NCBI RefSeq assembly: GCF_000392615.1
Contig: NZ_KB933398.1
Span: forward strand, 2,657,757 to 2,721,756
Length of the DNA stretch: 64,000 nt
Direction of reading: 5' to 3'
Origin: Lysinibacillus sphaericus OT4b.31
Lineage (GTDB): Bacteria; Bacillota; Bacilli; Bacillales_A; Planococcaceae
Each line of letters begins with the position of its first letter. Positions within the stretch are counted from its first letter, which is position 1. Below are positions 1 through 64,000 of this stretch, piece after piece. The notes below the pieces were generated by a model. The model was not told the DNA's origin. It was given only the letters and a program-made list of their open reading frames with translations, and made no database searches. A program made the position numbers and the translations under genes.

Positions 1-399
1 ATGCCAGGAGGGATGCCGGGCGGAATGCCAGGCGGAATGCCAGGAGGGATGCCGGGCGGAATGCCAGGCGGAATGCCAGGAGGGATGCCGGGCGGAATGC
101 CAGGCGGAATGCCAGGAGGGATGCCGGGCGGAATGCCAGGCGGAATGCCAGGAGGGATGCCAGGCGGAATGCCAGGTAGATTCCCAGGAGGGATGCCGGG
201 CGGAATGCCAGGTGGTTTCCCAGGCGGAATGCCGGGTGGTTTCCCAGGCGGAATGCCAGGTGGTTTCCCAGGTGGGATGCCGGGTGGTTTCCCAGGCGGA
301 ATGCCGGGTGGTTTCCCAGGCGGGATGCCGGGTGGTTTCCCAGGTGGTTTCCCAGGCGGGATGCCGGGTGGTTTCCCAGGTGGTTTCCCAGGTGGAACA
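1..399 (+). repeat. 12-bp tandem repeat array encoding MPGG/FPGG
   Basis: Units of the type atgccaggcgga, then ttcccaggcgga, run from the window edge to about 399. Near identity at DNA level, including synonymous positions, suggests recent expansion or homogenisation, so copy number probably varies between strains. Confidence 0.9.
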
Positions 400-702
400 C
401 CTAGACCTGGCCAAGGGGGGCAAATGAACCCACCATCTCCGTCTCAAAACATGATTAATAGATATCAATTTTTAAGTCAAAATCCAGCACAAGCGCAAAG
501 TATGTTACAATCACAAGGTCCAGCAACATATGCAGTTGGTTGTGATGGTAGATGGACCATTGTTCTCTTAAGGAATGGACAGCTATTTTTAATGTATGTA
601 ATTTCAGCAAGCGTTACTGGTAATACTACTGGCATTATATGGCCGAATTTCACGTTTGCTTCATTCCCATCTTCCGCCATTTTAGCGTATTCTTGTAATT
701 AA
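1..702 (+). CDS. MPGG-repeat (glycine/methionine-rich) surface or spore protein, 5' end outside window
   Basis: The reading frame is already inside a tandem repeat at base 1, so the true start is almost certainly upstream and this is the 3' part. Residues 1 to about 133 are tetrapeptides M-P-G-G and F-P-G-G encoded by near-identical 12-bp units. The first half is purely Met-type and the second half alternates Met and Phe types. About 100 residues of non-repetitive sequence follow, with an Asn/Gln/Ser-rich linker and a hydrophobic, Cys-containing end ([16 protein letters not shown]). Such repeats occur in Bacillales spore-coat, exosporium and surface proteins. No enzymatic domain is visible, so the role is inferred from composition only. 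A strong hairpin terminator follows the stop codon. Confidence 0.75.
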
Positions 703-744
703 TAATACCCATTTATTATGAACCCGTGATGAATCACATATGAC

Positions 745-795
745 AATAATAAAATGATCCCACTGAATTATTCAGTGGGATTATTTTATTATTAT
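745..795 (+). terminator. Rho-independent terminator after the MPGG-repeat gene
   Basis: The arms gatcccactgaa and ttcagtgggat are flanked by A-rich sequence on the left and T-rich sequence on the right. It can work in both directions. The remaining 703-1065 gap shows no convincing gene. Confidence 0.85.
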
Positions 796-1065
796 TACAT
801 TTTTCGTTGTACCTTGGTCAGTCGTAACATCCAGCCTTCCCTTGAATAGTTGATTACTTTATGTCTAGTCAACAATTCCGATACGTGAGTTTTCACTTTT
901 CTTCTATAGTCAAATGTGAATTTATTGAATTTTAGAAAACCAACCACGAGTTTTGGTGACGAACCTAAATAACTCAATTAACCCATATTTTTATAATTGA
1001 TATAGTTGATCCAAATAATAGATAATTAAGTAGATAAAATCTATTTTATAGGAAGGAAAGAAGGT

Positions 1066-2673
1066 ATGAATAATAAATTTAAACAATATTTTCTAATCCC
1101 CGCTCTGTTAACTACATTATTTGCCTCTCCATTTAGTGCTGATGCCTCAGTAAATGACATACATATGTCTTATTTATATGGTGGAACTTCTAGCTCCTAT
1201 TTAGAAAATATAGATATGACTTTAGGTGCGTTAAATACAGCTACGCCAGGATTCTATGAATTAAACGCTGACGGTAGTTTAAAATCTTCAATTGATAAAA
1301 ATTTAATAGCAGAGTTACACAAAAGAAAATTAAAAGTCGTTCCATATATTACCAACAACTGGGATAGAAATTTAGCTCAAATGGCTATGAAAAATAGAGA
1401 AGTTTTATCTACTCAATTAGTAGATTCTGTAGTAAAAAATAACTTAGATGGCATAGATATTGATATTGAGAATTTAAACTATACCGATAAGGAAGTATTT
1501 ACAGATTTCATTAGATTATTAAATGAAAAAATGCCTAATGATAAAACAATATCTATAGCAGTTGCTGCAAATCCAAATGGATGGACGGTAGGATGGCATG
1601 GTTCTTATGATTATTTAAAACTAAGTGAATATAGTGATTATCTAATGTTAATGGCCTATGATGAAAGCTGGAATGGTGGTCCAGTAGGTCCTGTCGCTAG
1701 CTTATCATTTGTTGAAAATTCTATTATATCTTTATTAAATCTAGGTGTTGATTCAAAGAAAGTAGTTTTAGGCTTACCATTTTACGGGCGAATTTGGAAC
1801 GATGACGAGGAATTAGGTGGATATGGTGTAGCTAATAAATCTGTAAAAAGCATAGTTAATAATCATAAAGGAAAACTATATTTTGATAATACCTCAAAAT
1901 CAGCTTATGCTAAATTCACTGTTAGAGAAAGCGATTCACCAACATATATTGGTGGTAAAAAACTTTCAACGGGCAATTACACCATTTGGTATGAAAATGA
2001 TTTATCTTTAAAATATAAATTAAGATTAGTAGAGAAATACAATTTAAGAGGAACTGGTAGTTGGGATTTAACGCAAGCAGATAACGGAATATGGAAATTT
2101 TATTCGTCTTGGGCAAATGGACAACATAATTTTATAGATTCAGAAAATCATTGGGCTGAAAATGATATTATGTCTCTTTATAGAAAGGGATGGATAAGTG
2201 GGAAAAATGAATACACGTTTGACCCTAATGGTGATCTAACAAGGGCACAAGCTGTTACTATCCTTACAAACGCGATTGGTTTAAATGACAAAAAAGAAAC
2301 GGTACCCAATTACTTTACAGATGTTCCTACTGACCATTGGGCAAAACGGGCTATTGAACTCGCACATAAGTATCATATTGTTAATGGAACGAAACCAAAC
2401 GTGTTTGAACCAAATTCTCGAATTACAAGAGCTCAATTATCAGCAATATTATCAAGAATACTAGATTACCCATTAGATAATACGAATGAATGTCCTTTTT
2501 ATGATGTACAAAAAGGACATTGGGCGTACTCAGATATTTTAAAACTAAGTAGTCATGAAATTATTAAAGGTAAAGAAGACGGTCGATTTTACCCTAACGA
2601 ATTTGTTAAAAGAGCGCAAATGGCAGCGATGGTTAATCGTGCGAGTGGAGATTTAGAAAAATATCCAAAATAA
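1066..2673 (+). CDS. Secreted GH18-family glycosidase with three SLH domains
   Basis: This 535-residue protein has a signal peptide (cleavage near ADA at about 25-27) and a GH18 catalytic barrel. The signature DGIDIDIE lies at residues 128-135, with Glu135 the expected proton donor. GH18 barrels of this kind in spore formers are mostly chitinase-like or peptidoglycan N-acetylglucosaminidases of the YaaH/SleL type. Three S-layer-homology domains follow from about residue 357 to 530, each with the HWA and T/KRAQ-type motifs, and should anchor it to secondary cell-wall polymer. Start chosen on the RBS aggaagg shortly upstream. It is monocistronic, with a 17-bp stem terminator. Substrate (chitin or peptidoglycan) cannot be decided from sequence alone. 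Confidence 0.9.
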   Translation: MNNKFKQYFLIPALLTTLFASPFSADASVNDIHMSYLYGGTSSSYLENIDMTLGALNTATPGFYELNADGSLKSSIDKNLIAELHKRKLKVVPYITNNWDRNLAQMAMKNREVLSTQLVDSVVKNNLDGIDIDIENLNYTDKEVFTDFIRLLNEKMPNDKTISIAVAANPNGWTVGWHGSYDYLKLSEYSDYLMLMAYDESWNGGPVGPVASLSFVENSIISLLNLGVDSKKVVLGLPFYGRIWNDDEELGGYGVANKSVKSIVNNHKGKLYFDNTSKSAYAKFTVRESDSPTYIGGKKLSTGNYTIWYENDLSLKYKLRLVEKYNLRGTGSWDLTQADNGIWKFYSSWANGQHNFIDSENHWAENDIMSLYRKGWISGKNEYTFDPNGDLTRAQAVTILTNAIGLNDKKETVPNYFTDVPTDHWAKRAIELAHKYHIVNGTKPNVFEPNSRITRAQLSAILSRILDYPLDNTNECPFYDVQKGHWAYSDILKLSSHEIIKGKEDGRFYPNEFVKRAQMAAMVNRASGDLEKYPK

Positions 2674-2725
2674 AATAATTAACATCCTCCTCCAAGAAAG
2701 TGTTGATAAATAAGGTAAAGTAAAT

Positions 2726-2768
2726 ACAGGGCTTCATCTACAAACGTGTAGATGAAGCCCTGTTTTTA
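2726..2768 (+). terminator. Strong terminator after the GH18-SLH gene
   Basis: A perfect 17-bp stem (2726-2742 with 2747-2763), a 4-base loop and a following T run. Confidence 0.93.
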
Positions 2769-2770
2769 AC

Positions 2771-2887
2771 TTACTTTCCCCCTTTGTCGAAATCCTTCAT
2801 CTTGTTCGGTCCTATAAAGATAATCTCCCCTACATCATTAGGGGCGACGGTATTTCTTTCAGGGCCTACAATTTTTTTATATCGATG
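2771..2887 (-). pseudogene. C-terminal gene relic (about 38 codons)
   Basis: On the minus strand a frame reads HRYKKIVGPERN..., then ...GEIIFIGPNKMKDFDKGG, then stop. It has protein-like composition but no start codon and a stop just upstream. It looks like the tail of a gene whose body has been lost. Family not recognised. The rest of 2888-3023 holds only a GC-rich stretch (about 2940-2990) resembling the intergenic repeats at 11.8 and 29.3 kb. Confidence 0.3.
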
Positions 2888-3023
2888 CTAGGCACATGCA
2901 AGCCGACTAAATTAATTTGTTTTTTGTAATTTGCTATGTGAGGCTCAGCTCACGCCCGCGAAAAAGCTATCGCTCTTAGTGGAATGTGCGGTCAAGTACA
3001 TATTTTGAAAAAGCGCCAAAAAA

Positions 3024-3563
3024 TCATTCTAAAGTAAGACGTTTTCCCTGAATTACACGCACTTGATTTAAAATCAGTGCACCTAACATCTGAATAATCG
3101 TCTTCACAATAATTTGTCCCAAAATGGCGGCTGGTACTGCTTCCCAATTCAGCATATTGGCTCCAAGCGGACTCAAGCCAATTACTACGAAAATAACGGA
3201 ATCCAGAAATCCTCCAACAATTCCGCTATAAAACACACGCCAAGCCATTGGTAGTTTCAATCGGGTATAGATTTCTGTATCGGCTGTTTCAGCGACAACA
3301 AATGAAAGTGCCGATGCCACCACAATCAATAGTGTATCCCCGAGCATGAATGAAACCACTGCGGATAAGATTAGAGCTGTAATGATAAACAAATAGGTCT
3401 TTGCTCTACCATATTTATTTTGCACAAGATCCCGGAAAATGAAGGTCGCTCCAATCAACAGAGTCCCCATTGGAACAATAAACATGCCAAACTGTAATGG
3501 CGCAAATGCTGCCGTTACTACATTAGCAATGACAATAGATAATAAATAAAATAATATTCTCAT
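3024..3563 (-). CDS. Queuosine-precursor transporter, YhhQ/VUT family
   Basis: This 179-residue integral membrane protein has about six hydrophobic segments and resembles the VUT/YhhQ (DUF165) family, which imports queuine or preQ-type precursors. ATG at 3563 is preferred over an upstream in-frame TTG because the TTG lies inside the RBS (ttgaggag, 7 bases before the ATG). It lies 46 bp downstream of queE in the same direction, so it is probably the last gene of the queC-queD-queE unit and shares its preQ1 riboswitch. That position supports a role in scavenging the same modified base. The exact substrate is inferred from family and context. Confidence 0.85.
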   Translation of the reverse strand: MRILFYLLSIVIANVVTAAFAPLQFGMFIVPMGTLLIGATFIFRDLVQNKYGRAKTYLFIITALILSAVVSFMLGDTLLIVVASALSFVVAETADTEIYTRLKLPMAWRVFYSGIVGGFLDSVIFVVIGLSPLGANMLNWEAVPAAILGQIIVKTIIQMLGALILNQVRVIQGKRLTLE

Positions 3564-3609
3564 GATGTTACTCCTCAAGTAAATTTAAAGACCGTTTTGA
3601 AACTGCCCA

Positions 3610-4338
3610 CTATACACCTCTTTTATTTCCCCAAACAAGGGCATGCAGCTGTGGCAGTACTTTAACATCTCTTAATCCCTCATCTTCAATCACCCTGTCA
3701 ATTAGCGCTTGGTACTTCTCTAATAAATGGCTAATCAGCAGCGGATTATCAGTCGTCGTAATATCATCATTACCGACTTGTAGATAAAAAGGAATCGTCG
3801 GATATCGAAGGTGAATTTGCTTAGCATAAGCATAATCCTCTTCATTAAAAACGACTATTTTGAGGGAAGTATGCTGATTGCTGTTTCGATTTTGAAGTTT
3901 TCCGAGGATATCAGATAGTACCGTATAGTCTGTGGTCATTCCGGAACTAGGAGGCTTGGGTGAAATCGTCAGTTCATCGATATCATATAGCCATTCTTGC
4001 CATCTGCTTCCCTGTGTCTCTACTCCGACCTTTATGTCGTTTTCTTTTAAAATAGCAATGAGCGCTTCCAAATTTCGAAAGAGTGCAGGATTTCCACCCG
4101 AAATCGTGACAAATGAAAAACCACTGCCTCCGAGTCGTTTCAACTCAGACCAAATCTCATCTGCTGTCATTTGGACAATCAGATGCTTTCCGCTGCCATC
4201 CCATGTAAACGATGAATCACACCAGGAACAGGAATAGTCACAGCCAGCAGTCCGCACAAACATCGTCTTCTGTCCAACTACCATACCCTCGCCTTGAATG
4301 GTCGGTCCAAAAATCTCGATAACGGGTACCTTACTCAA
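3610..4338 (-). CDS. queE: 7-carboxy-7-deazaguanine synthase (radical SAM)
   Basis: Converts 6-carboxytetrahydropterin to 7-carboxy-7-deazaguanine, the second dedicated step to preQ0/queuosine. The protein starts SKVPVIEIFGPTIQGEG and carries the radical-SAM cluster motif CDYSCSWC with Cys33, Cys37 and Cys40. A TTG start at 4338 gives 242 residues, matching the usual Bacillus length; the frame can be extended upstream, but that part is not family-like. The start overlaps the end of queD by 8 bp, indicating translational coupling. It sits in the order queC-queD-queE-transporter. Confidence 0.93.
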   Translation of the reverse strand: MSKVPVIEIFGPTIQGEGMVVGQKTMFVRTAGCDYSCSWCDSSFTWDGSGKHLIVQMTADEIWSELKRLGGSGFSFVTISGGNPALFRNLEALIAILKENDIKVGVETQGSRWQEWLYDIDELTISPKPPSSGMTTDYTVLSDILGKLQNRNSNQHTSLKIVVFNEEDYAYAKQIHLRYPTIPFYLQVGNDDITTTDNPLLISHLLEKYQALIDRVIEDEGLRDVKVLPQLHALVWGNKRGV

Positions 4339-4804
4339 CTTCCATCCACTCCCGTCGCGCTTCAGCATAGCTTGTCGGAGTCTCATACAGCCTGATAAAC
4401 TCTACACGCGCCCCGTTATATCGTTGTTCATCATGCAAGGCTTCCGCTAACTTTTCGTAAATCCAGACTACAATGTTCTCAGCCGTTGTATTCATCGGTG
4501 GAAGCGTTTCATTTAAATAACGATGATCCAAATAAATGTCTATTTTTTGTTTCCAAATTTCTTTTATATCACCAAAGTCAATCATCAAACCGCGTTCATC
4601 TGTGAATCCACTCAACCCTAATACAGCACGATACGTATGGCCATGCAAATTTTTGCATTTCCCATCATAATCATGTAAATGATGGGCTGCATCGAAGGTA
4701 AATTCCTTGCTCACGAGAACACGTTTTGAATGATAGTTCAATTGATTCCTTTGAATATCTTCATCTATTTTTTGGAGCTTCTCGACAATTTTAAAATGAA
4801 ACAT
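4331..4804 (-). CDS. queD: 6-carboxy-5,6,7,8-tetrahydropterin synthase
   Basis: A tunnelling-fold enzyme that turns dihydroneopterin triphosphate into 6-carboxytetrahydropterin, the entry step of the preQ0 pathway. At 157 residues it is close to the family length. The zinc and catalytic motifs are visible as AAHHLHDYDGKCKNLHGH (His41/42, Cys50, His54, His56). The RBS ggag lies inside the end of queC, and the start is 3 bp after its stop. queE overlaps the 3' end. Middle gene of the riboswitch-controlled queuosine-precursor operon. Confidence 0.94.
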   Translation of the reverse strand: MFHFKIVEKLQKIDEDIQRNQLNYHSKRVLVSKEFTFDAAHHLHDYDGKCKNLHGHTYRAVLGLSGFTDERGLMIDFGDIKEIWKQKIDIYLDHRYLNETLPPMNTTAENIVVWIYEKLAEALHDEQRYNGARVEFIRLYETPTSYAEARREWMEVE

Positions 4805-4807
4805 GCC

Positions 4808-5470
4808 TTAAGACTCCTTTCTGAAGCTTAAATACTCATCTAGCCCTTTTTTTCGCAGTTTACACGCCGGGCATTCACCACAACCATCTGCTATTACACC
4901 GTTATAACAAGTTAACGTTCTTTCCCGAACAAACTCAAGCGCCCCAAGCTGATCAGCAAGCTCCCATGTCTGTACCTTATTCAGCCACATTAACGGTGTA
5001 TCAATCACAAAGGAATCATCCATAGATAAATTTAACGTTACATTCAAGGATTTTATAAAAATATCCCGGCAATCCGGATATCCACTAAAATCCGTTTCAC
5101 AAACACCAGTTACGATATGCTTGGCTCCAACTTGACTCGCCAAAACGCCCGCAAATGAAAGAAAGAGCAAATTCCGGCCAGGCACAAAAGTCGATGGAAG
5201 CCCGCCATCTTCTCCGTCTTCTACTTCGATGTCTTGTCGTGTCAATGCATTCGGAGCAAGCTGATTCAGGAGCGACATATCAAGAATGTGATGCGTGACA
5301 CCAAGTTCCGCTGCTATCTCCTTTGCACATTCAATTTCAAGAAGATGCCTTTGACCATAATCAAAAGTCACCGCTTCAACCTCTTCAAAATGTTCTTGTG
5401 CCCACAACAAACAAGTGGTACTGTCCTGACCTCCACTAAACACAACAATTGCTTTTTCCTGCTTCTTCAT
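4808..5470 (-). CDS. queC: 7-cyano-7-deazaguanine (preQ0) synthase
   Basis: An ATP-dependent enzyme making preQ0 from 7-carboxy-7-deazaguanine and ammonia. The PP-loop SGGQDS lies near residue 12. A Cys4 zinc site is formed by Cys188, Cys197, Cys200 and Cys203 in the C-terminal CGECPAC region. Length (220) is typical. First gene after the preQ1 riboswitch at 5529-5562. The leader between aptamer and start codon contains the predicted terminator hairpin, so expression should fall when preQ1 is abundant. Confidence 0.95.
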
Positions 5471-5483
5471 CTGTAAAAACTCC

Positions 5484-5528
5484 CTTATAACGAAAAAAAC
5501 AGCACACTAAGAAAAATGCTGTTTTCTT
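5484..5528 (-). terminator. Riboswitch-linked terminator upstream of queC
   Basis: Downstream of the aptamer the minus strand reads aaaacagca...tgctgttttttt. The aptamer-proximal ctaagaa can alternatively pair with the ttcttag inside this hairpin. This is the expected arrangement for a transcription-attenuating switch. Confidence 0.75.
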
Positions 5529-5562
5529 CTTAGTTTTTTTAAGAGGGTAGCTAAAACCTCTT
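5529..5562 (-). promoter_or_regulatory. preQ1-I riboswitch controlling queC-queD-queE-transporter
   Basis: Minus strand shows agaggttttagctaccctct followed by an A-rich tail and actaag. This is the preQ1 class I layout: P1 hairpin, loop Cys-binding core, and an A-rich 3' tail forming the H-type pseudoknot. Confidence 0.92.
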
Positions 5563-5587
5563 CCTTCATTGATAAGACTTTCCAAAT

Positions 5588-6088
5588 TTATCGATTATCG
5601 ATTTTTTCTGGATTAAGATCGTGATTCATTAAACGATAATTCGCTATTTCTTCGTATTTAGTTTCTGGTTTCCCATAGTTACACCATGGATCAATCGAGA
5701 TTCCTCCACGTGGCGTAAATTTACCCCAAACCTCGATATATCTTGGATCAAGTAATTTAATTAAATCGTTCATAATGATATTGACGCAATCTTCGTGGAA
5801 ATCGCCATGATTTCTAAAACTAAATAAATATAATTTTAGTGATTTACTCTCCACAATTTTTTTATCCGGGATGTATGAGATGTACATCGTCGCAAAATCA
5901 GGCTGATTGGTAAGCGGACATAAACTAGTGAACTCTGGACAATTAAACTTGACGAAATAATCTCGATTGGAATGAAGATTGTCTACTGCCTCCAATACTT
6001 CGGGTGCATATTCGTATGAATATTGCGTACCTTGATTACCTAATAGTGTTAAATCCTTCAGTCCTTCTTCATGGCTTCGGCCAGACAT
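5588..6088 (-). CDS. queF: NADPH-dependent 7-cyano-7-deazaguanine reductase
   Basis: Reduces preQ0 to preQ1. This is the short, unimodular QueF (166 residues, as in Bacillus). The motif [10 protein letters not shown] provides the nucleophilic Cys57, with Asp64 downstream in QPDFA; the conserved ESKSLKLYL and FHEDC segments are intact. ATG at 6088 follows a good RBS (aaggagg, 6-base spacer), so the longer in-frame extension is rejected. It has its own preQ1 riboswitch upstream and is separated from queC by the second one, giving two independently sensed units in the same pathway. Confidence 0.95.
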
Positions 6089-6172
6089 AAAAAAACCTCC
6101 TTGTAAAATGTTTCCCAACACTTTTCAAGAGAGGCATCACCAATCATTCTATTAAAACATAAGTAAAAACAT

Positions 6173-6201
6173 AAAAAAGCCACGTCCGATATGGACATGG
6201 C
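6173..6201 (-). terminator. Riboswitch-linked terminator upstream of queF
   Basis: Minus strand gccatgtcc, loop atat, cggacgtggc, then six T. The stem contains one T-G wobble pair and lies directly downstream of the aptamer. Confidence 0.82.
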
Positions 6202-6218
6202 ATATTGTCATGTTTCCA

Positions 6219-6253
6219 TAGTTTTTTATAGAGGGTATCAGCTATGAACCTCT
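6219..6253 (-). promoter_or_regulatory. preQ1-I riboswitch controlling queF
   Basis: Minus strand agaggttcatagctgatacc followed by ctctataaaaaacta closely matches the preQ1-I consensus. Confidence 0.92.
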
Positions 6254-6286
6254 CCCGTTCTAGTCCGGGCATTCTTTTCTTCTATC

Positions 6287-6315
6287 ATAATATAAAATAT
6301 GGTGGAAAACGTCAA
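6287..6315 (-). promoter_or_regulatory. Sigma-A promoter for the queF transcript
   Basis: -35 ttgacg (6310-6315) and -10 tattat (6287-6292) on the minus strand, with a 17-bp spacer, about 35 bases upstream of the aptamer. Confidence 0.8.
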
Positions 6316-6419
6316 ATGAAAATTTTCAAATAAAATCTTACACCCTTGTACTTGGCTAACCACATTTTCAGCCTTCGCGGTTCTGGTACACCCTATAAAT
6401 TACGTCCGTGCCCGGCACA

Positions 6420-6457
6420 CAAAAGTTCTTTATGACACGTGTCATAAAGAACTTTTG
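6420..6457. repeat. 38-bp perfect palindrome
   Basis: The arm caaaagttctttatgacac is followed with no gap by its exact reverse complement. It lies between the queF leader and the DUF418 gene. No T tract follows directly, so it is not a typical terminator; it could be a cruciform, an operator or a repeat-element core. Confidence 0.85.
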
Positions 6458-6534
6458 ACTCCTGTGAATAGGCTTCTATTCTGTTTCTCTTTATCATTTA
6501 ATTATAAGAAAACAAAGAAAGAGTGATATAAATA

Positions 6535-7665
6535 ATGCAAACGAATCAAAGGTTACCGTTAATCGACATTTTACGTGGTTTTGCGGTATTGGGAACACTC
6601 GGTACAAATATTTGGATTTTTGCTTATCTCGGCGACTTATCTTACATTACAACGAGTCACTATTCGGGTTGGTGGTCATTCGATGATTTTCTACGAATGC
6701 TCGTGTTATTTTTCGTAAATGGGAAGCTTTTAGGACTGTTAACCATTATGTTTGGGGTTGGTCTAGAATTAAAATACCAACAATCCATTCGAAAAGGGAA
6801 TGCATGGCCAGGTGTCTATATTTGGACTGTTTTATTCTTGTTTGTAGAGGGTTTTATCCATTTCACATTGGTTATGGAATATGATATTTTGATGAGTTAC
6901 GCTGTGACCGCAATCCTCGTTGCCTTTATTGTAAAAGCTGGTGATAAAACCATTCATCGCGCTTTATATACGATTGGAGGGTTTCATGCGCTGATGATAC
7001 TGCTACTTTTAATAAGTGCCTTCCAAGGTGCTAATATGTCTTTGCCTAGTAACGAGTCGATTGTCACGATTTATCAACATGGTACTTGGTTTGAACAAAT
7101 CTACAATCGTTTAACGAATTTTTGGTTTTTTAGAACGGAAGCCATTTTTATTATTCCAATGAATATCTTCTTATTTTTACTGGGTGTGAAGTTAATGCGT
7201 ACTGGCGTATTTGCACAAGATGAACATGGACGCCATATGCGCAAAAAGTTATTGTCGATTGGGCTTTATATTGGTGTACCATTAAATCTCCTTATTTTTA
7301 TTCCTGGAGGCGCTTTTGATTTCCCTGTTCGCTACTTATTTGCGCCGCTCCTATCACTTGGGTATATTGGCATTATAGGTAAACTGATAGAATATAAAAA
7401 GGTAGATTGGCTATGGCAGCGATTTGGAGAAGTTGGTAAAATGTCTTTAAGTTGCTATGTTTTACAAAATGTGCTGTCATCTATTATTTTCTATGGTTGG
7501 GGCTTCGGATTAGGTGGAAAGCTGTCTAGCTTCGAGGTGATTGGCATGTGGATTGTCCTGTCCCTTTTCCAACTGTTCATTGCTCATATTTTCTTAAAGC
7601 ATTTCCATTATGGACCGTTGGAATGGCTTCGAAAACATGCGGTTCAAGCCGTTGCACATAAATAA
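6535..7665 (+). CDS. DUF418 (YeiB-like) multipass membrane protein
   Basis: A 376-residue protein with about ten hydrophobic segments and the N-terminal RLPLIDILRGFAVLGTLGTN signature of the DUF418/YeiB family, distantly related to membrane acyltransferases. Biochemical function of the family is poorly defined. The RBS (agaaagagtg) is moderate. A two-component kinase/regulator pair follows in the same direction with no obvious terminator between, so the three may be co-transcribed. The membrane protein could be the target or the signal partner of the pair. Confidence 0.85.
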   Translation: MQTNQRLPLIDILRGFAVLGTLGTNIWIFAYLGDLSYITTSHYSGWWSFDDFLRMLVLFFVNGKLLGLLTIMFGVGLELKYQQSIRKGNAWPGVYIWTVLFLFVEGFIHFTLVMEYDILMSYAVTAILVAFIVKAGDKTIHRALYTIGGFHALMILLLLISAFQGANMSLPSNESIVTIYQHGTWFEQIYNRLTNFWFFRTEAIFIIPMNIFLFLLGVKLMRTGVFAQDEHGRHMRKKLLSIGLYIGVPLNLLIFIPGGAFDFPVRYLFAPLLSLGYIGIIGKLIEYKKVDWLWQRFGEVGKMSLSCYVLQNVLSSIIFYGWGFGLGGKLSSFEVIGMWIVLSLFQLFIAHIFLKHFHYGPLEWLRKHAVQAVAHK

Positions 7666-7687
7666 TCGACAAGGGTTGGTGTAAAGT

Positions 7688-8794
7688 ATAAAAATATATC
7701 CGAAAGATCAAGCAAAGCAATATTTAATTATCGACGCAGTATCCATTATTTTTTTACTATCCATGGTATTAAGCTCAAACTCGGAGTTACCAGTCATAGC
7801 AAAAATAATTGTCTTGGTGCTATTGCTAACCGCATTTTATTTTGCATTATGGTATAAAGATTGGCGCCTTCATTTGGCAGCCTTAACGGGTTTCTTTCTT
7901 ATTACAATACTTGGCATCTATGAAGGCTCTATCATGTTAATCTTTGGATTTAGCTTTGCCGATTTAGTAGGAAGAGCGAAAGTCAAATGGCATATTGCTT
8001 CGGCAATGCTTGCTATTGCTCTGATGTTTATCGTTGTTTTATGGGTTGAAACAGGCGAGCTATTCAAAATAGACGACCCCGTTATACTTCCTATTATGAT
8101 GATTCAGCTTGTCTTTCCCGTGCTGATTTACTATGTAGAAAAAGCAAAAAATTTAAAAGTTGAGTTAGCAACGGTCAATACACAACTTGTAAAACAGCAC
8201 GAAAGGCAACGTATTGCCAGAGATCTCCATGATACGATTGGCCACACCCTCACAATGATTAAGTTAAAAACAGAGCTGACAACAAAATTAGTGGACAAAG
8301 ATTCATCTCGAGTAAAAGACGAGTTGCAAGATATTTTAGCAACAACGCGTACTGCACTTAAACAAGTAAGAAAGTTAGTGTCTGATATGAATTTCATTTC
8401 ATTAGAAAGTGAGCTTTTACACTGTGAAAAACTACTGCAGTCAGCTGATATCGACATCAAAATGACTAACAAATGCCCAAAAATCCTATTATCAAGCGTA
8501 GAGGAAACGATGCTAGCCTTATGTGTAAGAGAAGCAACAACGAATATCCTCAAACATAGTCAAGCAAAGTCTTGTATTGTAGAAATCGACTATAGTGACC
8601 ATATCTATCAGCTGGACATACTAGATAACGGCATAGGTTTGAAAAATCAAGGCCTTGGGAACGGCATATCATCTATGAAGGAAAGAATGACTATCCTTCA
8701 AGGCACTGCAACGATTGATAATTTTTCACACGGTGGAACCATTGTTTCGTTAAAATTACCGTTCCAACACTATCGAAAGGAGCCCATTAAATGA
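7688..8794 (+). CDS. Sensor histidine kinase, DesK-like (HisKA_3 type)
   Basis: Membrane sensor kinase: several N-terminal transmembrane segments, an H-box IARDLHDTIGH, an N-box EATTNILKH and a G-box LDNGIGL ending in GGTIVSLKLPF. The first ATG in frame (7763) cuts into a predicted first membrane helix. The 25 codons upstream, from an ATA codon at 7688, read as plausible protein (KDQAKQYLIIDAVSIIFLL), with a purine-rich aaggg upstream and a stop just before. I therefore extend to 7688, but an AUA start is rare and the start is uncertain. The stop overlaps the next ATG by 4 bases. Signal unknown. Confidence 0.8.
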   Translation: MKIYPKDQAKQYLIIDAVSIIFLLSMVLSSNSELPVIAKIIVLVLLLTAFYFALWYKDWRLHLAALTGFFLITILGIYEGSIMLIFGFSFADLVGRAKVKWHIASAMLAIALMFIVVLWVETGELFKIDDPVILPIMMIQLVFPVLIYYVEKAKNLKVELATVNTQLVKQHERQRIARDLHDTIGHTLTMIKLKTELTTKLVDKDSSRVKDELQDILATTRTALKQVRKLVSDMNFISLESELLHCEKLLQSADIDIKMTNKCPKILLSSVEETMLALCVREATTNILKHSQAKSCIVEIDYSDHIYQLDILDNGIGLKNQGLGNGISSMKERMTILQGTATIDNFSHGGTIVSLKLPFQHYRKEPIK

Positions 8795-9396
8795 TACGGG
8801 TATTACTAGCTGAAGACCAACAAATGTTGCGTGGCGCTTTAACTTCATTGCTGTCGTTCGAGACGGACATCGAAGTAATTGCAGAAGTTTCTGATGGTCA
8901 AAAAGCATGGGAATGCATACAGAGCGATGTGCCCGATGTTTGTATCTTAGACATCGAAATGCCGAATTTGACAGGACTAGAACTTGCTGAAAAAATTAAG
9001 AACGCCCATTTACCTTGCAAAGTGATGATTGTGACGACCTTTGCCCGCCCGGGGTATTTACAGAAGGCGATGGATTGTGAGGTCAATGGTTATTTATTGA
9101 AAGATGAACCAATTGATTATTTAATTGAAACGATACGCAAAGTGATGAATGGTGAAAAGGTCGTGAGTAGAGATTTAGCCACTACGTTATTTATGAAAGA
9201 GCAAAATCCTCTAAATGAACGAGAAATGGCCGTGCTCCAGCTTGTTAAAGAAGGATTCTCAACTAGTGAGATAAGCAAAAAATTATTTTTAACAAAAGGA
9301 ACCATTCGCAATTATTTATCGACCTCTATTCAGAAACTCCATGTAGAATCCAGACAGCAAGCCGTTCATATTGCCAGTGACAAAGGCTGGCTTTAA
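8791..9396 (+). CDS. NarL/DesR-like response regulator
   Basis: A 201-residue response regulator: receiver domain with phospho-acceptor Asp54 (CILDIEMPN) and a LuxR-type helix-turn-helix at about 137-185 (NEREMAVLQLVKEG ... GTIRNYLST). It is strikingly DesR-like (AEDQQML, TTFARPGY, GYLLKD). In Bacillus subtilis DesK/DesR senses membrane order and drives a lipid desaturase; no desaturase gene is seen here, so the target is unknown. Translationally coupled to the kinase by ATGA, with a strong terminator downstream. Confidence 0.9.
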   Translation: MIRVLLAEDQQMLRGALTSLLSFETDIEVIAEVSDGQKAWECIQSDVPDVCILDIEMPNLTGLELAEKIKNAHLPCKVMIVTTFARPGYLQKAMDCEVNGYLLKDEPIDYLIETIRKVMNGEKVVSRDLATTLFMKEQNPLNEREMAVLQLVKEGFSTSEISKKLFLTKGTIRNYLSTSIQKLHVESRQQAVHIASDKGWL

Positions 9397-9440
9397 AGAT
9401 ACTCGTTCATGTGAGCTACATATGCGTAAAAAAGCAACAA

Positions 9441-9491
9441 AAAAAATGACCTACCCCCATTAGTGTCTACAATTGGAGGTAGGTCATTTTT
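9441..9491 (+). terminator. Bidirectional terminator between the response regulator and the EamA operon
   Basis: aaaaatgacctacc pairs with ggtaggtcattttt. A tracts on the left and T tracts on the right mean it can serve both converging units. Confidence 0.9.
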
Positions 9492-9543
9492 ATGGTGAGT
9501 GGCTCATTTTTTGTCGTCTACACACTTGCTGAAATTTGCTGTG

Positions 9544-9693
9544 TTAAGTAGATTTATTTTTTTGCTGTAGTAAATCTCTTAAAAGTAGAATCATCTCTTC
9601 TTGTTGTTTAATCTTTCTGCGGCCATTTCTATTGATCGCTACAAGCTCGCATGCAATTCCTGCGGCAAAGAAAAACGATAAACTCGTTAACAT
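9544..9693 (-). CDS. 49-residue single-span membrane peptide
   Basis: The minus strand has a strong RBS (aaaggag, 6-base spacer) and an ORF of 50 codons: a hydrophobic N-terminus (MLTSLSFFFAAGIACELVAI) then a basic, coiled tail rich in Arg, Lys, Gln and Glu. It starts 26 bp after the stop of the EamA transporter gene in the same direction and ends before a terminator, so it is probably the last gene of that operon. It may be a small accessory subunit. No family recognised. Confidence 0.65.
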   Translation of the reverse strand: MLTSLSFFFAAGIACELVAINRNGRRKIKQQEEMILLLRDLLQQKNKST

Positions 9694-9719
9694 TATAAGC
9701 TCCTTTCAAAACATGAATA

Positions 9720-10688
9720 TCAGCCAGCATGGCGCAATTGTCTTTCCTGTATAATTTGTATATCCTTATTTACTTCTTTACGCTGACATATATTGTTTCG
9801 AATGAGAGCTGTAATAACAAGCAGTGTGCCTACAATATCAAAAATGGTTATAGTATACCCTTGTACCATCATAATGACTAATGTAGTAATCGGCACAAAG
9901 TTGATAAATAAGATGCCATTAATGGATGACAAAATTTTCACACCGTAGTTCCAACAAAGTAATGCGACAATACCTGGTAAAATCATCATAAACAATAAAT
10001 CGTATTTCACAATAGCGATTGTTTCCATCGTTGGTACCGACACATACCCTAACATTGTCACAACCATCGTTACTATTCCTGTTATGGCTGTACCAAATAC
10101 ACAAGTTAATGTTGAATAACGAAGTGTAGACCATTCAGGAAATGAGTGCCCCCCCATCGTGTAGATTACCCATCCAACAACTCCAAGGAAAATAAATGCG
10201 AGCGGCATTACATTATTTTTTAATGTCAGAAAGAACCCCATATCGCCTTTTGTAATAACAAAAACAGCTCCAACAAAAGCAATGGTCATGCTTACAATCA
10301 TATACTTTTTCGGTTTCACATTTTTAAATCCCCATAGAATAGCAATCGAAATCATCGGCATCAGCGCCTCCATAATAGACGCTACCATAACACCTGATTT
10401 GCCCATTAGCATCTGCCCTAAGAAAACAAGGACATTGTATACAGTAAATGCCATAACCCCGAAAAAGATTAGCAGTTTCCCTTTACCCTCTAATTGAAAT
10501 GCTTTCTTACCTTCTTTTATCCATAATAAAATAATCAATGCGATCGATACCACACCATATCGAATTGTTGAAAAATAAAATGGGTCGATATACTCCAGTG
10601 CATGATCTGCAACTGGGAACATTGCGCCCCATGAAATACTTGCAACTAAACAGGCAATCGCACCTATTATCATCTTACTCTTATTCAC
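9720..10688 (-). CDS. EamA/DMT-family transporter
   Basis: A 322-residue drug/metabolite transporter with about ten membrane helices and two EamA repeats; the first begins LVASISWGAMFPVADHAL, which carries the conserved WG. Such proteins usually export amino acids, nucleosides or toxic metabolites. Substrate not deducible. It is divergently transcribed from a LysR-type regulator, the classic arrangement for local control. The shared 137-bp intergenic region contains a long inverted repeat. Confidence 0.88.
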   Translation of the reverse strand: MNKSKMIIGAIACLVASISWGAMFPVADHALEYIDPFYFSTIRYGVVSIALIILLWIKEGKKAFQLEGKGKLLIFFGVMAFTVYNVLVFLGQMLMGKSGVMVASIMEALMPMISIAILWGFKNVKPKKYMIVSMTIAFVGAVFVITKGDMGFFLTLKNNVMPLAFIFLGVVGWVIYTMGGHSFPEWSTLRYSTLTCVFGTAITGIVTMVVTMLGYVSVPTMETIAIVKYDLLFMMILPGIVALLCWNYGVKILSSINGILFINFVPITTLVIMMVQGYTITIFDIVGTLLVITALIRNNICQRKEVNKDIQIIQERQLRHAG

Positions 10689-10775
10689 TGCTATTCCTCA
10701 CTTCTATGTATTCTCTTATTATTTCACATTGTGAATTATAAAAAAGAAATAGCATCACGTAAAATGATTGAAAAT

Positions 10776-10810
10776 GATATAAACCATCATTTATAATGAT
10801 AGTTTATATC
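10776..10810. promoter_or_regulatory. Probable LysR operator (near-perfect 35-bp inverted repeat)
   Basis: gatataaac ... gtttatatc enclose atcat ... atgat, giving nested dyad symmetry with only two mismatching pairs outside the centre. It sits between the divergent transporter and regulator starts, just upstream of the regulator's RBS. Confidence 0.6.
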
Positions 10811-10825
10811 AAGGAGGATTACACA

Positions 10826-11692
10826 GTGGAACTACGAGACTTACAAATTTTCAAATGCGTTGCAAATCTAGGAAGCGTCAGCAGTGCCGCAAAGGAATTA
10901 AATTATGTCCAATCCAACGTCACAGCACGTATTAAGCATTTAGAAAACGAACTTAACACACAGCTTTTTTATCGTCATAAAAAAGGGATGCTATTGAATG
11001 AGGATGGAAGAAAAATGCTCACTTACGTTAATAAAATCCTACTGGATGTCGAAGAATTACAACAAGTATTTCTAGATAGTCATACGCCTGTTGGAACGTT
11101 AAAAATCGGTACAGTTGAAATCGTCAGTATTTTACCAACCATACTAGCTGCTTACTATCAGGACTATCCTAATGTCGATTTATCATTACAAGCGGGTTTG
11201 ACTGAGGAACTCATAAAAGAAGTAACTGATCACCAATTAGATGGTGCTTTTATATCAGGACCTATCAAACATCCACAATTAGAACAATACGATGTCTGTA
11301 TGGAGAAACTCGTTCTTGTTACGCAAAATAAAACTTTTCATAAAGAAGATTTTTTAACAACACCCATCCTCGTTTCTAATAAAGGTTGCGGTTATCGTTC
11401 CAAGCTAGAACACTGGCTTAAAGATGAAGGTTTACTGCCAAAAAGGATTATGGAATTTAACATACTAGAGACAATCATAAACAGTGTTGCACTTGGCCTT
11501 GGCATTACGCTAGTACCGCAATCTGCTGTAAATCAACTTTCCACTACAAGTAAAGTATACTGTCATCCAATCCCTAAAAAATATGGCAGCAATTCAACTG
11601 TATTTATACGTCGAAAAGATGCCTACATGACCAACTCAATGCGTTACTTTTTAAAAACAATTGCCGCGCATCGAGATATCAGCTTGCTGTAA
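10826..11692 (+). CDS. LysR-family transcriptional regulator
   Basis: 288 residues: winged helix-turn-helix at about 1-60 ([20 protein letters not shown] ... ARIKHLE) and a LysR substrate-binding domain. A GTG start at 10826 is chosen because the RBS aaggagg lies 8 bases upstream; a longer frame from 10796 would start before that RBS. Closest in style to CzcR/GltC-like Bacillus regulators. Inferred to control the divergent EamA transporter and itself through the dyad at 10776-10810. Confidence 0.9.
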
Positions 11693-11769
11693 GTATATGA
11701 ATTTGAATGCTTTTTTGCGGTACCTTTATGTCATTTGCAGATAAAATTTTACGATTTTCTAAACTAAAA

Positions 11770-11985
11770 AGCACTTTTGAGTGAAACGTAGCGACAGAAG
11801 CAGGAAAAGCAAGCGTATGAGACCCAGCAGGGAGCGTTAAGTGGAACGAAGACTAAAGTCGTCACGTCCTGTGGCAACGCCTTCGTGACCAACATCCTGT
11901 TGCTGTCGCTTCGCTTTCGCACATAAAACATTTGTTGCCCTGATGCGGCTCATGCCTTGTCCGCGGAAAGCGAAGCGGATTTTTA
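11770..11985. repeat. GC-rich intergenic repeat copy or copies
   Basis: The 11693-12114 gap carries no gene. It contains gtgaaacgtagcgac, agcgttaagtggaacgaag, cttgtccgcggaaagcgaag and similar words like those at 29.3 kb (cccgcgaaaagcg). This is the type of non-coding repeat scattered between genes in Lysinibacillus-like genomes. Function unknown. Confidence 0.5.
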
Positions 11986-12114
11986 CTATATAGGAAGACG
12001 GACGTTATCTTTTGAAGGACTTTTAGACAGTTCCTACCTCCAGTTGTTCACTAGCGTCTAACAATGGCGACAGTCAATTTTATTGATGCTGGCTTTTCAA
12101 TAGCATCTGTCGTT

Positions 12115-13200
12115 TTACTTTGCTTTTAACGTTAAATTAGCTGCAGTAGCCCAGTTGTTGAGTGGTTCTACTCGATAGGTACCGCCAGATTTTAATGTAC
12201 CTTCTTTTACATCAAAAATACCGACAGCACCTTTTCGTGAAGAATAGCGATATTTCGCTTGGATTTTTTTACCATCTTCACCTTGTAATTCTACACTGCG
12301 CCCAGCAAATAACTCCATCCCTGGATCTTTATCTAACGTAACTTGGAATGATTTATCATCTATTGGTTCCACCGCTTTAATTGTCAATGGCGCGATTTCT
12401 GTGGCAGTAAAAGTTGGGTTCGCCACTGTTGCCCAATCAGACGTCACGGTATATTGCACACCTGGTCTTAATGTCCGTCCTTCAGGTAAGCGGAATTTTG
12501 GTGCTTGTCTACCATCAGCAGCTTGTGTGAACAAAACGTAACTCGCTTGCATTTCTTCTCCATCGTCTGCCGTCAATGTCACCACACGGTCACGTAACGA
12601 GGAAATTACTTGATATTGCTTGCCACTTTCATCTTTATTTTCATCGTTTACTTGGAATGATTGATCGCCTCTCGCCTCTCTATAGGCTTCAATAATGTTG
12701 GCATAATCGGTTACACCTTGTTCTTTAAATGACTCGATTTCAAACGTATCATTTGTGACCTGTTTTGTTTGACTGACATTAATTTTTTCATCGCTGCCCT
12801 CAAAAATCTGTGCTTCTCCACCTTTGTAACTTAACGTATATGTCGTGTCAGATTGTTGGACTGTCACGGGGACAATATACGTGCTTTGTGAACCGATTTT
12901 TAACCGAGGCACATTGACAATACTCAAATTATGATTGAATGTATAATCTTTTTTGATAGCATCTAAATTTTCTACTTTCACAGCTTCTTCTGTTAGTGCT
13001 TCAGAAAATGTTACTTGTAATGTCATAGCATTTAGTGCTTGTATTTGCATAATTTGCGCAACCTCTTTTGCTTGTTGTGATGTTTCCTGTTCCTGTTGCG
13101 CTTGCTTTGGTTCCGCTTGCTTATTTAGAAAGTTACATCCTGTTAACATTAGCGTTGCGCCTAAAAGGATTGGTGTCATCATTTTTAGCTTTTTGTTCAT
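12115..13200 (-). CDS. Lipoprotein with repeated beta-rich domains, unknown function
   Basis: 361 residues with a lipobox (LMLTGC, Cys22), so it should be anchored to the outer membrane leaflet. A Gln/Glu-rich linker is followed by several Ig-like stretches, each containing strings such as QVTFSEALTEEAV and FQVTLDKDP. These resemble bacterial Ig-like repeats in cell-surface proteins of Bacillales. The RBS gggag precedes the start. It is 29 bp downstream of the ankyrin gene and probably co-transcribed. No enzymatic motif seen. Confidence 0.75.
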   Translation of the reverse strand: MNKKLKMMTPILLGATLMLTGCNFLNKQAEPKQAQQEQETSQQAKEVAQIMQIQALNAMTLQVTFSEALTEEAVKVENLDAIKKDYTFNHNLSIVNVPRLKIGSQSTYIVPVTVQQSDTTYTLSYKGGEAQIFEGSDEKINVSQTKQVTNDTFEIESFKEQGVTDYANIIEAYREARGDQSFQVNDENKDESGKQYQVISSLRDRVVTLTADDGEEMQASYVLFTQAADGRQAPKFRLPEGRTLRPGVQYTVTSDWATVANPTFTATEIAPLTIKAVEPIDDKSFQVTLDKDPGMELFAGRSVELQGEDGKKIQAKYRYSSRKGAVGIFDVKEGTLKSGGTYRVEPLNNWATAANLTLKAK

Positions 13201-13229
13201 TTGTACGACTCCCTTTTCTCATCAATTTT

Positions 13230-13835
13230 TTATTTTGCTCCAGCTTGCAATAAAATTTGTACGATTTCATGGAAACCCTTCGCTTTCGCATGTTGTAATG
13301 GCGAAATATTTTTGTTATCCGCTATATTGACATTTGCTCCATGAGCTATTAACAACTGAACTACCTGCTGCTGTCTTTGATTGCCATCATTCAAAATAAT
13401 TGCTTCGATTAGTGCTGTCCATCCAAGGTTATTGACGTGGTTTACATCTACTGCTGTAGTTGTTAGTAATTCTTGCACAACGTCTAGATAACCATGTTCA
13501 GAGGCGGGTATTAAAGCCGTCCCACCATAGCGATTTGTGATGGAAGAATCTGCACCAGCTGTTATCGTAAGGTTCAAAATTTCAAGATAGCCCTCTGCAC
13601 CGGCATAGAGGAATGGACTATTTTGCCTATCGTCCTGTATGTTGTCATCTGCACCGGCCTCAATTAGCATTCTTGCCATCTCGACATCATTGTTATACGT
13701 TGCAATCATGACGGCCGTTCGTTTGTTCGCGTCTTGCACATTAATATCTATATCTTCACTGAGTAAATCTTGTATTTTACTTCGCTCACCTTGCGCCGCT
13801 GCTTGAAGCAGCTGTTCATTCAATTCAACGCTCAC
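13230..13835 (-). CDS. Ankyrin-repeat protein
   Basis: About 201 residues of tandem ankyrin repeats (IEAGADDNIQDDRQNSPF, HGYLDVVQELL, IAHGANVNIADNKNISPLQ). These are protein-interaction modules. The start is uncertain. The frame stays open to 13934 but has no RBS there, whereas the GTG at 13835 has aaggg about 10 bases upstream and gives a first repeat of normal form. The upstream frame may be leftover coding sequence. It pairs with the lipoprotein downstream; ankyrin proteins next to surface proteins sometimes act as cytoplasmic partners or inhibitors, but nothing here proves that. Confidence 0.75.
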   Translation of the reverse strand: MSVELNEQLLQAAAQGERSKIQDLLSEDIDINVQDANKRTAVMIATYNNDVEMARMLIEAGADDNIQDDRQNSPFLYAGAEGYLEILNLTITAGADSSITNRYGGTALIPASEHGYLDVVQELLTTTAVDVNHVNNLGWTALIEAIILNDGNQRQQQVVQLLIAHGANVNIADNKNISPLQHAKAKGFHEIVQILLQAGAK

Positions 13836-13942
13836 TATTTCACTACCCTTTTGTTGTTTTAATAGTTGTACATCTTTATTTGACAAACATTCTTTAAGCA
13901 AAAGTGCCATGCCTAAGATATGTACGAAAAACACATGGTGTA

Positions 13943-14074
13943 ATGGCTGATGATGAGATTTGGTTGCGCTTTAAAGGTGAGCATTTAACCCATCGTGATG
14001 TGTGCTTGCGCAAGGAAACCTATTACCCTGAAGATTTGGTGGACGATCAACTCGATAACAAGATTTACCTCTAA
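13943..14074 (+). pseudogene. Short plus-strand gene relic (43 codons)
   Basis: A frame reading MADDEIWLRFKGEHLTHRD ... LVDDQLDNKIYL then stop. Composition is protein-like, but no RBS is seen and the frame remains open upstream into the ankyrin gene's 5' side. It probably is the tail of a lost gene, marking a rearrangement next to the ankyrin start. Family not recognised. Confidence 0.35.
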
Positions 14075-14080
14075 CATAAA

Positions 14081-14131
14081 TAAAGCGATACTGTCATCCC
14101 TCTTCAAGGATTACAGCATCGCTCATTTTTT
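14081..14131 (-). terminator. Terminator after the PepSY gene
   Basis: agcgatgctgtaatcc pairs imperfectly with ggatgacagtatcgct on the minus strand, followed by a T-rich stretch. Confidence 0.75.
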
Positions 14132-14137
14132 TAGTTT

Positions 14138-15499
14138 TCATTCTTTACTTGATAACCGTTTGTTTGAAATAATTTTGACGATCCATTCTATCAATACGAC
14201 TGCGATTAAAGAAAGTCCAAATAACGGCATGAGTAGACCTAATACAATCATGAAGGCGATAAAAGGTATTGAAACCTTCTGAGATATTTGAGGTGGTGCA
14301 GACAGAAAGCCATTTTTCTTGCGAAGCAACCAAGTGCGGAATCCCCAAAAAATAACGGCTAAAAATGCAACACAGACAATTAAATTTAACAATTTATTTG
14401 GCCAGCCAAATAAATGTCCTTCATGTAAGGGAATTCCCCATGTAAACCATTTAGCTAAAATGCCATAATCCTCATAACCAACCTTGGCCATAAATTCACC
14501 GCTATATTGATCGAAATACATAGTAGTTTCGTCATTCGGGCTAACATCCAGGCCAGTTACGCCCGTGTTGCTCGATTTCGCAACTGTATATACGCCCGTT
14601 TCACTTGGAGGATAAATAATCGAATATGGTTTTGCAATGTCCATTGCTTCTATCTGTTGTTGAAGACTTTCTACAGCCAATTGATTTGGATTGGTTACAT
14701 TACTCTTTGCCGCTCCCATTCCATGATGTCCAGCATGACCAGCGTCAGATGAAGGAGCCTCCTGTTGGCGAGTCGCCCAAGGAATTTCACTCATATCCGA
14801 AGTAGGTGGTTGCTGTTGCAATAACGGCGTGCCGAATGAAGGGTTTTCTTGTGATGCATTATAAATCATATTGCCCATCAGCGCAGACCATGGTAGACCC
14901 GTGAAAATAATGACAATCATCGGAATGGTAACGATCGTACCAATAAGGGCATGCCATCTTCTATTTTTTTGTCGTGTGTTAGGCTGTTTCGCCTTCTTCA
15001 AAACTTTTCCTTTAAAGGTCATATAGAGACCTGAAAGTAGTAAAAAGATGGCCCAACACGCCGCTAATTCTACCAGATAATTGACAACGGTTCCCCCTAT
15101 GAATAAGGAACTGTGCAAGCTTCTGAGGATATTCCCGAAAGTGTATTGTGCATCTTGATGACCAACAATTTGATTATTGTTATCTAAAAATAAATAGCGC
15201 TGTTCGCCTTCTGCATTTGTCATCGTTAAACGTGTATTATAAGGTTCTTCTAATACAATAATTTTATCGGTTTTGAAGCCTGCAAACGCCGCTTCCGCTT
15301 CTTTAATTCCTTCATCAATCGATAATACTTCTGTTTTTTTACTATCTCCAAAGAAATAGTCATCATATAATTGATCTTCTACATCTGTATAGAATAAATA
15401 CCCGATACCACTTAGTGTCAAAGTCAAAAGAAGTGGTGTCATAAATAATGCAGCATAAAAGTGCATTCGCCAAAAACTGGAATAAAGCCTATTTTTCAT
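14138..15499 (-). CDS. PepSY-associated membrane protein (PiuB-like)
   Basis: 453 residues. N-terminal helix (FYAALFMTPLLLTLTLSGIGYL), an extracellular PepSY-like region, a helix pair near 165-215, a His/Met-containing linker (GHAGHHGMGAAKS), a second extracellular region and C-terminal helices. The family is linked to iron or copper uptake and to ferric reductase-like electron transfer. The conserved WH of RRWHALIGT and LHEGHLFG are present and are candidate haem/metal ligands. No Fur box was seen upstream. Start supported by ggag before the ATG; monocistronic. Confidence 0.85.
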   Translation of the reverse strand: MKNRLYSSFWRMHFYAALFMTPLLLTLTLSGIGYLFYTDVEDQLYDDYFFGDSKKTEVLSIDEGIKEAEAAFAGFKTDKIIVLEEPYNTRLTMTNAEGEQRYLFLDNNNQIVGHQDAQYTFGNILRSLHSSLFIGGTVVNYLVELAACWAIFLLLSGLYMTFKGKVLKKAKQPNTRQKNRRWHALIGTIVTIPMIVIIFTGLPWSALMGNMIYNASQENPSFGTPLLQQQPPTSDMSEIPWATRQQEAPSSDAGHAGHHGMGAAKSNVTNPNQLAVESLQQQIEAMDIAKPYSIIYPPSETGVYTVAKSSNTGVTGLDVSPNDETTMYFDQYSGEFMAKVGYEDYGILAKWFTWGIPLHEGHLFGWPNKLLNLIVCVAFLAVIFWGFRTWLLRKKNGFLSAPPQISQKVSIPFIAFMIVLGLLMPLFGLSLIAVVLIEWIVKIISNKRLSSKE

Positions 15500-15705
15500 T
15501 CAAATTCTCCAATCTATTATAATAAGAGCAGATTTATTATATATTGAAAAAGTGAAATATGAATGAAGTCCTAGTAAATATTTAATGAAGTTATATTTTT
15601 ACAGTAAACTCTCTTAATTCAATCTTTCTTTAGTGACTTTCATAATTTACTTTGGATAAACATTTCCAAGTGTAATGACAACGTATTTCAATTTTATAAA
15701 ATCTC

Positions 15706-15754
15706 CTAAAAAAGCTACTTAATGCCCCGTGAAATGGAATGCGTTAAGTAGCTT
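15706..15754 (-). terminator. Terminator after the 60-residue protein gene
   Basis: aagctacttaacgc and gcattaagtagctt form a 14-bp stem with one wobble pair, followed by tttttt on the minus strand. Confidence 0.88.
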
Positions 15755-15762
15755 ACTTCATT

Positions 15763-15945
15763 TTATCCGATTACTTCTTTTCTTACATTGCTATAGGCTG
15801 CATGTATGTCTAAATGGTGTGCTTCATCTTGCCCTACAAACTGTTCAGCAAGTTCTTTCAATGTTTTTCTAGCACCATCAAACTGCTTTTGCATGATTTC
15901 ATTTTTAAAGAGACTTTCATAGTACTCGATTACCTGTGGATTCAT
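15763..15945 (-). CDS. 60-residue hypothetical protein
   Basis: Small acidic, helical protein (MNPQVIEYYESLFKNEIMQK ... VRKEVIG). The ATG at 15945 follows the strong RBS gaaggag; an upstream in-frame extension runs through a terminator hairpin and is rejected. It lies directly downstream of the cobalamin-riboswitch transcript and its terminator, so read-through could link it to that control. Family not recognised. Confidence 0.7.
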   Translation of the reverse strand: MNPQVIEYYESLFKNEIMQKQFDGARKTLKELAEQFVGQDEAHHLDIHAAYSNVRKEVIG

Positions 15946-15971
15946 GTGTAACACTCCTTCAATTTTAGCAT

Positions 15972-16003
15972 AAAAAAACATCTTTCCATCATTAGAAAGA
16001 TGT
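15972..16003 (-). terminator. Terminator ending the cobalamin-riboswitch transcript
   Basis: acatctttc, loop, gaaagatgt then a run of T on the minus strand, starting 4 bases after the stop of the 40-codon frame. Confidence 0.88.
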
Positions 16004-16006
16004 CTA

Positions 16007-16129
16007 CTATGACAAATACACGACATAATACGCCGAATGCCATGATGGAAAAAGCTTTCTATTCGTCATAGAAGCTACCCTTTTGACAATCGTCGTACTA
16101 TGAGCATGCAGAAGAATTTCTCTAGTCAC
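16007..16129 (-). CDS. 40-residue peptide downstream of the cobalamin riboswitch
   Basis: GTG start at 16129 with a purine-rich RBS (gggggtg, 4-6 base spacer). The product begins VTREILLHAHSTTIVKRVAS and ends YVVYLS. It is the only frame between the aptamer and the terminator, so this riboswitch seems to control either this peptide or just a short RNA. It may also be the leftover 5' end of a deleted B12-related gene. A small hairpin (ccta...tagg) could hide the RBS. Confidence 0.45.
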   Translation of the reverse strand: MTREILLHAHSTTIVKRVASMTNRKLFPSWHSAYYVVYLS

Positions 16130-16174
16130 ACTCAACACCCCCTATCCTCGTAGGTTTTTTGGTTGTACTAGATA

Positions 16175-16335
16175 AAGGCAGGTCTCCTGGCTTATGTTCA
16201 TCGCACCTTTCACCTTCCCATTACTTTGCGTAACAGTGGTCTGCTGAAATGTGCTCCCATTTACAGTTGCGGGACAGCGTCGGATTTACACCGACTTCCC
16301 TATTAAACAAATCGAAAATCAGATTTGTACCTCTA
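16175..16335 (-). promoter_or_regulatory. Cobalamin (B12) riboswitch
   Basis: The minus strand contains the conserved landmarks in order: gggaagtcggtgtaaatcc, gacgctgtcccgcaactg, then the 3' box agccaggagacctgcc. Spacing fits a class I cobalamin aptamer. An extended -10 (tggtataat, 16357-16362) lies just upstream. Confidence 0.95.
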
Positions 16336-16356
16336 TCTTATTATTCCGTTTTTATT

Positions 16357-16362
16357 ATTATA
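16357..16362 (-). promoter_or_regulatory. Extended -10 promoter for the cobalamin riboswitch
   Basis: Minus strand tggtataat; the -35 region is poorly matched, which is usual with a TG-extended -10. Confidence 0.6.
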
Positions 16363-16514
16363 CCATAAAGGTTTGTGTACAAAGACACTATCTTAATAGA
16401 ATACTAATATCTATTGTAATGGAGTCAATTTTCAAAGTCAATTCAGTACCATGTTATAACTTTTTCATTATTTTTTTACAAATAAAAAAGAAGCTATTCA
16501 TTAAGAATAACCTC

Positions 16515-16676
16515 TCATTTTATTAAATCCTTTAATAATCTAGCAGCTAAATCAATATTTAAATCATTAAATTTAAGATACGTATGATCACCTTTTACTA
16601 CTTTTACAACTTTAGTATCTGGAGGTTCGTCTTTTAATACTAATTGAACAAATTCCTCTTCAGTCATTTTTGCCAT
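16515..16676 (-). CDS. 53-residue small protein downstream of the lysis module
   Basis: Strong RBS (aaggag, 7-base spacer) and a 54-codon frame beginning MAKMTEEEFVQLVLKDEP and ending LNIDLAARLLKDLIK. The C-terminal pattern N-(I/L)-D-(L/V)-x-A-R-(L/F)-L is shared with the neighbouring 68-residue protein (NLDVLARFLVKY), so the two may be distant paralogues. Same strand, 32 bp downstream of it. Family not recognised. Confidence 0.6.
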   Translation of the reverse strand: MAKMTEEEFVQLVLKDEPPDTKVVKVVKGDHTYLKFNDLNIDLAARLLKDLIK

Positions 16677-16708
16677 AATAATTCTCCTTTCTTCATATTA
16701 ATCTCTAC

Positions 16709-16915
16709 TTACATGTATTTCACTAAAAACCTAGCCAAAACATCTAAATTTGGTTCTCCAATTGTATAGTAGATTGTTCCTTGTTCAGTTAACTTCGCTC
16801 GAAGCACTTGTCCACTTTCTTCTGCACTTTTTAATTGTGATTCGTAGAACTCTTTTTCAGTACCAGTTAACTCTCTTTCAATATCTGTATTATGAATCTT
16901 TATAGTTATACTCAT
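16709..16915 (-). CDS. 68-residue small protein downstream of the lysis module
   Basis: Begins MSITIKIHNTDIERELTGTE and ends GEPNLDVLARFLVKYM. It lies on the same strand as the endolysin/holin pair and the three tandem small paralogues, and precedes the 53-residue gene. It has mixed beta/alpha composition without signal peptide or membrane helix. A weak RBS (ggatg) lies just upstream. Function unknown. Confidence 0.6.
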   Translation of the reverse strand: MSITIKIHNTDIERELTGTEKEFYESQLKSAEESGQVLRAKLTEQGTIYYTIGEPNLDVLARFLVKYM

Positions 16916-17088
16916 TCATTCATCCATCCTTTTTAATAGATTTAAAAATATCTAATCTATACTATTTATGAGAAAACGAATTAAAGAATGACAACTGAGA
17001 ATTTATATTATTTTTATGGGCGTGTGAAAAGTGGTCTATCTACTGAATTACCATTACAAACAAAAAAAGAGCATGCCCAAAGTACACC

Positions 17089-17253
17089 CTAGTCACTTTC
17101 TTCTCTTTCAATCTCTTCACTCATTATTCTCCTCATTATTTTAGTTACTACTTTTCTACATCTCAGTATAGCCTCTTCGCTAGGCTCATTTGTGGCAGTA
17201 ACCGTACAGTCATACTTCCCTATTTTTAATTTAGTAGTTTTACCATTACTCAT
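17089..17253 (-). CDS. Small tandem paralogue 3 (54 residues)
   Basis: MSNGKTTKLKIGKYDCTV ... NEPSEEAILRCRKVVTKIM then a charged tail rich in Glu and Arg. RBS agaggaag upstream. Last of three adjacent genes sharing the core K-I-G-K-Y-x-x-T/L-V-x-x-x-x-N-E-P-S-E-E-A-I-x-x-x-R-K. Too small for an enzyme; a DNA- or protein-binding role is possible but not shown. Confidence 0.65.
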   Translation of the reverse strand: MSNGKTTKLKIGKYDCTVTATNEPSEEAILRCRKVVTKIMRRIMSEEIEREESD

Positions 17254-17289
17254 GAACTGTATCTTCCTCTCAATTTGATTTATCTTACT

Positions 17290-17463
17290 TCAGCATTCAA
17301 GATTCTCTGCTTTCTTCTCTCTCGATCTTTTCCTAAGGTAATTTTTCATTACTTCATTTACTATTTTTCTACATTTTAAAATCGCTTCTTCACTTGGTTC
17401 ATTAAGCGCCCTTCCTACTAATGTGTATTTTCCGATTTTCATAATAGTTTCTTTCCCCACCAT
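17290..17463 (-). CDS. Small tandem paralogue 2 (57 residues)
   Basis: MVGKETIMKIGKYTLVGRAL then NEPSEEAILKCRKIVNEVM and a very basic tail. RBS gaaagg upstream of the ATG at 17463. Second member of the three-gene array; shares the NEPSEEAI core with both neighbours but differs in its tail. Confidence 0.65.
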   Translation of the reverse strand: MVGKETIMKIGKYTLVGRALNEPSEEAILKCRKIVNEVMKNYLRKRSREKKAENLEC

Positions 17464-17489
17464 ACATTTTCCTTTCTATTTACTGAACC

Positions 17490-17627
17490 CTATTCCTTAT
17501 TTATTCTCTTCATAATCTCTGTTAGTTTTTTACGGAAGTTCATAATTGCCTCTTCGCTAGGCTCATTAACTCCTATCACAGTGCAATTATATTTTCCAAC
17601 TTTTATCTTTATAGTTTTACCACTCAT
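17490..17627 (-). CDS. Small tandem paralogue 1 (45 residues)
   Basis: MSGKTIKIKVGKYNCTVIG then NEPSEEAIMNFRKKLTEIM and a short basic end. RBS gaaagg upstream. First and shortest of the array; the DNA around NEPSEE (gagcctagcgaagaggc) is identical to that in paralogue 3, so duplication was fairly recent. It follows the endolysin gene after a terminator-like hairpin. Confidence 0.65.
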   Translation of the reverse strand: MSGKTIKIKVGKYNCTVIGVNEPSEEAIMNFRKKLTEIMKRINKE

Positions 17628-17739
17628 CCATCCATCCTTTCTTTATATCTAATTTCCCTGCTACTATTCTTATATGCTAGATTTCATGTAATATTCTTAC
17701 AACAAATTTACTAATGTAACAGATGAATAAATTAAGTAA

Positions 17740-17775
17740 AAAAATAAGAGGTGAGACAAAAATATCCCACCCTAT
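17740..17775 (-). terminator. Terminator after the endolysin gene
   Basis: gggtgggata and tgtctcacc form an imperfect stem followed by tcttattttttt on the minus strand. Confidence 0.65.
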
Positions 17776-17782
17776 GTATCGA

Positions 17783-18451
17783 TTACTTTACTATGTATTT
17801 ATCATGGTATCGTTTAAGCATCGTAGCCATTTGTTGGCGACTTAACGCACCAGTAGGATTCATACTCTTACCGTCACCTTTAATGATTCCTTGAGCAATT
17901 GCCCAATCCCATGACTCCATATGTGTTTCATCAACTACAGTATCAGTTTTAATATTTGCTTTATTTTTCAACTGTTCTTCCAATTCTTTAATCTTTGCAG
18001 ACAGTTCATTATACTGCGACATAGTTAATTCTCCTTTATCTACTTTTATTTTTCCAAAAATATCTGTACCATAACCTTTATGCTCATATTGCAAGTGAGG
18101 AGAATCCCATCCCCAATCATGACCACTTACAAATCCAATTGACTTCGCATAATTAATTACCTTCATACCATTAGCAGTTTTATAAGCATTCCAGAGTGTA
18201 TTTCCTTTTGAATCAACTAACACCCAATCTAATGCCTGTCCTACTAAATGATATGATTTCATTGTTTGAGACTTACCATTGGCTACATTTTGCTTCTGTT
18301 GTGCAACCGTTCGAATCGTTTCATAAATCAATAGTTGAATTTGATTATTAATACAATAGTTGTACCATTTGTAAGCAGCTACTTTTGTATGGTCTGCTAA
18401 CTTATCTAAATTGGTACGATTACGAGTGTCATAAATCATTTTAAATGCCAA
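17783..18451 (-). CDS. Phage-type endolysin, M15 peptidase (L-alanyl-D-glutamate type) with SLH-like tail
   Basis: 222 residues. The N-terminal domain is a VanY/M15-type zinc peptidase with IYETIRTVAQQ and the metal motif SYHLVGQALDW (HxxxxxxD), plus a downstream His in WDSPHLQYEH. A short coiled coil (SAKIKELEEQLKNKA) leads to a single SLH-like cell-wall domain (ESWDWAIAQGIIKGDG). It should cut the peptide cross-bridge of peptidoglycan to release phage or a protein. TTG start at 18451 with RBS ggatggtgag; the next ATG (4 codons on) is too far from it. It follows the holin-like gene by 14 bp. Confidence 0.9.
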   Translation of the reverse strand: MAFKMIYDTRNRTNLDKLADHTKVAAYKWYNYCINNQIQLLIYETIRTVAQQKQNVANGKSQTMKSYHLVGQALDWVLVDSKGNTLWNAYKTANGMKVINYAKSIGFVSGHDWGWDSPHLQYEHKGYGTDIFGKIKVDKGELTMSQYNELSAKIKELEEQLKNKANIKTDTVVDETHMESWDWAIAQGIIKGDGKSMNPTGALSRQQMATMLKRYHDKYIVK

Positions 18452-18465
18452 TTATCTCACCATCC

Positions 18466-18777
18466 TTAAGGTGTTTTTTCTTCAATCTTCTCAACACGTT
18501 TCTCTAATGATTGTAATGAGTCATTGATTCCTTCTAAACTTTTAGCAGTACGTTCCTGCGACTCATTACTACGTTCTAAATGCTCCATAAGCTTATCTTC
18601 ACGTTGCTGTGCTTTAGTTTCATTTGCATCATATAACGTAATAATTTTAGTCTCATTTTGTTCATTCTTCTGATACACTTTTTTAAGGATAAATCCGCCT
18701 AGTAAAATACATAAAACAGCCCATCCAAATTGTGATTCTAAAATTTGATTGATCAAGTTAAAATCTAATGTTTCCAA
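18466..18777 (-). CDS. BhlA/UviB-family holin-like protein
   Basis: 103 residues: one transmembrane segment near 18-32 (GWAVLCILLGGFILKKVY), then a long charged coiled coil ending in LEKRVEKIEEK. This is the BhlA/UviB layout found beside phage or bacteriocin endolysins. TTG start with RBS aggtgc. Paired with the M15 endolysin. The DNA about 40 bp upstream is replaced by an IS3 fragment, so any phage genes further upstream have been lost. Confidence 0.82.
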   Translation of the reverse strand: METLDFNLINQILESQFGWAVLCILLGGFILKKVYQKNEQNETKIITLYDANETKAQQREDKLMEHLERSNESQERTAKSLEGINDSLQSLEKRVEKIEEKTP

Positions 18778-18819
18778 TTTAGCACCTACTTTCTGACAAA
18801 ATAAAAAGCACGCCTCAAA

Positions 18820-19128
18820 TGATCTGCCCCGTAAAAGTTAGACACCAATCTAACTTTTACGGGGGTTTTTTTATGGCAAAGGTAAGTGTTGAACAACGTA
18901 TTCAAGCAGTTCAACGATACTTAAATGGAGATGAATCCATGAGTGGAATTGCGAAAGATATCGGAGTGACAGATCGAGTTGTCAGTGATTGGATTCGCCG
19001 TTATCAAAAAAATGGTGTAGAGGCTTTCTTAAAATCCTATACAAAATATTCAGCTGACTATAAAATGAATGTACTTAATTATATGAACGAGACAGGTACA
19101 TCTTCGATTGACACAGCTGCACTATTTA
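18820..19128 (+). mobile_element. IS3-family (IS150-like) fragment: left end plus part of orfA
   Basis: The left end tgatctgccccgtaaaagtt is followed by a 16-bp inverted repeat (18827-18842 with 18849-18864) and T7, which also acts as a terminator. OrfA starts at ATG 18873 (MAKVSVEQRIQAVQRYL ... SDWIRRY), with its helix-turn-helix intact, up to AALFKIS. Homology stops near 19128, where another gene begins on the opposite strand. No orfB or right end, so it is a dead fragment. Confidence 0.85.
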
Positions 19129-19300
19129 AAATTTCATCAACTTTTTGTTGTGTTTCAGCATCCAAATTTGTGTATTTTTCTACATTCACTGTTTCTTTTT
19201 GAACCGTAGCAGCATAGGTTGGAATAGTTGTACCTCCAATTATCCCTAATGATAAAGCTCCTGTCATAGCATAAGTTGCAATCTTACTTTTTCTTTTCAT
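19079..19300 (-). pseudogene. Secreted small protein truncated by the IS3 fragment
   Basis: RBS caaggag and an intact Sec signal peptide (MKRKSKIATYAMTGALSLGI ... TYAA), then VQKETVNVEKYTNLDAETQQ up to about residue 60. The last 13 codons are read out of the IS3 fragment in antisense. The original C-terminus is therefore missing. It may still be exported as a short peptide; original function unknown. Confidence 0.75.
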
Positions 19301-19512
19301 TCTTATTCACTCCTTGAATTAGTGTAAACGAGGTTTTTTCCTCTAGCTTAGATTTTTACTAAGCTGTATCTACAATTTATCAGCGAAATGTGTCAGCTAG
19401 ATGTCAAAAGGACAGCAATTTTAAAAAATTGTATAAGAACTTTTTCAATTGAGTCAATTCCACCAAAGCCCTTCTACGTAAAAAACGAATAATCTCCGTA
19501 ATCTTGTTTGTT

Positions 19513-19677
19513 TTAAATAGTTCGTTTAACAACCGAAATCAGTAATCCTAACGCTTCACCATCTGTCATGCAATCCACTTTATCACCATGATCCACCTTT
19601 AAAATTCTGCGTTTATGTGTCTCTTTTAACAATCCCTTTAAATCTTGTTTAGCTGTTGATGTTAGTGTATTTGGCAC
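19513..19677 (-). CDS. 54-residue hypothetical protein
   Basis: GTG start at 19677 with an excellent RBS (gggagg, 8-base spacer); the product begins VPNTLTSTAKQDLKGLL and has a basic middle (KETHKRRILKVDHGDKV). A frame extending to 19746 exists but has no RBS. The RBS lies in a small hairpin (tcctcc...ggagga) that could limit translation. Family not recognised. Confidence 0.55.
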   Translation of the reverse strand: MPNTLTSTAKQDLKGLLKETHKRRILKVDHGDKVDCMTDGEALGLLISVVKRTI

Positions 19678-19780
19678 TTGTGGTTCCTCCCAGTGGAGGA
19701 GTATTTGGTTTAGGTAAACGTACAAGAAGCCTAATTCTTTACACATAAAGTATCAATATATGACAGAAAGGAAGTCCATT

Positions 19781-20818
19781 GTGGAGAAAGAACATAAATC
19801 TTTTAAAAAGTTCAAGTTTAAATCAAATCCAAGTTGCCATTGTCATTGTTGTTGTTTTTGTTGTCCTTGTCGTTGTCCTATGCCACCATTTTTACCTTTA
19901 CCACCAAGTTGTAACTATCTCGTATATATTACAGACGCTGGTCAGCTAGCAACTCCTGATAATAGAGTATCAGTGATTGATACAGCGACAAATACTATAG
20001 TCGCTACCATTCCAGTAGGGTCTGCTCCTCTAGAAGTAGCGATTACACCAAATGGAGCATTTGGTTACGTTCCTGCTTTCTTCTCGAATAATGTAACGGT
20101 TTTTAGTACTGAAACAAACACGCCAATCGCTACCATTCCGGTAGGAGTTAATCCCCTTGGTGTAGCCATTTCACCAAATGGAACACTTGCTTATGTATCC
20201 AATCATGGATCTAACACTGTATCTGTCATAAATACAGCTACTAATACCGTAACAGCTACTATTCCAGTAGGGCTCCAACCTCAAGGCATAGCTTTTACTC
20301 CGAATGGTGCGTTTGCTTACGTTGCAAACGAAAATTCAGGTACAGTATCAGTCATAAATACAGCTACTAATACCGTGGTTGCTACAATCCTTGTGGGAAT
20401 TCGCCCAAGATCAATCGTTTTCATACCGAGCGGACAATTTGCTTACGTTACAAACGAAAATAGTAACACCGTATCTGTCATTAATGCAGCAACTAATACA
20501 GTAGTAGATACAATCCCTGTAGGAACAGGACCTGTAGGAAACTCCATTACACCTGACGGAACACTTATTTACATTGTAAATAAAGGTAGTAATACTGTAT
20601 CTGTTATCAATACAGCAACTAATACGGTGATTGCTACCATCCCAGTAGGATTATCTCCTGACCAAGTAACTATCTTGTCTGATGGAACATTTGCATATGT
20701 CACAAATCAAGCTGACAATACTGTGTCTGTCATAAAAATAGCAACCAATATGGTCGTTGCTACAATCCCAGGATTTAACGGTCCTACTGGTATAAAAACC
20801 GGGACAATCTGCCAATAA
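19781..20818 (+). CDS. YVTN-type beta-propeller repeat protein with Cys/His-rich head
   Basis: 345 residues. After a basic leader (KSFKKFKFKSNP) comes CHCHCCCFCCPCRCP, then seven or so YVTN/YncE repeats of about 42 residues (NTVSVINTATNTVVATIPVG ... PNGAFAYVANE). GTG at 19781 is favoured because aaaggaag lies 6-8 bases before it; the ATG at 19760 has no RBS. No signal peptide is visible. In spore formers, Cys-rich heads with repeat bodies suggest cross-linked spore-coat or exosporium proteins. The head may also bind metal. Confidence 0.82.
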   Translation: MEKEHKSFKKFKFKSNPSCHCHCCCFCCPCRCPMPPFLPLPPSCNYLVYITDAGQLATPDNRVSVIDTATNTIVATIPVGSAPLEVAITPNGAFGYVPAFFSNNVTVFSTETNTPIATIPVGVNPLGVAISPNGTLAYVSNHGSNTVSVINTATNTVTATIPVGLQPQGIAFTPNGAFAYVANENSGTVSVINTATNTVVATILVGIRPRSIVFIPSGQFAYVTNENSNTVSVINAATNTVVDTIPVGTGPVGNSITPDGTLIYIVNKGSNTVSVINTATNTVIATIPVGLSPDQVTILSDGTFAYVTNQADNTVSVIKIATNMVVATIPGFNGPTGIKTGTICQ

Positions 20819-21248
20819 AAGATTAACTTTTTATATAAACGAGTTGATTTCATAATCCTGTGTCCTTGGAGCTTGGAGGTTTCAAACAAAAAAACACTGG
20901 CCCCTCCCCAGATTCGGTATGCAAGATCTACAAAGTTAGCAAGTGATATTTTGAAATGTATAAAAAATTAAATTTGTTTATGGAACCTTTTATAAACATA
21001 TTGTTCAAAACTCAAAGGGTTCGAACCCATTCTAGGCTGTATCGTGTGAAGACGCTGCGGCTTTTTTTATTAGATTGATCTATAGGCAAATCACTATGCA
21101 TTATCTTCGTCTAAGGCATATTTATATTGTGTAAAGGCATTTAATTTTCGCCTATCTCCGCAGAGGACCAGCAGTGACCTTTTTTTATTGTCCCACAAAA
21201 TACGTAACAGGATTTTCAATTCTTCAAAAGAAAATATTGATTAGATAA
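20819..21248. other. Non-coding gap with one terminator-like motif
   Basis: No supported gene. Around 21030-21075, aggctgtatcgtgtgaagac followed by gctgcggcttttttt forms a terminator-like hairpin; a sister copy lies near 28460-28500 (aggctgtagcg...cgctgcagc). A gggttcgaaccc palindrome near 21017 resembles a tRNA T-arm, but no tRNA can be folded. Confidence 0.4.
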
Positions 21249-21306
21249 AAACCTCCTCTCCTTTCTACAACTAACATATTATAGATTGTAGAAAGGAGGG
21301 ATTTTT
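21249..21306 (+). promoter_or_regulatory. Hairpin enclosing the yjcZ-like RBS and a sigma-K-like -10
   Basis: tcctttctacaa pairs with ttgtagaaagga, so the aaaggagg RBS sits in the stem. The loop contains catattata (21275-21283), which matches the sigma-K -10 pattern CATAnnnTA. No clear -35 was found. Confidence 0.5.
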
Positions 21307-21474
21307 ATGGGATACTCAGGAAATGTAGGTAATGTAGGTAATTACAACAACAATTGTTATTACGGAGGCTATGACAGCGGCAGTAGCTATGGCGGTTCAT
21401 CATTCGTTCTAATCGTTGTCCTATTCATTCTTCTAATTATTGTCGGCGCATCTTTCATGCATAAGCCATATTAA
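21307..21474 (+). CDS. YjcZ-family sporulation peptide (55 residues)
   Basis: A Gly/Asn/Tyr-rich N-terminus (GNVGNYNNNCYYGGYDSGSS) and a C-terminal membrane helix FVLIVVLFILLIIVGASF, the hallmark of the YjcZ/YjcM-like sporulation peptides of Bacillales. RBS aaaggagg with a good spacer, though within a hairpin stem. Probably a small spore or forespore membrane/coat peptide. Monocistronic. Confidence 0.85.
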   Translation: MGYSGNVGNVGNYNNNCYYGGYDSGSSYGGSSFVLIVVLFILLIIVGASFMHKPY

Positions 21475-21625
21475 CATTTCCAATTTTCTAAGTGTAACGA
21501 GTTGAATAGAAGGTTAGCGCCTTCATTATTGGCAACTATCAATAATCTCCATAACCCCTTCTGCAAACTATCATAATAGTAGTGTAATGCTAATCTAGCA
21601 GCTTTATACACTCCTGTTATGACCA

Positions 21626-21658
21626 AAGGGTCGCCCCCAGCCTGGTGACCCTTTTTTT
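21626..21658 (+). terminator. Terminator downstream of the YjcZ-like gene
   Basis: aagggtcgcc...ggtgaccctt followed by T7. The intervening 21475-21625 shows no gene. Confidence 0.85.
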
Positions 21659-21840
21659 ATTGTTTTTTATTCATATTATTCAGTAAAATAGCAGTTACTG
21701 AAGTAATGTTCATGGATAGTAAAGTGAACCCTTTAGAAAAATTTAACTGTTTTTCAAAATTATAACCTTATTCCGCTTAACGGAGCGTATACTTAAATTA
21801 TAGATGCATAGAAAGAAAACTAATTTTTAGGAGGATTTTT

Positions 21841-22344
21841 ATGTTCCAGACCTTAGATCATTTTTTGAAATCTTGGGAGTTTGAAGCTGATGCTACACAG
21901 AATCTACTCAATAATTTAACTGATGAATCACTTAAACAGGAAATAACATCACAAAATTGGACTTTAGGACGCATTGCTTGGCATACCGTTTCTGCTATAC
22001 GAATTATTACTTCAAATACAAACTTGAAGTTTGAAGCACCAACTAAAGATTATCCCGTTCCTTGTTCGGCTCAATTTATTGCAGACAGCTATCACCAAGC
22101 TAGTAATGCATTTGTACAGGCATTAAAAACCCAATGGACTGACCATACAATGAGTGAGTGTATTGAATTTATCGGTCAACAAATGCCTAATGGTTCACTA
22201 TTAATGTTTTTGATTCAACATCAAAGCCACCACAGAGGACAAATGACCGTTCTTATGCGACAGGCAGGATTAGTTGTTCCAGGCATTTATGGTCCTTCAA
22301 AAGAAGAATGGGCAAAGTTTGGTATGGAAGCACCACAAATGTAG
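21841..22344 (+). CDS. DinB-family metal-dependent protein
   Basis: 167-residue four-helix DinB/YfiT-like fold. Candidate metal ligands His48 (RIAWHT), His127 and His131 (HQSHHRG) have the usual spacing. Bacillus relatives are thiol S-transferases (bacillithiol-linked) or DNA-damage-induced proteins of unknown activity; the substrate cannot be read from sequence. RBS aggagg, well spaced. Stands alone. Confidence 0.88.
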   Translation: MFQTLDHFLKSWEFEADATQNLLNNLTDESLKQEITSQNWTLGRIAWHTVSAIRIITSNTNLKFEAPTKDYPVPCSAQFIADSYHQASNAFVQALKTQWTDHTMSECIEFIGQQMPNGSLLMFLIQHQSHHRGQMTVLMRQAGLVVPGIYGPSKEEWAKFGMEAPQM

Positions 22345-22537
22345 TTCAACAAAACAAACAAAAGATTAAACTTTTTAAGACTTCATGTGTATCCAATAGT
22401 TATTGAATCTATTTTGATTGAACTTATTTCAAAGTAGATTCTTTTTGTTTCTTCTTCTAAAATTGATTTGCTGAGTGATAATTATCCCATGCATATTACC
22501 ATTCTTCCTTGTGAATATTTGGTTCACAATTTTTTTA

Positions 22538-22930
22538 CTAAACAATATCTTGCAAAAATTCACTTGTTCCACCTGAGCAAATTACTAATCTGCTCCAGTT
22601 CTTTCCCAATACTTCTTTGCCACTTATACGTCTTGCACCCTCTGCATTTTTAGTAGGATCATAAGTTCTTCGTTTCGGACAACCTTTGCAACTGAGATAG
22701 AAAATGTGGTCCTGCTGATTCACTAAACTTGTCCAACGCTTTCTAATTTCCTTACGTACTATATTCAAGCATTATTTTTTCAGCAGCAGTATAACGAGCG
22801 CCACCATTCATTTTTGCTGTAGCACATTTCAACATGAAGTTATTAAAGATTGCGAGTACCTTCCCCACCACCACAATGAAAATCGTTGCATTTAAAAGGA
22901 GTGGCTTGAATCACTTATACTAATCTAGTA
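22538..22930 (-). pseudogene. Decayed gene of unknown family
   Basis: The minus strand has protein-like stretches in different frames: CNDFHCGGGEGTRN, then MNGGARYTAAEKIMLEYST, then SLVNQQDHIFYLSCKGCP ... RLVICSGGTSEFLQDIV to a stop at 22538. Joined by frameshifts they look like one gene with several Cys. The ARYTAAEK and C..C pieces are faintly reminiscent of deaminase-type toxin domains, but this is only a resemblance. A shorter live ORF (from GTG near 22726) is possible. Confidence 0.35.
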
Positions 22931-23008
22931 AAGATGGTTATTTATATCTCGTTACAGCCCCTACGCTTACCTTTTTTCTTCACATAATAATTTGCAGTAA
23001 ATATGCTT

Positions 23009-23245
23009 TTAACCAATCGCTATAAAGTGTTCGTCAGGTGCGTTTTCTATATCAATAGTTCTCCATAAATGCGGGTAGAACCATTCTACTCCTCTTTCAG
23101 TATCTCCACTTGCTAATTCGATACAACGAAACGTTTTGGTTTCTCTATCAAATGCAATTTCACCATCCAACTCATCACTTTCACGGCTATATCTGTAAAC
23201 AATTTGCTTGTCATCATCAATAATTTTTTTTAGTTTCCACCACAT
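23009..23245 (-). CDS. 78-residue hypothetical protein
   Basis: Starts MWWKLKKIIDDDKQIVYRY with the RBS ggggtga upstream of ATG 23245; an in-frame extension lacks an RBS. Acidic, beta-rich (FDRETKTFRCIELASG, WFYPHLWRTIDIEN). Resembles small orphan or immunity-like proteins in Bacillales accessory regions, without a firm family match. Confidence 0.65.
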   Translation of the reverse strand: MWWKLKKIIDDDKQIVYRYSRESDELDGEIAFDRETKTFRCIELASGDTERGVEWFYPHLWRTIDIENAPDEHFIAIG

Positions 23246-23334
23246 AATCGTCACCCCATACCGTAAATAAGTAATAAATTCCAATAAAATACATATCACC
23301 CAATTTTGTGCTATTTCAAATTCTTTTCCATTAT

Positions 23335-23751
23335 TTACTTCATTACAACTTCGGGTACATACTCATACTTGTTATCATATATGTATTTAATATCTGAAAT
23401 AAATTTATCTCCCAGTTTGCCTGATGTCGATACTTTTCAATGAAATCACAGTATCAAATCAAGTAATATTTGATATGTATCTTCTAAATGAAAAACATGG
23501 TCTGTCGCTGAATTAGATGGATGAACTTTCCTAGTGAAAGTATTGCTTTTTAACAAAAATTCTACAAAATCATCAACAATGACCACTTCACCTAATTTGA
23601 TTGACGATGAGTTCGACTCTTCAGAAGTTTCTTCTGTTACTTTTACTTGTTCTACTGCTTTATCGACTTCTATTGATTCATCCCGAGTTGTTTCTTCACT
23701 TGTATGTTCAGAATCATCTTTTGAGAAATGTAAAAATTCAACATGATAACC
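23335..23751 (-). pseudogene. Relic of a DUF4352-like lipoprotein gene
   Basis: Minus-strand frame: an acidic linker (SEHTSEETTRDESIEVDK ... ETSEESNSSS) then IKLGEVVIVDDFVEFLLKSN, a stop, then in another frame GKLGDKFISDIKYIYDNKYE and VPEVVMK. This order matches extracellular DUF4352-type domains after a lipoprotein linker. The signal peptide is missing and at least one frameshift breaks the domain. A plus-strand frame over the same DNA (23534-23746) is its shadow. Confidence 0.55.
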
Positions 23752-23761
23752 ACTCCTTTAT

Positions 23762-23995
23762 TTAGAGCAATACGAAACTTTGAATTGATACAAATACTGA
23801 AAATAAAAATACAACGATTAGTAGCCATCCATAAACATTTCTCTCTCTCTGAAATTCTCTAATTCCTAAAATCAACATAAATAATCCTAAAAAGAATATC
23901 ATTAAAAAATTCAGCTGATAATCCCGTGTGATAAGTCCGTAAGCTGAGAGTGATATTACTATGATGGAAAAAACAATTTGTAAAATTTTCAGCAA
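23762..23995 (-). CDS. YczI-like (DUF3953) membrane protein
   Basis: 77 residues with two or three membrane segments (LQIVFSIIVISLSAYGLI, FLMIFFLGLFMLILGIREF, WLLIVVFLFSVFVSI), the DUF3953/YczI pattern. TTG start at 23995 with RBS gaggag 9 bases upstream. Function of the family unknown. A TG-extended -10 (tgtataat) at 24032-24039 could serve it; the rest of the gap to 24320 shows no gene. Confidence 0.75.
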   Translation of the reverse strand: MLKILQIVFSIIVISLSAYGLITRDYQLNFLMIFFLGLFMLILGIREFQRERNVYGWLLIVVFLFSVFVSIQSFVLL

Positions 23996-24320
23996 AACTT
24001 TCCTCTCCTCTTTTAAATTATTCTTATTTTATTATACAACAAAACAGAAAGTATGGATATAAATCCCAATTTATAGCTCTGAAATTATTTAGATACCTAA
24101 TATGGGACGCTTTTCGGTCATCGGTCGGTCTTTTCCTAATAGTTAGGATTTTGTAAATTCCAAGCGAGAAATCTTTATCTGTCCGACCTCCAATTCAGTT
24201 TACATCTCGTACTTCCCTATCACCTAATATTGAAAGTATGGCAACTATAGTAATGTATAGATTATTAATGATAATATGAGATTAGTTAAGTATTTCATAG
24301 TTTAGAAGGCAATTATTATA

Positions 24321-24662
24321 ATGACATTAGAAGAAAAAATAGTGCAATTAACTAAAGAAACACTCGTTGATCTAGTAAACCTTCGTTACGAAAAACTTAA
24401 AGAAGAGAATAAAATTAACGATGAAACTGAGAAGTTTTTAAAAGACGTTATACTAATGCAAGGAACACTTACTTTGCCACCTAGTGATGAAGAAATGGAC
24501 ATAGATGTATACGAATACAATGATAACAGTGGCTTTTGTGCAGAAGTAAGGTATCTATGGTTTGATGATGAAGAAATCCCGATAATACTTTTTTGCGAAG
24601 CTAAAACAAATGCTGAAAAAAATGAGGTAACTGAATTTTATATTGAAACAATTGATGCATAA
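24321..24662 (+). CDS. 113-residue acidic hypothetical protein
   Basis: Soluble, strongly acidic protein (LPPSDEEMDIDVYEYNDNSG, YLWFDDEEIPIILF). RBS gaagg about 13 bases upstream. Size and composition resemble immunity-type proteins of polymorphic toxin loci, but no toxin gene is next to it. Family not recognised. Confidence 0.65.
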   Translation: MTLEEKIVQLTKETLVDLVNLRYEKLKEENKINDETEKFLKDVILMQGTLTLPPSDEEMDIDVYEYNDNSGFCAEVRYLWFDDEEIPIILFCEAKTNAEKNEVTEFYIETIDA

Positions 24663-25187
24663 GTAAAAGGGGGCAATCAGGCTCTCTACCTGTTACCCTA
24701 TCATGTTCTCTACGATACTGTCCTTGATGTTTTAATGTGTGTATGACTTAAAACCCATATTTTGTACCTTATTCATCGCTTAGATCGCCCGTCAAGCATC
24801 TAGTGATCGCCTACACTTCCTACAACCTTTGATAATATAGCCTCGATACCGTATTGAGTTGTCTTTGCCCAACTGCTCGTATTTCTTTAAGCGTTAATCA
24901 CCCAGTGTTAGTCCGTAATCATTGCGTCTAGTTGTTTTGTGTAAATGTTAATACTAGCCCTTGTTTGCCCATTAGGTTTGATCTCCTAAGTTGCGGTATA
25001 ATTGTTAACAGATAATAAAGTTGTTTAATTTTGACCATTAAAATGCAATAACCACCTATCGCCTAAATTTGATAGGTGGTTTTAAAATCGTTTTAAAATC
25101 TATTTAATATTCTATAGCTCGAATTTATACAGATAATAAAGTCATTTAATTTATAAATAAGTACCTTTTTTGATGCTACACCCCTAA
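24663..25187. other. Non-coding 0.5-kb gap
   Basis: No gene supported. It holds a bidirectional terminator (25046-25088) and a direct repeat, acagataataaagt-tgtttaattt at 25009-25032 and again with two changes at 25129-25152, flanking the terminator. Confidence 0.5.
25046..25088. terminator. Bidirectional terminator
   Basis: aaccacctatc pairs perfectly with gataggtggtt, with A-rich left and T-rich right flanks. It lies between convergent genes. Confidence 0.85.
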
Positions 25188-26852
25188 TCACATAGTTTTC
25201 TTCTTAAAAATATACGGTAGCACCTCTAACAACCGTTCACGTGTGATGGGATCTTCATAATTCCATGTAGCATCCATAAAATGAATCTTACCGGGAGTTA
25301 ACTCGACTATAGCCGCGATTTGTGGACAGTGAGCAACTGTTTGCAATTCTTTGCGAGAAGCCAAGATGAAATTGCGTTCTCCAGCATAGTGTTTCATTTG
25401 ATGCTGCTGAATTTCTATCCATGCTTGCCCTTGCTCGATTAGGTGCATCACTTGGGCAGATGGACGAAAGCCAAGTGATTCATACAAGGAGGCAGCCAAT
25501 CCGTTTTGGCCCATAATATAAAATTTTGTACCTAGCTTAAGATAAACAGTAGCCGTCTCCCCAGCAATATAAGCATCTGCTAATTGTCTACGTACCAGTC
25601 TTACTTTGTCCTCATATGTAGTAATCCACTTCTCCGCCGCTTTACTACGTTCAAATAGTTTAGCGATATACCGTAATCGTTCAAATAGTCTAAACTTATT
25701 GTCCAACACAACAGTAGGAGCAATCGCATCTAGTACTTGTAAATCTTGTGCATGATGATGATAGCTAAGCAACACTAACTCAGGCTGCAGCTGTGCTATT
25801 TTATCGGGATCTGCCCAATGTCCAATATTTTGAATATTTTGTAACTTATTGTAATAAATTACATTATCTTTCATAGAGATGGCCGCTCCTATAGGAGATA
25901 TGCCTAGAACTAGTAATTCTCCAAGTGTATATTTGCCATCAGTCACAATACGCGTTGCATTTCTAGGAACAAGAACTTTTCTACCAAGTGAATCGATAAC
26001 TGTTCTTTGCTGAGTATGTAGATGGATATTGGCATATTCACGCGGAGTGTTTCCAGTTAATTTACGAAAGCATCGGCTGAAATAGTATTCATCCTTGAAC
26101 CCAATTTGTCGAGATATTTTGCTCAATGGCTCAGTGGAATTGCAAAGTAGTTTCTTTGCGTGCTTGATACGTAAATGGACCAAATAATCAGTTGGCTTTT
26201 GACCAGTCAATGTTTTAAACTGTTGACTATATTGCCATCTGACCATTCCAGCCATGTTAGCTAGTTGTTCTACTGTCAAGTCTTCATCATAATGCTTTTC
26301 CATATAATGTACAGTATGTTGTATCATTTTTATCTTTTCTTCGTTCTGCAAATGGGCAGCTTGCTCATCTAACTGGACCATCATACTTAGAATAAACTGA
26401 AGTCTACTTTGCATCATTGCCATTTCTGATGCGGACAGAGAGGAACGGAACGGATTCCTCATCTCTGCTTCATTTCCTAATATTTGCTTGACTCGAGAAA
26501 ATAACAGACTATAGGGATAACCACAAAGCAAGGGTGGATGAGCAACCGGATTCATATTCATTCCTTCTACTTCAAAGGTTTCAAAGGTAAAGCGCACAAG
26601 CTCTCCCTCGCCGTTGCTTGATTCCACCGTGTAGCGTTGTACTGGTAAAACTAGAATGCAGCTCCCTTGTCGCAGATCGATTGCAATTTTATCTATGTAC
26701 AGCCGTATGCCAGGACTAAGTGCTATCAATAATGTGCATAAATTTGTTTCATTGTTATTTATTCCCTCATTATGGCTAATCGCTGAGATCGTCTGGTCAA
26801 CTTGAAACCTATCACAGTGTTGTAGCCTAATATACAAGGATGCTAGATTCAT
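25188..26852 (-). CDS. AraC-type regulator fused to siderophore-binding domain (Btr-like)
   Basis: 554 residues: N-terminal sensing region, AraC double helix-turn-helix at about 178-278 (DLTVEQLANMAGM, ISRQIGFKDEYYFSRCFRKL), then a periplasmic-binding-protein-like domain from about 285 to the end (RIVTDGKYTLGELLVLGISP). This is the architecture of Bacillus Btr, which binds ferri-siderophore in the cytoplasm and activates uptake genes. The ATG at 26852 follows ggggag; an upstream TTG overlaps that RBS. A Fur box lies just upstream. It probably controls the adjacent siderophore-binding lipoprotein gene. Confidence 0.9.
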   Translation of the reverse strand: MNLASLYIRLQHCDRFQVDQTISAISHNEGINNNETNLCTLLIALSPGIRLYIDKIAIDLRQGSCILVLPVQRYTVESSNGEGELVRFTFETFEVEGMNMNPVAHPPLLCGYPYSLLFSRVKQILGNEAEMRNPFRSSLSASEMAMMQSRLQFILSMMVQLDEQAAHLQNEEKIKMIQHTVHYMEKHYDEDLTVEQLANMAGMVRWQYSQQFKTLTGQKPTDYLVHLRIKHAKKLLCNSTEPLSKISRQIGFKDEYYFSRCFRKLTGNTPREYANIHLHTQQRTVIDSLGRKVLVPRNATRIVTDGKYTLGELLVLGISPIGAAISMKDNVIYYNKLQNIQNIGHWADPDKIAQLQPELVLLSYHHHAQDLQVLDAIAPTVVLDNKFRLFERLRYIAKLFERSKAAEKWITTYEDKVRLVRRQLADAYIAGETATVYLKLGTKFYIMGQNGLAASLYESLGFRPSAQVMHLIEQGQAWIEIQQHQMKHYAGERNFILASRKELQTVAHCPQIAAIVELTPGKIHFMDATWNYEDPITRERLLEVLPYIFKKKTM

Positions 26853-26870
26853 AAGCAACTCCCCAACTAT

Positions 26871-26885
26871 TGAAAGTGATTATCA
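26871..26885 (-). promoter_or_regulatory. Fur box upstream of the Btr-like gene
   Basis: tgaaagtgattatca fits the 7-1-7 Fur pattern (TGATAATnATTATCA) with two changes; only about 20 bp upstream of the start codon. Confidence 0.75.
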
Positions 26886-27004
26886 TTGTCATTAATATAA
26901 CATATAATGACCCGCTTTCAACTATAGCTCAGCTTTATTAGTTCGAGTATGTGCTATTTTAGAAAACTAACGGTTTAAAGAACTGAGTGGGCAGATACAA
27001 TTTC

Positions 27005-27970
27005 TTACGGCCGTTGCATCCATTGTGGCAGCTCTTTAAACAATTGCTCCAAAGCTAACAAGCCATCTGTATTCCATTCAGCAGAAGCAACGTAAACATT
27101 TCCCTTTTGGACTGCAGGCAGAGTTCCCCATAGCGGGCTTCTTTGTAGCAGTTGGTCAGATTCTGTTTTACTTTCATCATTATCTTGTACAAGTACAAAC
27201 AAATGATCACCAGCAAACTCTGGAATCACCTCCTCTGAAACCTCAACGAAAGATACCCCTTTTTGATCAATAATATTTTTCTGTACTGCTGGCGGGATGG
27301 CAAAGCCGTTCTCTCCATAAATAATGGCACCAAGTGAACGATTACCCATAACATAAAGCGTTTTACCTAACTGGTAGAAAACTGTTGCTGACTCCCCTTC
27401 TGCTAATTGAAGCTTATCAAACATTTCTTGCGACTGTGTTTCAAACTTAGCAATCAATTGAGCTGCCTCTTTCTGTTGGCCAAAGATATTTCCCATTTCC
27501 TTTATACGTTCTGCATAAGGAAGAGCTGGGTTGAAGGGGATAGTAGGAGCAATTTTCGACAATGCCTCATTTTGCTCTGCATCAGCATTGTAATAACTAT
27601 TAATAATCAGATCCGGTTTTAAAGTTAGAATCATCTCTAAGTCACCTGGATGTCCAACATCAACTATTCCTTCCGTTTTGCCTTCATAGTAACTATGATT
27701 AGCATGGATAAGATTACTACCAACGATTGGAATATCCATCACCAAGAAATCGCCAAGCGTCGGACCAATATAAACGACCCGTTTGGGATGTGCAGGTATT
27801 TTAACTTGTTCACCTTTAATCGTTGTATACTGTATTGTTTTCTCGCTTTCCTCTTTCTGTTCATCAGACACGTTGCTATTAACATTAGAAGTACTGCATG
27901 CTGATAATATCACCAACAGGAGAAAGCTCCCTGCCCATAGTATAATTTGCTTTCCACGATGTTTCTTCAC
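27005..27970 (-). CDS. Siderophore ABC transporter substrate-binding lipoprotein
   Basis: 321 residues, FepB/FhuD class III binding protein. Signal peptide with lipobox ILSAC, then the binding domain starting IKGEQVKIPAHPKRVVYIGP. A GTG start at 27970 with RBS aaagggg is preferred; the frame continues upstream through the Fur box and is not credible there. No permease or ATPase gene is next to it, so it must use a transporter encoded elsewhere. Paired with the Btr-like regulator, and both have Fur boxes, indicating iron-starvation expression. Confidence 0.9.
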   Translation of the reverse strand: MKKHRGKQIILWAGSFLLLVILSACSTSNVNSNVSDEQKEESEKTIQYTTIKGEQVKIPAHPKRVVYIGPTLGDFLVMDIPIVGSNLIHANHSYYEGKTEGIVDVGHPGDLEMILTLKPDLIINSYYNADAEQNEALSKIAPTIPFNPALPYAERIKEMGNIFGQQKEAAQLIAKFETQSQEMFDKLQLAEGESATVFYQLGKTLYVMGNRSLGAIIYGENGFAIPPAVQKNIIDQKGVSFVEVSEEVIPEFAGDHLFVLVQDNDESKTESDQLLQRSPLWGTLPAVQKGNVYVASAEWNTDGLLALEQLFKELPQWMQRP

Positions 27971-28001
27971 ACTTGTTGCCCCTTTCCTTCTTGCCTTTAA
28001 T

Positions 28002-28016
28002 TGAAAATGATTATCA
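28002..28016 (-). promoter_or_regulatory. Fur box upstream of the siderophore-binding lipoprotein
   Basis: tgaaaatgattatca has one mismatch to the 7-1-7 Fur consensus, about 32 bp before the GTG start. Confidence 0.82.
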
Positions 28017-28318
28017 TTTACGGCATTATTATAGCTTGTGCGAAAAGAGGAAACAATGGAAAAAACGCAACGATTTATTTGGATAAATGTCAATGGCATC
28101 AATAGAAAAAGTTTCAGTTTGTCCAGTATTAAAATATTTAACAGCTATCGATGTCATTCTAGGTGTCTTCCATCTTTAATGTCATAGAAACTCTCACATG
28201 AAAAGTGAATAATTCACAAATTAGATGCGTTATCTATTAAATTTTGAATTTAATTTAATTCTTTTCTTCTTTTAGTAAGTCTCTGTTTAGCATTCGCCAT
28301 CATTTCCTCCCAAACAAA

Positions 28319-28358
28319 AAACATCCGTTCGCTTATTTCATTTATAAGCAAACAGATG
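28319..28358 (-). terminator. Hairpin terminator in the 28-28.6 kb gap
   Basis: catctgtttgcttat pairs with ataagcgaacggatg (two T-G wobbles), then T6 on the minus strand. No gene ends directly upstream of it; the gap 28025-28566 otherwise contains only short decayed-looking sequence. Confidence 0.7.
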
Positions 28359-28566
28359 CAAATTACACATATATTTAAACAACTATTTTATTTTTAAACA
28401 ACTTTATTATCTCTTAACAATAACACTGTTACTGACTAACCGTAAAAGGTCATGAGCCAATTCTAGGCTGTAGCGTTTGATCACGCTGCAGCTTCTTTTT
28501 GATGTATAAATTAACAAATTGTGTACAGAATAATTATTGCCATGAGATTTTCTCCACTGATTTGAG

Positions 28567-28599
28567 GCCGCAGCCACTTCCCTCGTTGCGGCTTTTTTT
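28567..28599 (+). terminator. Terminator upstream of the zinc-ribbon gene
   Basis: gccgca...tgcggc followed by T7. Confidence 0.75.
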
Positions 28600-28638
28600 A
28601 TGTTACAATTCACATAAAATACATATTGAGGTGATTTT

Positions 28639-28839
28639 ATGGAGAATGATAAATTAATTTGTAAGGCTTGTGGTAACGATTCCTTTGCAACTGGTCAAAT
28701 TGGCAGTATAACTAGTGAAGGTAACGTTAGACCTATAGGTTCTATAATTGCTGCTGGGTCCCCACTTATTTTAACATTTTGCAAAAAATGTGGTGAAGCA
28801 GCTTCAACCAAAGTAGCCAAACCCGAAAAATTCAAATAA
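28639..28839 (+). CDS. 66-residue double zinc-knuckle protein
   Basis: Two CxxC pairs (ICKACGN near the N-terminus and FCKKCGEA near the C-terminus) bracket a Gly/Ile-rich middle, so it is probably a single zinc-ribbon domain. RBS gaggtga upstream. Followed by a clear terminator. Such small proteins are common in Bacillales; role unknown. Confidence 0.8.
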   Translation: MENDKLICKACGNDSFATGQIGSITSEGNVRPIGSIIAAGSPLILTFCKKCGEAASTKVAKPEKFK

Positions 28840-28855
28840 TCCCGTAGTTTTGTTT

Positions 28856-28883
28856 AGGGTCACTTTTAACCGAGTGACCCTTT
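28856..28883 (+). terminator. Terminator after the zinc-ribbon gene
   Basis: agggtcact pairs with agtgaccct, then a T-rich end. A second, independent hairpin (aaaaggtattcgg / ccgaatacctttt) follows at 28895-28932. Confidence 0.82.
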
Positions 28884-29019
28884 AGATTGACGCCAAAAGG
28901 TATTCGGAACGTGATTATGCCGAATACCTTTTGAAATGTTATCAGAAATAGTAGTGACAAATAACCGCTATTAACGACAGTAGTTCGCTACGAGCAACTA
29001 TTTTCTGCCGTTTTTAAAC

Positions 29020-29213
29020 TTTACCATGAATTAGCTAGCTTCTTTAAATTCATGGCAGTCATGGACAATTAAGGTTGTCCAACGCATACCATGCTTTTCT
29101 TTCGCATCCGCACATATACGTTCAATCGTTTCTTTTAGAAGTGCATAGATCTGTTTCATGTCACATTGATGACGTAAAAGATTCCACATGATGCGACCAA
29201 ATAGGACGTCCAA
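29020..29213 (-). pseudogene. IS1182-family transposase C-terminal relic
   Basis: KETIERICADAKEKHGMRWT on the minus strand is the conserved C-terminal block of IS1182-type transposases. After RWTTL the frame shifts and the expected end (AMNLKKLA) continues in another frame. Only the last 60-70 codons remain and no ends are visible. Confidence 0.75.
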
Positions 29214-29310
29214 TGATTTTCCGATAGCAGCATTTCTAATTGATGTCGTTCATTATTACTATTTTTCATCATCCTTATCCATCACCTCAATCATTTATAG
29301 ACGTACACGA

Positions 29311-29425
29311 GTTGGTTGGAGCACAGGCGGCGACTTCTGCGGGAATAGCATGAGCTGAAGCCCCGCAAGAGCTTAGCGACGAGGAGACTGAAGCCGTGCC
29401 CGCGAAAAGCGTCCGCCGTAACGGA
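29311..29425. repeat. GC-rich Bacillales intergenic repeat
   Basis: cggcgacttctgcgggaata ... aagccccgcaagagcttagc ... gtgcccgcgaaaagcgtccg. Much more GC-rich than its surroundings and with internal dyads; this repeat family is familiar from Lysinibacillus-like genomes. Not coding. Confidence 0.7.
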
Positions 29426-29453
29426 AATCAACGGCTTCATATAGATACTTCTC

Positions 29454-30959
29454 TTATTTCATCTTTAGCTCATTTTTTTTAGTAAAAATAAGCAATAATC
29501 CAAACAGATAATAAATAACACTTGTCACTATGACACTATAAAATAACACAGAGATTGAAGTCGGCCCCCATACTTTAATAAATTCCCAAGGCAATCCGTC
29601 GAATAAAATCTTTGGGAACAGTATCAAGAGTGTCAAAATGGCAGCTACAATTAACGAATGTATGGAAAGTAGAAAAATCCTCTTTGCGCTTAAAGATACT
29701 CTAATGCGTTGCTTTCTATAAAATTTTCTCGCGATTCTTAGCGAAAAAATGCTGAAAAATGCACCGAAACCAAAGATCGTAATACAAATGATGGTCACGA
29801 TTTTATCCAATTTTTGATAGCTGTCGGAATGATTATTGTTAACATTTCCCCCTTCCCATAAATCCATCACGCCTTGACCTATAGCTGTTGTAAAGCTCGT
29901 ATTCATATTGGACAGTATGGCTACGCCTAATTGTTCATCAGGCTGCATGATGAAATACGAGGTAAATGTTGGATTTTCTCCGGCATGGAGGATATATTGT
30001 TTTTCGTCTTTTTCCATAACGCCCCAGCCACTAGCATAGTATGTATCCTTATCGAAAGGCTCTACTGATTGATCAGGGATATGCGATTCTTGAATGATTT
30101 TTTTGCCAATAGGATAAATTTGGCTGATTCCTAACTGTAAGTTCAGCCATTTTGCGATATCATTCGTATTGCTGACAATATACCCAGCTGGTACATTTCC
30201 ACGATAAATCGGTGGCGTGTATGTTTGCTCCCGCATAAACCCTCTTTTATAACCGGTTGCCATTTCTGTTGAATTCACTTGTTGAAGCCCAACAAAGGAA
30301 TCATTCATATCGACTGGCTCTAAAATCTGCTGTTTTATATACATTTCATAGGGCTGTTTTGTTATTTTCTCAATAACAAGACCCAATACATCGTAATTAA
30401 TTGTTGCGTATTCAAATGAACTGCCAGGTTTACGATTTAATTGTTGATTTAGTAATGTTTTCACAGTCAACTCAATAGCGTTATCCGCTGTACTTTTAGG
30501 GATACGAGCTATAGTGTTAGAAGCTATCCCACTCGTATGGTAAAGTAACTGATTGATAGTAACCGTCTGCACATCCCCATTATATTTTAGCTCTAACCAA
30601 GGAATATACTTTCGGACATCGTCAGTTCGTGTTAACAAACCTTCCTTTTCCAATTGCAGAATGGCTAGCCCTGTAAATGCTTTCGTCGTGGATCCTATTT
30701 CAAACAATGTATTAGAAGTGACGGGTGTTTTTTCCTTTACATCAGCGTATCCGAAGCCTTTTTGATAGACCGTTTTCCCCTTCTCTACAATAACTAATGA
30801 TAATCCTGGAATTTTACTAATGGCTCTTTGCTCTTCAACAAATTGTTCAATCTTTTGAATTTTTTCTTTCGAGTCCGCGTACGCTATTTTTGGTAATAAT
30901 CCATTAAATATTAGAATCATAGCAAGCATAAACATAAACATTTTTAATGATGATTTCAT
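29454..30959 (-). CDS. Serine hydrolase (beta-lactamase/class C PBP-like) with membrane tail
   Basis: 501 residues: signal peptide (MLAMILIFNGLLPKIAYA), a beta-lactamase-like domain with S-x-x-K in EIGSTTKAF, a Tyr-centred motif in FEYATINYDVLG and HAGEN in place of the KTG box, then four C-terminal membrane helices (IICITIFGFGAFFSIFSL onward). Relatives are esterases or D-amino-acid peptidases, often self-resistance or cell-wall proteins. ATG at 30959 has RBS aaaggag; a longer frame to 31097 has none. About 2.2 kb downstream of the biosynthetic cluster, on the same strand, but separate. Confidence 0.87.
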   Translation of the reverse strand: MKSSLKMFMFMLAMILIFNGLLPKIAYADSKEKIQKIEQFVEEQRAISKIPGLSLVIVEKGKTVYQKGFGYADVKEKTPVTSNTLFEIGSTTKAFTGLAILQLEKEGLLTRTDDVRKYIPWLELKYNGDVQTVTINQLLYHTSGIASNTIARIPKSTADNAIELTVKTLLNQQLNRKPGSSFEYATINYDVLGLVIEKITKQPYEMYIKQQILEPVDMNDSFVGLQQVNSTEMATGYKRGFMREQTYTPPIYRGNVPAGYIVSNTNDIAKWLNLQLGISQIYPIGKKIIQESHIPDQSVEPFDKDTYYASGWGVMEKDEKQYILHAGENPTFTSYFIMQPDEQLGVAILSNMNTSFTTAIGQGVMDLWEGGNVNNNHSDSYQKLDKIVTIICITIFGFGAFFSIFSLRIARKFYRKQRIRVSLSAKRIFLLSIHSLIVAAILTLLILFPKILFDGLPWEFIKVWGPTSISVLFYSVIVTSVIYYLFGLLLIFTKKNELKMK

Positions 30960-31185
30960 TTTAGTTTCTCCTTTGGATTTACACGTTTCAACTAAGTATT
31001 GCTGGTTACAAGAAAAAAATTTCTTACAACATCGTTTAATATAACAAGCAAATAATACCGAAACCATCGTTTTACATGACCAAAAACGATACAACATGAC
31101 AATTTTGTCACATAATGTTGTTCTGTTATCCTGTAGTTAATTCAATTTGTATAATGGCATCACTTTTCATTTCAAAGATAGAAAG

Positions 31186-31470
31186 CAGGTAAGAATCGTT
31201 TCAAGGAAAAAGTATCGTCTGAAGAGATAAGAAAAAATATTATAGCGGAAGGAAAAAAAGAAATAAGAGAAACATACGAAGAAGGTTTAAAACAGGTTAT
31301 TGATATTTATCGCCTATCAGAATTTTTATCGAAAAAACGTAAGTGTTTGGAAAAAATCAGAGACAAATAGCAAGATTACCTTGACAGAAGATTCAATAAG
31401 TAAGATAAATGTTCATGTACATAAAATTAATCCTGGTCGTAAAACATTCGATGAAACACTTGATAAATAG
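31186..31470 (+). pseudogene. Plus-strand gene relic
   Basis: A frame without a start codon reads NRFKEKVSSEEIRKNIIAEG ... YRLSEFLSKKRKCLEKI, then a stop; a second frame continues KITLTEDSISKINVHVHKIN to a stop near 31470. Lysine/glutamate-rich and protein-like, probably two pieces of one broken gene. Family not recognised. Confidence 0.35.
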
Positions 31471-31480
31471 CTATAAAAAG

Positions 31481-31518
31481 ACCGAGTACTCATAAATTAT
31501 AAGTACTCGGTTTTTTTA
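31481..31518. terminator. Terminator overlapping the 3' end of the 61-residue gene
   Basis: accgagtact pairs perfectly with agtactcggt, followed by T7 on the plus strand and A5 on the other side. Confidence 0.88.
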
Positions 31519-31675
31519 CTTCATTGGATGTCTTTAATGTTTTATCAATATCCTCAATCAACCTGTCCACTTGTTCTTTTGTAATTTTAATTACATATAA
31601 CTCTGTGCTTTCCCCATTATGACGTCGCTTCTGGTGTTCGGGATATTGATATTCAATTATCGTATCTTTCTCCAT
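31490..31675 (-). CDS. 61-residue hypothetical protein
   Basis: ATG 31675 with RBS agaggtga. Charged protein (MEKDTIIEYQYPEHQKRRH ... ELYVIKITKEQVDRLIEDID). The last codons lie inside the terminator stem-loop. Family not recognised. Confidence 0.6.
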   Translation of the reverse strand: MEKDTIIEYQYPEHQKRRHNGESTELYVIKITKEQVDRLIEDIDKTLKTSNEVKKPSTYNL

Positions 31676-31957
31676 AAAATCACCTCTAAAAGCTATGTTC
31701 AATATAAAGTATAACAAACTTTCAATAAAAAGGAAATTAACTAAATAGTTTTTCCTTCTCAAAAACAGAAAAAGAAAACGAATAAAAATCTTATTAATCA
31801 GTTGAAAGGAAAAAAGTAGTTGAGCAAGTAGATTACGTTTGAATATAAGGTTAAACTTATATGATTACCAATGATGCTCGATTTCAACAAAGTAACGAAT
31901 ATACAGGGATAAAAGCCCATTCGCTACATTAAATGACCGATCAGTAGACTTTAATGC

Positions 31958-32461
31958 TTAAGAATATAGTTTCATTATTTGTTCATTCATCAGCATATTA
32001 TTATCTGCTAAATCAATGAAATATGGTAATTGCCATTTTTGAGTAGTTACTGCTTGCTTATTGGTTGGTTCATCCCAACTTGGATAGACTCTGATTGCCA
32101 TCTTGCCCTTTTTATCTTTTGTTTTTAGAATACCTTTTTTCATCAGAAGTTCTTTTGGGAAAACAAATTGACCGACCTTTTTATTTTTAAAGGTAGTGAT
32201 AACTAGTAAGTCTGGGAAGTCTTTATAATGATATGCTTGATTTTTATTGCCGTCATCCTTCTCCCAAAAAGCGACAAATTGTCCGATTTTGGTTGGCGTT
32301 ATTTTGGCAACCCTAAAGCGAATTGTTTTCAAATTTAAAGTGAATTTCCCTGCCCCATATTCTGAATTTTGTTGTTCTTCTTGAATATTGCTGATCATTA
32401 GGTTATTTGGTTCGTATATCTTATTATTTGTAAAAGTTACTGCATCATAAAATCTGCTCAT
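31958..32461 (-). CDS. MepB-family protein
   Basis: 167 residues, MSRFYDAVTFTNNKIYEPNN start after RBS aaaggag. The body (GKFTLNLKTIRFRVAKITPT, VGQFVFPKELL, MAIRVYPSWDEP) matches the MepB family, first seen beside the mepA multidrug efflux gene in Staphylococcus; its activity is unknown. No efflux gene is adjacent here. Confidence 0.85.
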   Translation of the reverse strand: MSRFYDAVTFTNNKIYEPNNLMISNIQEEQQNSEYGAGKFTLNLKTIRFRVAKITPTKIGQFVAFWEKDDGNKNQAYHYKDFPDLLVITTFKNKKVGQFVFPKELLMKKGILKTKDKKGKMAIRVYPSWDEPTNKQAVTTQKWQLPYFIDLADNNMLMNEQIMKLYS

Positions 32462-32652
32462 GGTGTCTTTCTCCTTTGTTAATAGTACAAGACAGGGCCT
32501 TCTCTTACGTTCAAAAAAGCACCGCAAACTACTAGTATACTATAATACTGTTAGTTCACGGTACTGTGATTCACCGTATCTAACGCTCACTATACTTAAA
32601 CTGTCAGCTGCTATTTTGCCCTTAAAATTATCCATAATTTAACATTTTTAAA

Positions 32653-32680
32653 AAGGCCACTTCCATTTAGAAAGTGACCC
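32653..32680 (-). terminator. Terminator downstream of the uvrX relic
   Basis: ggtcactt...aagtggcc (one T-G pair) followed by T5 on the minus strand. Confidence 0.6.
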
Positions 32681-32799
32681 AAAACAGGAGAGTTTTTTTG
32701 TAAGGCTAGATTAGCTTTACACTACTATTACTATGCGATGAAAGCTATTTTTGACTAGCCTTTTGTCTGAGCAATAGATTTTAAAAATAAAAAAGTAGA

Positions 32800-32945
32800 A
32801 ACAAGCATCGAGATCTAATGCTAGTTTAGCCATCAACATGTTTGGTCCCATGCCAACCGCAGACGGAATGCGAAATTGAGAATAAATTAGCATTTTGAAT
32901 TTCCTTTGCTGCCTGTTCAGGTGAACCCCAAAGGCTTTGCTGTAT
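32800..32945 (-). pseudogene. uvrX-like DNA polymerase relic
   Basis: The minus strand reads QSLWGSPEQAAKEIQNA, shifts frame, then FRIPSAVGMGPNMLMAKLAL and DLDA. This is the same block as NLWGSPEETAKEIQ ... VPSAVGMGPNMLIAKLALDL in the intact uvrX at 60411-61670. Both ends are missing. Same orientation as the intact copy, on the other side of the biosynthetic cluster. Confidence 0.85.
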
Positions 32946-33033
32946 GTACTCCTTTTGTTGTGTAACATTAAAAAAACAATCTAAACACCCATCATAAAAA
33001 TCGAGGGCACTGAAAAAGTCCGAAATTAAATTT

Positions 33034-33079
33034 AAGCAGTGAAAAGTTCGATTGAATCGAACTTTTCACTGCTTTTTAT
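33034..33079. terminator. Long hairpin at the 3' end of the biosynthetic cluster
   Basis: A perfect 19-bp stem (33034-33052 with 33056-33074) and a 3-base loop. The T tract is better on the plus strand (gctttttatt) than the minus, but it is the first strong hairpin after the last cluster gene. The nearby gcactgaaaaagtc may be an IS end. Confidence 0.65.
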
Positions 33080-33170
33080 TATATGGTTCTAAGTCAAATG
33101 TTTCATTTTTGAGGCACCCCTACTGAGAGATGAATAGTTCTATTATTTATATTCGCTATTTAGTTAAATG

Positions 33171-33926
33171 CTATTTTTTTACTGCTTCATACGTAAATAC
33201 CTCAGAATCATTCGTTGGATATTTATTATATTCGTAATCTGAAGAAATCGTAACATCTTTAAATCCAATATCTTGTAAAATAGCTCGAAACTCTTCTACT
33301 CCATACCACTTTAATGGGAAGATTTCTAACTCAGTGTCAATTAGTTTAGTATTTTGCCATTTCTGATATTTATTATGCGTAGTAGTAAATTGATTAATGT
33401 AATCCACATCCACTAATACTTCTTCCAAAGTTATAGAGTCACCGTCTTGATTCTTTAATACTCTAGTCGCAAGATAACCTTTCTCAAACGACTCGGGAAG
33501 GAAAGTATCCACTATTAAACGGCCTCCATCCTCTAAGTGATCGTAAAAGCACTTTAAAGCATTTAAAGAATCTTCTCTTTGATGCATTAATAGGAATGAT
33601 CCAGTCGGAATAATAATTGCTTCATATTTTTGTTCCAATGTAAAATTGCACATATTTAATGAATATAGATTTGGTGAAAGCTCTCTTTCCGCACAATTCT
33701 TTTTACATAAACTTAACATGTCATCGGAAAGATCAAAACCTTCAATGTTTAGCCCTTTTTGCAGTAGAGGTATTAAGATACGTCCATTACCAACAGCAGG
33801 CTCTAATATTCTTCCCTTAACACCTTCTAACCTTTTTAGATAATACTCTACATCACCAAATGATTTACCAATATATTTATCTATATCGTATACTTCTGTG
33901 GATAACCTTCCGTAAAAACTAATCAT
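33171..33926 (-). CDS. SAM-dependent methyltransferase (class I), cluster tailoring enzyme
   Basis: 251 residues. Motif I is RILEPAVGNGRI at about 39-50, with the acidic ribose-binding position in GFDLSDDML, and motif IV-like IIIPTGSFLL. Last gene of the biosynthetic operon, 14 bp after kamA, with RBS aggag before ATG 33926. It is separate from the methyltransferase embedded in the first megasynthase, so two different methylations are possible. The acceptor atom (N, O or C) cannot be told from sequence. Confidence 0.87.
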   Translation of the reverse strand: MISFYGRLSTEVYDIDKYIGKSFGDVEYYLKRLEGVKGRILEPAVGNGRILIPLLQKGLNIEGFDLSDDMLSLCKKNCAERELSPNLYSLNMCNFTLEQKYEAIIIPTGSFLLMHQREDSLNALKCFYDHLEDGGRLIVDTFLPESFEKGYLATRVLKNQDGDSITLEEVLVDVDYINQFTTTHNKYQKWQNTKLIDTELEIFPLKWYGVEEFRAILQDIGFKDVTISSDYEYNKYPTNDSEVFTYEAVKK

Positions 33927-33940
33927 CTCTATTCTCCTAA

Positions 33941-35329
33941 CTAAAATTTTTTTATTTTCTGTGCTTGTAGTAATTTCTTTTGTTTTAAAAGATCCCTATT
34001 TTCTCTTTTATCCTTCAAAGTCTCCGCTCCCTCTTTTTTATATCTTTCCCTTAATTTATATCGGCGAAGATTTTTTGGAATTAGACTTTTAGAAGGCTCA
34101 GGCGCTAGAAGCTTTGAAACACCTGTGGATTCATATGATTTTAAATCATAAACTTCAGAAAAATAACTATCTGCAGTACCTGGCTCATAGTTCTTTATTT
34201 CTGGATAAGAAGAAATAACGCCTTCAAAATTTCTTAAAACAAATTTCTCAGGACTCTGAGAAATTATATAATTTGGTTGTAAAGCAATCTTCCCACCACC
34301 GTCTGGGGCATCTACTACGAATGTAGGAACAGCATAGCCGGAAGTATGCCCTCTCAAAGATTCAATTATTTCCAATCCTTTAGAAATAGGCGCTCTAAAA
34401 TGACTAATACCTTCTGATAGATCACATTGATAAATATAGTATGGTCTAACCCGGGTTTTGACTAAATCATGTACTAATTTTTTCATTATCGGAACACTAT
34501 CGTTAATGCCCGTAAGAATAACAGACTGATTCCCAACTGGAACTCCAGCATCCACTAATTTTTCACATGCTTCTTTTGCTTCTTCAGTTAATTCCAATGA
34601 AGTATTGAAGTGTGTATTTAGCCATACAGGATGATATTTTTTAAAAATATCACACAATTCGTCAGTTATTCTTTGAGGAAATACTACTGGTGCTCTAGTG
34701 CCAATTCTAATTATTTCTACATGCGATATTTCTCTTAAATTACTTATAATATACTCAAGTATTTTGTCGTTAATTAATAAGGCATCTCCTCCTGATAATA
34801 GAACGTCTCTAATTTCTTCATTATTCCTAATGTAATCAAGAGCTGTATCAAGTTGCTTTTTAGGTACTGCCATTCCCACCTGTCCAGAAAACCTTCTTCT
34901 AGTACAATATCTACAATACATGGAGCATTGATTGGTAACTAAGAATAATACTCTATCTGGGTATCTATGTGTTATGCCTGGTACTGGCGAATCTTCATCT
35001 TCGTCCAATGGATCTTCTAAATCATAGTGGCTCTTAATAATTTCAGCAGATAAGGGTACAGACTGCATACGTATTGGACAACGTACATCATCTGGGTTCA
35101 TTAAAGATGCATAGTAAGGAGTTATATTCAAAGGAATCGTTTGTAGAGAAATTTTTACTCCTTCTTCTTCTTCAGCAGTCAAGTTTACAACCTTCTTTAA
35201 ATCATCTAAAGTTTTAATAGTATTCGTTAATTGCCAATGCCAATCATCCCACTGCTCTTGGGTAACATCTTTCCAAAGTTCAATTTCCCGATAATGTCTT
35301 CTTTCTCCTGGTTTAAGTTTAGTCTGCAT
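33941..35329 (-). CDS. kamA: L-lysine 2,3-aminomutase (radical SAM, PLP)
   Basis: 462 residues. Radical-SAM cluster CSMYCRYC (Cys135, 139, 142); PLP lysine Lys347 in DAPDGGGKIALQ. Asp303 (QCDLSEGISHF) and Asp340 lie 44 and 7 residues before that lysine, the same spacing as the two Asp that bind the substrate epsilon-amino group in clostridial lysine 2,3-aminomutase. That supports true lysine to beta-lysine activity rather than EpmB or glutamate specificity. It overlaps the thioesterase gene by 11 bp inside the NRPS/PKS operon, so its likely job is to supply beta-lysine to the assembly line. A housekeeping role, as for yodO in sporulation clusters, is less likely given the context. Confidence 0.93.
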   Translation of the reverse strand: MQTKLKPGERRHYREIELWKDVTQEQWDDWHWQLTNTIKTLDDLKKVVNLTAEEEEGVKISLQTIPLNITPYYASLMNPDDVRCPIRMQSVPLSAEIIKSHYDLEDPLDEDEDSPVPGITHRYPDRVLFLVTNQCSMYCRYCTRRRFSGQVGMAVPKKQLDTALDYIRNNEEIRDVLLSGGDALLINDKILEYIISNLREISHVEIIRIGTRAPVVFPQRITDELCDIFKKYHPVWLNTHFNTSLELTEEAKEACEKLVDAGVPVGNQSVILTGINDSVPIMKKLVHDLVKTRVRPYYIYQCDLSEGISHFRAPISKGLEIIESLRGHTSGYAVPTFVVDAPDGGGKIALQPNYIISQSPEKFVLRNFEGVISSYPEIKNYEPGTADSYFSEVYDLKSYESTGVSKLLAPEPSKSLIPKNLRRYKLRERYKKEGAETLKDKRENRDLLKQKKLLQAQKIKKF

Positions 35330-36113
35330 AAATCACCCCTCCTTTAATGTTAGCATAAATTTCCATTAATTCACGACTCAATTCTTTCGCAGGGGCCTCG
35401 TTCTCATTCAAGTAGAAATGACCACCTTTGAAATACTTACACTTATATTCATTTAGCGTCATTTTCTCCCACAGTTCTACTTCCTCTTCAGGAACTGCCA
35501 AATCTTGTTCACCTAACCAAAGCTCCATTGGATATTTGATGAATGCCTTATCATCAAACCTAAATGTATCAAGTAAATGAAAATCTCTTCCTGTAACATC
35601 AACTATTGAATTGAACAGGCACAAGTCAGACTCAAGCTCACTAGGAACTCCACCCAGCCTTCTAATATCTGATATAACACTTTCTCTCGTTCGCCTCGTA
35701 AAAGGAGTCTCAGGATACGTCGCATTATTAGATACAGTTATTGGCGACCTAGCAGCTGAAATAATTAATTTTTTAATATATTGACTTTTATCATCAAGTA
35801 AACTTGATAAAGCATACACAAATAATCCGCCTAAGCTATGACCAAATAAAACTGATGGACGATCAATATAAGGAGCTACGTTTTTTAGAAGATATTCTTT
35901 TGCTTCACAAAATGTAGCTTGAAAAGGCAAATCATTGGTCATTCCTCTACCAGGTAGTTCAAATAAACAAACTTCTACTTCTGAAGATAAGTTTCTTACT
36001 AAAGGAACCATTGAAAGTGCCGAACCTCCAGCATGATGAAAACATAACAATTTTAATTTTGCATTTTGATTCGGGTTATATATTAGATAGCCTTTTTCTT
36101 GTTTCATCTTCAC
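35319..36113 (-). CDS. Type II thioesterase
   Basis: 264-residue alpha/beta hydrolase of the GrsT/SrfD type: nucleophile Ser93 in FGHSLGG, catalytic His232 in KGGHFYL, Asp in the GEQD loop. Normally clears misprimed acyl or aminoacyl groups from carrier proteins; here it may also release the product, since no thioesterase domain is seen in any megasynthase. GTG start overlaps the stop of the preceding NRPS by 4 bases (GTGA); RBS aggtgg. Confidence 0.93.
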   Translation of the reverse strand: MKMKQEKGYLIYNPNQNAKLKLLCFHHAGGSALSMVPLVRNLSSEVEVCLFELPGRGMTNDLPFQATFCEAKEYLLKNVAPYIDRPSVLFGHSLGGLFVYALSSLLDDKSQYIKKLIISAARSPITVSNNATYPETPFTRRTRESVISDIRRLGGVPSELESDLCLFNSIVDVTGRDFHLLDTFRFDDKAFIKYPMELWLGEQDLAVPEEEVELWEKMTLNEYKCKYFKGGHFYLNENEAPAKELSRELMEIYANIKGGVIYAD

Positions 36114-39100
36114 AATCTATTACCACCTATTAATTTCATTGCTTCATCTACTGTAAGCTCGCCTTGTTTCACTTTTTCTAGTACTTCTATTTTGCTGTAA
36201 GATGGAGTCACACTTTCTTGAGTAGGCTTATCCTCTTTTCTAGCCGAAATTTCTTCAACAAATCGGTTGATCGTTGGATATCTGAAAAGGTCTCCAACCA
36301 CAAACTCATGCTCAGGCAATACTTTTCTAAGTAAGTTATATAATTTTAGAGCAATTAAAGAATGGCCGCCTTGATCGAATAAGCTTCGATTTAGTTGAAC
36401 TTTTTTCCCTAAAACTACTTCCCACGTCTCTCTAACAATATCAACTATATCTCCTGATATTGAAATATTTGTAGCTTCAGTTGATTGTTTTAGAAGTGCT
36501 TCAGCTTGTTTCTTTAGTGAAACTCTATCGATTTTACCATTCGTATTTCGAGGCAACTTTTCTAATGAAATAATTAAATTCGGAATAGCAAAATCAGGTA
36601 GTATCCCTGAAATGATACTAGTAATTGTCTCAACACTTTGGTTTGTTCCACTTATAAAGGCAATTAATTGATTTTCACCATTAGTATTTAGAAGACATGT
36701 GACAAAACATTCCATACCTGATTGAAGTGATAACAACGCGTTCTCCACTTCTCCTAACTCCAATCGGTAGCCTCGAATTTTTACTTGTTGATCACAGCGT
36801 CCATAAAATTCAATTACCCCATTAGCGTTTAGCCTAACTAAATCACCTGTACGGAAGTATCTAACACCATCTAAAGCATATATATTTGAAGTAGCTAAGC
36901 CATCCTCGGTTACGTATCCTTTTGTAACTTGATTTCCGCCAATGTGTAGTTCACCTATCATGCCAGGGGCTACTAAGTTACCTTTTTTATCAACAATTCT
37001 CACAATCGTTCCTGGTAATGGTTCACCTATTGGGCATAGCCCTGATTTAGAACTATCGTCATAGTTATTACATTTATAAACTAGCGACTCAATTGTACAT
37101 TCACTTAGACCATAACCATTATAGAAATTCACACCTTTCCAAAGCATGTTACAAATTTCATTCTTTTCTTCGAGTCTGAACGTATCAGAACCTACCACTA
37201 CCGTTTTTAAATCCTTTAAAACAATCTTTTCTGCATTTAAAAAGTGGATAAATTCTCTTACTAAAACAGGTGTTGATTCTAGAAATGATATATTATATTT
37301 ATCTGCTATTTCCGCTAAATATGCCATGTCAATTCTTTTATCTTCCTCGCAAATGAATAAGCATCCACTAGTAGACCATGCCTTCAATAAATCACCTAAA
37401 AAAACATCGGAGGTCCAACTCCCTAGTTGTAGAACATTTTGTTCGTGAGAGAAATTATAAAATTGCTTCCAGCTTTGCGTTAGTTGAGACAAACCTTCCG
37501 CTTTTAATGAAACTATTTTAGGTTCTCCTGTACTACCAGAAGTAGAAATATAATATGCAAAATCTTCTGAGTTAAACCTGTGAGCCTCGCTCATAATTTC
37601 TTTTTCATTAGCACTACACTCGATAATTTTTGAAATGTTATCTAGAAATAAAGACGTTTTTGGCTGCAATATTTCAAAAGTACGTTTATTTCTAGCATCT
37701 GGTGTATTCATATCAATTGCACACCACGCAGCACCTATTGTCCAAGTAGCAAAAATGCCGATTGCTGTTTCAATACTTTTCTTCCCAACTAATGCAACCG
37801 TATCCCCACTCTGTACTCCTTCTTCAAGTAATTGATTTGCCACAATATTAATACATTTTTTTAAATCTCGATAACTTAAATTTCTTTGACCGTCTGATAT
37901 AGCTAAAGAATCTTCCTTGTGACCTTCTAACATGGATTGAATAGAGAAATTTCCAAAATTTTCAGGTTGTTTTGTATTTAATACATTATTTAGATATAAC
38001 TCTTCAACTTTCGTTAAGTTCATATTTTTCACTAGCATATTATTATAGGTTTCTATATTTTCAAATATATACTCAAGGGAATCGAGTATTCTCATAAGCT
38101 CCATTTTCTCATAACGATGCTGATCCCAACCTAATCTTAAAAATAATGAATTTTGGGTAATATCAAATGTTATCGATAAAGAATCAGAGCTCGTTCCATA
38201 TTGGTGAACTAAATCACCATTCTTTTTTTTATTTAAACTTCCTTTAAAGTTTTGAAAGATAACAGACGTTTTAAAGATTTCTGAATCTCCAGATACCCCT
38301 CCAAATTGCAACAATTTAGAGTATGGAACCCCGCTGTTTTCTGAAACATCTTGTAGATAATCCATTGTCTGCAAACACACTTCTTTTAATGTCAGTTCAT
38401 CTTCAATATCTATTTTGACTGGTAAGGTGTTTATGAGCATCCCGTTCATATCATTCGACTCTATCAATTGATATGGTCTTAAAGCAAAGGTTGAACCTAC
38501 ATATAGTTTATTTGTTTGTTGATAACGATTTATCAACACTCCCCATATTGTTAAAGCTACACTTGAAGTTGTAACCCTATTTTTTATACTGTAGGCATGA
38601 AGGTTCTCTGCCGCTTTCTTACTTAACTCTTTATCTACATACATGAATAATGGCTTTTGATCAACATGTTGTGATTTTTCTATAGCCAGTGTTTCTGCTT
38701 GAGTTAAATCACTTAAAACATTTTTCCAATACTCTTCTAGTTCTTTTTTGTACGCTGAATCACTAATATAGTTTAAATAAGGTTCTATATCCGGACGACT
38801 TTCTAATGAAGTTACATCCTTGTTTAATAACTTAAAGAAATCTTCAAACGTTTGGGCAATTGACCAGCCATCCATTATGATATGATGATGCACCCATACT
38901 AATAAGTTTTTAGTTGGTTTCCAGTTATGAACGATGTAAAATTGCTGAGATTTATCCAACATAGAATGTTGTAGCCTAGCAATCTTACTTTTAAACCAAT
39001 TCTCTATATTTAAAAATTCGTCTTTAATTGTAAGAAAGTTAACCTCTAATACACTAACTTCCTCCACATTATTTTGAATAATTTGGATAGGTTCTGACTC

Positions 39101-39307
39101 ATAATCCCATTCGAACTTTGTTCTTAATGCTGGATTTGCCTTTACAGTATTCAACCAAGCGTAATGAATTTCTTCAAATGAAAACGTATTTGGAATTTCA
39201 TAAGATAGAATTTGCCAATATGCATCTGATAATGGGTCCTTTAATGTTTCCATTAACATAACCATTTGCAATGGTGTTAACGGCAATTTTTTGTCATTTT
39301 TCACCAT
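36110..39307 (-). CDS. NRPS, C-A-PCP, predicted basic amino acid
   Basis: 1065 residues. Condensation domain about 8-430 with intact HHIIMDG (141-147). Adenylation domain about 455-925: A3 STSGSTGEPK, A5 NGYGLSECT, A7 YFRTGDLV, A8 QVKIRGYRLELGE, A10 NTNGKIDR. PCP with Ser983 (DQGGHSL). The pocket residues I read by hand are D-V-G-E-V-G-G-I-E-K, very close to ornithine-type codes (D-V-G-E-I-G-S-I-D-K), so a basic substrate such as lysine, ornithine or beta-lysine is inferred. No TE or other release domain. The C-terminus carries a helical tail (EVLEKVKQGELTVDEAMKLI) like those on the PKS proteins, probably for docking. RBS gaaggaggg. Confidence 0.93.
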   Translation of the reverse strand: MVKNDKKLPLTPLQMVMLMETLKDPLSDAYWQILSYEIPNTFSFEEIHYAWLNTVKANPALRTKFEWDYESEPIQIIQNNVEEVSVLEVNFLTIKDEFLNIENWFKSKIARLQHSMLDKSQQFYIVHNWKPTKNLLVWVHHHIIMDGWSIAQTFEDFFKLLNKDVTSLESRPDIEPYLNYISDSAYKKELEEYWKNVLSDLTQAETLAIEKSQHVDQKPLFMYVDKELSKKAAENLHAYSIKNRVTTSSVALTIWGVLINRYQQTNKLYVGSTFALRPYQLIESNDMNGMLINTLPVKIDIEDELTLKEVCLQTMDYLQDVSENSGVPYSKLLQFGGVSGDSEIFKTSVIFQNFKGSLNKKKNGDLVHQYGTSSDSLSITFDITQNSLFLRLGWDQHRYEKMELMRILDSLEYIFENIETYNNMLVKNMNLTKVEELYLNNVLNTKQPENFGNFSIQSMLEGHKEDSLAISDGQRNLSYRDLKKCINIVANQLLEEGVQSGDTVALVGKKSIETAIGIFATWTIGAAWCAIDMNTPDARNKRTFEILQPKTSLFLDNISKIIECSANEKEIMSEAHRFNSEDFAYYISTSGSTGEPKIVSLKAEGLSQLTQSWKQFYNFSHEQNVLQLGSWTSDVFLGDLLKAWSTSGCLFICEEDKRIDMAYLAEIADKYNISFLESTPVLVREFIHFLNAEKIVLKDLKTVVVGSDTFRLEEKNEICNMLWKGVNFYNGYGLSECTIESLVYKCNNYDDSSKSGLCPIGEPLPGTIVRIVDKKGNLVAPGMIGELHIGGNQVTKGYVTEDGLATSNIYALDGVRYFRTGDLVRLNANGVIEFYGRCDQQVKIRGYRLELGEVENALLSLQSGMECFVTCLLNTNGENQLIAFISGTNQSVETITSIISGILPDFAIPNLIISLEKLPRNTNGKIDRVSLKKQAEALLKQSTEATNISISGDIVDIVRETWEVVLGKKVQLNRSLFDQGGHSLIALKLYNLLRKVLPEHEFVVGDLFRYPTINRFVEEISARKEDKPTQESVTPSYSKIEVLEKVKQGELTVDEAMKLIGGNRL

Positions 39308-39327
39308 CTATCAACCCTCCTTCAAAA

Positions 39328-42300
39328 TTATTTAAGTATGAGAGACATTTCTGATATTGTTGGGTGTTTCAAAAAGTCTTTCGGAGTAATTTCTATACCA
39401 TTGGTACGTAATTTGGATACTATTTGAAGAGATTTAATGGAATCTCCACCGATTTCAAAAAAGTTATCATCAATACCTATTTCGTTTTTCTTGAGAACTT
39501 CAGCCCATATCTCTACAATTGATTTTTCCAGTTTAGTTGTCGGTTTCTTAAAATTATTTTGTGCACCATCTGCGAGATATTGTGAAGCCTCTTCGCTAAG
39601 TAATTTTCGATCTCTTTTTCCACTAGATGTTAATGGTAATTTATCTAATTCAACGAACATCGACGGAATATAAGTTGCCGGCAAGTCTTTAGAGACAGCC
39701 TTTTTCAAATCGTCTCTACTTAAGCTTTCTTTTAAATTTAAAGTGTAGAAACAGACTAAACAAGGTTTCTCATTCTGATCATTCCCTAATACTACCGTTG
39801 CACCATTGACTTGTGGTTGTTGTACAACACATGCTTCAATTTCTTCTATTTCAATCCTTACACCGTTTACCTTAACTTGTGAATCCTTTCTTCCTATAAA
39901 ATCTAAACTACCATCCTCCGAAATCCGAACCAAATCACCAGACTTGTAAAAGATTTTTCCATTTCGCTCTACAAAAACTTTTCTCGTTTCAATTTTATCT
40001 TTGAAGTAACCCTTCGCTAGAGAGGGGCCTCCAATCATTAATTCTCCTGGAAAACCTTTTGGAACTGGTAGACCAGTTTCATCAATCACTTCCATCTCTA
40101 CATACGGTAATGGAAAACCAATATTATAATTTTCTTTTGTCACTTGTTGAACTGTAACTTCTATACCTGCCTCGGTTGGACCGTATAAATTGAATGCTTT
40201 AACGTGTGGTAATAATTCACTTATTTTTTTGGCTAATGGAGCAGGCAGGGCTTCACCACTTAAATGAAGATATTTTAATGGTAATTCGTAACCTTTATGA
40301 TAGTTCATTTCATTGAGCACTAATTGCAACACTGAAGGGACAAAATGACACAAGTCAATTGACTCATCATTAATGAAATTCAATAAACCTAAAGGATTAC
40401 GATGCAAATCCTTAGGAGCAACAACTAATGTAGCCCCCGTACAGATGGTATAAAATATCTCCCAAACAGATACATCGAATGTATATGGCGTTTTAAATAG
40501 CGTTTTATTACCAGGTTTAAGTATTTTTTGATTTTTTTGCCATAATATACGTAAAGAAGCCCCTAAATGTGGACATAATACACCTTTTGGTTCACCAGTT
40601 GATCCGGAGGTAAACATGAGATAGGCCGGATCATCAATAGAAACACTTCTCTTTGCTTGTGTTATGACATTATTTTCAAATTTATTTTTTTCAAGTGTAT
40701 TTATTACTTCCCATTCTCCATACGGTATCTCTTCTTCTGTATTTACAATTAAAATCTTTGGATTTAATCTGGCCAATAATTTCTGTGTTCTTGCTATAGG
40801 ATGTTCAGTATCTAAAGGAACATATACTGCTCCTACTTTTAGAACACCAAGTATTACCGCAATTACATCAATTCCCCTACTCATATAAATAGGTATATAA
40901 TCTCCTTTTTCAATACCCATTGATAGAAGTAACGAAGAATATTTTTCAGCTTCTTGATTTAGTTGTTCATATGTTAAAGTTCTATCGAGCTCTTGGATGG
41001 CAATATAATCTTTGTATTTTATTGCTGCATCTTCAAATTGGCAATGCAGTGGCTTAGCTTTTTGTAGTAGTCCCCCCTTATCATTGGAGGATATAACGGA
41101 GCCTTTAGCAAATGCAGAACTCCATAAATTATTTGGATTAGTCATTAAAGAAGCGAGCAATTTAAAATAATTCTCCGCCAACAATTGAATCTCTGCTTCT
41201 GTGAAATTAGCAAATGAATATTCTATATGACCTTTCACTTCCTCATCTTCTACATAGAAAAAGCTGCTTAAAGGAAATCTTGCTCCACCGGTATCTTGCT
41301 CAATAAAACTAGTGTTGGTATTTTTTAAATCCATTTCGAGATTCACTTTAAGACTGAATGTATTATTTACTACATCAAAATACTCTCTTTTTTCAATGTT
41401 GGCCGCAATATCAACTATTGAGAAATCACCATGAGCAATATTTTCATGTACAATATTACTTATTTCTTGCAGAAGCTCTTTAAAGGAAGCATTTTTATTT
41501 AATGTAAGCGTTAAAGGAACTAAATTAACAAACATACCTACATCATCTAAGTTTTCGTTTGACCTACCATGATAAGGAATTCCAATAGTTATTGTATCCT
41601 GCATACAATATTTTGCTAAATTTAGAGCCCATGCAGTTAGTAATATTGTAAACTTACTTAATTTCATCTCCTGTGAAAATCGATTTATTTTTCCACCTAA
41701 CCCTATGTTACTCTCTATCTCTAAAATTTTACCAATTCTTAAATATTCTTCTGATTTCTCTTTAATAGGTAATTCAGCGAGTCTAAATGTCTTAGATTGC
41801 TCAACCCAAAAATCCTTCAGATTTTGATCCTTTGATTTATTGCTTAATCTATTTATATTGTTGTATAATTTTTCGGCACTACTTGATTTCATGTCGTCTA
41901 CAGTGATTTCATCATTATAGACTTTAGATATATCTTGAAGAATATTTTTTAAAGATAATCCATCACATACTATATGATGGGATACAAGTACAAAAATGGA
42001 CCCCGAATTCTCTGTATGAATTACTGCTCCTCTAAACAATAAATCACTTTCTAACAAGAATGGTTTATTATAAATTGTTTTTGCAAGAGCGCGCGCATCC
42101 TCAAGAGTTTTCACATTAAAGATTTGAATGTGATGATTCACGTTCTCTTCTAAATCATCTGTATTTCTAATTTTTTGTTCAATCCCATAGGAGGAATTTT
42201 CTCTAAAATTCACAAAAAATGCAGCATTTTTCATAAAGCTATTAACTAAGGCTTGATAGAGTGTATGTTCATCGAACTGACCGTTGATATGAAAAGTTGC

Positions 42301-44229
42301 ACCTACATTATAAAATGGATTCCTTTCATTTGTTTTCCACAAATACCAAAGCCCTTTTTGCATACTAGTGGCAGGAAACCACTCATTTTTGTTATATATA
42401 GTAGATTCATTATTTGTTGATAAAGCTGGTAAAGTATTAAGAATATCCACTAGGTTACATGGTTTTCTCTGTTTTTGTACTTGCCATGGTAAACAATCAA
42501 CATTAAATGTTTTCGACACTTTCATAGCAATTTCTGCCGCATCTAAGGAATTTCCCCCAACTTCAAACAAATCTGTTTGTGAAGAACATTTTAAATCTAA
42601 TATGGAAGAATAAATATCAATAATTTTTTGCAAAGAATCACTTATTTTGCTAGTTGGAGATTCACTTAATTGTTTTCGTTTGAAATATTCAATATGTTGT
42701 TTGTTCAATAAATCTCGATCCACCTTCCCGTTTTTAGTTAAAGGTAGGTGTTTATGGAAAATAATTTGAACTGGAATCATATTTTTGGGCAATTTCTCTT
42801 TTAAATAGCTGAATATTTCAAATTCCGAAACAGAAAATTCCTCTTCTAATACAATGGATGCGGTTAATAGCGTATTTGAAGCTATATGTATTGGTAATGC
42901 TATAGCTTGGCTTACTCTATTATGTTTTTGAAGAGTACTCTCTATATCTCCTAATTCAATTCTTACACCATTGATGCTTAATTGAAAATCTTTTCTACCA
43001 TGGAAATTGAAATTTCCATGATTATCTAAACTTACAACGTCTCCAGTGTTATAGACTCTTACATTTTCACCGTCAATTTCTAGCTCTGTAAATTTTTCAT
43101 CTGTTTCACGAGGCAAATTTATATATTCTCTTGCTAATCCATCGCCGGATATCCATAATGTTCCTTTTCTCTCTACATCATTAATGATTTGTAAATTTCG
43201 ATCTAAAATAAAACACTTCACATAAGGTAAAGCAGATCCTATATGAGGTAGCTTTTTCGCCTTGCCATCATCTCTCTCTACAATTCCAGAAGTACTTACA
43301 ACAGTTCCTTCACTTGGGCCATAATTGTTTACTAAATAAAAAGGTAAATCTTTTGAAGGGTGCTTCGTTAGTTTATCTCCACCTACTAAAAGATATTTTA
43401 GTGCTGTATGACTGTTTTCCCAGTTCAGCTCCATTAGTCGCTCTGCAATTGGGGTAGATACAAACGAATGCGTGACTTGGTGCTCTATCCAAGTATTTTT
43501 TAATAGCTCCGGGTTAAGTCTTTCATGATTTGTCGTAATATAAATTGACGCTCTGGAAGCAATAGCACCCCAAATCTCCCATATGGAAGCATCAAATCCA
43601 GGTGAAGATGTTAAAGATACTATTGAATTTTTTGTAACATTAAAAGTATTTGTATGCCAATCTATTAACCGATTTAAAGATTTCCATTCAATGACTACAC
43701 CTTTAGGTTTGCCTGTCGTACCTGATGTAAAAACAATATAAGCAGCTGATTTCAAAGAAAAATGCGTATTTACTTTCATTTCTTTATGATCCAAATTAAA
43801 ATGCTCAAGAACATCATCAAGCTTAAAAGTTATCTGATCTTGAAAAGCATTTGCCTCATAAATATCCTGATGTGTAATAATTAAGCTAGGGTTTATATCT
43901 TCAATGATGTTGTCTAATCTGTCCTTCGGTGTCTCTGGATCGATACAAACAATAACCCCACCAGCAATAAATGTTGATAAATGCGCAACAAGAAGAGCAG
44001 GTGACCTTCTAAGAACAATCAAGACTTTTTGTTCAGCGCCTTGTTTCATTCCCTTCTCTTGCATTACTGTTGCTAGTTTAAACGCTTTATTAGCTAATTG
44101 TTTTAAACTGTACTTGTTTTGATTGAACCATAAGCTTTGTTCGTCATAGTAATCGATTTGTTCATTAAAAATTCTTTCGAAGAAGTTTGACATTCTATTA
44201 CCCCAATCTAACAAATTATTGAAAAGCAT
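39328..44229 (-). CDS. NRPS, A-PCP-C-A-PCP, predicted Leu and Ser
   Basis: 1633 residues. First A about 15-505 (A3 VFTSGTTGKPK, A10 TKNGKVDR), PCP Ser561, C about 615-1040 (HHIVCDG 751-757), second A about 1060-1545 (FTSGSTGEPK; A10 SSGKRDR), PCP Ser1597. It starts directly with an A domain and has no upstream C, so it is the natural initiation protein. Hand-read codes: module 1 D-A-W-V-L-G-N-V-V-K (Leu-like), module 2 D-V-W-H-H-S-L-I-E-K (Ser-like). The start overlaps the acyltransferase stop (TAATG); an alternative ATG at 44193 has gggg upstream and also suits the A-domain boundary. Confidence 0.92.
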   Translation of the reverse strand: MLFNNLLDWGNRMSNFFERIFNEQIDYYDEQSLWFNQNKYSLKQLANKAFKLATVMQEKGMKQGAEQKVLIVLRRSPALLVAHLSTFIAGGVIVCIDPETPKDRLDNIIEDINPSLIITHQDIYEANAFQDQITFKLDDVLEHFNLDHKEMKVNTHFSLKSAAYIVFTSGTTGKPKGVVIEWKSLNRLIDWHTNTFNVTKNSIVSLTSSPGFDASIWEIWGAIASRASIYITTNHERLNPELLKNTWIEHQVTHSFVSTPIAERLMELNWENSHTALKYLLVGGDKLTKHPSKDLPFYLVNNYGPSEGTVVSTSGIVERDDGKAKKLPHIGSALPYVKCFILDRNLQIINDVERKGTLWISGDGLAREYINLPRETDEKFTELEIDGENVRVYNTGDVVSLDNHGNFNFHGRKDFQLSINGVRIELGDIESTLQKHNRVSQAIALPIHIASNTLLTASIVLEEEFSVSEFEIFSYLKEKLPKNMIPVQIIFHKHLPLTKNGKVDRDLLNKQHIEYFKRKQLSESPTSKISDSLQKIIDIYSSILDLKCSSQTDLFEVGGNSLDAAEIAMKVSKTFNVDCLPWQVQKQRKPCNLVDILNTLPALSTNNESTIYNKNEWFPATSMQKGLWYLWKTNERNPFYNVGATFHINGQFDEHTLYQALVNSFMKNAAFFVNFRENSSYGIEQKIRNTDDLEENVNHHIQIFNVKTLEDARALAKTIYNKPFLLESDLLFRGAVIHTENSGSIFVLVSHHIVCDGLSLKNILQDISKVYNDEITVDDMKSSSAEKLYNNINRLSNKSKDQNLKDFWVEQSKTFRLAELPIKEKSEEYLRIGKILEIESNIGLGGKINRFSQEMKLSKFTILLTAWALNLAKYCMQDTITIGIPYHGRSNENLDDVGMFVNLVPLTLTLNKNASFKELLQEISNIVHENIAHGDFSIVDIAANIEKREYFDVVNNTFSLKVNLEMDLKNTNTSFIEQDTGGARFPLSSFFYVEDEEVKGHIEYSFANFTEAEIQLLAENYFKLLASLMTNPNNLWSSAFAKGSVISSNDKGGLLQKAKPLHCQFEDAAIKYKDYIAIQELDRTLTYEQLNQEAEKYSSLLLSMGIEKGDYIPIYMSRGIDVIAVILGVLKVGAVYVPLDTEHPIARTQKLLARLNPKILIVNTEEEIPYGEWEVINTLEKNKFENNVITQAKRSVSIDDPAYLMFTSGSTGEPKGVLCPHLGASLRILWQKNQKILKPGNKTLFKTPYTFDVSVWEIFYTICTGATLVVAPKDLHRNPLGLLNFINDESIDLCHFVPSVLQLVLNEMNYHKGYELPLKYLHLSGEALPAPLAKKISELLPHVKAFNLYGPTEAGIEVTVQQVTKENYNIGFPLPYVEMEVIDETGLPVPKGFPGELMIGGPSLAKGYFKDKIETRKVFVERNGKIFYKSGDLVRISEDGSLDFIGRKDSQVKVNGVRIEIEEIEACVVQQPQVNGATVVLGNDQNEKPCLVCFYTLNLKESLSRDDLKKAVSKDLPATYIPSMFVELDKLPLTSSGKRDRKLLSEEASQYLADGAQNNFKKPTTKLEKSIVEIWAEVLKKNEIGIDDNFFEIGGDSIKSLQIVSKLRTNGIEITPKDFLKHPTISEMSLILK

Positions 44230-45470
44230 TAATTTTTAGATATTTTAGAATATAAATTTGGATTTGCGATTGATAATTTTAGTAACTCGAGTGTTTCATT
44301 TTTATGAAATCCCTTATGCATTAAAATAGAAAAAAATTGCTGAGATAAACTTGCCACTCTATGAGACTCCACCGCAATTTGGTTACTTTCTTTCATTTCT
44401 TTTAATTCCTGTTTAATCTTGTTATAGGGAGAATGGACTTCTCTCTCGAAGTCTTGCTTATCAATTTTCGATTTAAAAGGTGTACCAATAATAATTCTCA
44501 AACACGCCTGTAAAAAGTGTATAGTTTCTTCTACTTTTAATGTATTTCCATCAAGATTATTTAAAATAGAATGGATGCCATTTTTCTCGTTAACTGGGAT
44601 AGCTCGATATTCAGGATATTCCATCTTAATAATATCCGTTAAAACTGTTTTGGGACCCATCTCAATAAATGTGCTAACTTCTCTATTAATGAGAACATCC
44701 ATAACCTTTGGCCATCTAACACTTTCCGTGAGTTGTCTACTTAATTGATTCGCTATTTCGTTAGCCCTACTGTATGGTTCACCTGTAGCGCATGAAAATA
44801 TAGGATATTTACAGTCATTCATCTGTGTTTGTTGTAGAGCTGATTGAAATATTTTTTCCGCAGGTTTCATAAGCCTACTATGAGCAGGAACACTAACATG
44901 TAATGTCTTTGTAACAGCTCCCTTTTTCTGTAGCCGAATGGATGCCTGCTCCAATGCATGTTTATGACCACTTAGTACGATTTGATTTTTAGAGTTAAAG
45001 TTTGCAACAGTTACATGATTATTGTCAGTATCTATTTCCTGACATATAGCCTCCACCTCTTCTCCGCTAAGTCCAAAACAAACAATCATACCGCCATCTT
45101 GAGTACATTCATTCATAGAAGAAGCACGAAGCTTCACTAATTCAACTGACTTCGAAAAGGGAATTCCGTCGGCAGCTACTACTGCCGACAGTTCACCTAA
45201 GCTATGCCCGGTTAAATAGAGGTTTTTTACATCATTATTTTTTTCAAATATCTTCCAGCAAGCAATACTATAAACTAGTATTGCAGGCTGAACTATTACC
45301 GTATTACTAAGTTCTTCATTTTTATTTTCACATGCTTTCAATAAATCATAGCCTAATATATCACTAGCCTCATTATATAAATCACGAGCTATTTGGTAAT
45401 TATTGTATAAATCTTGCCCCATTGAATTGTATTGTGAACCTTGTCCTGGAAAAACAATTGCAGTGTTCAA
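44229..45470 (-). CDS. Discrete (trans-acting) malonyl-type acyltransferase
   Basis: 413 residues. FabD-like fold about 1-290: FPGQGSQ at the start, nucleophile Ser90 in TGHSLGEL, His197 in VPAHSRL. The rest (about 300-413) is a helical extension with no recognised domain. Both KS-containing proteins of the cluster lack an AT domain, so this enzyme probably loads their ACPs in trans. Extender is inferred as malonyl-CoA; the His motif is not canonical (no HAFH). TTG start with RBS ggaggg; 42 bp after the KS-KR-ACP gene. Confidence 0.92.
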   Translation of the reverse strand: MNTAIVFPGQGSQYNSMGQDLYNNYQIARDLYNEASDILGYDLLKACENKNEELSNTVIVQPAILVYSIACWKIFEKNNDVKNLYLTGHSLGELSAVVAADGIPFSKSVELVKLRASSMNECTQDGGMIVCFGLSGEEVEAICQEIDTDNNHVTVANFNSKNQIVLSGHKHALEQASIRLQKKGAVTKTLHVSVPAHSRLMKPAEKIFQSALQQTQMNDCKYPIFSCATGEPYSRANEIANQLSRQLTESVRWPKVMDVLINREVSTFIEMGPKTVLTDIIKMEYPEYRAIPVNEKNGIHSILNNLDGNTLKVEETIHFLQACLRIIIGTPFKSKIDKQDFEREVHSPYNKIKQELKEMKESNQIAVESHRVASLSQQFFSILMHKGFHKNETLELLKLSIANPNLYSKISKN

Positions 45471-45512
45471 ACTATTTCCCTCCCCATGTTAAAAGTAATT
45501 ATCCTTTTCAAC

Positions 45513-48500
45513 TCAATGCTTATTCAATAATAGAGAAAGTGCCTCTTCTGAAGAAATATCGTCACTCTCAAATGCATCAAGAATATCGTTTAATTCATCT
45601 TTAGCATTATAAAATTGATCACAAAATAAAATTTGGTCTTGGAATGTAGGATTACTATATAAATCTGAGATCTCAAACTTTAATCCAACGAATTTGTTTT
45701 TAAATAAATGAACAAACCTTAAAGCACTTAAAGAACTTCCTCCTAAGCTAAAGAAATTATCAATTTCTTTAATAGTTGTAACTCCTAGAACTGTTCTCCA
45801 AATTTCACGTATACCGGCTTCAATCTCTGACAATGTAAACTCACTTTTCACAGCTTCATCTTCCATTGGAATACTTTCATCTTGATCATCTTTAGAATGA
45901 TTAAAGCACTCTACTTCGCTCCAAAAACTTTCGCCAAACGGAATTTTAATAACTGGTTTAAGGTAATGGACTTGTTCTAAGTCAAAACGTGAAATCAGAC
46001 TCCATTCATAGCCCTTATTGAAGAATAAGTTCAATGAATTTTGGAAATCCATAAAATCAATTGGAGGAATGGCAGTATCACTTCCGAAATCTTTTTTATC
46101 GTCTAAAATTAACGTAAAGTTCATCGTTTTACCGTTTATTCCTTTTTGATTCAAATATCCAGCCATTGAGTCCAAATATTGATTCACAGCGCAGCATTCA
46201 CTTGCAGATTTCGTACCCATTAAAGAAGAAATTGAAGAAAATAGTATAAAGAAATCTAGTGGCTCAGGATTTAATTCTTTTTCAACTAAATAAGTACCGA
46301 TGACTCTGTTATGAATACCTTTTTTAAATTGACTAAGCTTTAATTCTTTTATCCATAAATGATAAAGTTGTTTTACTAACATAAACGCACCATTGATTTC
46401 GCCAAAATCTTGTCTAATTTTCGCAAACGTTTCTTTAACAGAGTGTTCTTCTGTAACATCGCACTGCATGATTGTAACTGTAGAACCTCGACTTTCAATC
46501 TCCATAATTAATGTTAATTTATAAATCAACATTTCGTCTTCTGCTTGATTATTCTCAATGATTTTTGTCCATTCCATTCGATCTGGCAATAGATTTCTAG
46601 CTAATAAAATAATATTGACAGTTTCCTTTTCACTTAAGAATTTCCCTAATTGAACACCTAAGTAACCTGTACCACCTGCAATAACATAATTTCCATTCTC
46701 CCTTACTAAGAGTTCATTTCCATTAAAGTTATCACTCTGTCTTTCAATTACTTTTGTGTATCTTTCTGATTTTCTAAATGCGACTAATTCTGGACGAGTA
46801 TCTTTGTCTTGTTGTAACTCTTTAAATAGATGTGTAGCAATTTCTTGGGAACCTCCGTCCAAGTCATGATCAATGGAATAGGATGAAATAGTAGGTTGTT
46901 CCTGTGAGATAACTTTTGCTAATCCAAAAATTGTTACTCTGGCAGGGATTATTTTTTCGTTATCCTTAATTTGTTCTGTTAATGACGACATGACATTTAA
47001 TTGAATTGGATGTGTAACATCAAACTCTAATAACATTTTTGTTATATTGAATAGTGAGAAAATACCTTCCTCTTGGGATTTTTCCATATTTTCTTTCGAT
47101 TCCATTGTTTCATCTAAATGCTTGAATGTGTAGGAATGAATAATTCCTTTTAAATTCTTTAATTCATGTAATCCGATATTTTCAAACAACTTATACATAT
47201 CTGTATCAGAATTAATGTCAATACTATATTGTTCATCTGTATGTTTAACAAATGTTTCTGATTTATGAACTTCGATTACTCTTATACCTATATGAGCCAT
47301 CTTGTTCTTTAGCTCAACCATATCTTCATCATCTTTATTCATAAAGAAAATCCAAGTTGATCCAGCTTTTAATTCTTCATGTGTATTCGTATTGTTGTAC
47401 GGATAATTTATCCATTTCTTCTCAAAGAAAAGTTCTTTTGTCTGGTTTAGGAATGCGTCTTTACTTGATGGCCATATTCTTCTAGTATTAAAAATACTTA
47501 CTGGCAACGGAAGCAACTTCCCATCTTTAAATAATTCTCGACACTCATTCTCAACATTGTTACCTTCTAAATATTGTTGCATTAAATCTTTATATGTTGT
47601 TGAGACGTTAAATTCATCGAGATTTTTAATACTTTCAACTTGTGTTTCATGTTCATCAGCTAAAAATATACCTTGTGTATAAAAATTCTTCGGTACCTTT
47701 TCAAATGTTCTAACATTTAATAATCTTTCGATTTTTTGATGTAGTTCATTGCAATTACTTGCAAAAATACACATTCTAGACCGTTCATGACTTCTTCTAT
47801 TATTTAAAGTGTAGGCTAAATCTTGAATGCTGTAATTTTGATTATTTTTAAGATGAATAGCTAAGAGTTTTATTTGATCCCAAAGTGCTCTTCGAGTTTT
47901 ACTTGAAATAAACAGTGGTGTTAACGTGCTACTAAACTGTTCCGTTTTATTAGATTGATATCCCTCTAATACGACATGAACATTCGTACCGCTTATACCT
48001 ATTGAGTTAACTCCCGCTCTTAAAATTCTATTTCCATCATACTTTTTATTTTCTGAGCTGACTTTGAATGGTGAGTCTTTAAAGCCGATTTTAGGATTTT
48101 CTACTTCAAAATGATTAAGACCTGGAACTTCTCTTTTTTCTATTGAAAGCACTGCTTTCATTAAACCTGCAATGCCTGCTGCATCCCCCATATGGCCAAA
48201 ATTAGACTTAATCGAACCTAATTGACATTCACTAGTCTTATTTGATTTTTCTAAATATGCTTTTTTAAGACCCTCTACTTCGATTAAATCACCAACTTGA
48301 GTGCCCGCTCCGTGCGCCTCAACAAAATCAATTTCATTGAATGATAATTTTGCTTCATCAAGAGCATCCATTATAGCTTTAGATTGGGCATCAGGATTAG
48401 GAACTTGCATTCCGTTTGATGCTCCATCGCTACTTATACTAGAACCCTTTAGAACAGCATGGATATGGTTGTTGTCATTTATTGCATCAGATAATCTCTT

Positions 48501-49358
48501 TATAACAATAGCAGCAACCCCTTCACCTCCGATAATCCCATCTCCGCTTTTATCAAATGGTGAACATCTATATTTTGTACTTCTTACAACATAATCAGGT
48601 GCTTCCTCTTCCCAATAAGGGAATAAATTTAAATTCACCCCAGCAACTACCGCTAAGTTACAATCTCCCTGCTTAAGCGCATTCTTAGCAACATGAACAG
48701 CGGCTAAAGAAGAGGAACAACTAGTATTTATTGTCATAACTGGCCCTTTTAAATCTAATGCATACGATAAATGATACCCCAGATTTGCAGGTATATTTGA
48801 TATGAAAGCCCGCTCATCTCTTTCTTCGAATAAATTTAAATAATCAAATGCAGGATGAGGAGTATGTGCTATAAATACTCCAGTATTTGAATCCTTTAGG
48901 TGATTTTCCTGGTAGCCTGCCATGTATAATGACTCTAATGCAACCTGTAAAAACAGGCGCTCTGCTGGTCCCATAAATTGGGCTTCATGCTCATTTAATC
49001 CAAATTTTTCAGGATCAAACTGTTCAATATTATGAAGCCATGAGCCATATGACCTTGGATCATTCGTTATTTTATTTTTCAAATGGCTATACAGTTCATG
49101 TAATTTAGGATTAGAGTTGACAATTAAATCAAAACGCTCTTTTGAAAATTCAGTAACAAAATCCTTTTTGTTCACAAGACCTGACCATAAATCATCTAAA
49201 TTTGAGACTTCAGGAAATCTCAAAGACATGCCAACAATTGCAAGCGGTTCACTTGTATCCTTTTCAATTTCATCTAATATATTTAATGCTAAATGTGTAT
49301 CTAACTTATTTTCTTCTACTAAACTTAATATTTTTTTAGACAGTGTGTTGTACTTCAT
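45513..49358 (-). CDS. AT-less type I PKS, KS-(KR)-ACP, KR probably inactive
   Basis: 1281 residues from ATG 49358 (RBS ggagagagg); an in-frame TTG upstream is inside the RBS. KS about 35-470 with Cys214 (NTSCSSSL), His349 (EAHGAGT) and His389 (SNFGHMG). No AT domain. KR-like region about 640-1110 keeps the NADPH fold (GGTGYLG) and Ser-rich FSSISS, but the catalytic Tyr position (YAAAN in active KRs) reads CCAVN (1055-1059) and the Lys region reads NRVIGT, so reduction is unlikely. ACP Ser1209. Both ends carry helical docking-like motifs (ILSLVEENKLDTHLALNIL; LDAFESDDISSEEALSLL). Confidence 0.92.
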   Translation of the reverse strand: MKYNTLSKKILSLVEENKLDTHLALNILDEIEKDTSEPLAIVGMSLRFPEVSNLDDLWSGLVNKKDFVTEFSKERFDLIVNSNPKLHELYSHLKNKITNDPRSYGSWLHNIEQFDPEKFGLNEHEAQFMGPAERLFLQVALESLYMAGYQENHLKDSNTGVFIAHTPHPAFDYLNLFEERDERAFISNIPANLGYHLSYALDLKGPVMTINTSCSSSLAAVHVAKNALKQGDCNLAVVAGVNLNLFPYWEEEAPDYVVRSTKYRCSPFDKSGDGIIGGEGVAAIVIKRLSDAINDNNHIHAVLKGSSISSDGASNGMQVPNPDAQSKAIMDALDEAKLSFNEIDFVEAHGAGTQVGDLIEVEGLKKAYLEKSNKTSECQLGSIKSNFGHMGDAAGIAGLMKAVLSIEKREVPGLNHFEVENPKIGFKDSPFKVSSENKKYDGNRILRAGVNSIGISGTNVHVVLEGYQSNKTEQFSSTLTPLFISSKTRRALWDQIKLLAIHLKNNQNYSIQDLAYTLNNRRSHERSRMCIFASNCNELHQKIERLLNVRTFEKVPKNFYTQGIFLADEHETQVESIKNLDEFNVSTTYKDLMQQYLEGNNVENECRELFKDGKLLPLPVSIFNTRRIWPSSKDAFLNQTKELFFEKKWINYPYNNTNTHEELKAGSTWIFFMNKDDEDMVELKNKMAHIGIRVIEVHKSETFVKHTDEQYSIDINSDTDMYKLFENIGLHELKNLKGIIHSYTFKHLDETMESKENMEKSQEEGIFSLFNITKMLLEFDVTHPIQLNVMSSLTEQIKDNEKIIPARVTIFGLAKVISQEQPTISSYSIDHDLDGGSQEIATHLFKELQQDKDTRPELVAFRKSERYTKVIERQSDNFNGNELLVRENGNYVIAGGTGYLGVQLGKFLSEKETVNIILLARNLLPDRMEWTKIIENNQAEDEMLIYKLTLIMEIESRGSTVTIMQCDVTEEHSVKETFAKIRQDFGEINGAFMLVKQLYHLWIKELKLSQFKKGIHNRVIGTYLVEKELNPEPLDFFILFSSISSLMGTKSASECCAVNQYLDSMAGYLNQKGINGKTMNFTLILDDKKDFGSDTAIPPIDFMDFQNSLNLFFNKGYEWSLISRFDLEQVHYLKPVIKIPFGESFWSEVECFNHSKDDQDESIPMEDEAVKSEFTLSEIEAGIREIWRTVLGVTTIKEIDNFFSLGGSSLSALRFVHLFKNKFVGLKFEISDLYSNPTFQDQILFCDQFYNAKDELNDILDAFESDDISSEEALSLLLNKH

Positions 49359-50649
49359 TTTCCTCTCTCCTATCAAAGTCTTTAATGAATTTCAGCTGAG
49401 CGAAAATTGCGACAGTTACTATAATTAGGCCTCCAGCTAAGAGAAGCAGCGTTCCATAAACTCCTCGTTCCCCGCTACCTAAATAAGGGATAATATTTGC
49501 GTTTGAAGCAACTAATCTATCAGCAAGTACCCCTCCTAAAATATAAGCTAATGGTAAAGAAATCCAAGCTAATGTTCTAGAAATCGAAAAAACTCTTCCT
49601 AATAAATTTGGCTCCGTATGAAGTTGAATTAAAGTAAGTGTACCTGTATTAACCACTGGTAGTAATAACCCCAATCCAGCCCAAAAAACGGCAATTAAGA
49701 AAATATTATTGAATAACCCTGTTAACGTTATAAAAACACCAATACCAAAATTCGAAATCAATACTAACCATATAATGTGGGTCTTTAATTTAATAAATGA
49801 CATTAGCAATCCCCCTAATACCATTCCTCCTCCATATATAGAGCTTAATAACCCGAACTGTTCAACAGTACCAAAGCTCAATATATATGGCTGTCCAACT
49901 ACTTGATTAAACCCTAATGCAAAGTTCAAAACCGTAAACAAAAGCACTAAAGTAAGAAGAGACTTATGCTTAATTAAATAATTAAAACCCTCCTTCAAAT
50001 CATCAAAAATAGATGAATTTACATTTTTATCTTCATTATCACTGTTCTCTTTGACACTTAATTTTGTCCAAAGTATTAATAGAATAGGAATCGCAATACA
50101 GTAAGTAACTAGCTCCGCACCAATGATATAAACAATGCTTCCAAATCCCATTATTACACCACCAATAACAGGACCTAGCACATCACTAGTTGATGTTGCC
50201 ATTGAAAATACACCATTAGCTCTAGATAACTTTTCTTTCGGTACCAATAGAGGTACTAGTGTTTGTAATGCTGGCGTTTGCATAGAGCTTACTATAGAAA
50301 GCGATATAGCACCTGCAATGACATGGACCATACTTATATTCCCTAAAATAAGGGAGGAGAAAATTATTGAGGAAATAATGAGCCCAATAATATCTCCTAG
50401 TAAAATTAATAATCTAGGACCCTTTCTATCTATCCAGATTCCTACAAAAGGTGATAACAAAATTGCTGGGAGAAATCCTGCAACCAGTACTACTGCAAAA
50501 CTAGATACTTGTCCTGTACTCTGATAAGCCCAGACACCAAGTCCAAACCTTGCAACAGAAGAACCTAATAAAGAAATAAAATGAGTAGCTACAACCATTA
50601 GAAAGATTGAAAATCCGCTGCTCGTTAGTTTGCTAAAATAAGTTATCAT
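49336..50649 (-). CDS. MFS exporter of the biosynthetic cluster
   Basis: 437 residues, about twelve membrane helices, MFS_3/BacE-like drug-efflux type (LLGSSVARFGLGVWAYQ; FVGIWIDRKGPRLLI as the loop 2-3 motif). Translationally coupled on both sides: it overlaps the upstream megasynthase by 4 bases and the downstream PKS by 23. The position strongly suggests export of the product and possibly self-resistance. Confidence 0.92.
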   Translation of the reverse strand: MITYFSKLTSSGFSIFLMVVATHFISLLGSSVARFGLGVWAYQSTGQVSSFAVVLVAGFLPAILLSPFVGIWIDRKGPRLLILLGDIIGLIISSIIFSSLILGNISMVHVIAGAISLSIVSSMQTPALQTLVPLLVPKEKLSRANGVFSMATSTSDVLGPVIGGVIMGFGSIVYIIGAELVTYCIAIPILLILWTKLSVKENSDNEDKNVNSSIFDDLKEGFNYLIKHKSLLTLVLLFTVLNFALGFNQVVGQPYILSFGTVEQFGLLSSIYGGGMVLGGLLMSFIKLKTHIIWLVLISNFGIGVFITLTGLFNNIFLIAVFWAGLGLLLPVVNTGTLTLIQLHTEPNLLGRVFSISRTLAWISLPLAYILGGVLADRLVASNANIIPYLGSGERGVYGTLLLLAGGLIIVTVAIFAQLKFIKDFDRREENEVQHTV

Positions 50650-53600
50650 GTACTTTGGGGCTCCTTTGCATTTCCACTACATTCAACCAATATTTCTTCA
50701 AATTTAGATAAGAGATGATGAGCTTTTTCATTACTTATAATTTGTCTATCTACCTCTAAGCTAATATTAAGTTTCCCATCCAAAATAAATATGTTCATTT
50801 CCAAAATATTAGAAAGCTCATTGTCAGGATGAATAGCAGGAGCCTGAGGAAGATTTGGAGAATATTGTAACACTCCATTGTCTCCATTTTTACTATTTGT
50901 TGAAGTACTAATATCGTTATCAAAATCTCCTAAGTAATTGACCAATAAAGATGGTTGAATACATGTCATGTTGTTATTTTCTCTGATCCATCTTGATACC
51001 ATAAAGTCCAATCCACTACCAATTTCGCTCAACGATTTACCAACTGAGTAAAGCATTTCATCTATAGTATTTAATGACACATGTAGCGGATACATCGTCG
51101 TAAACCAACCTATCGTCCTACTAAGATCTAATGATAATTGGCGACTATCGCGTCCATGCCCTTCAAAGTTAAATAACACATCTTTTTGACCGAATATTTG
51201 ACTAAACGCTTGAGCAAACGTTACTGCAATGAGTGCATCAGGTTTGTAAAGTTCTGATTGCTTTCTTGCATTTAAAAATTGATTTGTACTTTCCTCACTT
51301 AGAAGTTTCGTTACGTGATATCGATTCTTAAATAAATAATCTTTTCTGACAGGCTGAATACATAATGGATGTACATTATTTACGTCAATAGTTTCCCAAT
51401 AAGATTGATTAATGCGTAGTTCCTCTTTATACAATTCTTCTATCCAATCTGAAAATTGCGTCATAGGGAAACTGAACTTATCTTTACCATTTACTATCGC
51501 CAAATAATTATTTTCTAATTCTTCTATTAAGACTCTCCATGAAACTCCATCAACGACTAGATGGTGAATAAAGAATGTCAAGATAGGCTTCTTAGATGTC
51601 AGGAATACTACTGCACCTATTGGTAATACCTTGCCAAAATCAAAGCTATCTTGTAATTGGAATTGAATCTTTTCAATTTCTTCTTTTAACATACTTGGAG
51701 GTATTAATTTTAAATCTTTCACTATTAGCTTAAATGTGTTTGCTAATTTCGGTTCAACAAAAGCCTTCGGTTCTGTATCTTTAACATCAAACCAAGTCAA
51801 CAAGCTTTCATTTACTGAAATGATTGATTTGAAAGACTTTTCTAAAGCAACTACATCCACTTTCTCAGGTAATTCTACTGACATTAATAAGTTCCAATAG
51901 TGTGCATGCTTAAACGACTGTTCGAAGAACCATTTTTGCATCGGAGCTAGTGGAATCTTCTTAGAACTTAACTCTTGCCATTCTTTATGAATGTCAATTT
52001 CTTTACTAGCTTTCAAAGCTATTTTTCGAATACTTCTATAATTAAAGATGTGGTTAATTTTTAAAACAATATTTTTCTCTTTTGCCTTAGAAATAAACTT
52101 TAATGCCTTAATGGAGTCTCCTCCAATTTTAAAGAAATCTGAATCTATGTTAACGTTATGATTACCTAGAATCCCTTCTAATATTGAAAGTAATTCCCTT
52201 TCCATCTCTGTCAAACTACTGATATCGTCTTTCTGAACCATCTTGTCATCGTATAATTCAGGGCTTGGAAGTGAAAGTCTATCTACTTTCCCGCTATTAG
52301 CCATTGGAATTCGCTCTATTTTTTGATAATAAGTTGGAACTAAATATTCTGGTAAATGACGTAATAGGAGTTTTTCAATATCTCTTTGATTAATCTCTTG
52401 TTGACAGACTAAGTAAGCACATAGTTGTTCACCAAATTCATTTTTATTTAATGTAACAACAGCATCTTTAACGCTTGGAACTTCTCGTAAGTATTTTTCA
52501 ATTTCTTCCAGTTCAACCCTGTGACCACGAATTTTAACCATATTATCTTTGCGACCATAACAAACAATCTTACCATTTGGTAATACTTGCCCCATATCCC
52601 CTGTCTTATATAAATATCCTGATTGTAAATGGTTAATATGATTAGCTATAAACTTAGTTCTAGTTAAATTCGGCTCTCCCAAATATCCTAAGGCAATACT
52701 TTCACCACTTAATGCAATTTCACCAACACCGTATGATGGAGCTAGTTGATTTTTATTGTTCAGAATGTAAACGGTAGTGTTGTTGATTGGTAATCCGATT
52801 GGCGCATGGATGTAATCTGAATTTAGGTCTTCTTCTGTTACTTCATGATAAATCGTTCCAACAGTAGCTTCAGTTGGTCCATATTCATTAATAATGCGAG
52901 CATTCTGGAATTTCTCTTGCAGCGCTTTACATAACGACATATCTAAAGCTTCTCCACCTAAAATAAAACACTCTACATCTGGTGAAAACCTCTCACTCTC
53001 GATTAAATACTGTATTTGTTTAGGGGTACCTTTAATCGTTATTTTGCCTTTTATATTTGATACACTTTCAAAAGTTTGATCAATTTCCCCTTCACAACAT
53101 ATTATTTTTCCTCCTGTGATTAGTGGAATAAACATTGAAGTAATTGTTAAATCCACAGATATGGAAGTGAAAAATGGCATATTTAAAGGTACATTTGTAG
53201 GTGAGTAGTATTCAGCAGCCCAATTCAAATAATTATTAAGGTTTTTACTTGAGACTACTACACCTTTAGGTTTTCCAGTGCTACCGGATGTAAAGAGAAT
53301 ATATGCTGGTGAAGTATTAGAAATGGTATTGAATTCGATTTCTAAATTTTCGTCTAGTTGAATTACATCACTTAACATATTTTTAGAGCTGCTCTGTCTA
53401 TATTTTTCTCCCTTTTCTTTAACAATGATGACAGCATCAAATCTATACTGATTTAGTTCATTGCTTACAGTATATTTTTTCTCAGAACATTCAATTTGTA
53501 TATCAGCACACACATCATTGAGAAGCTCTTTTAAGATTTCTTCGTTTATAAATAAATCTGTATCCCAATCTAATTTAGTATTCAAATCAATGTTTTCTTC

Positions 53601-56600
53601 CTTAAATGCTTTTAAAGAAGAGACAAATTCATCTTTTTTATCAATATCTAATAAATCTCCTAAGAAGATTATTCCGCCCTCTTTTAACGAGTCGATAGCT
53701 TTTTGAAGTACTACCTTTAAATAGCCGTAGCTTGGGAAACAGTGAATAACACTATTAATGACAACAGCATCTAACTCTGTTTCAAATTTATTAAAGGAAT
53801 GTGCCGTCGAAACGCTAAATTCAATATTGTTAAAGCTAGATTTCTTAGCAATTTGTCTATTCCTTTCAATGATTGATGAAGATAAATCCATTGCTGTATA
53901 CGTTCGCGCATATGGAGCAAGAGCAAAAGTTGTCAAACCTGAGCCACATCCAAGCTCTAATACGTTTGAATCTTGTGGTAAATACTCTTTTATTTTGTTT
54001 ACTGCATTCCCCACATACTCTTGCATTTCTAATGCACTGAACGCTTCACCTGTATAACTGCTATTCCAACCACTAGCCTCTATCTCCGTTTTTTGCCCTT
54101 CAGCGAAATAGTTCCACAAAGATTCGTCCATTAATTCACTTGAATCAGCAACAGCACACTGGTCTAAATCCGTTTCTCCTAACACCATAACCGATTGAAT
54201 ATTTTCATTTTCGAATAAAAGCCTATTACACAATGAATAGAATTTTTTTTCTGAAATAATAAAGTTAGCTTGACTTTGATGCATAATAGATTCAATTCTT
54301 GCTTTTGGATTTTTAGGTGATACAGGTATGAATGTGACGTTACTCATTAAACAAGATAAAATACCTAAAATTGCAGTTCTATTATTGTTAGAAATAATGA
54401 CAACATTTTTAATTTCACTGTTGCTGTTCAACAATTTACTTGCTATTGATTTACTTCTTACTATTAACTCTCGATATGTTAATGAACCTTCGTTATCTTC
54501 CAATGCTGTTTTTTCTGGGTTCGTTTCTGCCATCATTAAAATGGTATTTAAAAAGTTTTTGCCATCATCGACAAATTGACCATTTATGACACTTAGACTT
54601 CCTTCTACATCAGTATTATTTAATTCATCTTCATGTAAAATCGTATCTAGTATTTTTAAATACGTTTCAATTAATGAATTAATAAATTTAGAGGAATATA
54701 CGCTGTCATAGTACTCAAGATTACAGAATAACTCTCCATCTGGTAATTCAACAAATTCAAATTCAAGGTCCCATTTACTTGTTTTGTGTTCAGAAACAAT
54801 AGGTGTTAGTTCCGCATCGTCAAACGCTGATGTCGTATTTTTAAATTTAAAATTTTGAAGTGCCACGTTTATATTAAATAAAGGTGAACGACTAGTATCT
54901 CGAGGTAAATCTAATTTTTCCACTAATAAATCGAAAGGATATTCTTGATGTTTAAAGCTATCCAATAACACTGACTTTACATTTCTTAATAATGCAAGGA
55001 AGTCCTCATGTTCTTCGTAATTAATCCTGATTGGGATTGTATTCGTGAATAAACCAATTATTTTCTCTAATTCTTCATTCAATCTTCCAGATACCGGTGT
55101 ACCAACCACCATATCAGTATCACCAGTCATCTGATTAATAAGTTTAAATACACTTGAAACTAAAACCATGTATAACGTACTTTCTTGAGTACTTGCAAAA
55201 GATCTTAATTTATCTGCTAATGTAGCACTAATATCAAATCTCTTAATCTTTCCAGTATATTGGAAAGTGTTTGGTCTTAATTTATCGCCTGTGATTTCAG
55301 TAATAGGGAGATTTCCGCTTAATGTATGAAGCCAGTAATCTTCATGTTGTTTAAACCTACCACTTTCTATATTTTCACGTTGCCATGTAGCAAAATCTAC
55401 ATACGTATTTTCTATTGCTGGTAGGTCGTCATATAGATTATTACCACTATTGTATAAAGTGAAGAGTTCATCCGATAATAGCGATAATGACCAGCCATCT
55501 ACAATAATATGGTGCATCATTAAAGCAAAAAGACTTTTATCTTTTGCTATTTTATAAACAAGTACTCTTAAAAGTGGTCCCGTTTCTAAATCATAAGGAG
55601 TTTCTTTCCAAAGATTTATTTGGTCCATTGCTTTAGCTTCAGCATTATCTTCTAAATTAAAATCTTTATATTCAAATAAATAGTTTGGATTTTGCAGTAT
55701 TTTCTGTTTATTCCCATTCTCATACTTCACAAATATTGTTCTTAAGGACTCATGTCTCTGTGAAAGTAAATCGAATGTTTCACGTAATCTCTCATTGTCT
55801 ACTAACCCGTTAACTTTAAAGATAAACGGTGTATTGTAAACCATTTTTTGGTCTGTTAATTGTTCGATTATGCTTAATCGGTTTTGACCGTATGATAATG
55901 GATATTCAACATTTTCTGCACTTATTTGAGGTATGATTTCTGCCGATTTTAAATTTTCATTGTTTATTTGTTTACTAAGTTGTTCAAATGTAAGGAATAC
56001 ATCATCTAAAACAAAGTCTTTATTGAATTGTTTTTTCAAACGGGTAATAAATTGTAATCCTGAAAGAGAATTTCCACCTACTGATATAAAACTATCCGTC
56101 TGCTTAATATTCTCTGTTTCTAAAATTATTTCTGCTAAACTAATGATTTCTTCAAGAGTTGATTTTCCTTTTACCTCTTTAACTTTTACGCTACCTTCAC
56201 TCTGTAACCAATAAGATTTCTCGTCAAAAAAGTATGTAGGCAAAGAAATTTTAAAATTATTTTCATTCTGAAATTGTTTATGCCAACTACATTTTTCACC
56301 TAAAATATAACTTTCTGCCAAAGTTTTCGTAGTGTTATCGTTATGATTTGTCGTAATTACAATTTTTTCCCAACTGCTCATATCTTGATCAATTAAATTT
56401 TTACATGCGACTATTAGGTCATCCATTGTCTCAGCAATAATTGCCACTCTTATATCATGATGCTCTCTACCTGTACACATCGTATACGCTAAATCACTTA
56501 AATTAATCATATCTGCAGTTAAATTAGAAAAATGTTCAATAGTACCTCGCAAAGATAATTCAGATTTAGCAGAAAAAGGAATCACATAAGCTTTTCTACT

Positions 56601-58049
56601 ATTTTCTTTCTTATCGATTTCAGCTTTCTTTGGAGCTTCCTCTAATAGTAAATGTACATTTGTACCATTGAAGCCAAAGCAGCTTACACCAGCTATAATA
56701 GGTTCATTTTCTTTTTTATTTTTTTTAATGTTATATGGTAATGTCGGAATAAATACTGGCGAATTTACAAAATCAATGTGTGTATTTGGTTCAACTAAAT
56801 TTATTGTAGGTGGAACTATTCCCTTTTTTATTACATGTAGCGCTTTAATAACTCCCGATAAACCTGCAGCTCCATCAAGTAAATGCCCAATATTTCCTTT
56901 TACAGAACCAATCGGCAAAAACTGTTTATCATTGTTACTTCGTTCAATTGCTTCTTGAATGCCTTTTATCTCAATAGGGTCTCCTAAATGAGTTCCTGTG
57001 CCATGCGCTTCAATGTAGTCAATTTGCTCTGGCTTAATGCCAGCTCGATCCCAAGTTTCAGCTAATAAATCTGCATGTGCTTTAGGATTTGGTGCAGTTA
57101 TACCCGCTGAAGTACCATCATTATTTACTCTAGAGGCAATTATAACAGCATGGATATTATCATTATCTTCTATAGCTTGATTTAAAGGCTTTAATAAAAG
57201 CGCTACCGCCCCTTCGCCTCTTCCAATTCCACTTGCTGAGTCGTCAAATGGCTTACACTTTTGTTGCTCAGACATAATGCCCGCAGCATTCATAAAAAGT
57301 TTTTCACTATTTATTGGATAAGGAAAAATATTAACACCACCGACTAATGCCGTTTCACAGTCATTATTCATTAAACCTACACAAGCCTCGTGAATTGCCA
57401 ACATTGAGGAGGCACAAGTAGCATTTACTACATAAGATGGTCCTTTTAAATTGAAAATATAAGAAATTCTTGAAGCTGTAAAAGCAGGAATATTGCCCGG
57501 AACACTTAATGGTGTGAATTCATCCAAGCCTTCAGAGTAATTGGTCATAGCAGCGGAAATATAGACACCCGTATTAGAATTTTTCATACGACTCCCTGCA
57601 TAACCAGCATCTTCAAAACATTGGTATGCTGTTTGAAGAAATCTACGCTGTTGTGGGTCCATCACCTTTGCTTCAGCAGCTGAAATATTAAAAAATCCAG
57701 CATCAAATTTATCAACTTCATCTAGCCACGCTGCATCCCAAAACGGCTTCTCTTTGGATATTTTAAGCTTTTCCATATTATTAACAAGGAACCCCTCACA
57801 CAATGATTTCCTACTATCACTTAATTCTGTTATTTTGTCCTGTTCACCGCTTATAACATTCCAAAATTCATCAAAATTTTTAGCACCAGGTAATTCAGTA
57901 GAGATCCCGATAATTGCGATCTTTTTATCAACTTCCGGTTTTGAATTACTTTTAATTTCATTCACCGATTCAATGATTTGCTTTGCTGCGTTTTTTGTGA
58001 GTTCTTTATTTTTAAGAAGATTTAAAACTTGAGGTATTAATTTACTCAT
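50646..58049 (-). CDS. Hybrid megasynthase KS-ACP-C-A(MT)-PCP-E, predicted D-Asn
   Basis: 2467 residues. N-terminal docking-like helix (1-35); KS 42-470 with Cys212 (NATCASSM), His349, His389; an AT-free linker ending LPTYFFDEKSYW (about 602-614); carrier Ser661; C about 715-1130 with HHIIVDG (846-852); A domain from about 1160 with a methyltransferase inserted between motifs A2 (about 1234-1256) and A3 (YILFTSGSTGKPKG, 1583), MT motif VLELGCGSGLTTF near 1363; PCP Ser1979; E domain about 2025-2450 with HHLVVDGVSW (2162) and FEGHGRD. Hand-read pocket D-L-T-K-I-G-E-V-G-K matches asparagine codes. So the module should add Asn, possibly methylated, and epimerise it. RBS ggagg; overlaps the PPTase stop by 8 bp. 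Confidence 0.94.
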   Translation of the reverse strand: MSKLIPQVLNLLKNKELTKNAAKQIIESVNEIKSNSKPEVDKKIAIIGISTELPGAKNFDEFWNVISGEQDKITELSDSRKSLCEGFLVNNMEKLKISKEKPFWDAAWLDEVDKFDAGFFNISAAEAKVMDPQQRRFLQTAYQCFEDAGYAGSRMKNSNTGVYISAAMTNYSEGLDEFTPLSVPGNIPAFTASRISYIFNLKGPSYVVNATCASSMLAIHEACVGLMNNDCETALVGGVNIFPYPINSEKLFMNAAGIMSEQQKCKPFDDSASGIGRGEGAVALLLKPLNQAIEDNDNIHAVIIASRVNNDGTSAGITAPNPKAHADLLAETWDRAGIKPEQIDYIEAHGTGTHLGDPIEIKGIQEAIERSNNDKQFLPIGSVKGNIGHLLDGAAGLSGVIKALHVIKKGIVPPTINLVEPNTHIDFVNSPVFIPTLPYNIKKNKKENEPIIAGVSCFGFNGTNVHLLLEEAPKKAEIDKKENSRKAYVIPFSAKSELSLRGTIEHFSNLTADMINLSDLAYTMCTGREHHDIRVAIIAETMDDLIVACKNLIDQDMSSWEKIVITTNHNDNTTKTLAESYILGEKCSWHKQFQNENNFKISLPTYFFDEKSYWLQSEGSVKVKEVKGKSTLEEIISLAEIILETENIKQTDSFISVGGNSLSGLQFITRLKKQFNKDFVLDDVFLTFEQLSKQINNENLKSAEIIPQISAENVEYPLSYGQNRLSIIEQLTDQKMVYNTPFIFKVNGLVDNERLRETFDLLSQRHESLRTIFVKYENGNKQKILQNPNYLFEYKDFNLEDNAEAKAMDQINLWKETPYDLETGPLLRVLVYKIAKDKSLFALMMHHIIVDGWSLSLLSDELFTLYNSGNNLYDDLPAIENTYVDFATWQRENIESGRFKQHEDYWLHTLSGNLPITEITGDKLRPNTFQYTGKIKRFDISATLADKLRSFASTQESTLYMVLVSSVFKLINQMTGDTDMVVGTPVSGRLNEELEKIIGLFTNTIPIRINYEEHEDFLALLRNVKSVLLDSFKHQEYPFDLLVEKLDLPRDTSRSPLFNINVALQNFKFKNTTSAFDDAELTPIVSEHKTSKWDLEFEFVELPDGELFCNLEYYDSVYSSKFINSLIETYLKILDTILHEDELNNTDVEGSLSVINGQFVDDGKNFLNTILMMAETNPEKTALEDNEGSLTYRELIVRSKSIASKLLNSNSEIKNVVIISNNNRTAILGILSCLMSNVTFIPVSPKNPKARIESIMHQSQANFIISEKKFYSLCNRLLFENENIQSVMVLGETDLDQCAVADSSELMDESLWNYFAEGQKTEIEASGWNSSYTGEAFSALEMQEYVGNAVNKIKEYLPQDSNVLELGCGSGLTTFALAPYARTYTAMDLSSSIIERNRQIAKKSSFNNIEFSVSTAHSFNKFETELDAVVINSVIHCFPSYGYLKVVLQKAIDSLKEGGIIFLGDLLDIDKKDEFVSSLKAFKEENIDLNTKLDWDTDLFINEEILKELLNDVCADIQIECSEKKYTVSNELNQYRFDAVIIVKEKGEKYRQSSSKNMLSDVIQLDENLEIEFNTISNTSPAYILFTSGSTGKPKGVVVSSKNLNNYLNWAAEYYSPTNVPLNMPFFTSISVDLTITSMFIPLITGGKIICCEGEIDQTFESVSNIKGKITIKGTPKQIQYLIESERFSPDVECFILGGEALDMSLCKALQEKFQNARIINEYGPTEATVGTIYHEVTEEDLNSDYIHAPIGLPINNTTVYILNNKNQLAPSYGVGEIALSGESIALGYLGEPNLTRTKFIANHINHLQSGYLYKTGDMGQVLPNGKIVCYGRKDNMVKIRGHRVELEEIEKYLREVPSVKDAVVTLNKNEFGEQLCAYLVCQQEINQRDIEKLLLRHLPEYLVPTYYQKIERIPMANSGKVDRLSLPSPELYDDKMVQKDDISSLTEMERELLSILEGILGNHNVNIDSDFFKIGGDSIKALKFISKAKEKNIVLKINHIFNYRSIRKIALKASKEIDIHKEWQELSSKKIPLAPMQKWFFEQSFKHAHYWNLLMSVELPEKVDVVALEKSFKSIISVNESLLTWFDVKDTEPKAFVEPKLANTFKLIVKDLKLIPPSMLKEEIEKIQFQLQDSFDFGKVLPIGAVVFLTSKKPILTFFIHHLVVDGVSWRVLIEELENNYLAIVNGKDKFSFPMTQFSDWIEELYKEELRINQSYWETIDVNNVHPLCIQPVRKDYLFKNRYHVTKLLSEESTNQFLNARKQSELYKPDALIAVTFAQAFSQIFGQKDVLFNFEGHGRDSRQLSLDLSRTIGWFTTMYPLHVSLNTIDEMLYSVGKSLSEIGSGLDFMVSRWIRENNNMTCIQPSLLVNYLGDFDNDISTSTNSKNGDNGVLQYSPNLPQAPAIHPDNELSNILEMNIFILDGKLNISLEVDRQIISNEKAHHLLSKFEEILVECSGNAKEPQST

Positions 58050-58764
58050 AATATTTATCCTCCTTCAATTTCAGATTATTCAAAAACTCTTTCTCTAATA
58101 CAGAAAACTCTTTTATCTTTAGTTGTTCCTCTGACGGAAATTCATTCATTTTACTACATACAGAAATTTTATAGCCGTTAATCATGTCATATTGTTTGAA
58201 ATAATAGGTATAAGGATCAATATTTTGTTCAATTGAAATTTCATTATTAGCAGTTTCGATAGAGAAAGAATCTAAAGGAATGCTTAAACCTAATCCAATA
58301 TTTTTGACAAAAGCTTCCTTCAAAGTCCATAAATTGTAAAAATGTTCTTTTTTCATTTCAGCTGGAGTTTGAATGTATGAGTGATATTCTATACTAGAAA
58401 AGTAATATTTAATTATTTCATCATCATAATCACCTTTCATCTCTTCAATATCAATTCCAACCTCACAATTTCCTATCACACCTACGACCCATTTACCTGA
58501 ATGAGAAACGTTAAATCCAAAATCCCCATTGGTACAGTATGGTTTCCCATATGTATTCGTTCGGATATTTATTTCTGAATGATTACATTTTAAATTCTTC
58601 ATCAATAAATATTTCATTAACAATTCAGATATTAAGGACCTGTATGCGTCTATTTTATTTGAGTATGATGCTATTCTCCTTGCTTTTTTTGAACATACGA
58701 AATTCATTAATTCGGAATAATTAGAAATATCTGTAGGTACTTTAATTAAATAAATTTCTATCAC
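58042..58764 (-). CDS. Sfp-type 4'-phosphopantetheinyl transferase
   Basis: 240 residues. Activates the ACP and PCP domains of the cluster by adding phosphopantetheine. Metal and catalytic motifs VGIDIEE (Asp105, Glu107) and WTLKEAFVK (Glu150, Lys149). First gene of the operon. GTG start with ggggg about 8 bases upstream; the stop overlaps the megasynthase start. Having its own Sfp makes the cluster self-sufficient for carrier priming. Confidence 0.93.
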   Translation of the reverse strand: MIEIYLIKVPTDISNYSELMNFVCSKKARRIASYSNKIDAYRSLISELLMKYLLMKNLKCNHSEINIRTNTYGKPYCTNGDFGFNVSHSGKWVVGVIGNCEVGIDIEEMKGDYDDEIIKYYFSSIEYHSYIQTPAEMKKEHFYNLWTLKEAFVKNIGLGLSIPLDSFSIETANNEISIEQNIDPYTYYFKQYDMINGYKISVCSKMNEFPSEEQLKIKEFSVLEKEFLNNLKLKEDKYYE

Positions 58765-58886
58765 CTATCACGCCCCCAAAATTTTCTCCCAAACTTCCAC
58801 TTAAAAAATTAAATCATTTCACCGAACTTACTTAAAATACCAATATAGTTTTTTATTTCTATCAGTAAACAAATTTTACATTTATA

Positions 58887-58915
58887 ATATTAAACACCAT
58901 AAATTAAATAGTCAA
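58887..58915 (-). promoter_or_regulatory. Sigma-A promoter of the biosynthetic operon
   Basis: -35 ttgact (58910-58915), 17-bp spacer, -10 taatat (58887-58892) on the minus strand, about 120 bases before the PPTase start. The leader is very AT-rich. No obvious regulator gene or operator is visible. It should drive all ten genes; no internal terminator was found. Confidence 0.65.
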
Positions 58916-59029
58916 CATATAACCTACCATTAATTATAAAAAATACCAATTATGTTATATTTACCATTTAGTAATCTGCGTCTATGATATCTACACAAAA
59001 TCTCGTTAACAATATTTAAAATCGCAAAA

Positions 59030-59060
59030 AAAAGGATTTATCCAATACAGGAATCCTTTT
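59030..59060. terminator. Weak bidirectional hairpin upstream of the cluster
   Basis: aaaaggatt and aatcctttt with a 13-base loop. The rest of 58765-59203 is AT-rich and without genes. Confidence 0.5.
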
Positions 59061-59203
59061 AGAACAAAATCATACTATTTTCACATATATAAACAGTTGT
59101 GTTTATTTTAAAAATATTAGGGTGTTATTTGTGATGAAACCTGTTATATTTGTATTTTTATAACAGATTTTACCAATCTTTAGTTGTGCGAATGACCATA
59201 GTT

Positions 59204-59684
59204 TCATCTGATATGCCCATCCCGATCTGAATGAAAGGTTCGACGATAAGAGCAATCGGATGTTCGTTCTATTGCTTCTAGTTGAGCGTGATGAATTGCT
59301 TGTGCGTTCGGTCGTTCAGATAATCGATAGGAAATGATTTCACCGTTAAACATAACTAGATAGGCGTCTAAATAAGCCTTCTGAATGGCTACTTTTCCAT
59401 CTTCTCCAGTAACGAAATACTTGAATTTAGAGGTATCCGTTGTCAATTTCTAATGTGGAATGGATATATAGGATCGGCCATGAATACGATTTTTCTCAAC
59501 GGTTCCAACGGTACCTAACCACTCCATGACTTAAAATTCCAAATTGAAGAACTAAATGTCTATAACCGCCCTCACCTCGAAAATAAGCTTCAACAACTTT
59601 CTTTTTAAACTCATAATCGTACTTTGCCAAAAATACATACACCCCAATCGTTAGATTTTGGTCTAACTTTTGGGGTGCAGTTCA
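59204..59684 (-). mobile_element. Internally deleted IS3-family (IS150-like) element
   Basis: Left end tgaactgcaccccaaaagtt near 59684, then an inverted repeat (gttagaccaaaatctaac), then orfA from a TTG (LAKYDYEFKKKVVEAYFRGE) broken by a stop, a large deletion, and an orfB piece from 59446 (TTDTSKFKYF ... LDAYLVMFNGEIISYRLSER ... RRTFHSDRDGH). No right end found. It belongs to the same IS group as the fragment at 18.8 kb. It lies between the cluster promoter and the uvrX operon. Confidence 0.8.
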
Positions 59685-59727
59685 AAATGAGTGGCTTTTT
59701 TAATACAAAAAACAGGCCTAGTACCTG

Positions 59728-60075
59728 TCATTTGTTATTGCTTATATGATTAATCAATAGCCTTTCCACTTGTGATTTAAGAGCTTGATTAGCATAACGG
59801 AGTACTACATCATTGCCTGCAGTGGCAACCTGCACGTCACTAAAATATTCATCTACTGGTTGCCAACCTACTACTCGTATACGCTTTTGTGCAAGTTCTC
59901 GTTTGAGGTTAACATATTCTTGTCGTAGATCCTTTAGCAATGAATCCATCATTGGAAGAAATACCGTTTTCATTTTAAACTGCTCTAATTTACGATAGTC
60001 AATCTGCAATGATTTAACTGCTAGTTCTAACAAAAGATACTTATGAAGTAACTGTCTTTCGTCGGCTTTAATCAT
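59728..60075 (-). CDS. 115-residue protein of the uvrX operon
   Basis: Helical, Lys/Leu-rich (MIKADERQLLHKYLLLELAV ... QEYVNLKRELAQKRIRVVGW ... YANQALKSQVERLL). ATG at 60075 overlaps the end of the YolD-like gene by 8 bp. Homologues accompany uvrX/yolD operons in Bacillales and their role is unknown. Last gene of the unit. Confidence 0.78.
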   Translation of the reverse strand: MIKADERQLLHKYLLLELAVKSLQIDYRKLEQFKMKTVFLPMMDSLLKDLRQEYVNLKRELAQKRIRVVGWQPVDEYFSDVQVATAGNDVVLRYANQALKSQVERLLINHISNNK

Positions 60076-60400
60076 AATAATCAGCATCCAGTTGAGCTGA
60101 TTGAATACTTTGGATTGGAATACTTTTCGTTTTAAGTAGTGTTTCAAGTATGAGTTCATTAGTATTAATCGATTTAATTATTCCAGTCCATTGTGTGATT
60201 TTGTAGTCTTTCCACACTTCTAATTTTATGTCCAATTGCTGATTTAAAGCTTGATTGATTGTATTCTGTAGTTCTTCCAGTTCCCACTCAGTCAATTCTC
60301 TTGGCTGTTCTGTGCGCTCTTGTTTACACACTCTAAGAAGCTCCAAATGCTCCGGCAACATCATCGATGCCCATTTAATATTTCCTCTATCCTGTATCAT
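60068..60400 (-). CDS. YolD-like family protein
   Basis: About 110 residues starting MIQDRGNIKWASMMLPEHLE, the typical YolD opening; the rest contains the conserved WTGIIKSIN beta block. YolD-like proteins are encoded beside Y-family polymerase genes in Bacillus and SP-beta-type phages; function unresolved, possibly modulating the polymerase. It lies about 10 bp after uvrX; the start is the first or second Met. Confidence 0.9.
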   Translation of the reverse strand: MIQDRGNIKWASMMLPEHLELLRVCKQERTEQPRELTEWELEELQNTINQALNQQLDIKLEVWKDYKITQWTGIIKSINTNELILETLLKTKSIPIQSIQSAQLDADYYD

Positions 60401-60410
60401 CAAATCACTC

Positions 60411-61670
60411 CTATGCTAAATGACCACCCACTAAGCGATCTCGATTGATAGCTGTACCAGCATTTGTGAAAGAAACGGCTCGTAAAATAGATGTTGCTCC
60501 AAATCTATTGCGGATTGCATCCATTGTAGGACCAATGATTTGACGTTGTGGCTTACGTTCATCAAATAAATCCAATTGGATACTATGCTCTCTTTCAAGA
60601 TTGGATATTCTAACTGATAACTGCCGAGCTGGTTCCCCCACAAAGTGCTCATCTAGTAATTCAATACAAGTTTTATACATCACAAGCGTTTCACTCGTAG
60701 GTACTGCAATTGTTTTAGATCGATGGAATCCTTTGGTCATAGCATTTCTACTATAAGAAAGACCAATACTAATTGTACGGCCGACGAACCCTGCATCACG
60801 TGTTCGCTTCATTACGTCCTCGCACATTTCTAAAAGCACTACAGAGACTTCTTTACGTGTATGGTAATCCCTCATCAGCATTTGGCCTTTCCCAAAACTT
60901 AAAGCTCCGTTTGTTATTAACGGCTCTCCTAATGTGGATAAATCGATTCCCCATGCATGGTAATAGAGTTGATTGCCCATTACACCAAAGCGCTTTTCTA
61001 ATTCTTTTAGATCTGTATTAGCCAAACCACCGACTGTTTGTATTCCTATAGCATTTAGATTTACTTCCATTTGTTTACCAATTCCCCACATTTCGGATAG
61101 TGGACGTACTGGCCATAATTTTTTAGGAATGTCTTCATAAGTCCATCTAGCAAATCCTGTTTTCTTTGCATCAAGGTCTAAAGCTAATTTGGCTATTAAC
61201 ATATTTGGTCCCATACCTACTGCACTAGGTACATTAAATTGGTCAAGAATAGCCCTTTGTATTTCTTTTGCTGTTTCTTCTGGTGATCCCCATAGGTTTT
61301 TAGTGCCAGTTAAATCAACAAAGCTTTCGTCCACACTATACACATGTATAGCATCAACCGGTACGTAATTAGAGATCAATTTTGTAATCGTCATCGACAT
61401 TTGAATAAAGAAACTCATTTTAGGCTCAAACAATCTAATGTCAGGATGTTTAGGTATTTCATAACGCCTTCTACCAGTTTTGATTTTGAATTTTTCTTTC
61501 ATCAAGGGTGATGCAGCAAGCACTACGCTACCTGGTTGGTCAAAGTTTGCTACTACTGCAACTGGAGTTTCAAGAATATCTAGCCCATGTAACATTGCTA
61601 CACAGCTGGCGTAAAAACATTTCATATCAATGCACATAATAGGTCGATTTGGCATATCCTCGTAATTCAT
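60411..61670 (-). CDS. uvrX: Y-family (UvrX/DinB-like) DNA polymerase
   Basis: 419 residues. Translesion polymerase with catalytic Asp15 (CIDMKCFYAS) and Asp114-Glu115 (YSVDESFVD), helix-hairpin-helix region (GIQTVGGLANTDLKELEKRF) and a little-finger domain. Length and YolD neighbour fit UvrX, the SOS-induced UV-damage repair protein. ATG 61670 with RBS gggg; overlaps the upstream gene by 4 bases. A broken copy of its central part lies at 32800-32945. Confidence 0.95.
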   Translation of the reverse strand: MNYEDMPNRPIMCIDMKCFYASCVAMLHGLDILETPVAVVANFDQPGSVVLAASPLMKEKFKIKTGRRRYEIPKHPDIRLFEPKMSFFIQMSMTITKLISNYVPVDAIHVYSVDESFVDLTGTKNLWGSPEETAKEIQRAILDQFNVPSAVGMGPNMLIAKLALDLDAKKTGFARWTYEDIPKKLWPVRPLSEMWGIGKQMEVNLNAIGIQTVGGLANTDLKELEKRFGVMGNQLYYHAWGIDLSTLGEPLITNGALSFGKGQMLMRDYHTRKEVSVVLLEMCEDVMKRTRDAGFVGRTISIGLSYSRNAMTKGFHRSKTIAVPTSETLVMYKTCIELLDEHFVGEPARQLSVRISNLEREHSIQLDLFDERKPQRQIIGPTMDAIRNRFGATSILRAVSFTNAGTAINRDRLVGGHLA

Positions 61671-61888
61671 ACAACTTCACGCCCCTTGCTAACAAAAGGA
61701 ATAATGGCTAGAACATTACTAATCAAAAAAGTACGCGTTGCCTGCCTTGTAAAACAAAATGCTGCAAAGGAATCACCAACAACTTTAATGATTTTCACAC
61801 GCCTTTTTGTGATTTCACCCGACTTTGATACATATATCATGTTAATGAACTGTCCACGTTGCATTGCTTTTACCAGTTGCTCTTTCAT
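61667..61888 (-). CDS. 73-residue WYL-like small protein, first gene of the uvrX operon
   Basis: MKEQLVKAMQRGQFINMIYV ... KRRVKIIKVVGDSFAAFCF ... RTFLISNVLAIIPF: a single WYL-like beta-barrel. Such small proteins commonly precede uvrX in Bacillales. RBS aaggag. Translationally coupled to uvrX (ATGA). Downstream of two LexA-type boxes. Confidence 0.85.
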   Translation of the reverse strand: MKEQLVKAMQRGQFINMIYVSKSGEITKRRVKIIKVVGDSFAAFCFTRQATRTFLISNVLAIIPFVSKGREVV

Positions 61889-61917
61889 GCCAGCTGCTCC
61901 TTCTTTACATAAAATAA

Positions 61918-61953
61918 GAACCTTTGTTCTTGTATTATAAGCACGTACGTTCG
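61918..61953 (-). promoter_or_regulatory. SOS promoter with two LexA (DinR) boxes flanking the -10
   Basis: Box 1 gaac-aaag-gttc at 61918-61929, box 2 cgaac-gtac-gtgct at 61939-61953 (minus strand), with a -10 tataat at 61934-61939 between them. The pattern CGAACnnnnGTTCG is the Bacillus LexA site; box 2 is weaker on one arm. Confidence 0.8.
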
Positions 61954-62125
61954 TTTTTAGAAGTGGTAATTTTTACTAAATATTTGTCATCCATTCAGTA
62001 GCAGATAACAATGAGTTATTGTCTGCGTTTATATGCACGTGTAATTTGCTATACATCTTGTTGATTTAGAGATTATAATAAATGTTAAATTCACTCGAAT
62101 ATCGGGCAGTAAGGAGCTGGTTAGA

Positions 62126-62452
62126 TTGAGCAACTTAGCAAATACATATAAATTACCCTATTATGCGGTTGTCTTTGCTTCTGAGCGAACAGCAGACGAC
62201 AATGGCTATGGAGTAATGGCGACAAAAATGGACGAATTGGCAAGTAAACAAAGAGGATTTTTAGGTGTCGAAAGCGCAAGAGATACCAATTTAGGCATCA
62301 CTGTTTCTTACTGGGAAACACTTGAAGATATTGCTGCTTGGAAAGAGCATGCAGCTCACCAAGTAGCTCAAGAGCGCGGCAAAAAAGAGTGGTATAGTCG
62401 ATTTGCATTACGCGTTTGTAAAGTTGAACGTGATTATCTATTTGAAATGTAA
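62126..62452 (+). CDS. Antibiotic-biosynthesis-monooxygenase (ABM) domain protein
   Basis: 108 residues, ABM fold: YYAVVFASERTADDNGYGVM ... GFLGVESARDTNLGITVSYW ... HAAHQVAQERGKKEWYSRF, similar to Bacillus YqjZ/HmoB-like small monooxygenases. Despite the family name this is usually a housekeeping or haem/quinone-related protein; it is outside the cluster and on the opposite strand. TTG start with RBS aaggag, 9-base spacer. Confidence 0.87.
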   Translation: MSNLANTYKLPYYAVVFASERTADDNGYGVMATKMDELASKQRGFLGVESARDTNLGITVSYWETLEDIAAWKEHAAHQVAQERGKKEWYSRFALRVCKVERDYLFEM

Positions 62453-62759
62453 GGTGTCAACCTTGAAAATGCAGAATTGAATTCAGCACTGAAGTCAATC
62501 CTGTTGATTTTGACATGCCAGCTAGTGTGCAAAATGCCAAGCAAAAGTCTCAGCTCCATTTACTGTAAAGAGACAGATTACTATTCCACTGGGGTAAAAG
62601 GTCTATTTCCATCCTCATTTGAACGGAGTTCACCTTAGAAAGCTTCTGAAAGTACAAAATCTGGAACGTTCTGTTTGGGTTCCTAAAGACAGTGAGTTTT
62701 TTTCTTTTGATTATAAGTGAGCTATCAACTTTCCTAACAAAATAAATTTTAAACATTAA

Positions 62760-62785
62760 AAAAACCAAGAAGCCAAACAGCTTCT
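62760..62785 (-). terminator. Terminator after the CynX/NimT-like transporter gene
   Basis: Minus strand aagaagctgtttggcttctt then gg and T7. Confidence 0.75.
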
Positions 62786-62910
62786 TAGTCCATTTTTCGT
62801 ACTTATTACTCGACACTACTGGTGCAATAATGTTTTCAATTGTATGTGCAATCTAGTGAGTTGATAATTGAGGAACCTTTTGAGCGTTTCTATTCAAATT
62901 AAATATCTTA

Positions 62911-64000
62911 CTATTTTATAGAACCAATCTGCCGATCTCTAGCCGCACCTAGACCAAATATAAAGAGCAAGATTGACGCGCAAACCAATAGTAGTAATGG
63001 AATAGTCCAGCTATTAGTTACATCATGCAGATAGCCGAAGAGTGTTGGACCAGTAGCAGCAAGCAAATAGCCCACAGATTGTGCCATACCTGATAATTCC
63101 GCCGCTTGATAGGCATTTTCTGTACGCAGGCCAAAAAACATCATGGATAATCCAAACGCACAACCTCCTCCAATGCCTAGTAAAATAATCCACAAAACAA
63201 TAAAATTCGAGCTTCCATAAAGTAATCCAAGTGTGCCACTTAAAAGCAACGTTGACGCAATGGTAACTAATGAACGCTGACTGGACATACGTCCTGCAAT
63301 GATTGGAACTATAAATGTAAATGGTAGTAAAGCTAGCTGCATAATAGAAAGTAACCAGCCCGATTGATGAGAACTTATTCCTTGTTGCTTTAAAATTTCA
63401 GGTAGCCATGCGATAAGTACATAGAACACCATAGATTGTAAACCCATAAACAAAGTTACTTGCCACGCAAGAGCTGAACGCCATAAACTTACTCCACCGC
63501 CAGCCTTTTGATTTGGAAAGGATGTTGCTCTTTCCTTCCTACGTTTTATTTGAGGTAACCAAAATAGAATGGATACAAAGCTCAGAATCCCCCAAATTCC
63601 CAGTGCACCTTGCCACCCAAAGCCTAAGCCAACTGCAATAGGTACACTAATCCCCGAAGCCATTGCGCCAAATAAATTCATAGAGATGGAGTACACACCT
63701 GTCATTAAGCCCAGTTGTGTCGGAAACTCTCGTTTAATAAGACTAGGTAGTAATACATTACAGATGGCAATCGCTAATCCAAGAAGAGCTGTACCAACAT
63801 ATAAAGTAGCCACTCCTGATAGAGAACGTAAAATAATACCAAACATAAGGAAAATAACCGAAATTAGTATAAATAATTCCATTCCAAATTTTCGTCCTAA
63901 TCTAGGCACGAAAGGTGAAAAAAGTGCAAAAGCCAGTAAAGGTAACGTAGTAATCATACCTGCTAATGTATTGGAAAGATGCAGATTGTCTCTAATAATA
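62911..64000 (-). CDS. CynX/NimT-family MFS transporter, 5' end outside window
   Basis: At least 363 residues with about eleven visible membrane helices; the frame stays open to base 64000 (IIRDNLHLSNTLAG before ITTLPLLAFALFSPFVPRLG), so the start is beyond the window and the apparent Met at 63957 is internal. The G-G-G-C-A-F-G-L-S region and TGVYSISMNLFGAMASG match the CynX/NimT (cyanate/nitroimidazole) MFS group. Substrate unknown. Confidence 0.88.
   Translation of the reverse strand, partial: IIRDNLHLSNTLAGMITTLPLLAFALFSPFVPRLGRKFGMELFILISVIFLMFGIILRSLSGVATLYVGTALLGLAIAICNVLLPSLIKREFPTQLGLMTGVYSISMNLFGAMASGISVPIAVGLGFGWQGALGIWGILSFVSILFWLPQIKRRKERATSFPNQKAGGGVSLWRSALAWQVTLFMGLQSMVFYVLIAWLPEILKQQGISSHQSGWLLSIMQLALLPFTFIVPIIAGRMSSQRSLVTIASTLLLSGTLGLLYGSSNFIVLWIILLGIGGGCAFGLSMMFFGLRTENAYQAAELSGMAQSVGYLLAATGPTLFGYLHDVTNSWTIPLLLLVCASILLFIFGLGAARDRQIGSIK

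Follow-up and report, generated by a model that had tools for sequence, protein, structure and literature searches.

The window, the 64,000-nucleotide stretch of Lysinibacillus sphaericus DNA analysed here, contains a ten-gene NRPS/PKS operon (33171-58764, minus strand) that is real, intact and conserved, and that belongs to a known kind while combining its parts unusually. The most interesting points are a constrained KR-like domain that has no catalytic Tyr, a lysine 2,3-aminomutase (KamA) bound to the cluster, and a junction after Ser at which no E domain is found. The label of an unrecognised system, under which the operon was introduced in the preliminary description of this DNA, is too strong, as its components are of established types and it has a distant sister cluster.

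In our best explanation, to which we assign a probability of about 0.58, the operon is self-contained, and its product is a small cationic peptide-polyketide that it also exports. The phosphopantetheinyl transferase (PPTase) would presumably arm the carriers, the 1633-aa NRPS would start the chain with Leu and then add Ser, and the 1065-aa NRPS would add a basic residue, most likely beta-lysine from the cluster's KamA. The 1287-aa and 2467-aa PKS modules would each contribute one malonate unit from the discrete AT, and both ketides would probably stay ketones, given a KR without the catalytic Tyr. The last module would incorporate Asn, which would be methylated by the inserted methyltransferase (MT) and epimerised by the terminal E domain. 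Either the stand-alone thioesterase would then release the chain, or the unreduced beta-diketo chain would attack the Asn thioester in a tetramic-acid-type closure; a second, free MT may add a methyl group, and the MFS protein would export the product. In this scheme the amino acids are predictions read from sequence codes, whereas we infer the module order, the choice of beta-lysine over lysine, the release chemistry and the methylation sites. Predictions of the scheme are a cationic product ([M+H]+ of ~527-573), KamA dependence and unreduced ketides. For Leu-Ser-(beta-)Lys-ketide-ketide-Asn, the calculated [M+H]+ values are 545.2930, 559.3086 and 573.3243 for the linear chain carrying zero, one and two methyl groups, and 527.2824, 541.2980 and 555.3137 for the corresponding forms that have lost water by ring closure.

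Gene content, conservation and distribution

A single operon of ten same-strand genes, most of them overlapping, had been proposed previously, and all ten ORFs were verified on the minus strand with unchanged coordinates; 6 of the 9 gene junctions overlap, and the remaining three are gaps of at most 42 bp. In order of transcription, the genes (all coordinates refer to the window, minus strand) encode an Sfp-type PPTase (240 aa, 58042-58764; PF01648 and PF22624, with NCBIfam matches mostly below cut-off), a 2467-aa megasynthase with the domains KS-ACP-C-A(MT)-PCP-E (50646-58049), an MFS exporter (437 aa, 49336-50649, start codon ATG), a 1287-aa PKS module KS-KR-like-ACP (45513-49376), a discrete malonyl-type AT (413 aa, 44229-45470), a 1633-aa NRPS A(Leu)-PCP-C-A(Ser-like)-PCP that is the presumed initiator (39328-44229), a 1065-aa NRPS C-A(basic)-PCP with a C-terminal docking-like tail (36110-39307), a stand-alone, type II-like thioesterase with intact motifs (264 aa, 35319-36113), KamA (462 aa, 33941-35329) and a class I SAM methyltransferase (251 aa, 33171-33926). 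Pfam and NCBIfam searches gave matches for every named activity, several of the NCBIfam matches scoring under the family cut-offs (e.g., PPTase), and thus back the earlier domain list, including its Sfp PPTase, MFS exporter, type II thioesterase and methyltransferase; the E domain was separated from C domains by motif and tree. The discrete AT, likewise named earlier, scored 272.2 bits against the TIGR00128 cut-off of 260.9 and carries the motif GHSLGE. With KS modules that lack a cis AT and a discrete malonyl AT, the layout is that of a trans-AT PKS. The KS of the 2467-aa protein (56610-57938) has intact active-site motifs, and the best PDB matches of the KS domains were mixed, PksJ and PksL included (sequence comparison with the PDB, no KS tree).

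Transcription from one sigma-A promoter had also been proposed. The putative -35/-10 pair TTGACT-17-TAATAT (58887-58915, minus strand) is common to all four relatives that carry the cluster, but promoter-like matches near the operon start did not exceed chance (8 found vs. 6.2 expected). A hairpin search found a 19-bp terminator-like hairpin 3' of the last gene (33034-33074), and a stem with the AAAAGTTCGATT core of this hairpin occurs downstream of the cluster in 4 of 4 relatives, despite their different flanks. Neither a resistance gene nor a regulator was noticed among the ten genes, and the GC content of the cluster is 31-35% in 2-kb windows.

The same ten genes were found in all four relatives (G004, G011, G020 and G031), with amino acid identities of 81-93%. 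When 39 of the 46 window ORFs of at least 100 aa were compared to 60-kb stretches around the cluster (tblastn, E 1e-10; the G004 contig ends ~6 kb past the cluster on one side), ten matched in all four relatives, one (18819-19202) matched in one, and 28 matched in none. The ten genes thus recur as a unit at a site with other flanks, and the cluster boundaries are therefore sharp. In L. fusiformis ATCC 7055, L. fusiformis Juneja 3 and L. sphaericus 2362, the PKS is present at 87-88% identity. In the relatives the cluster occupies one common site, the left flank of which (taken from G031) matches contig C7 of the window genome up to ~20,163, where other genes follow in place of the cluster; the right flank of the G031 site gave no match on contig C7 in a search run without a positive control. 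The cluster has therefore either changed its location or been acquired independently. Immediately 5' of the operon, in a region in which the window departs from the four relatives, lies a fragment resembling the start of an IS3-type transposase (59499-59630, minus strand, within ~59160-59700; identified by eye, HTH_28 E 0.04, below cut-off).

Among 61 genomes of relatives, the window's own included, the full-length PKS (at least 87% identity) was found in 5 of the 32 genomes of the genus and in none of the 29 others. At E <= 1e-150, it was found in one of 398 phylum-wide genomes (two first-look candidates scored per genome), namely the window's own, and in 3 of 39 genomes of the family of genome G134, where only G134 was prominent (720 bits, 33% identity). 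Among plasmid records, 1018 had PKS matches to the 1287-aa protein and 87 had matches to its KR-like part, all below 60% identity. Pairwise comparison of the window to G020 and to G031 over 24 segments yielded dN/dS values of 0.04-0.24 in 24 of 24 segments in both comparisons, that is, all domains tested are under purifying selection. The lowest values were those of the KS of the 2467-aa protein (0.044 and 0.065), the KR-like domain (0.058 and 0.060) and KamA (0.060 and 0.063). The operon is compact, complete and conserved, and occurs in culturable bacteria.

No published description of the ten-gene cluster was found among the literature matches listed (open-licence literature), in agreement with the earlier statement that no Bacillales product with this gene set is known, and the cluster is not described in the available portions of PMC9867215, PMC11166776, PMC5100339, PMC12735944, PMC3744684, PMC11355689 and PMC8857237. 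A 16-kb NRPS/PKS cluster has been reported for L. sphaericus KCTC 3346, according to the part of the source available, and a 2016 survey of Bacillales counts PKS and NRPS clusters of L. sphaericus and L. fusiformis without describing them in the accessible text; the ten-gene cluster may be among those counted. The ice-nucleation PKS-NRPS of L. parviboronicapiens combines a cis-AT iterative KS-AT-DH-KR-ACP with an Orn-Cys NRPS, as given in the excerpts of PMC8857237. It resembles the window cluster in being a Lysinibacillus PKS-NRPS operon with a PPTase and a separate thioesterase, but domain comparison shows that the window cluster does not have this architecture, and no kamA or interrupted A domain is described for the ice-nucleation cluster in those excerpts.

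The sister cluster, substrate codes and KamA

In genome G134 (47.7% GC), which belongs to another family, we identified a related cluster (contig C2, ~129,470-161,630; loci L086, L068 and L069). Its gene order is MFS, FAAL-C-A-PCP, C-A-PCP, C, A(Ser)-PCP-E, C-A(Orn)-PCP, KS-KR-ACP, AT, KS-ACP-C-A(MT, Asn)-PCP-E and P450, where FAAL, MFS and P450 were named by eye from the sequences, and its identity to the window cluster is 33-45%. The two clusters share the core A(Ser)-PCP, C-A(basic)-PCP, KS-KR-ACP (with Cys in place of the catalytic Tyr), discrete AT and KS-ACP-C-A(MT, Asn)-PCP-E, as well as similar docking-like tails, whereas G134 differs by the FAAL and two extra upstream amino acid modules, the E domain after Ser, an ornithine code and the P450. 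No homologue of KamA, the thioesterase or the free MT was detected in the 120 kb of G134 searched with the domains of the window. KS identity is 45% between the 2467-aa protein and its 2522-aa counterpart and 39% between the 1287-aa protein and its 1290-aa counterpart; the KS of the 1290-aa protein is, however, closer to the KS of the 2467-aa (43%) and 2522-aa (48%) proteins than to that of the 1287-aa protein, and the two KS pairs are therefore not cleanly orthologous. The G134 cluster itself appears to be an uncharacterised lipopeptide-polyketide line.

The adenylation codes of the window cluster are DAWFLGNVV (Leu), DVWHHSLIE (Ser-like), DVGEVGGIE (basic) and DLTKIGEVG (Asn), given the residue meanings that we assume for such codes, and are identical across the five orthologues; they were aligned to the Leu domain, with position 278 set by eye at an alignment gap. 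The corresponding codes of G134 are DVWHFSLVD (Ser), DVGEIGSID (Orn) and DLTKIGEVG (Asn). The specificities predicted previously, namely Leu, Ser, a basic residue and Asn, thus agree with the codes. The code of the 1065-aa protein is nearest to the ornithine code of G134, and specificity for beta-lysine is not readable from it.

That the cluster has its own lysine 2,3-aminomutase, as claimed earlier, is borne out by the KamA protein, which scored 632 bits against the AblA equivalog cut-off of 525.4 (NCBIfam) and fell below the cut-offs for the other aminomutases (478 vs. 650 for Glu and 411 vs. 600 for Arg). Residues 14-423 align with the lysine 2,3-aminomutase 2a5h (564 bits), and the motifs QCDLS, VDAP and GGGK are retained; we take DLS/DAP to hold the lysine-binding Asp residues and GGGK the PLP lysine. 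KamA thus matches bacterial KamA/AblA in sequence, motifs and length, but here it is encoded inside an NRPS/PKS operon. Homologues were found in 142 of 398 Bacilli genomes (E <= 1e-60; best 78% identity outside the genus), and of the 28 kamA loci fetched from outside the cluster, not one had NRPS/PKS domains within 1.5 kb. Streptothricin and viomycin are antibiotics that contain beta-lysine, which is supplied by a dedicated aminomutase; the likeness of the operon to these systems lies in the supply of beta-lysine, whereas the assembly line is different.

It is possible, although rather unlikely, that beta-lysine from KamA is not a building block, the 1065-aa protein loading ornithine or lysine and KamA serving a side role, e.g., osmolyte supply. 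The closeness of DVGEVGGIE to DVGEIGSID would fit this reading, as would G134, in which kamA lies only elsewhere (contig C23). However, the two codes differ at 3 of 9 positions, and kamA evolves with a dN/dS of 0.06. Furthermore, in the genus kamA occurs in 5 of 32 genomes, the same five that carry the PKS; it lies within the operon in all five, and the search gave no match in the remaining 27.

Module order, the Ser junction and chain release

For chain assembly, we consider the order 1633 -> 1065 -> 1287 -> 2467 to be supported by the gene order of G134, in which the shared core can be read as a biosynthetic sequence, and by the docking-like tails, which are alike in the two clusters: the net charges of the 1287-aa C-terminus and the 2467-aa N-terminus are -7 and +3 (-8 and +2 in G134), whereas the 1065/1287 pair shows little charge contrast (0 and -2; -1 and -1 in G134). 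The sequence evidence thus supports the predicted order Leu-Ser-(beta-Lys or Lys)-malonate-malonate-Asn.

Against this best explanation stand, besides the unreadable beta-lysine specificity and the negative result for a resistance gene and a regulator, a DCL-type C domain after Ser with no E domain ahead of it, which leaves the junction unexplained, and a terminal E domain without an acceptor C domain. A tree built from 84 C and E domains places the strongly diverged 1065 C domain (37988-39307) within the D-accepting clade with a support of 100/98 but on a long branch; this clade has 14 rows, that is, 12 of the 13 labelled DCL, the 1065 C domain and the C domain of G134. A script derived the labels from the domain context, and the tree shows a few of them to be clearly wrong: two rows labelled 'LCL' group with the E clade, one labelled 'E' lies among LCL, one labelled 'LCL' lies beside DCL, and one labelled 'DCL' pairs with the C domain of the 1633-aa protein on a very long branch. 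The tree omits near-copies from G176 and G144 (for G144, its first region), the orthologues from G031 and, except in G134, C domains bearing the label 'first'. Because long branches were flagged for three of the four window rows (1065 C, 1633 C and E), we added a profile test, which also omits rows G108_-1_7505_2820, G108_-0_11821_900, G213_-2_8798_1933 and those of G261. In leave-one-out calibration, DCL domains scored +225 to +414 bits and LCL domains -444 to -175 bits; against these ranges, the 1065 C domain is weakly DCL (+53 to +64 bits in the five orthologues) and the C domain of the 1633-aa protein is weakly LCL (-46 to -57 bits).

Carrier motifs of the GGDSI type were found in 24 of 25 carriers that precede an E domain, and in 1 of 35 carriers that precede a C domain and have a parsable motif. 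The Ser carrier of the 1633-aa protein (39331-39552) has GGDSI, yet no E domain follows, whereas one is present in G134; an E-domain query of the window genome (E <= 1e-35) matched only the cluster's own E domain. The simplest reading of these sequences would be that the Lysinibacillus line lost an E domain after Ser. At this junction, an E domain may act in trans, or the modules may work in a different order. If an E domain was lost, the junction is a test case for the evolution of C-domain stereochemistry and of carrier motifs after such a loss.

In an alternative order, the 2467-aa KS would take over Leu-Ser from the 1633-aa protein for extension by one malonate and D-Asn, the 1065-aa protein would accept D-Asn through its DCL-type C domain and add the basic residue, and the 1287-aa protein and the thioesterase would come last. 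This order would explain the DCL ancestry of the 1065 C domain and give the otherwise acceptor-less E domain an acceptor, and a stand-alone thioesterase is at hand. We nevertheless judge it unlikely, since the related DCL C domain of G134 comes after the Ser-PCP-E protein, and since the docking-like tail of the 1287-aa and 1290-aa proteins would go unused while the 2467-aa and 2522-aa proteins end without one.

With the 2467-aa protein placed last, the assembly line probably ends in the E domain (50685-51992; in the E clade of the tree, motifs by eye), without a fused TE domain; the domain search gave no TE match in the synthases. A beta-diketo chain attached to Asn is chemically predisposed to Dieckmann-type closure, and we infer that such a release might operate in this operon. 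Of the D-Asn module described earlier, the Asn code and the position of its E domain in the E clade hold up, with the correction that this domain is probably the terminal one.

The Asn-type adenylation domain (52245-54587) is interrupted by an MT (53385-54137) inserted between motifs A2 and A3, with both halves of the A domain kept. The nearest solved sequence to the insert is 5wmm (60.7 bits; entry named 'NRPS'), which we take to be TioS. At E <= 1e-25, the inserted MT has matches in 22 of 398 Bacilli genomes, of which two are copies of the cluster; outside the genus the best identity is 44%. Among the systems with an MT between A2 and A3 in the available part of PMC11355689, TioN and MarQ S-methylate and TtcC and TtmB N-methylate, and no Asn-type member is named there. 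Because both S- and N-methylation occur at A2/A3, the position of the methyl group on Asn cannot be read off; the interrupted A domain claimed earlier is borne out. The free MT (33171-33926) belongs to a family that is widespread in Bacilli, with matches of E 1e-30 or better in 54 of the 398 genomes, including two cluster copies; its best match outside the genus is 58% identical, and it matches daptide methyltransferases weakly (86.8 bits vs. a cut-off of 175). As a candidate partner of KamA it was rejected, as none of the 13 loci fetched outside Lysinibacillus has kamA within 1.5 kb.

The KR-like domain and the neighbouring peptidase

The preliminary description listed a KR in the 1287-aa protein, but this domain (46047-46919) is probably not a ketoreductase. 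In comparison to the solved KRs MlnE (5d2e) and PksJ (4j1q) and three KRs from other genomes, the catalytic Tyr is replaced by Cys in 5 of 5 orthologues and likewise in G134, and HxAG is replaced by V-K-Q-L-Y in all five orthologues and by I-K-D-I-Y in G134. The substituted residue, Cys-1061 (codon 46194-46196), was confirmed at the DNA level. Among the fetched loci, Tyr is present in 7 of 9 distinct parsed motifs and Cys in the two from these clusters, where 3 of the 7 Tyr motifs are near-copies from one genus and three further matches without a parsable motif were excluded. An AlphaFold model of the region (four sequences) had a mean pLDDT of 33.5. With the catalytic Tyr lost, both ketides are probably unreduced, as far as sequence can indicate, and the combination of strong constraint with loss of the catalytic residue suggests that the KR-like domain has another role, structural or chemical. 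With its dN/dS among the lowest in the cluster and the same change present in a distant line, the domain offers a clean case for asking about the function of KRs without Tyr.

It is quite unlikely, in our estimate, that the domain still reduces its substrate through other residues, e.g., K-1002/Y-1005 at the former HxAG, which would leave a hydroxyl in the product: the cofactor motif GGTGYLG is retained in the five orthologues, dN/dS is ~0.06 and [VI]K[QD][LI]Y is common to both clusters, but the catalytic Tyr and HxAG are lost in all copies seen, and the cofactor motif itself is altered in G134. Apart from reduction, a speculative and doubtful proposal is that the domain is a repurposed catalyst, with Cys for Tyr and a new K/Y pair, that acts on the ketone after the basic residue, e.g., by closing the side-chain amine onto the ketone to give a cyclic enamine or imine, with ornithine in one lineage and lysine or beta-lysine here. 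If this were true, the two clusters would be members of a small assembly-line family spanning two bacterial families, with a Ser-basic-ketide-ketide-Asn core and an E domain at the end.

Colibactin, zwittermicin and xenocoumacin are D-Asn prodrug systems. It is highly improbable that the operon makes a prodrug of this type, activated by the neighbouring ClbP-like S12 peptidase (547 aa, 29454-31097, minus strand): an Asn and E module is present and the peptidase matches ClbP (3o3v, 187.3 bits) and, including the membrane part, 7mdc (223.7 bits; entry named beta-lactamase, which we take to be ClbP, also from the matching letters), but relatives of the peptidase (E 1e-40) occur in 27 of 32 genomes of the genus (21 of 32 at 61% identity or more), it adjoins the cluster only in the window and is unlinked to it in the other four carriers, and the Asn module apparently follows a KS-ACP and not a starter C domain. 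The C domain before Asn (54615-55928), which follows the KS-ACP, groups with LCL domains in tree and profiles (reference set without starter C domains) and is sister to the G134 C domain (100/100). Elsewhere in the window, 25188-28102 (minus strand) encodes an AraC-type regulator that carries a fused periplasmic-binding-protein domain (Btr-like, below cut-off) and adjoins a binding protein of the iron-siderophore type.
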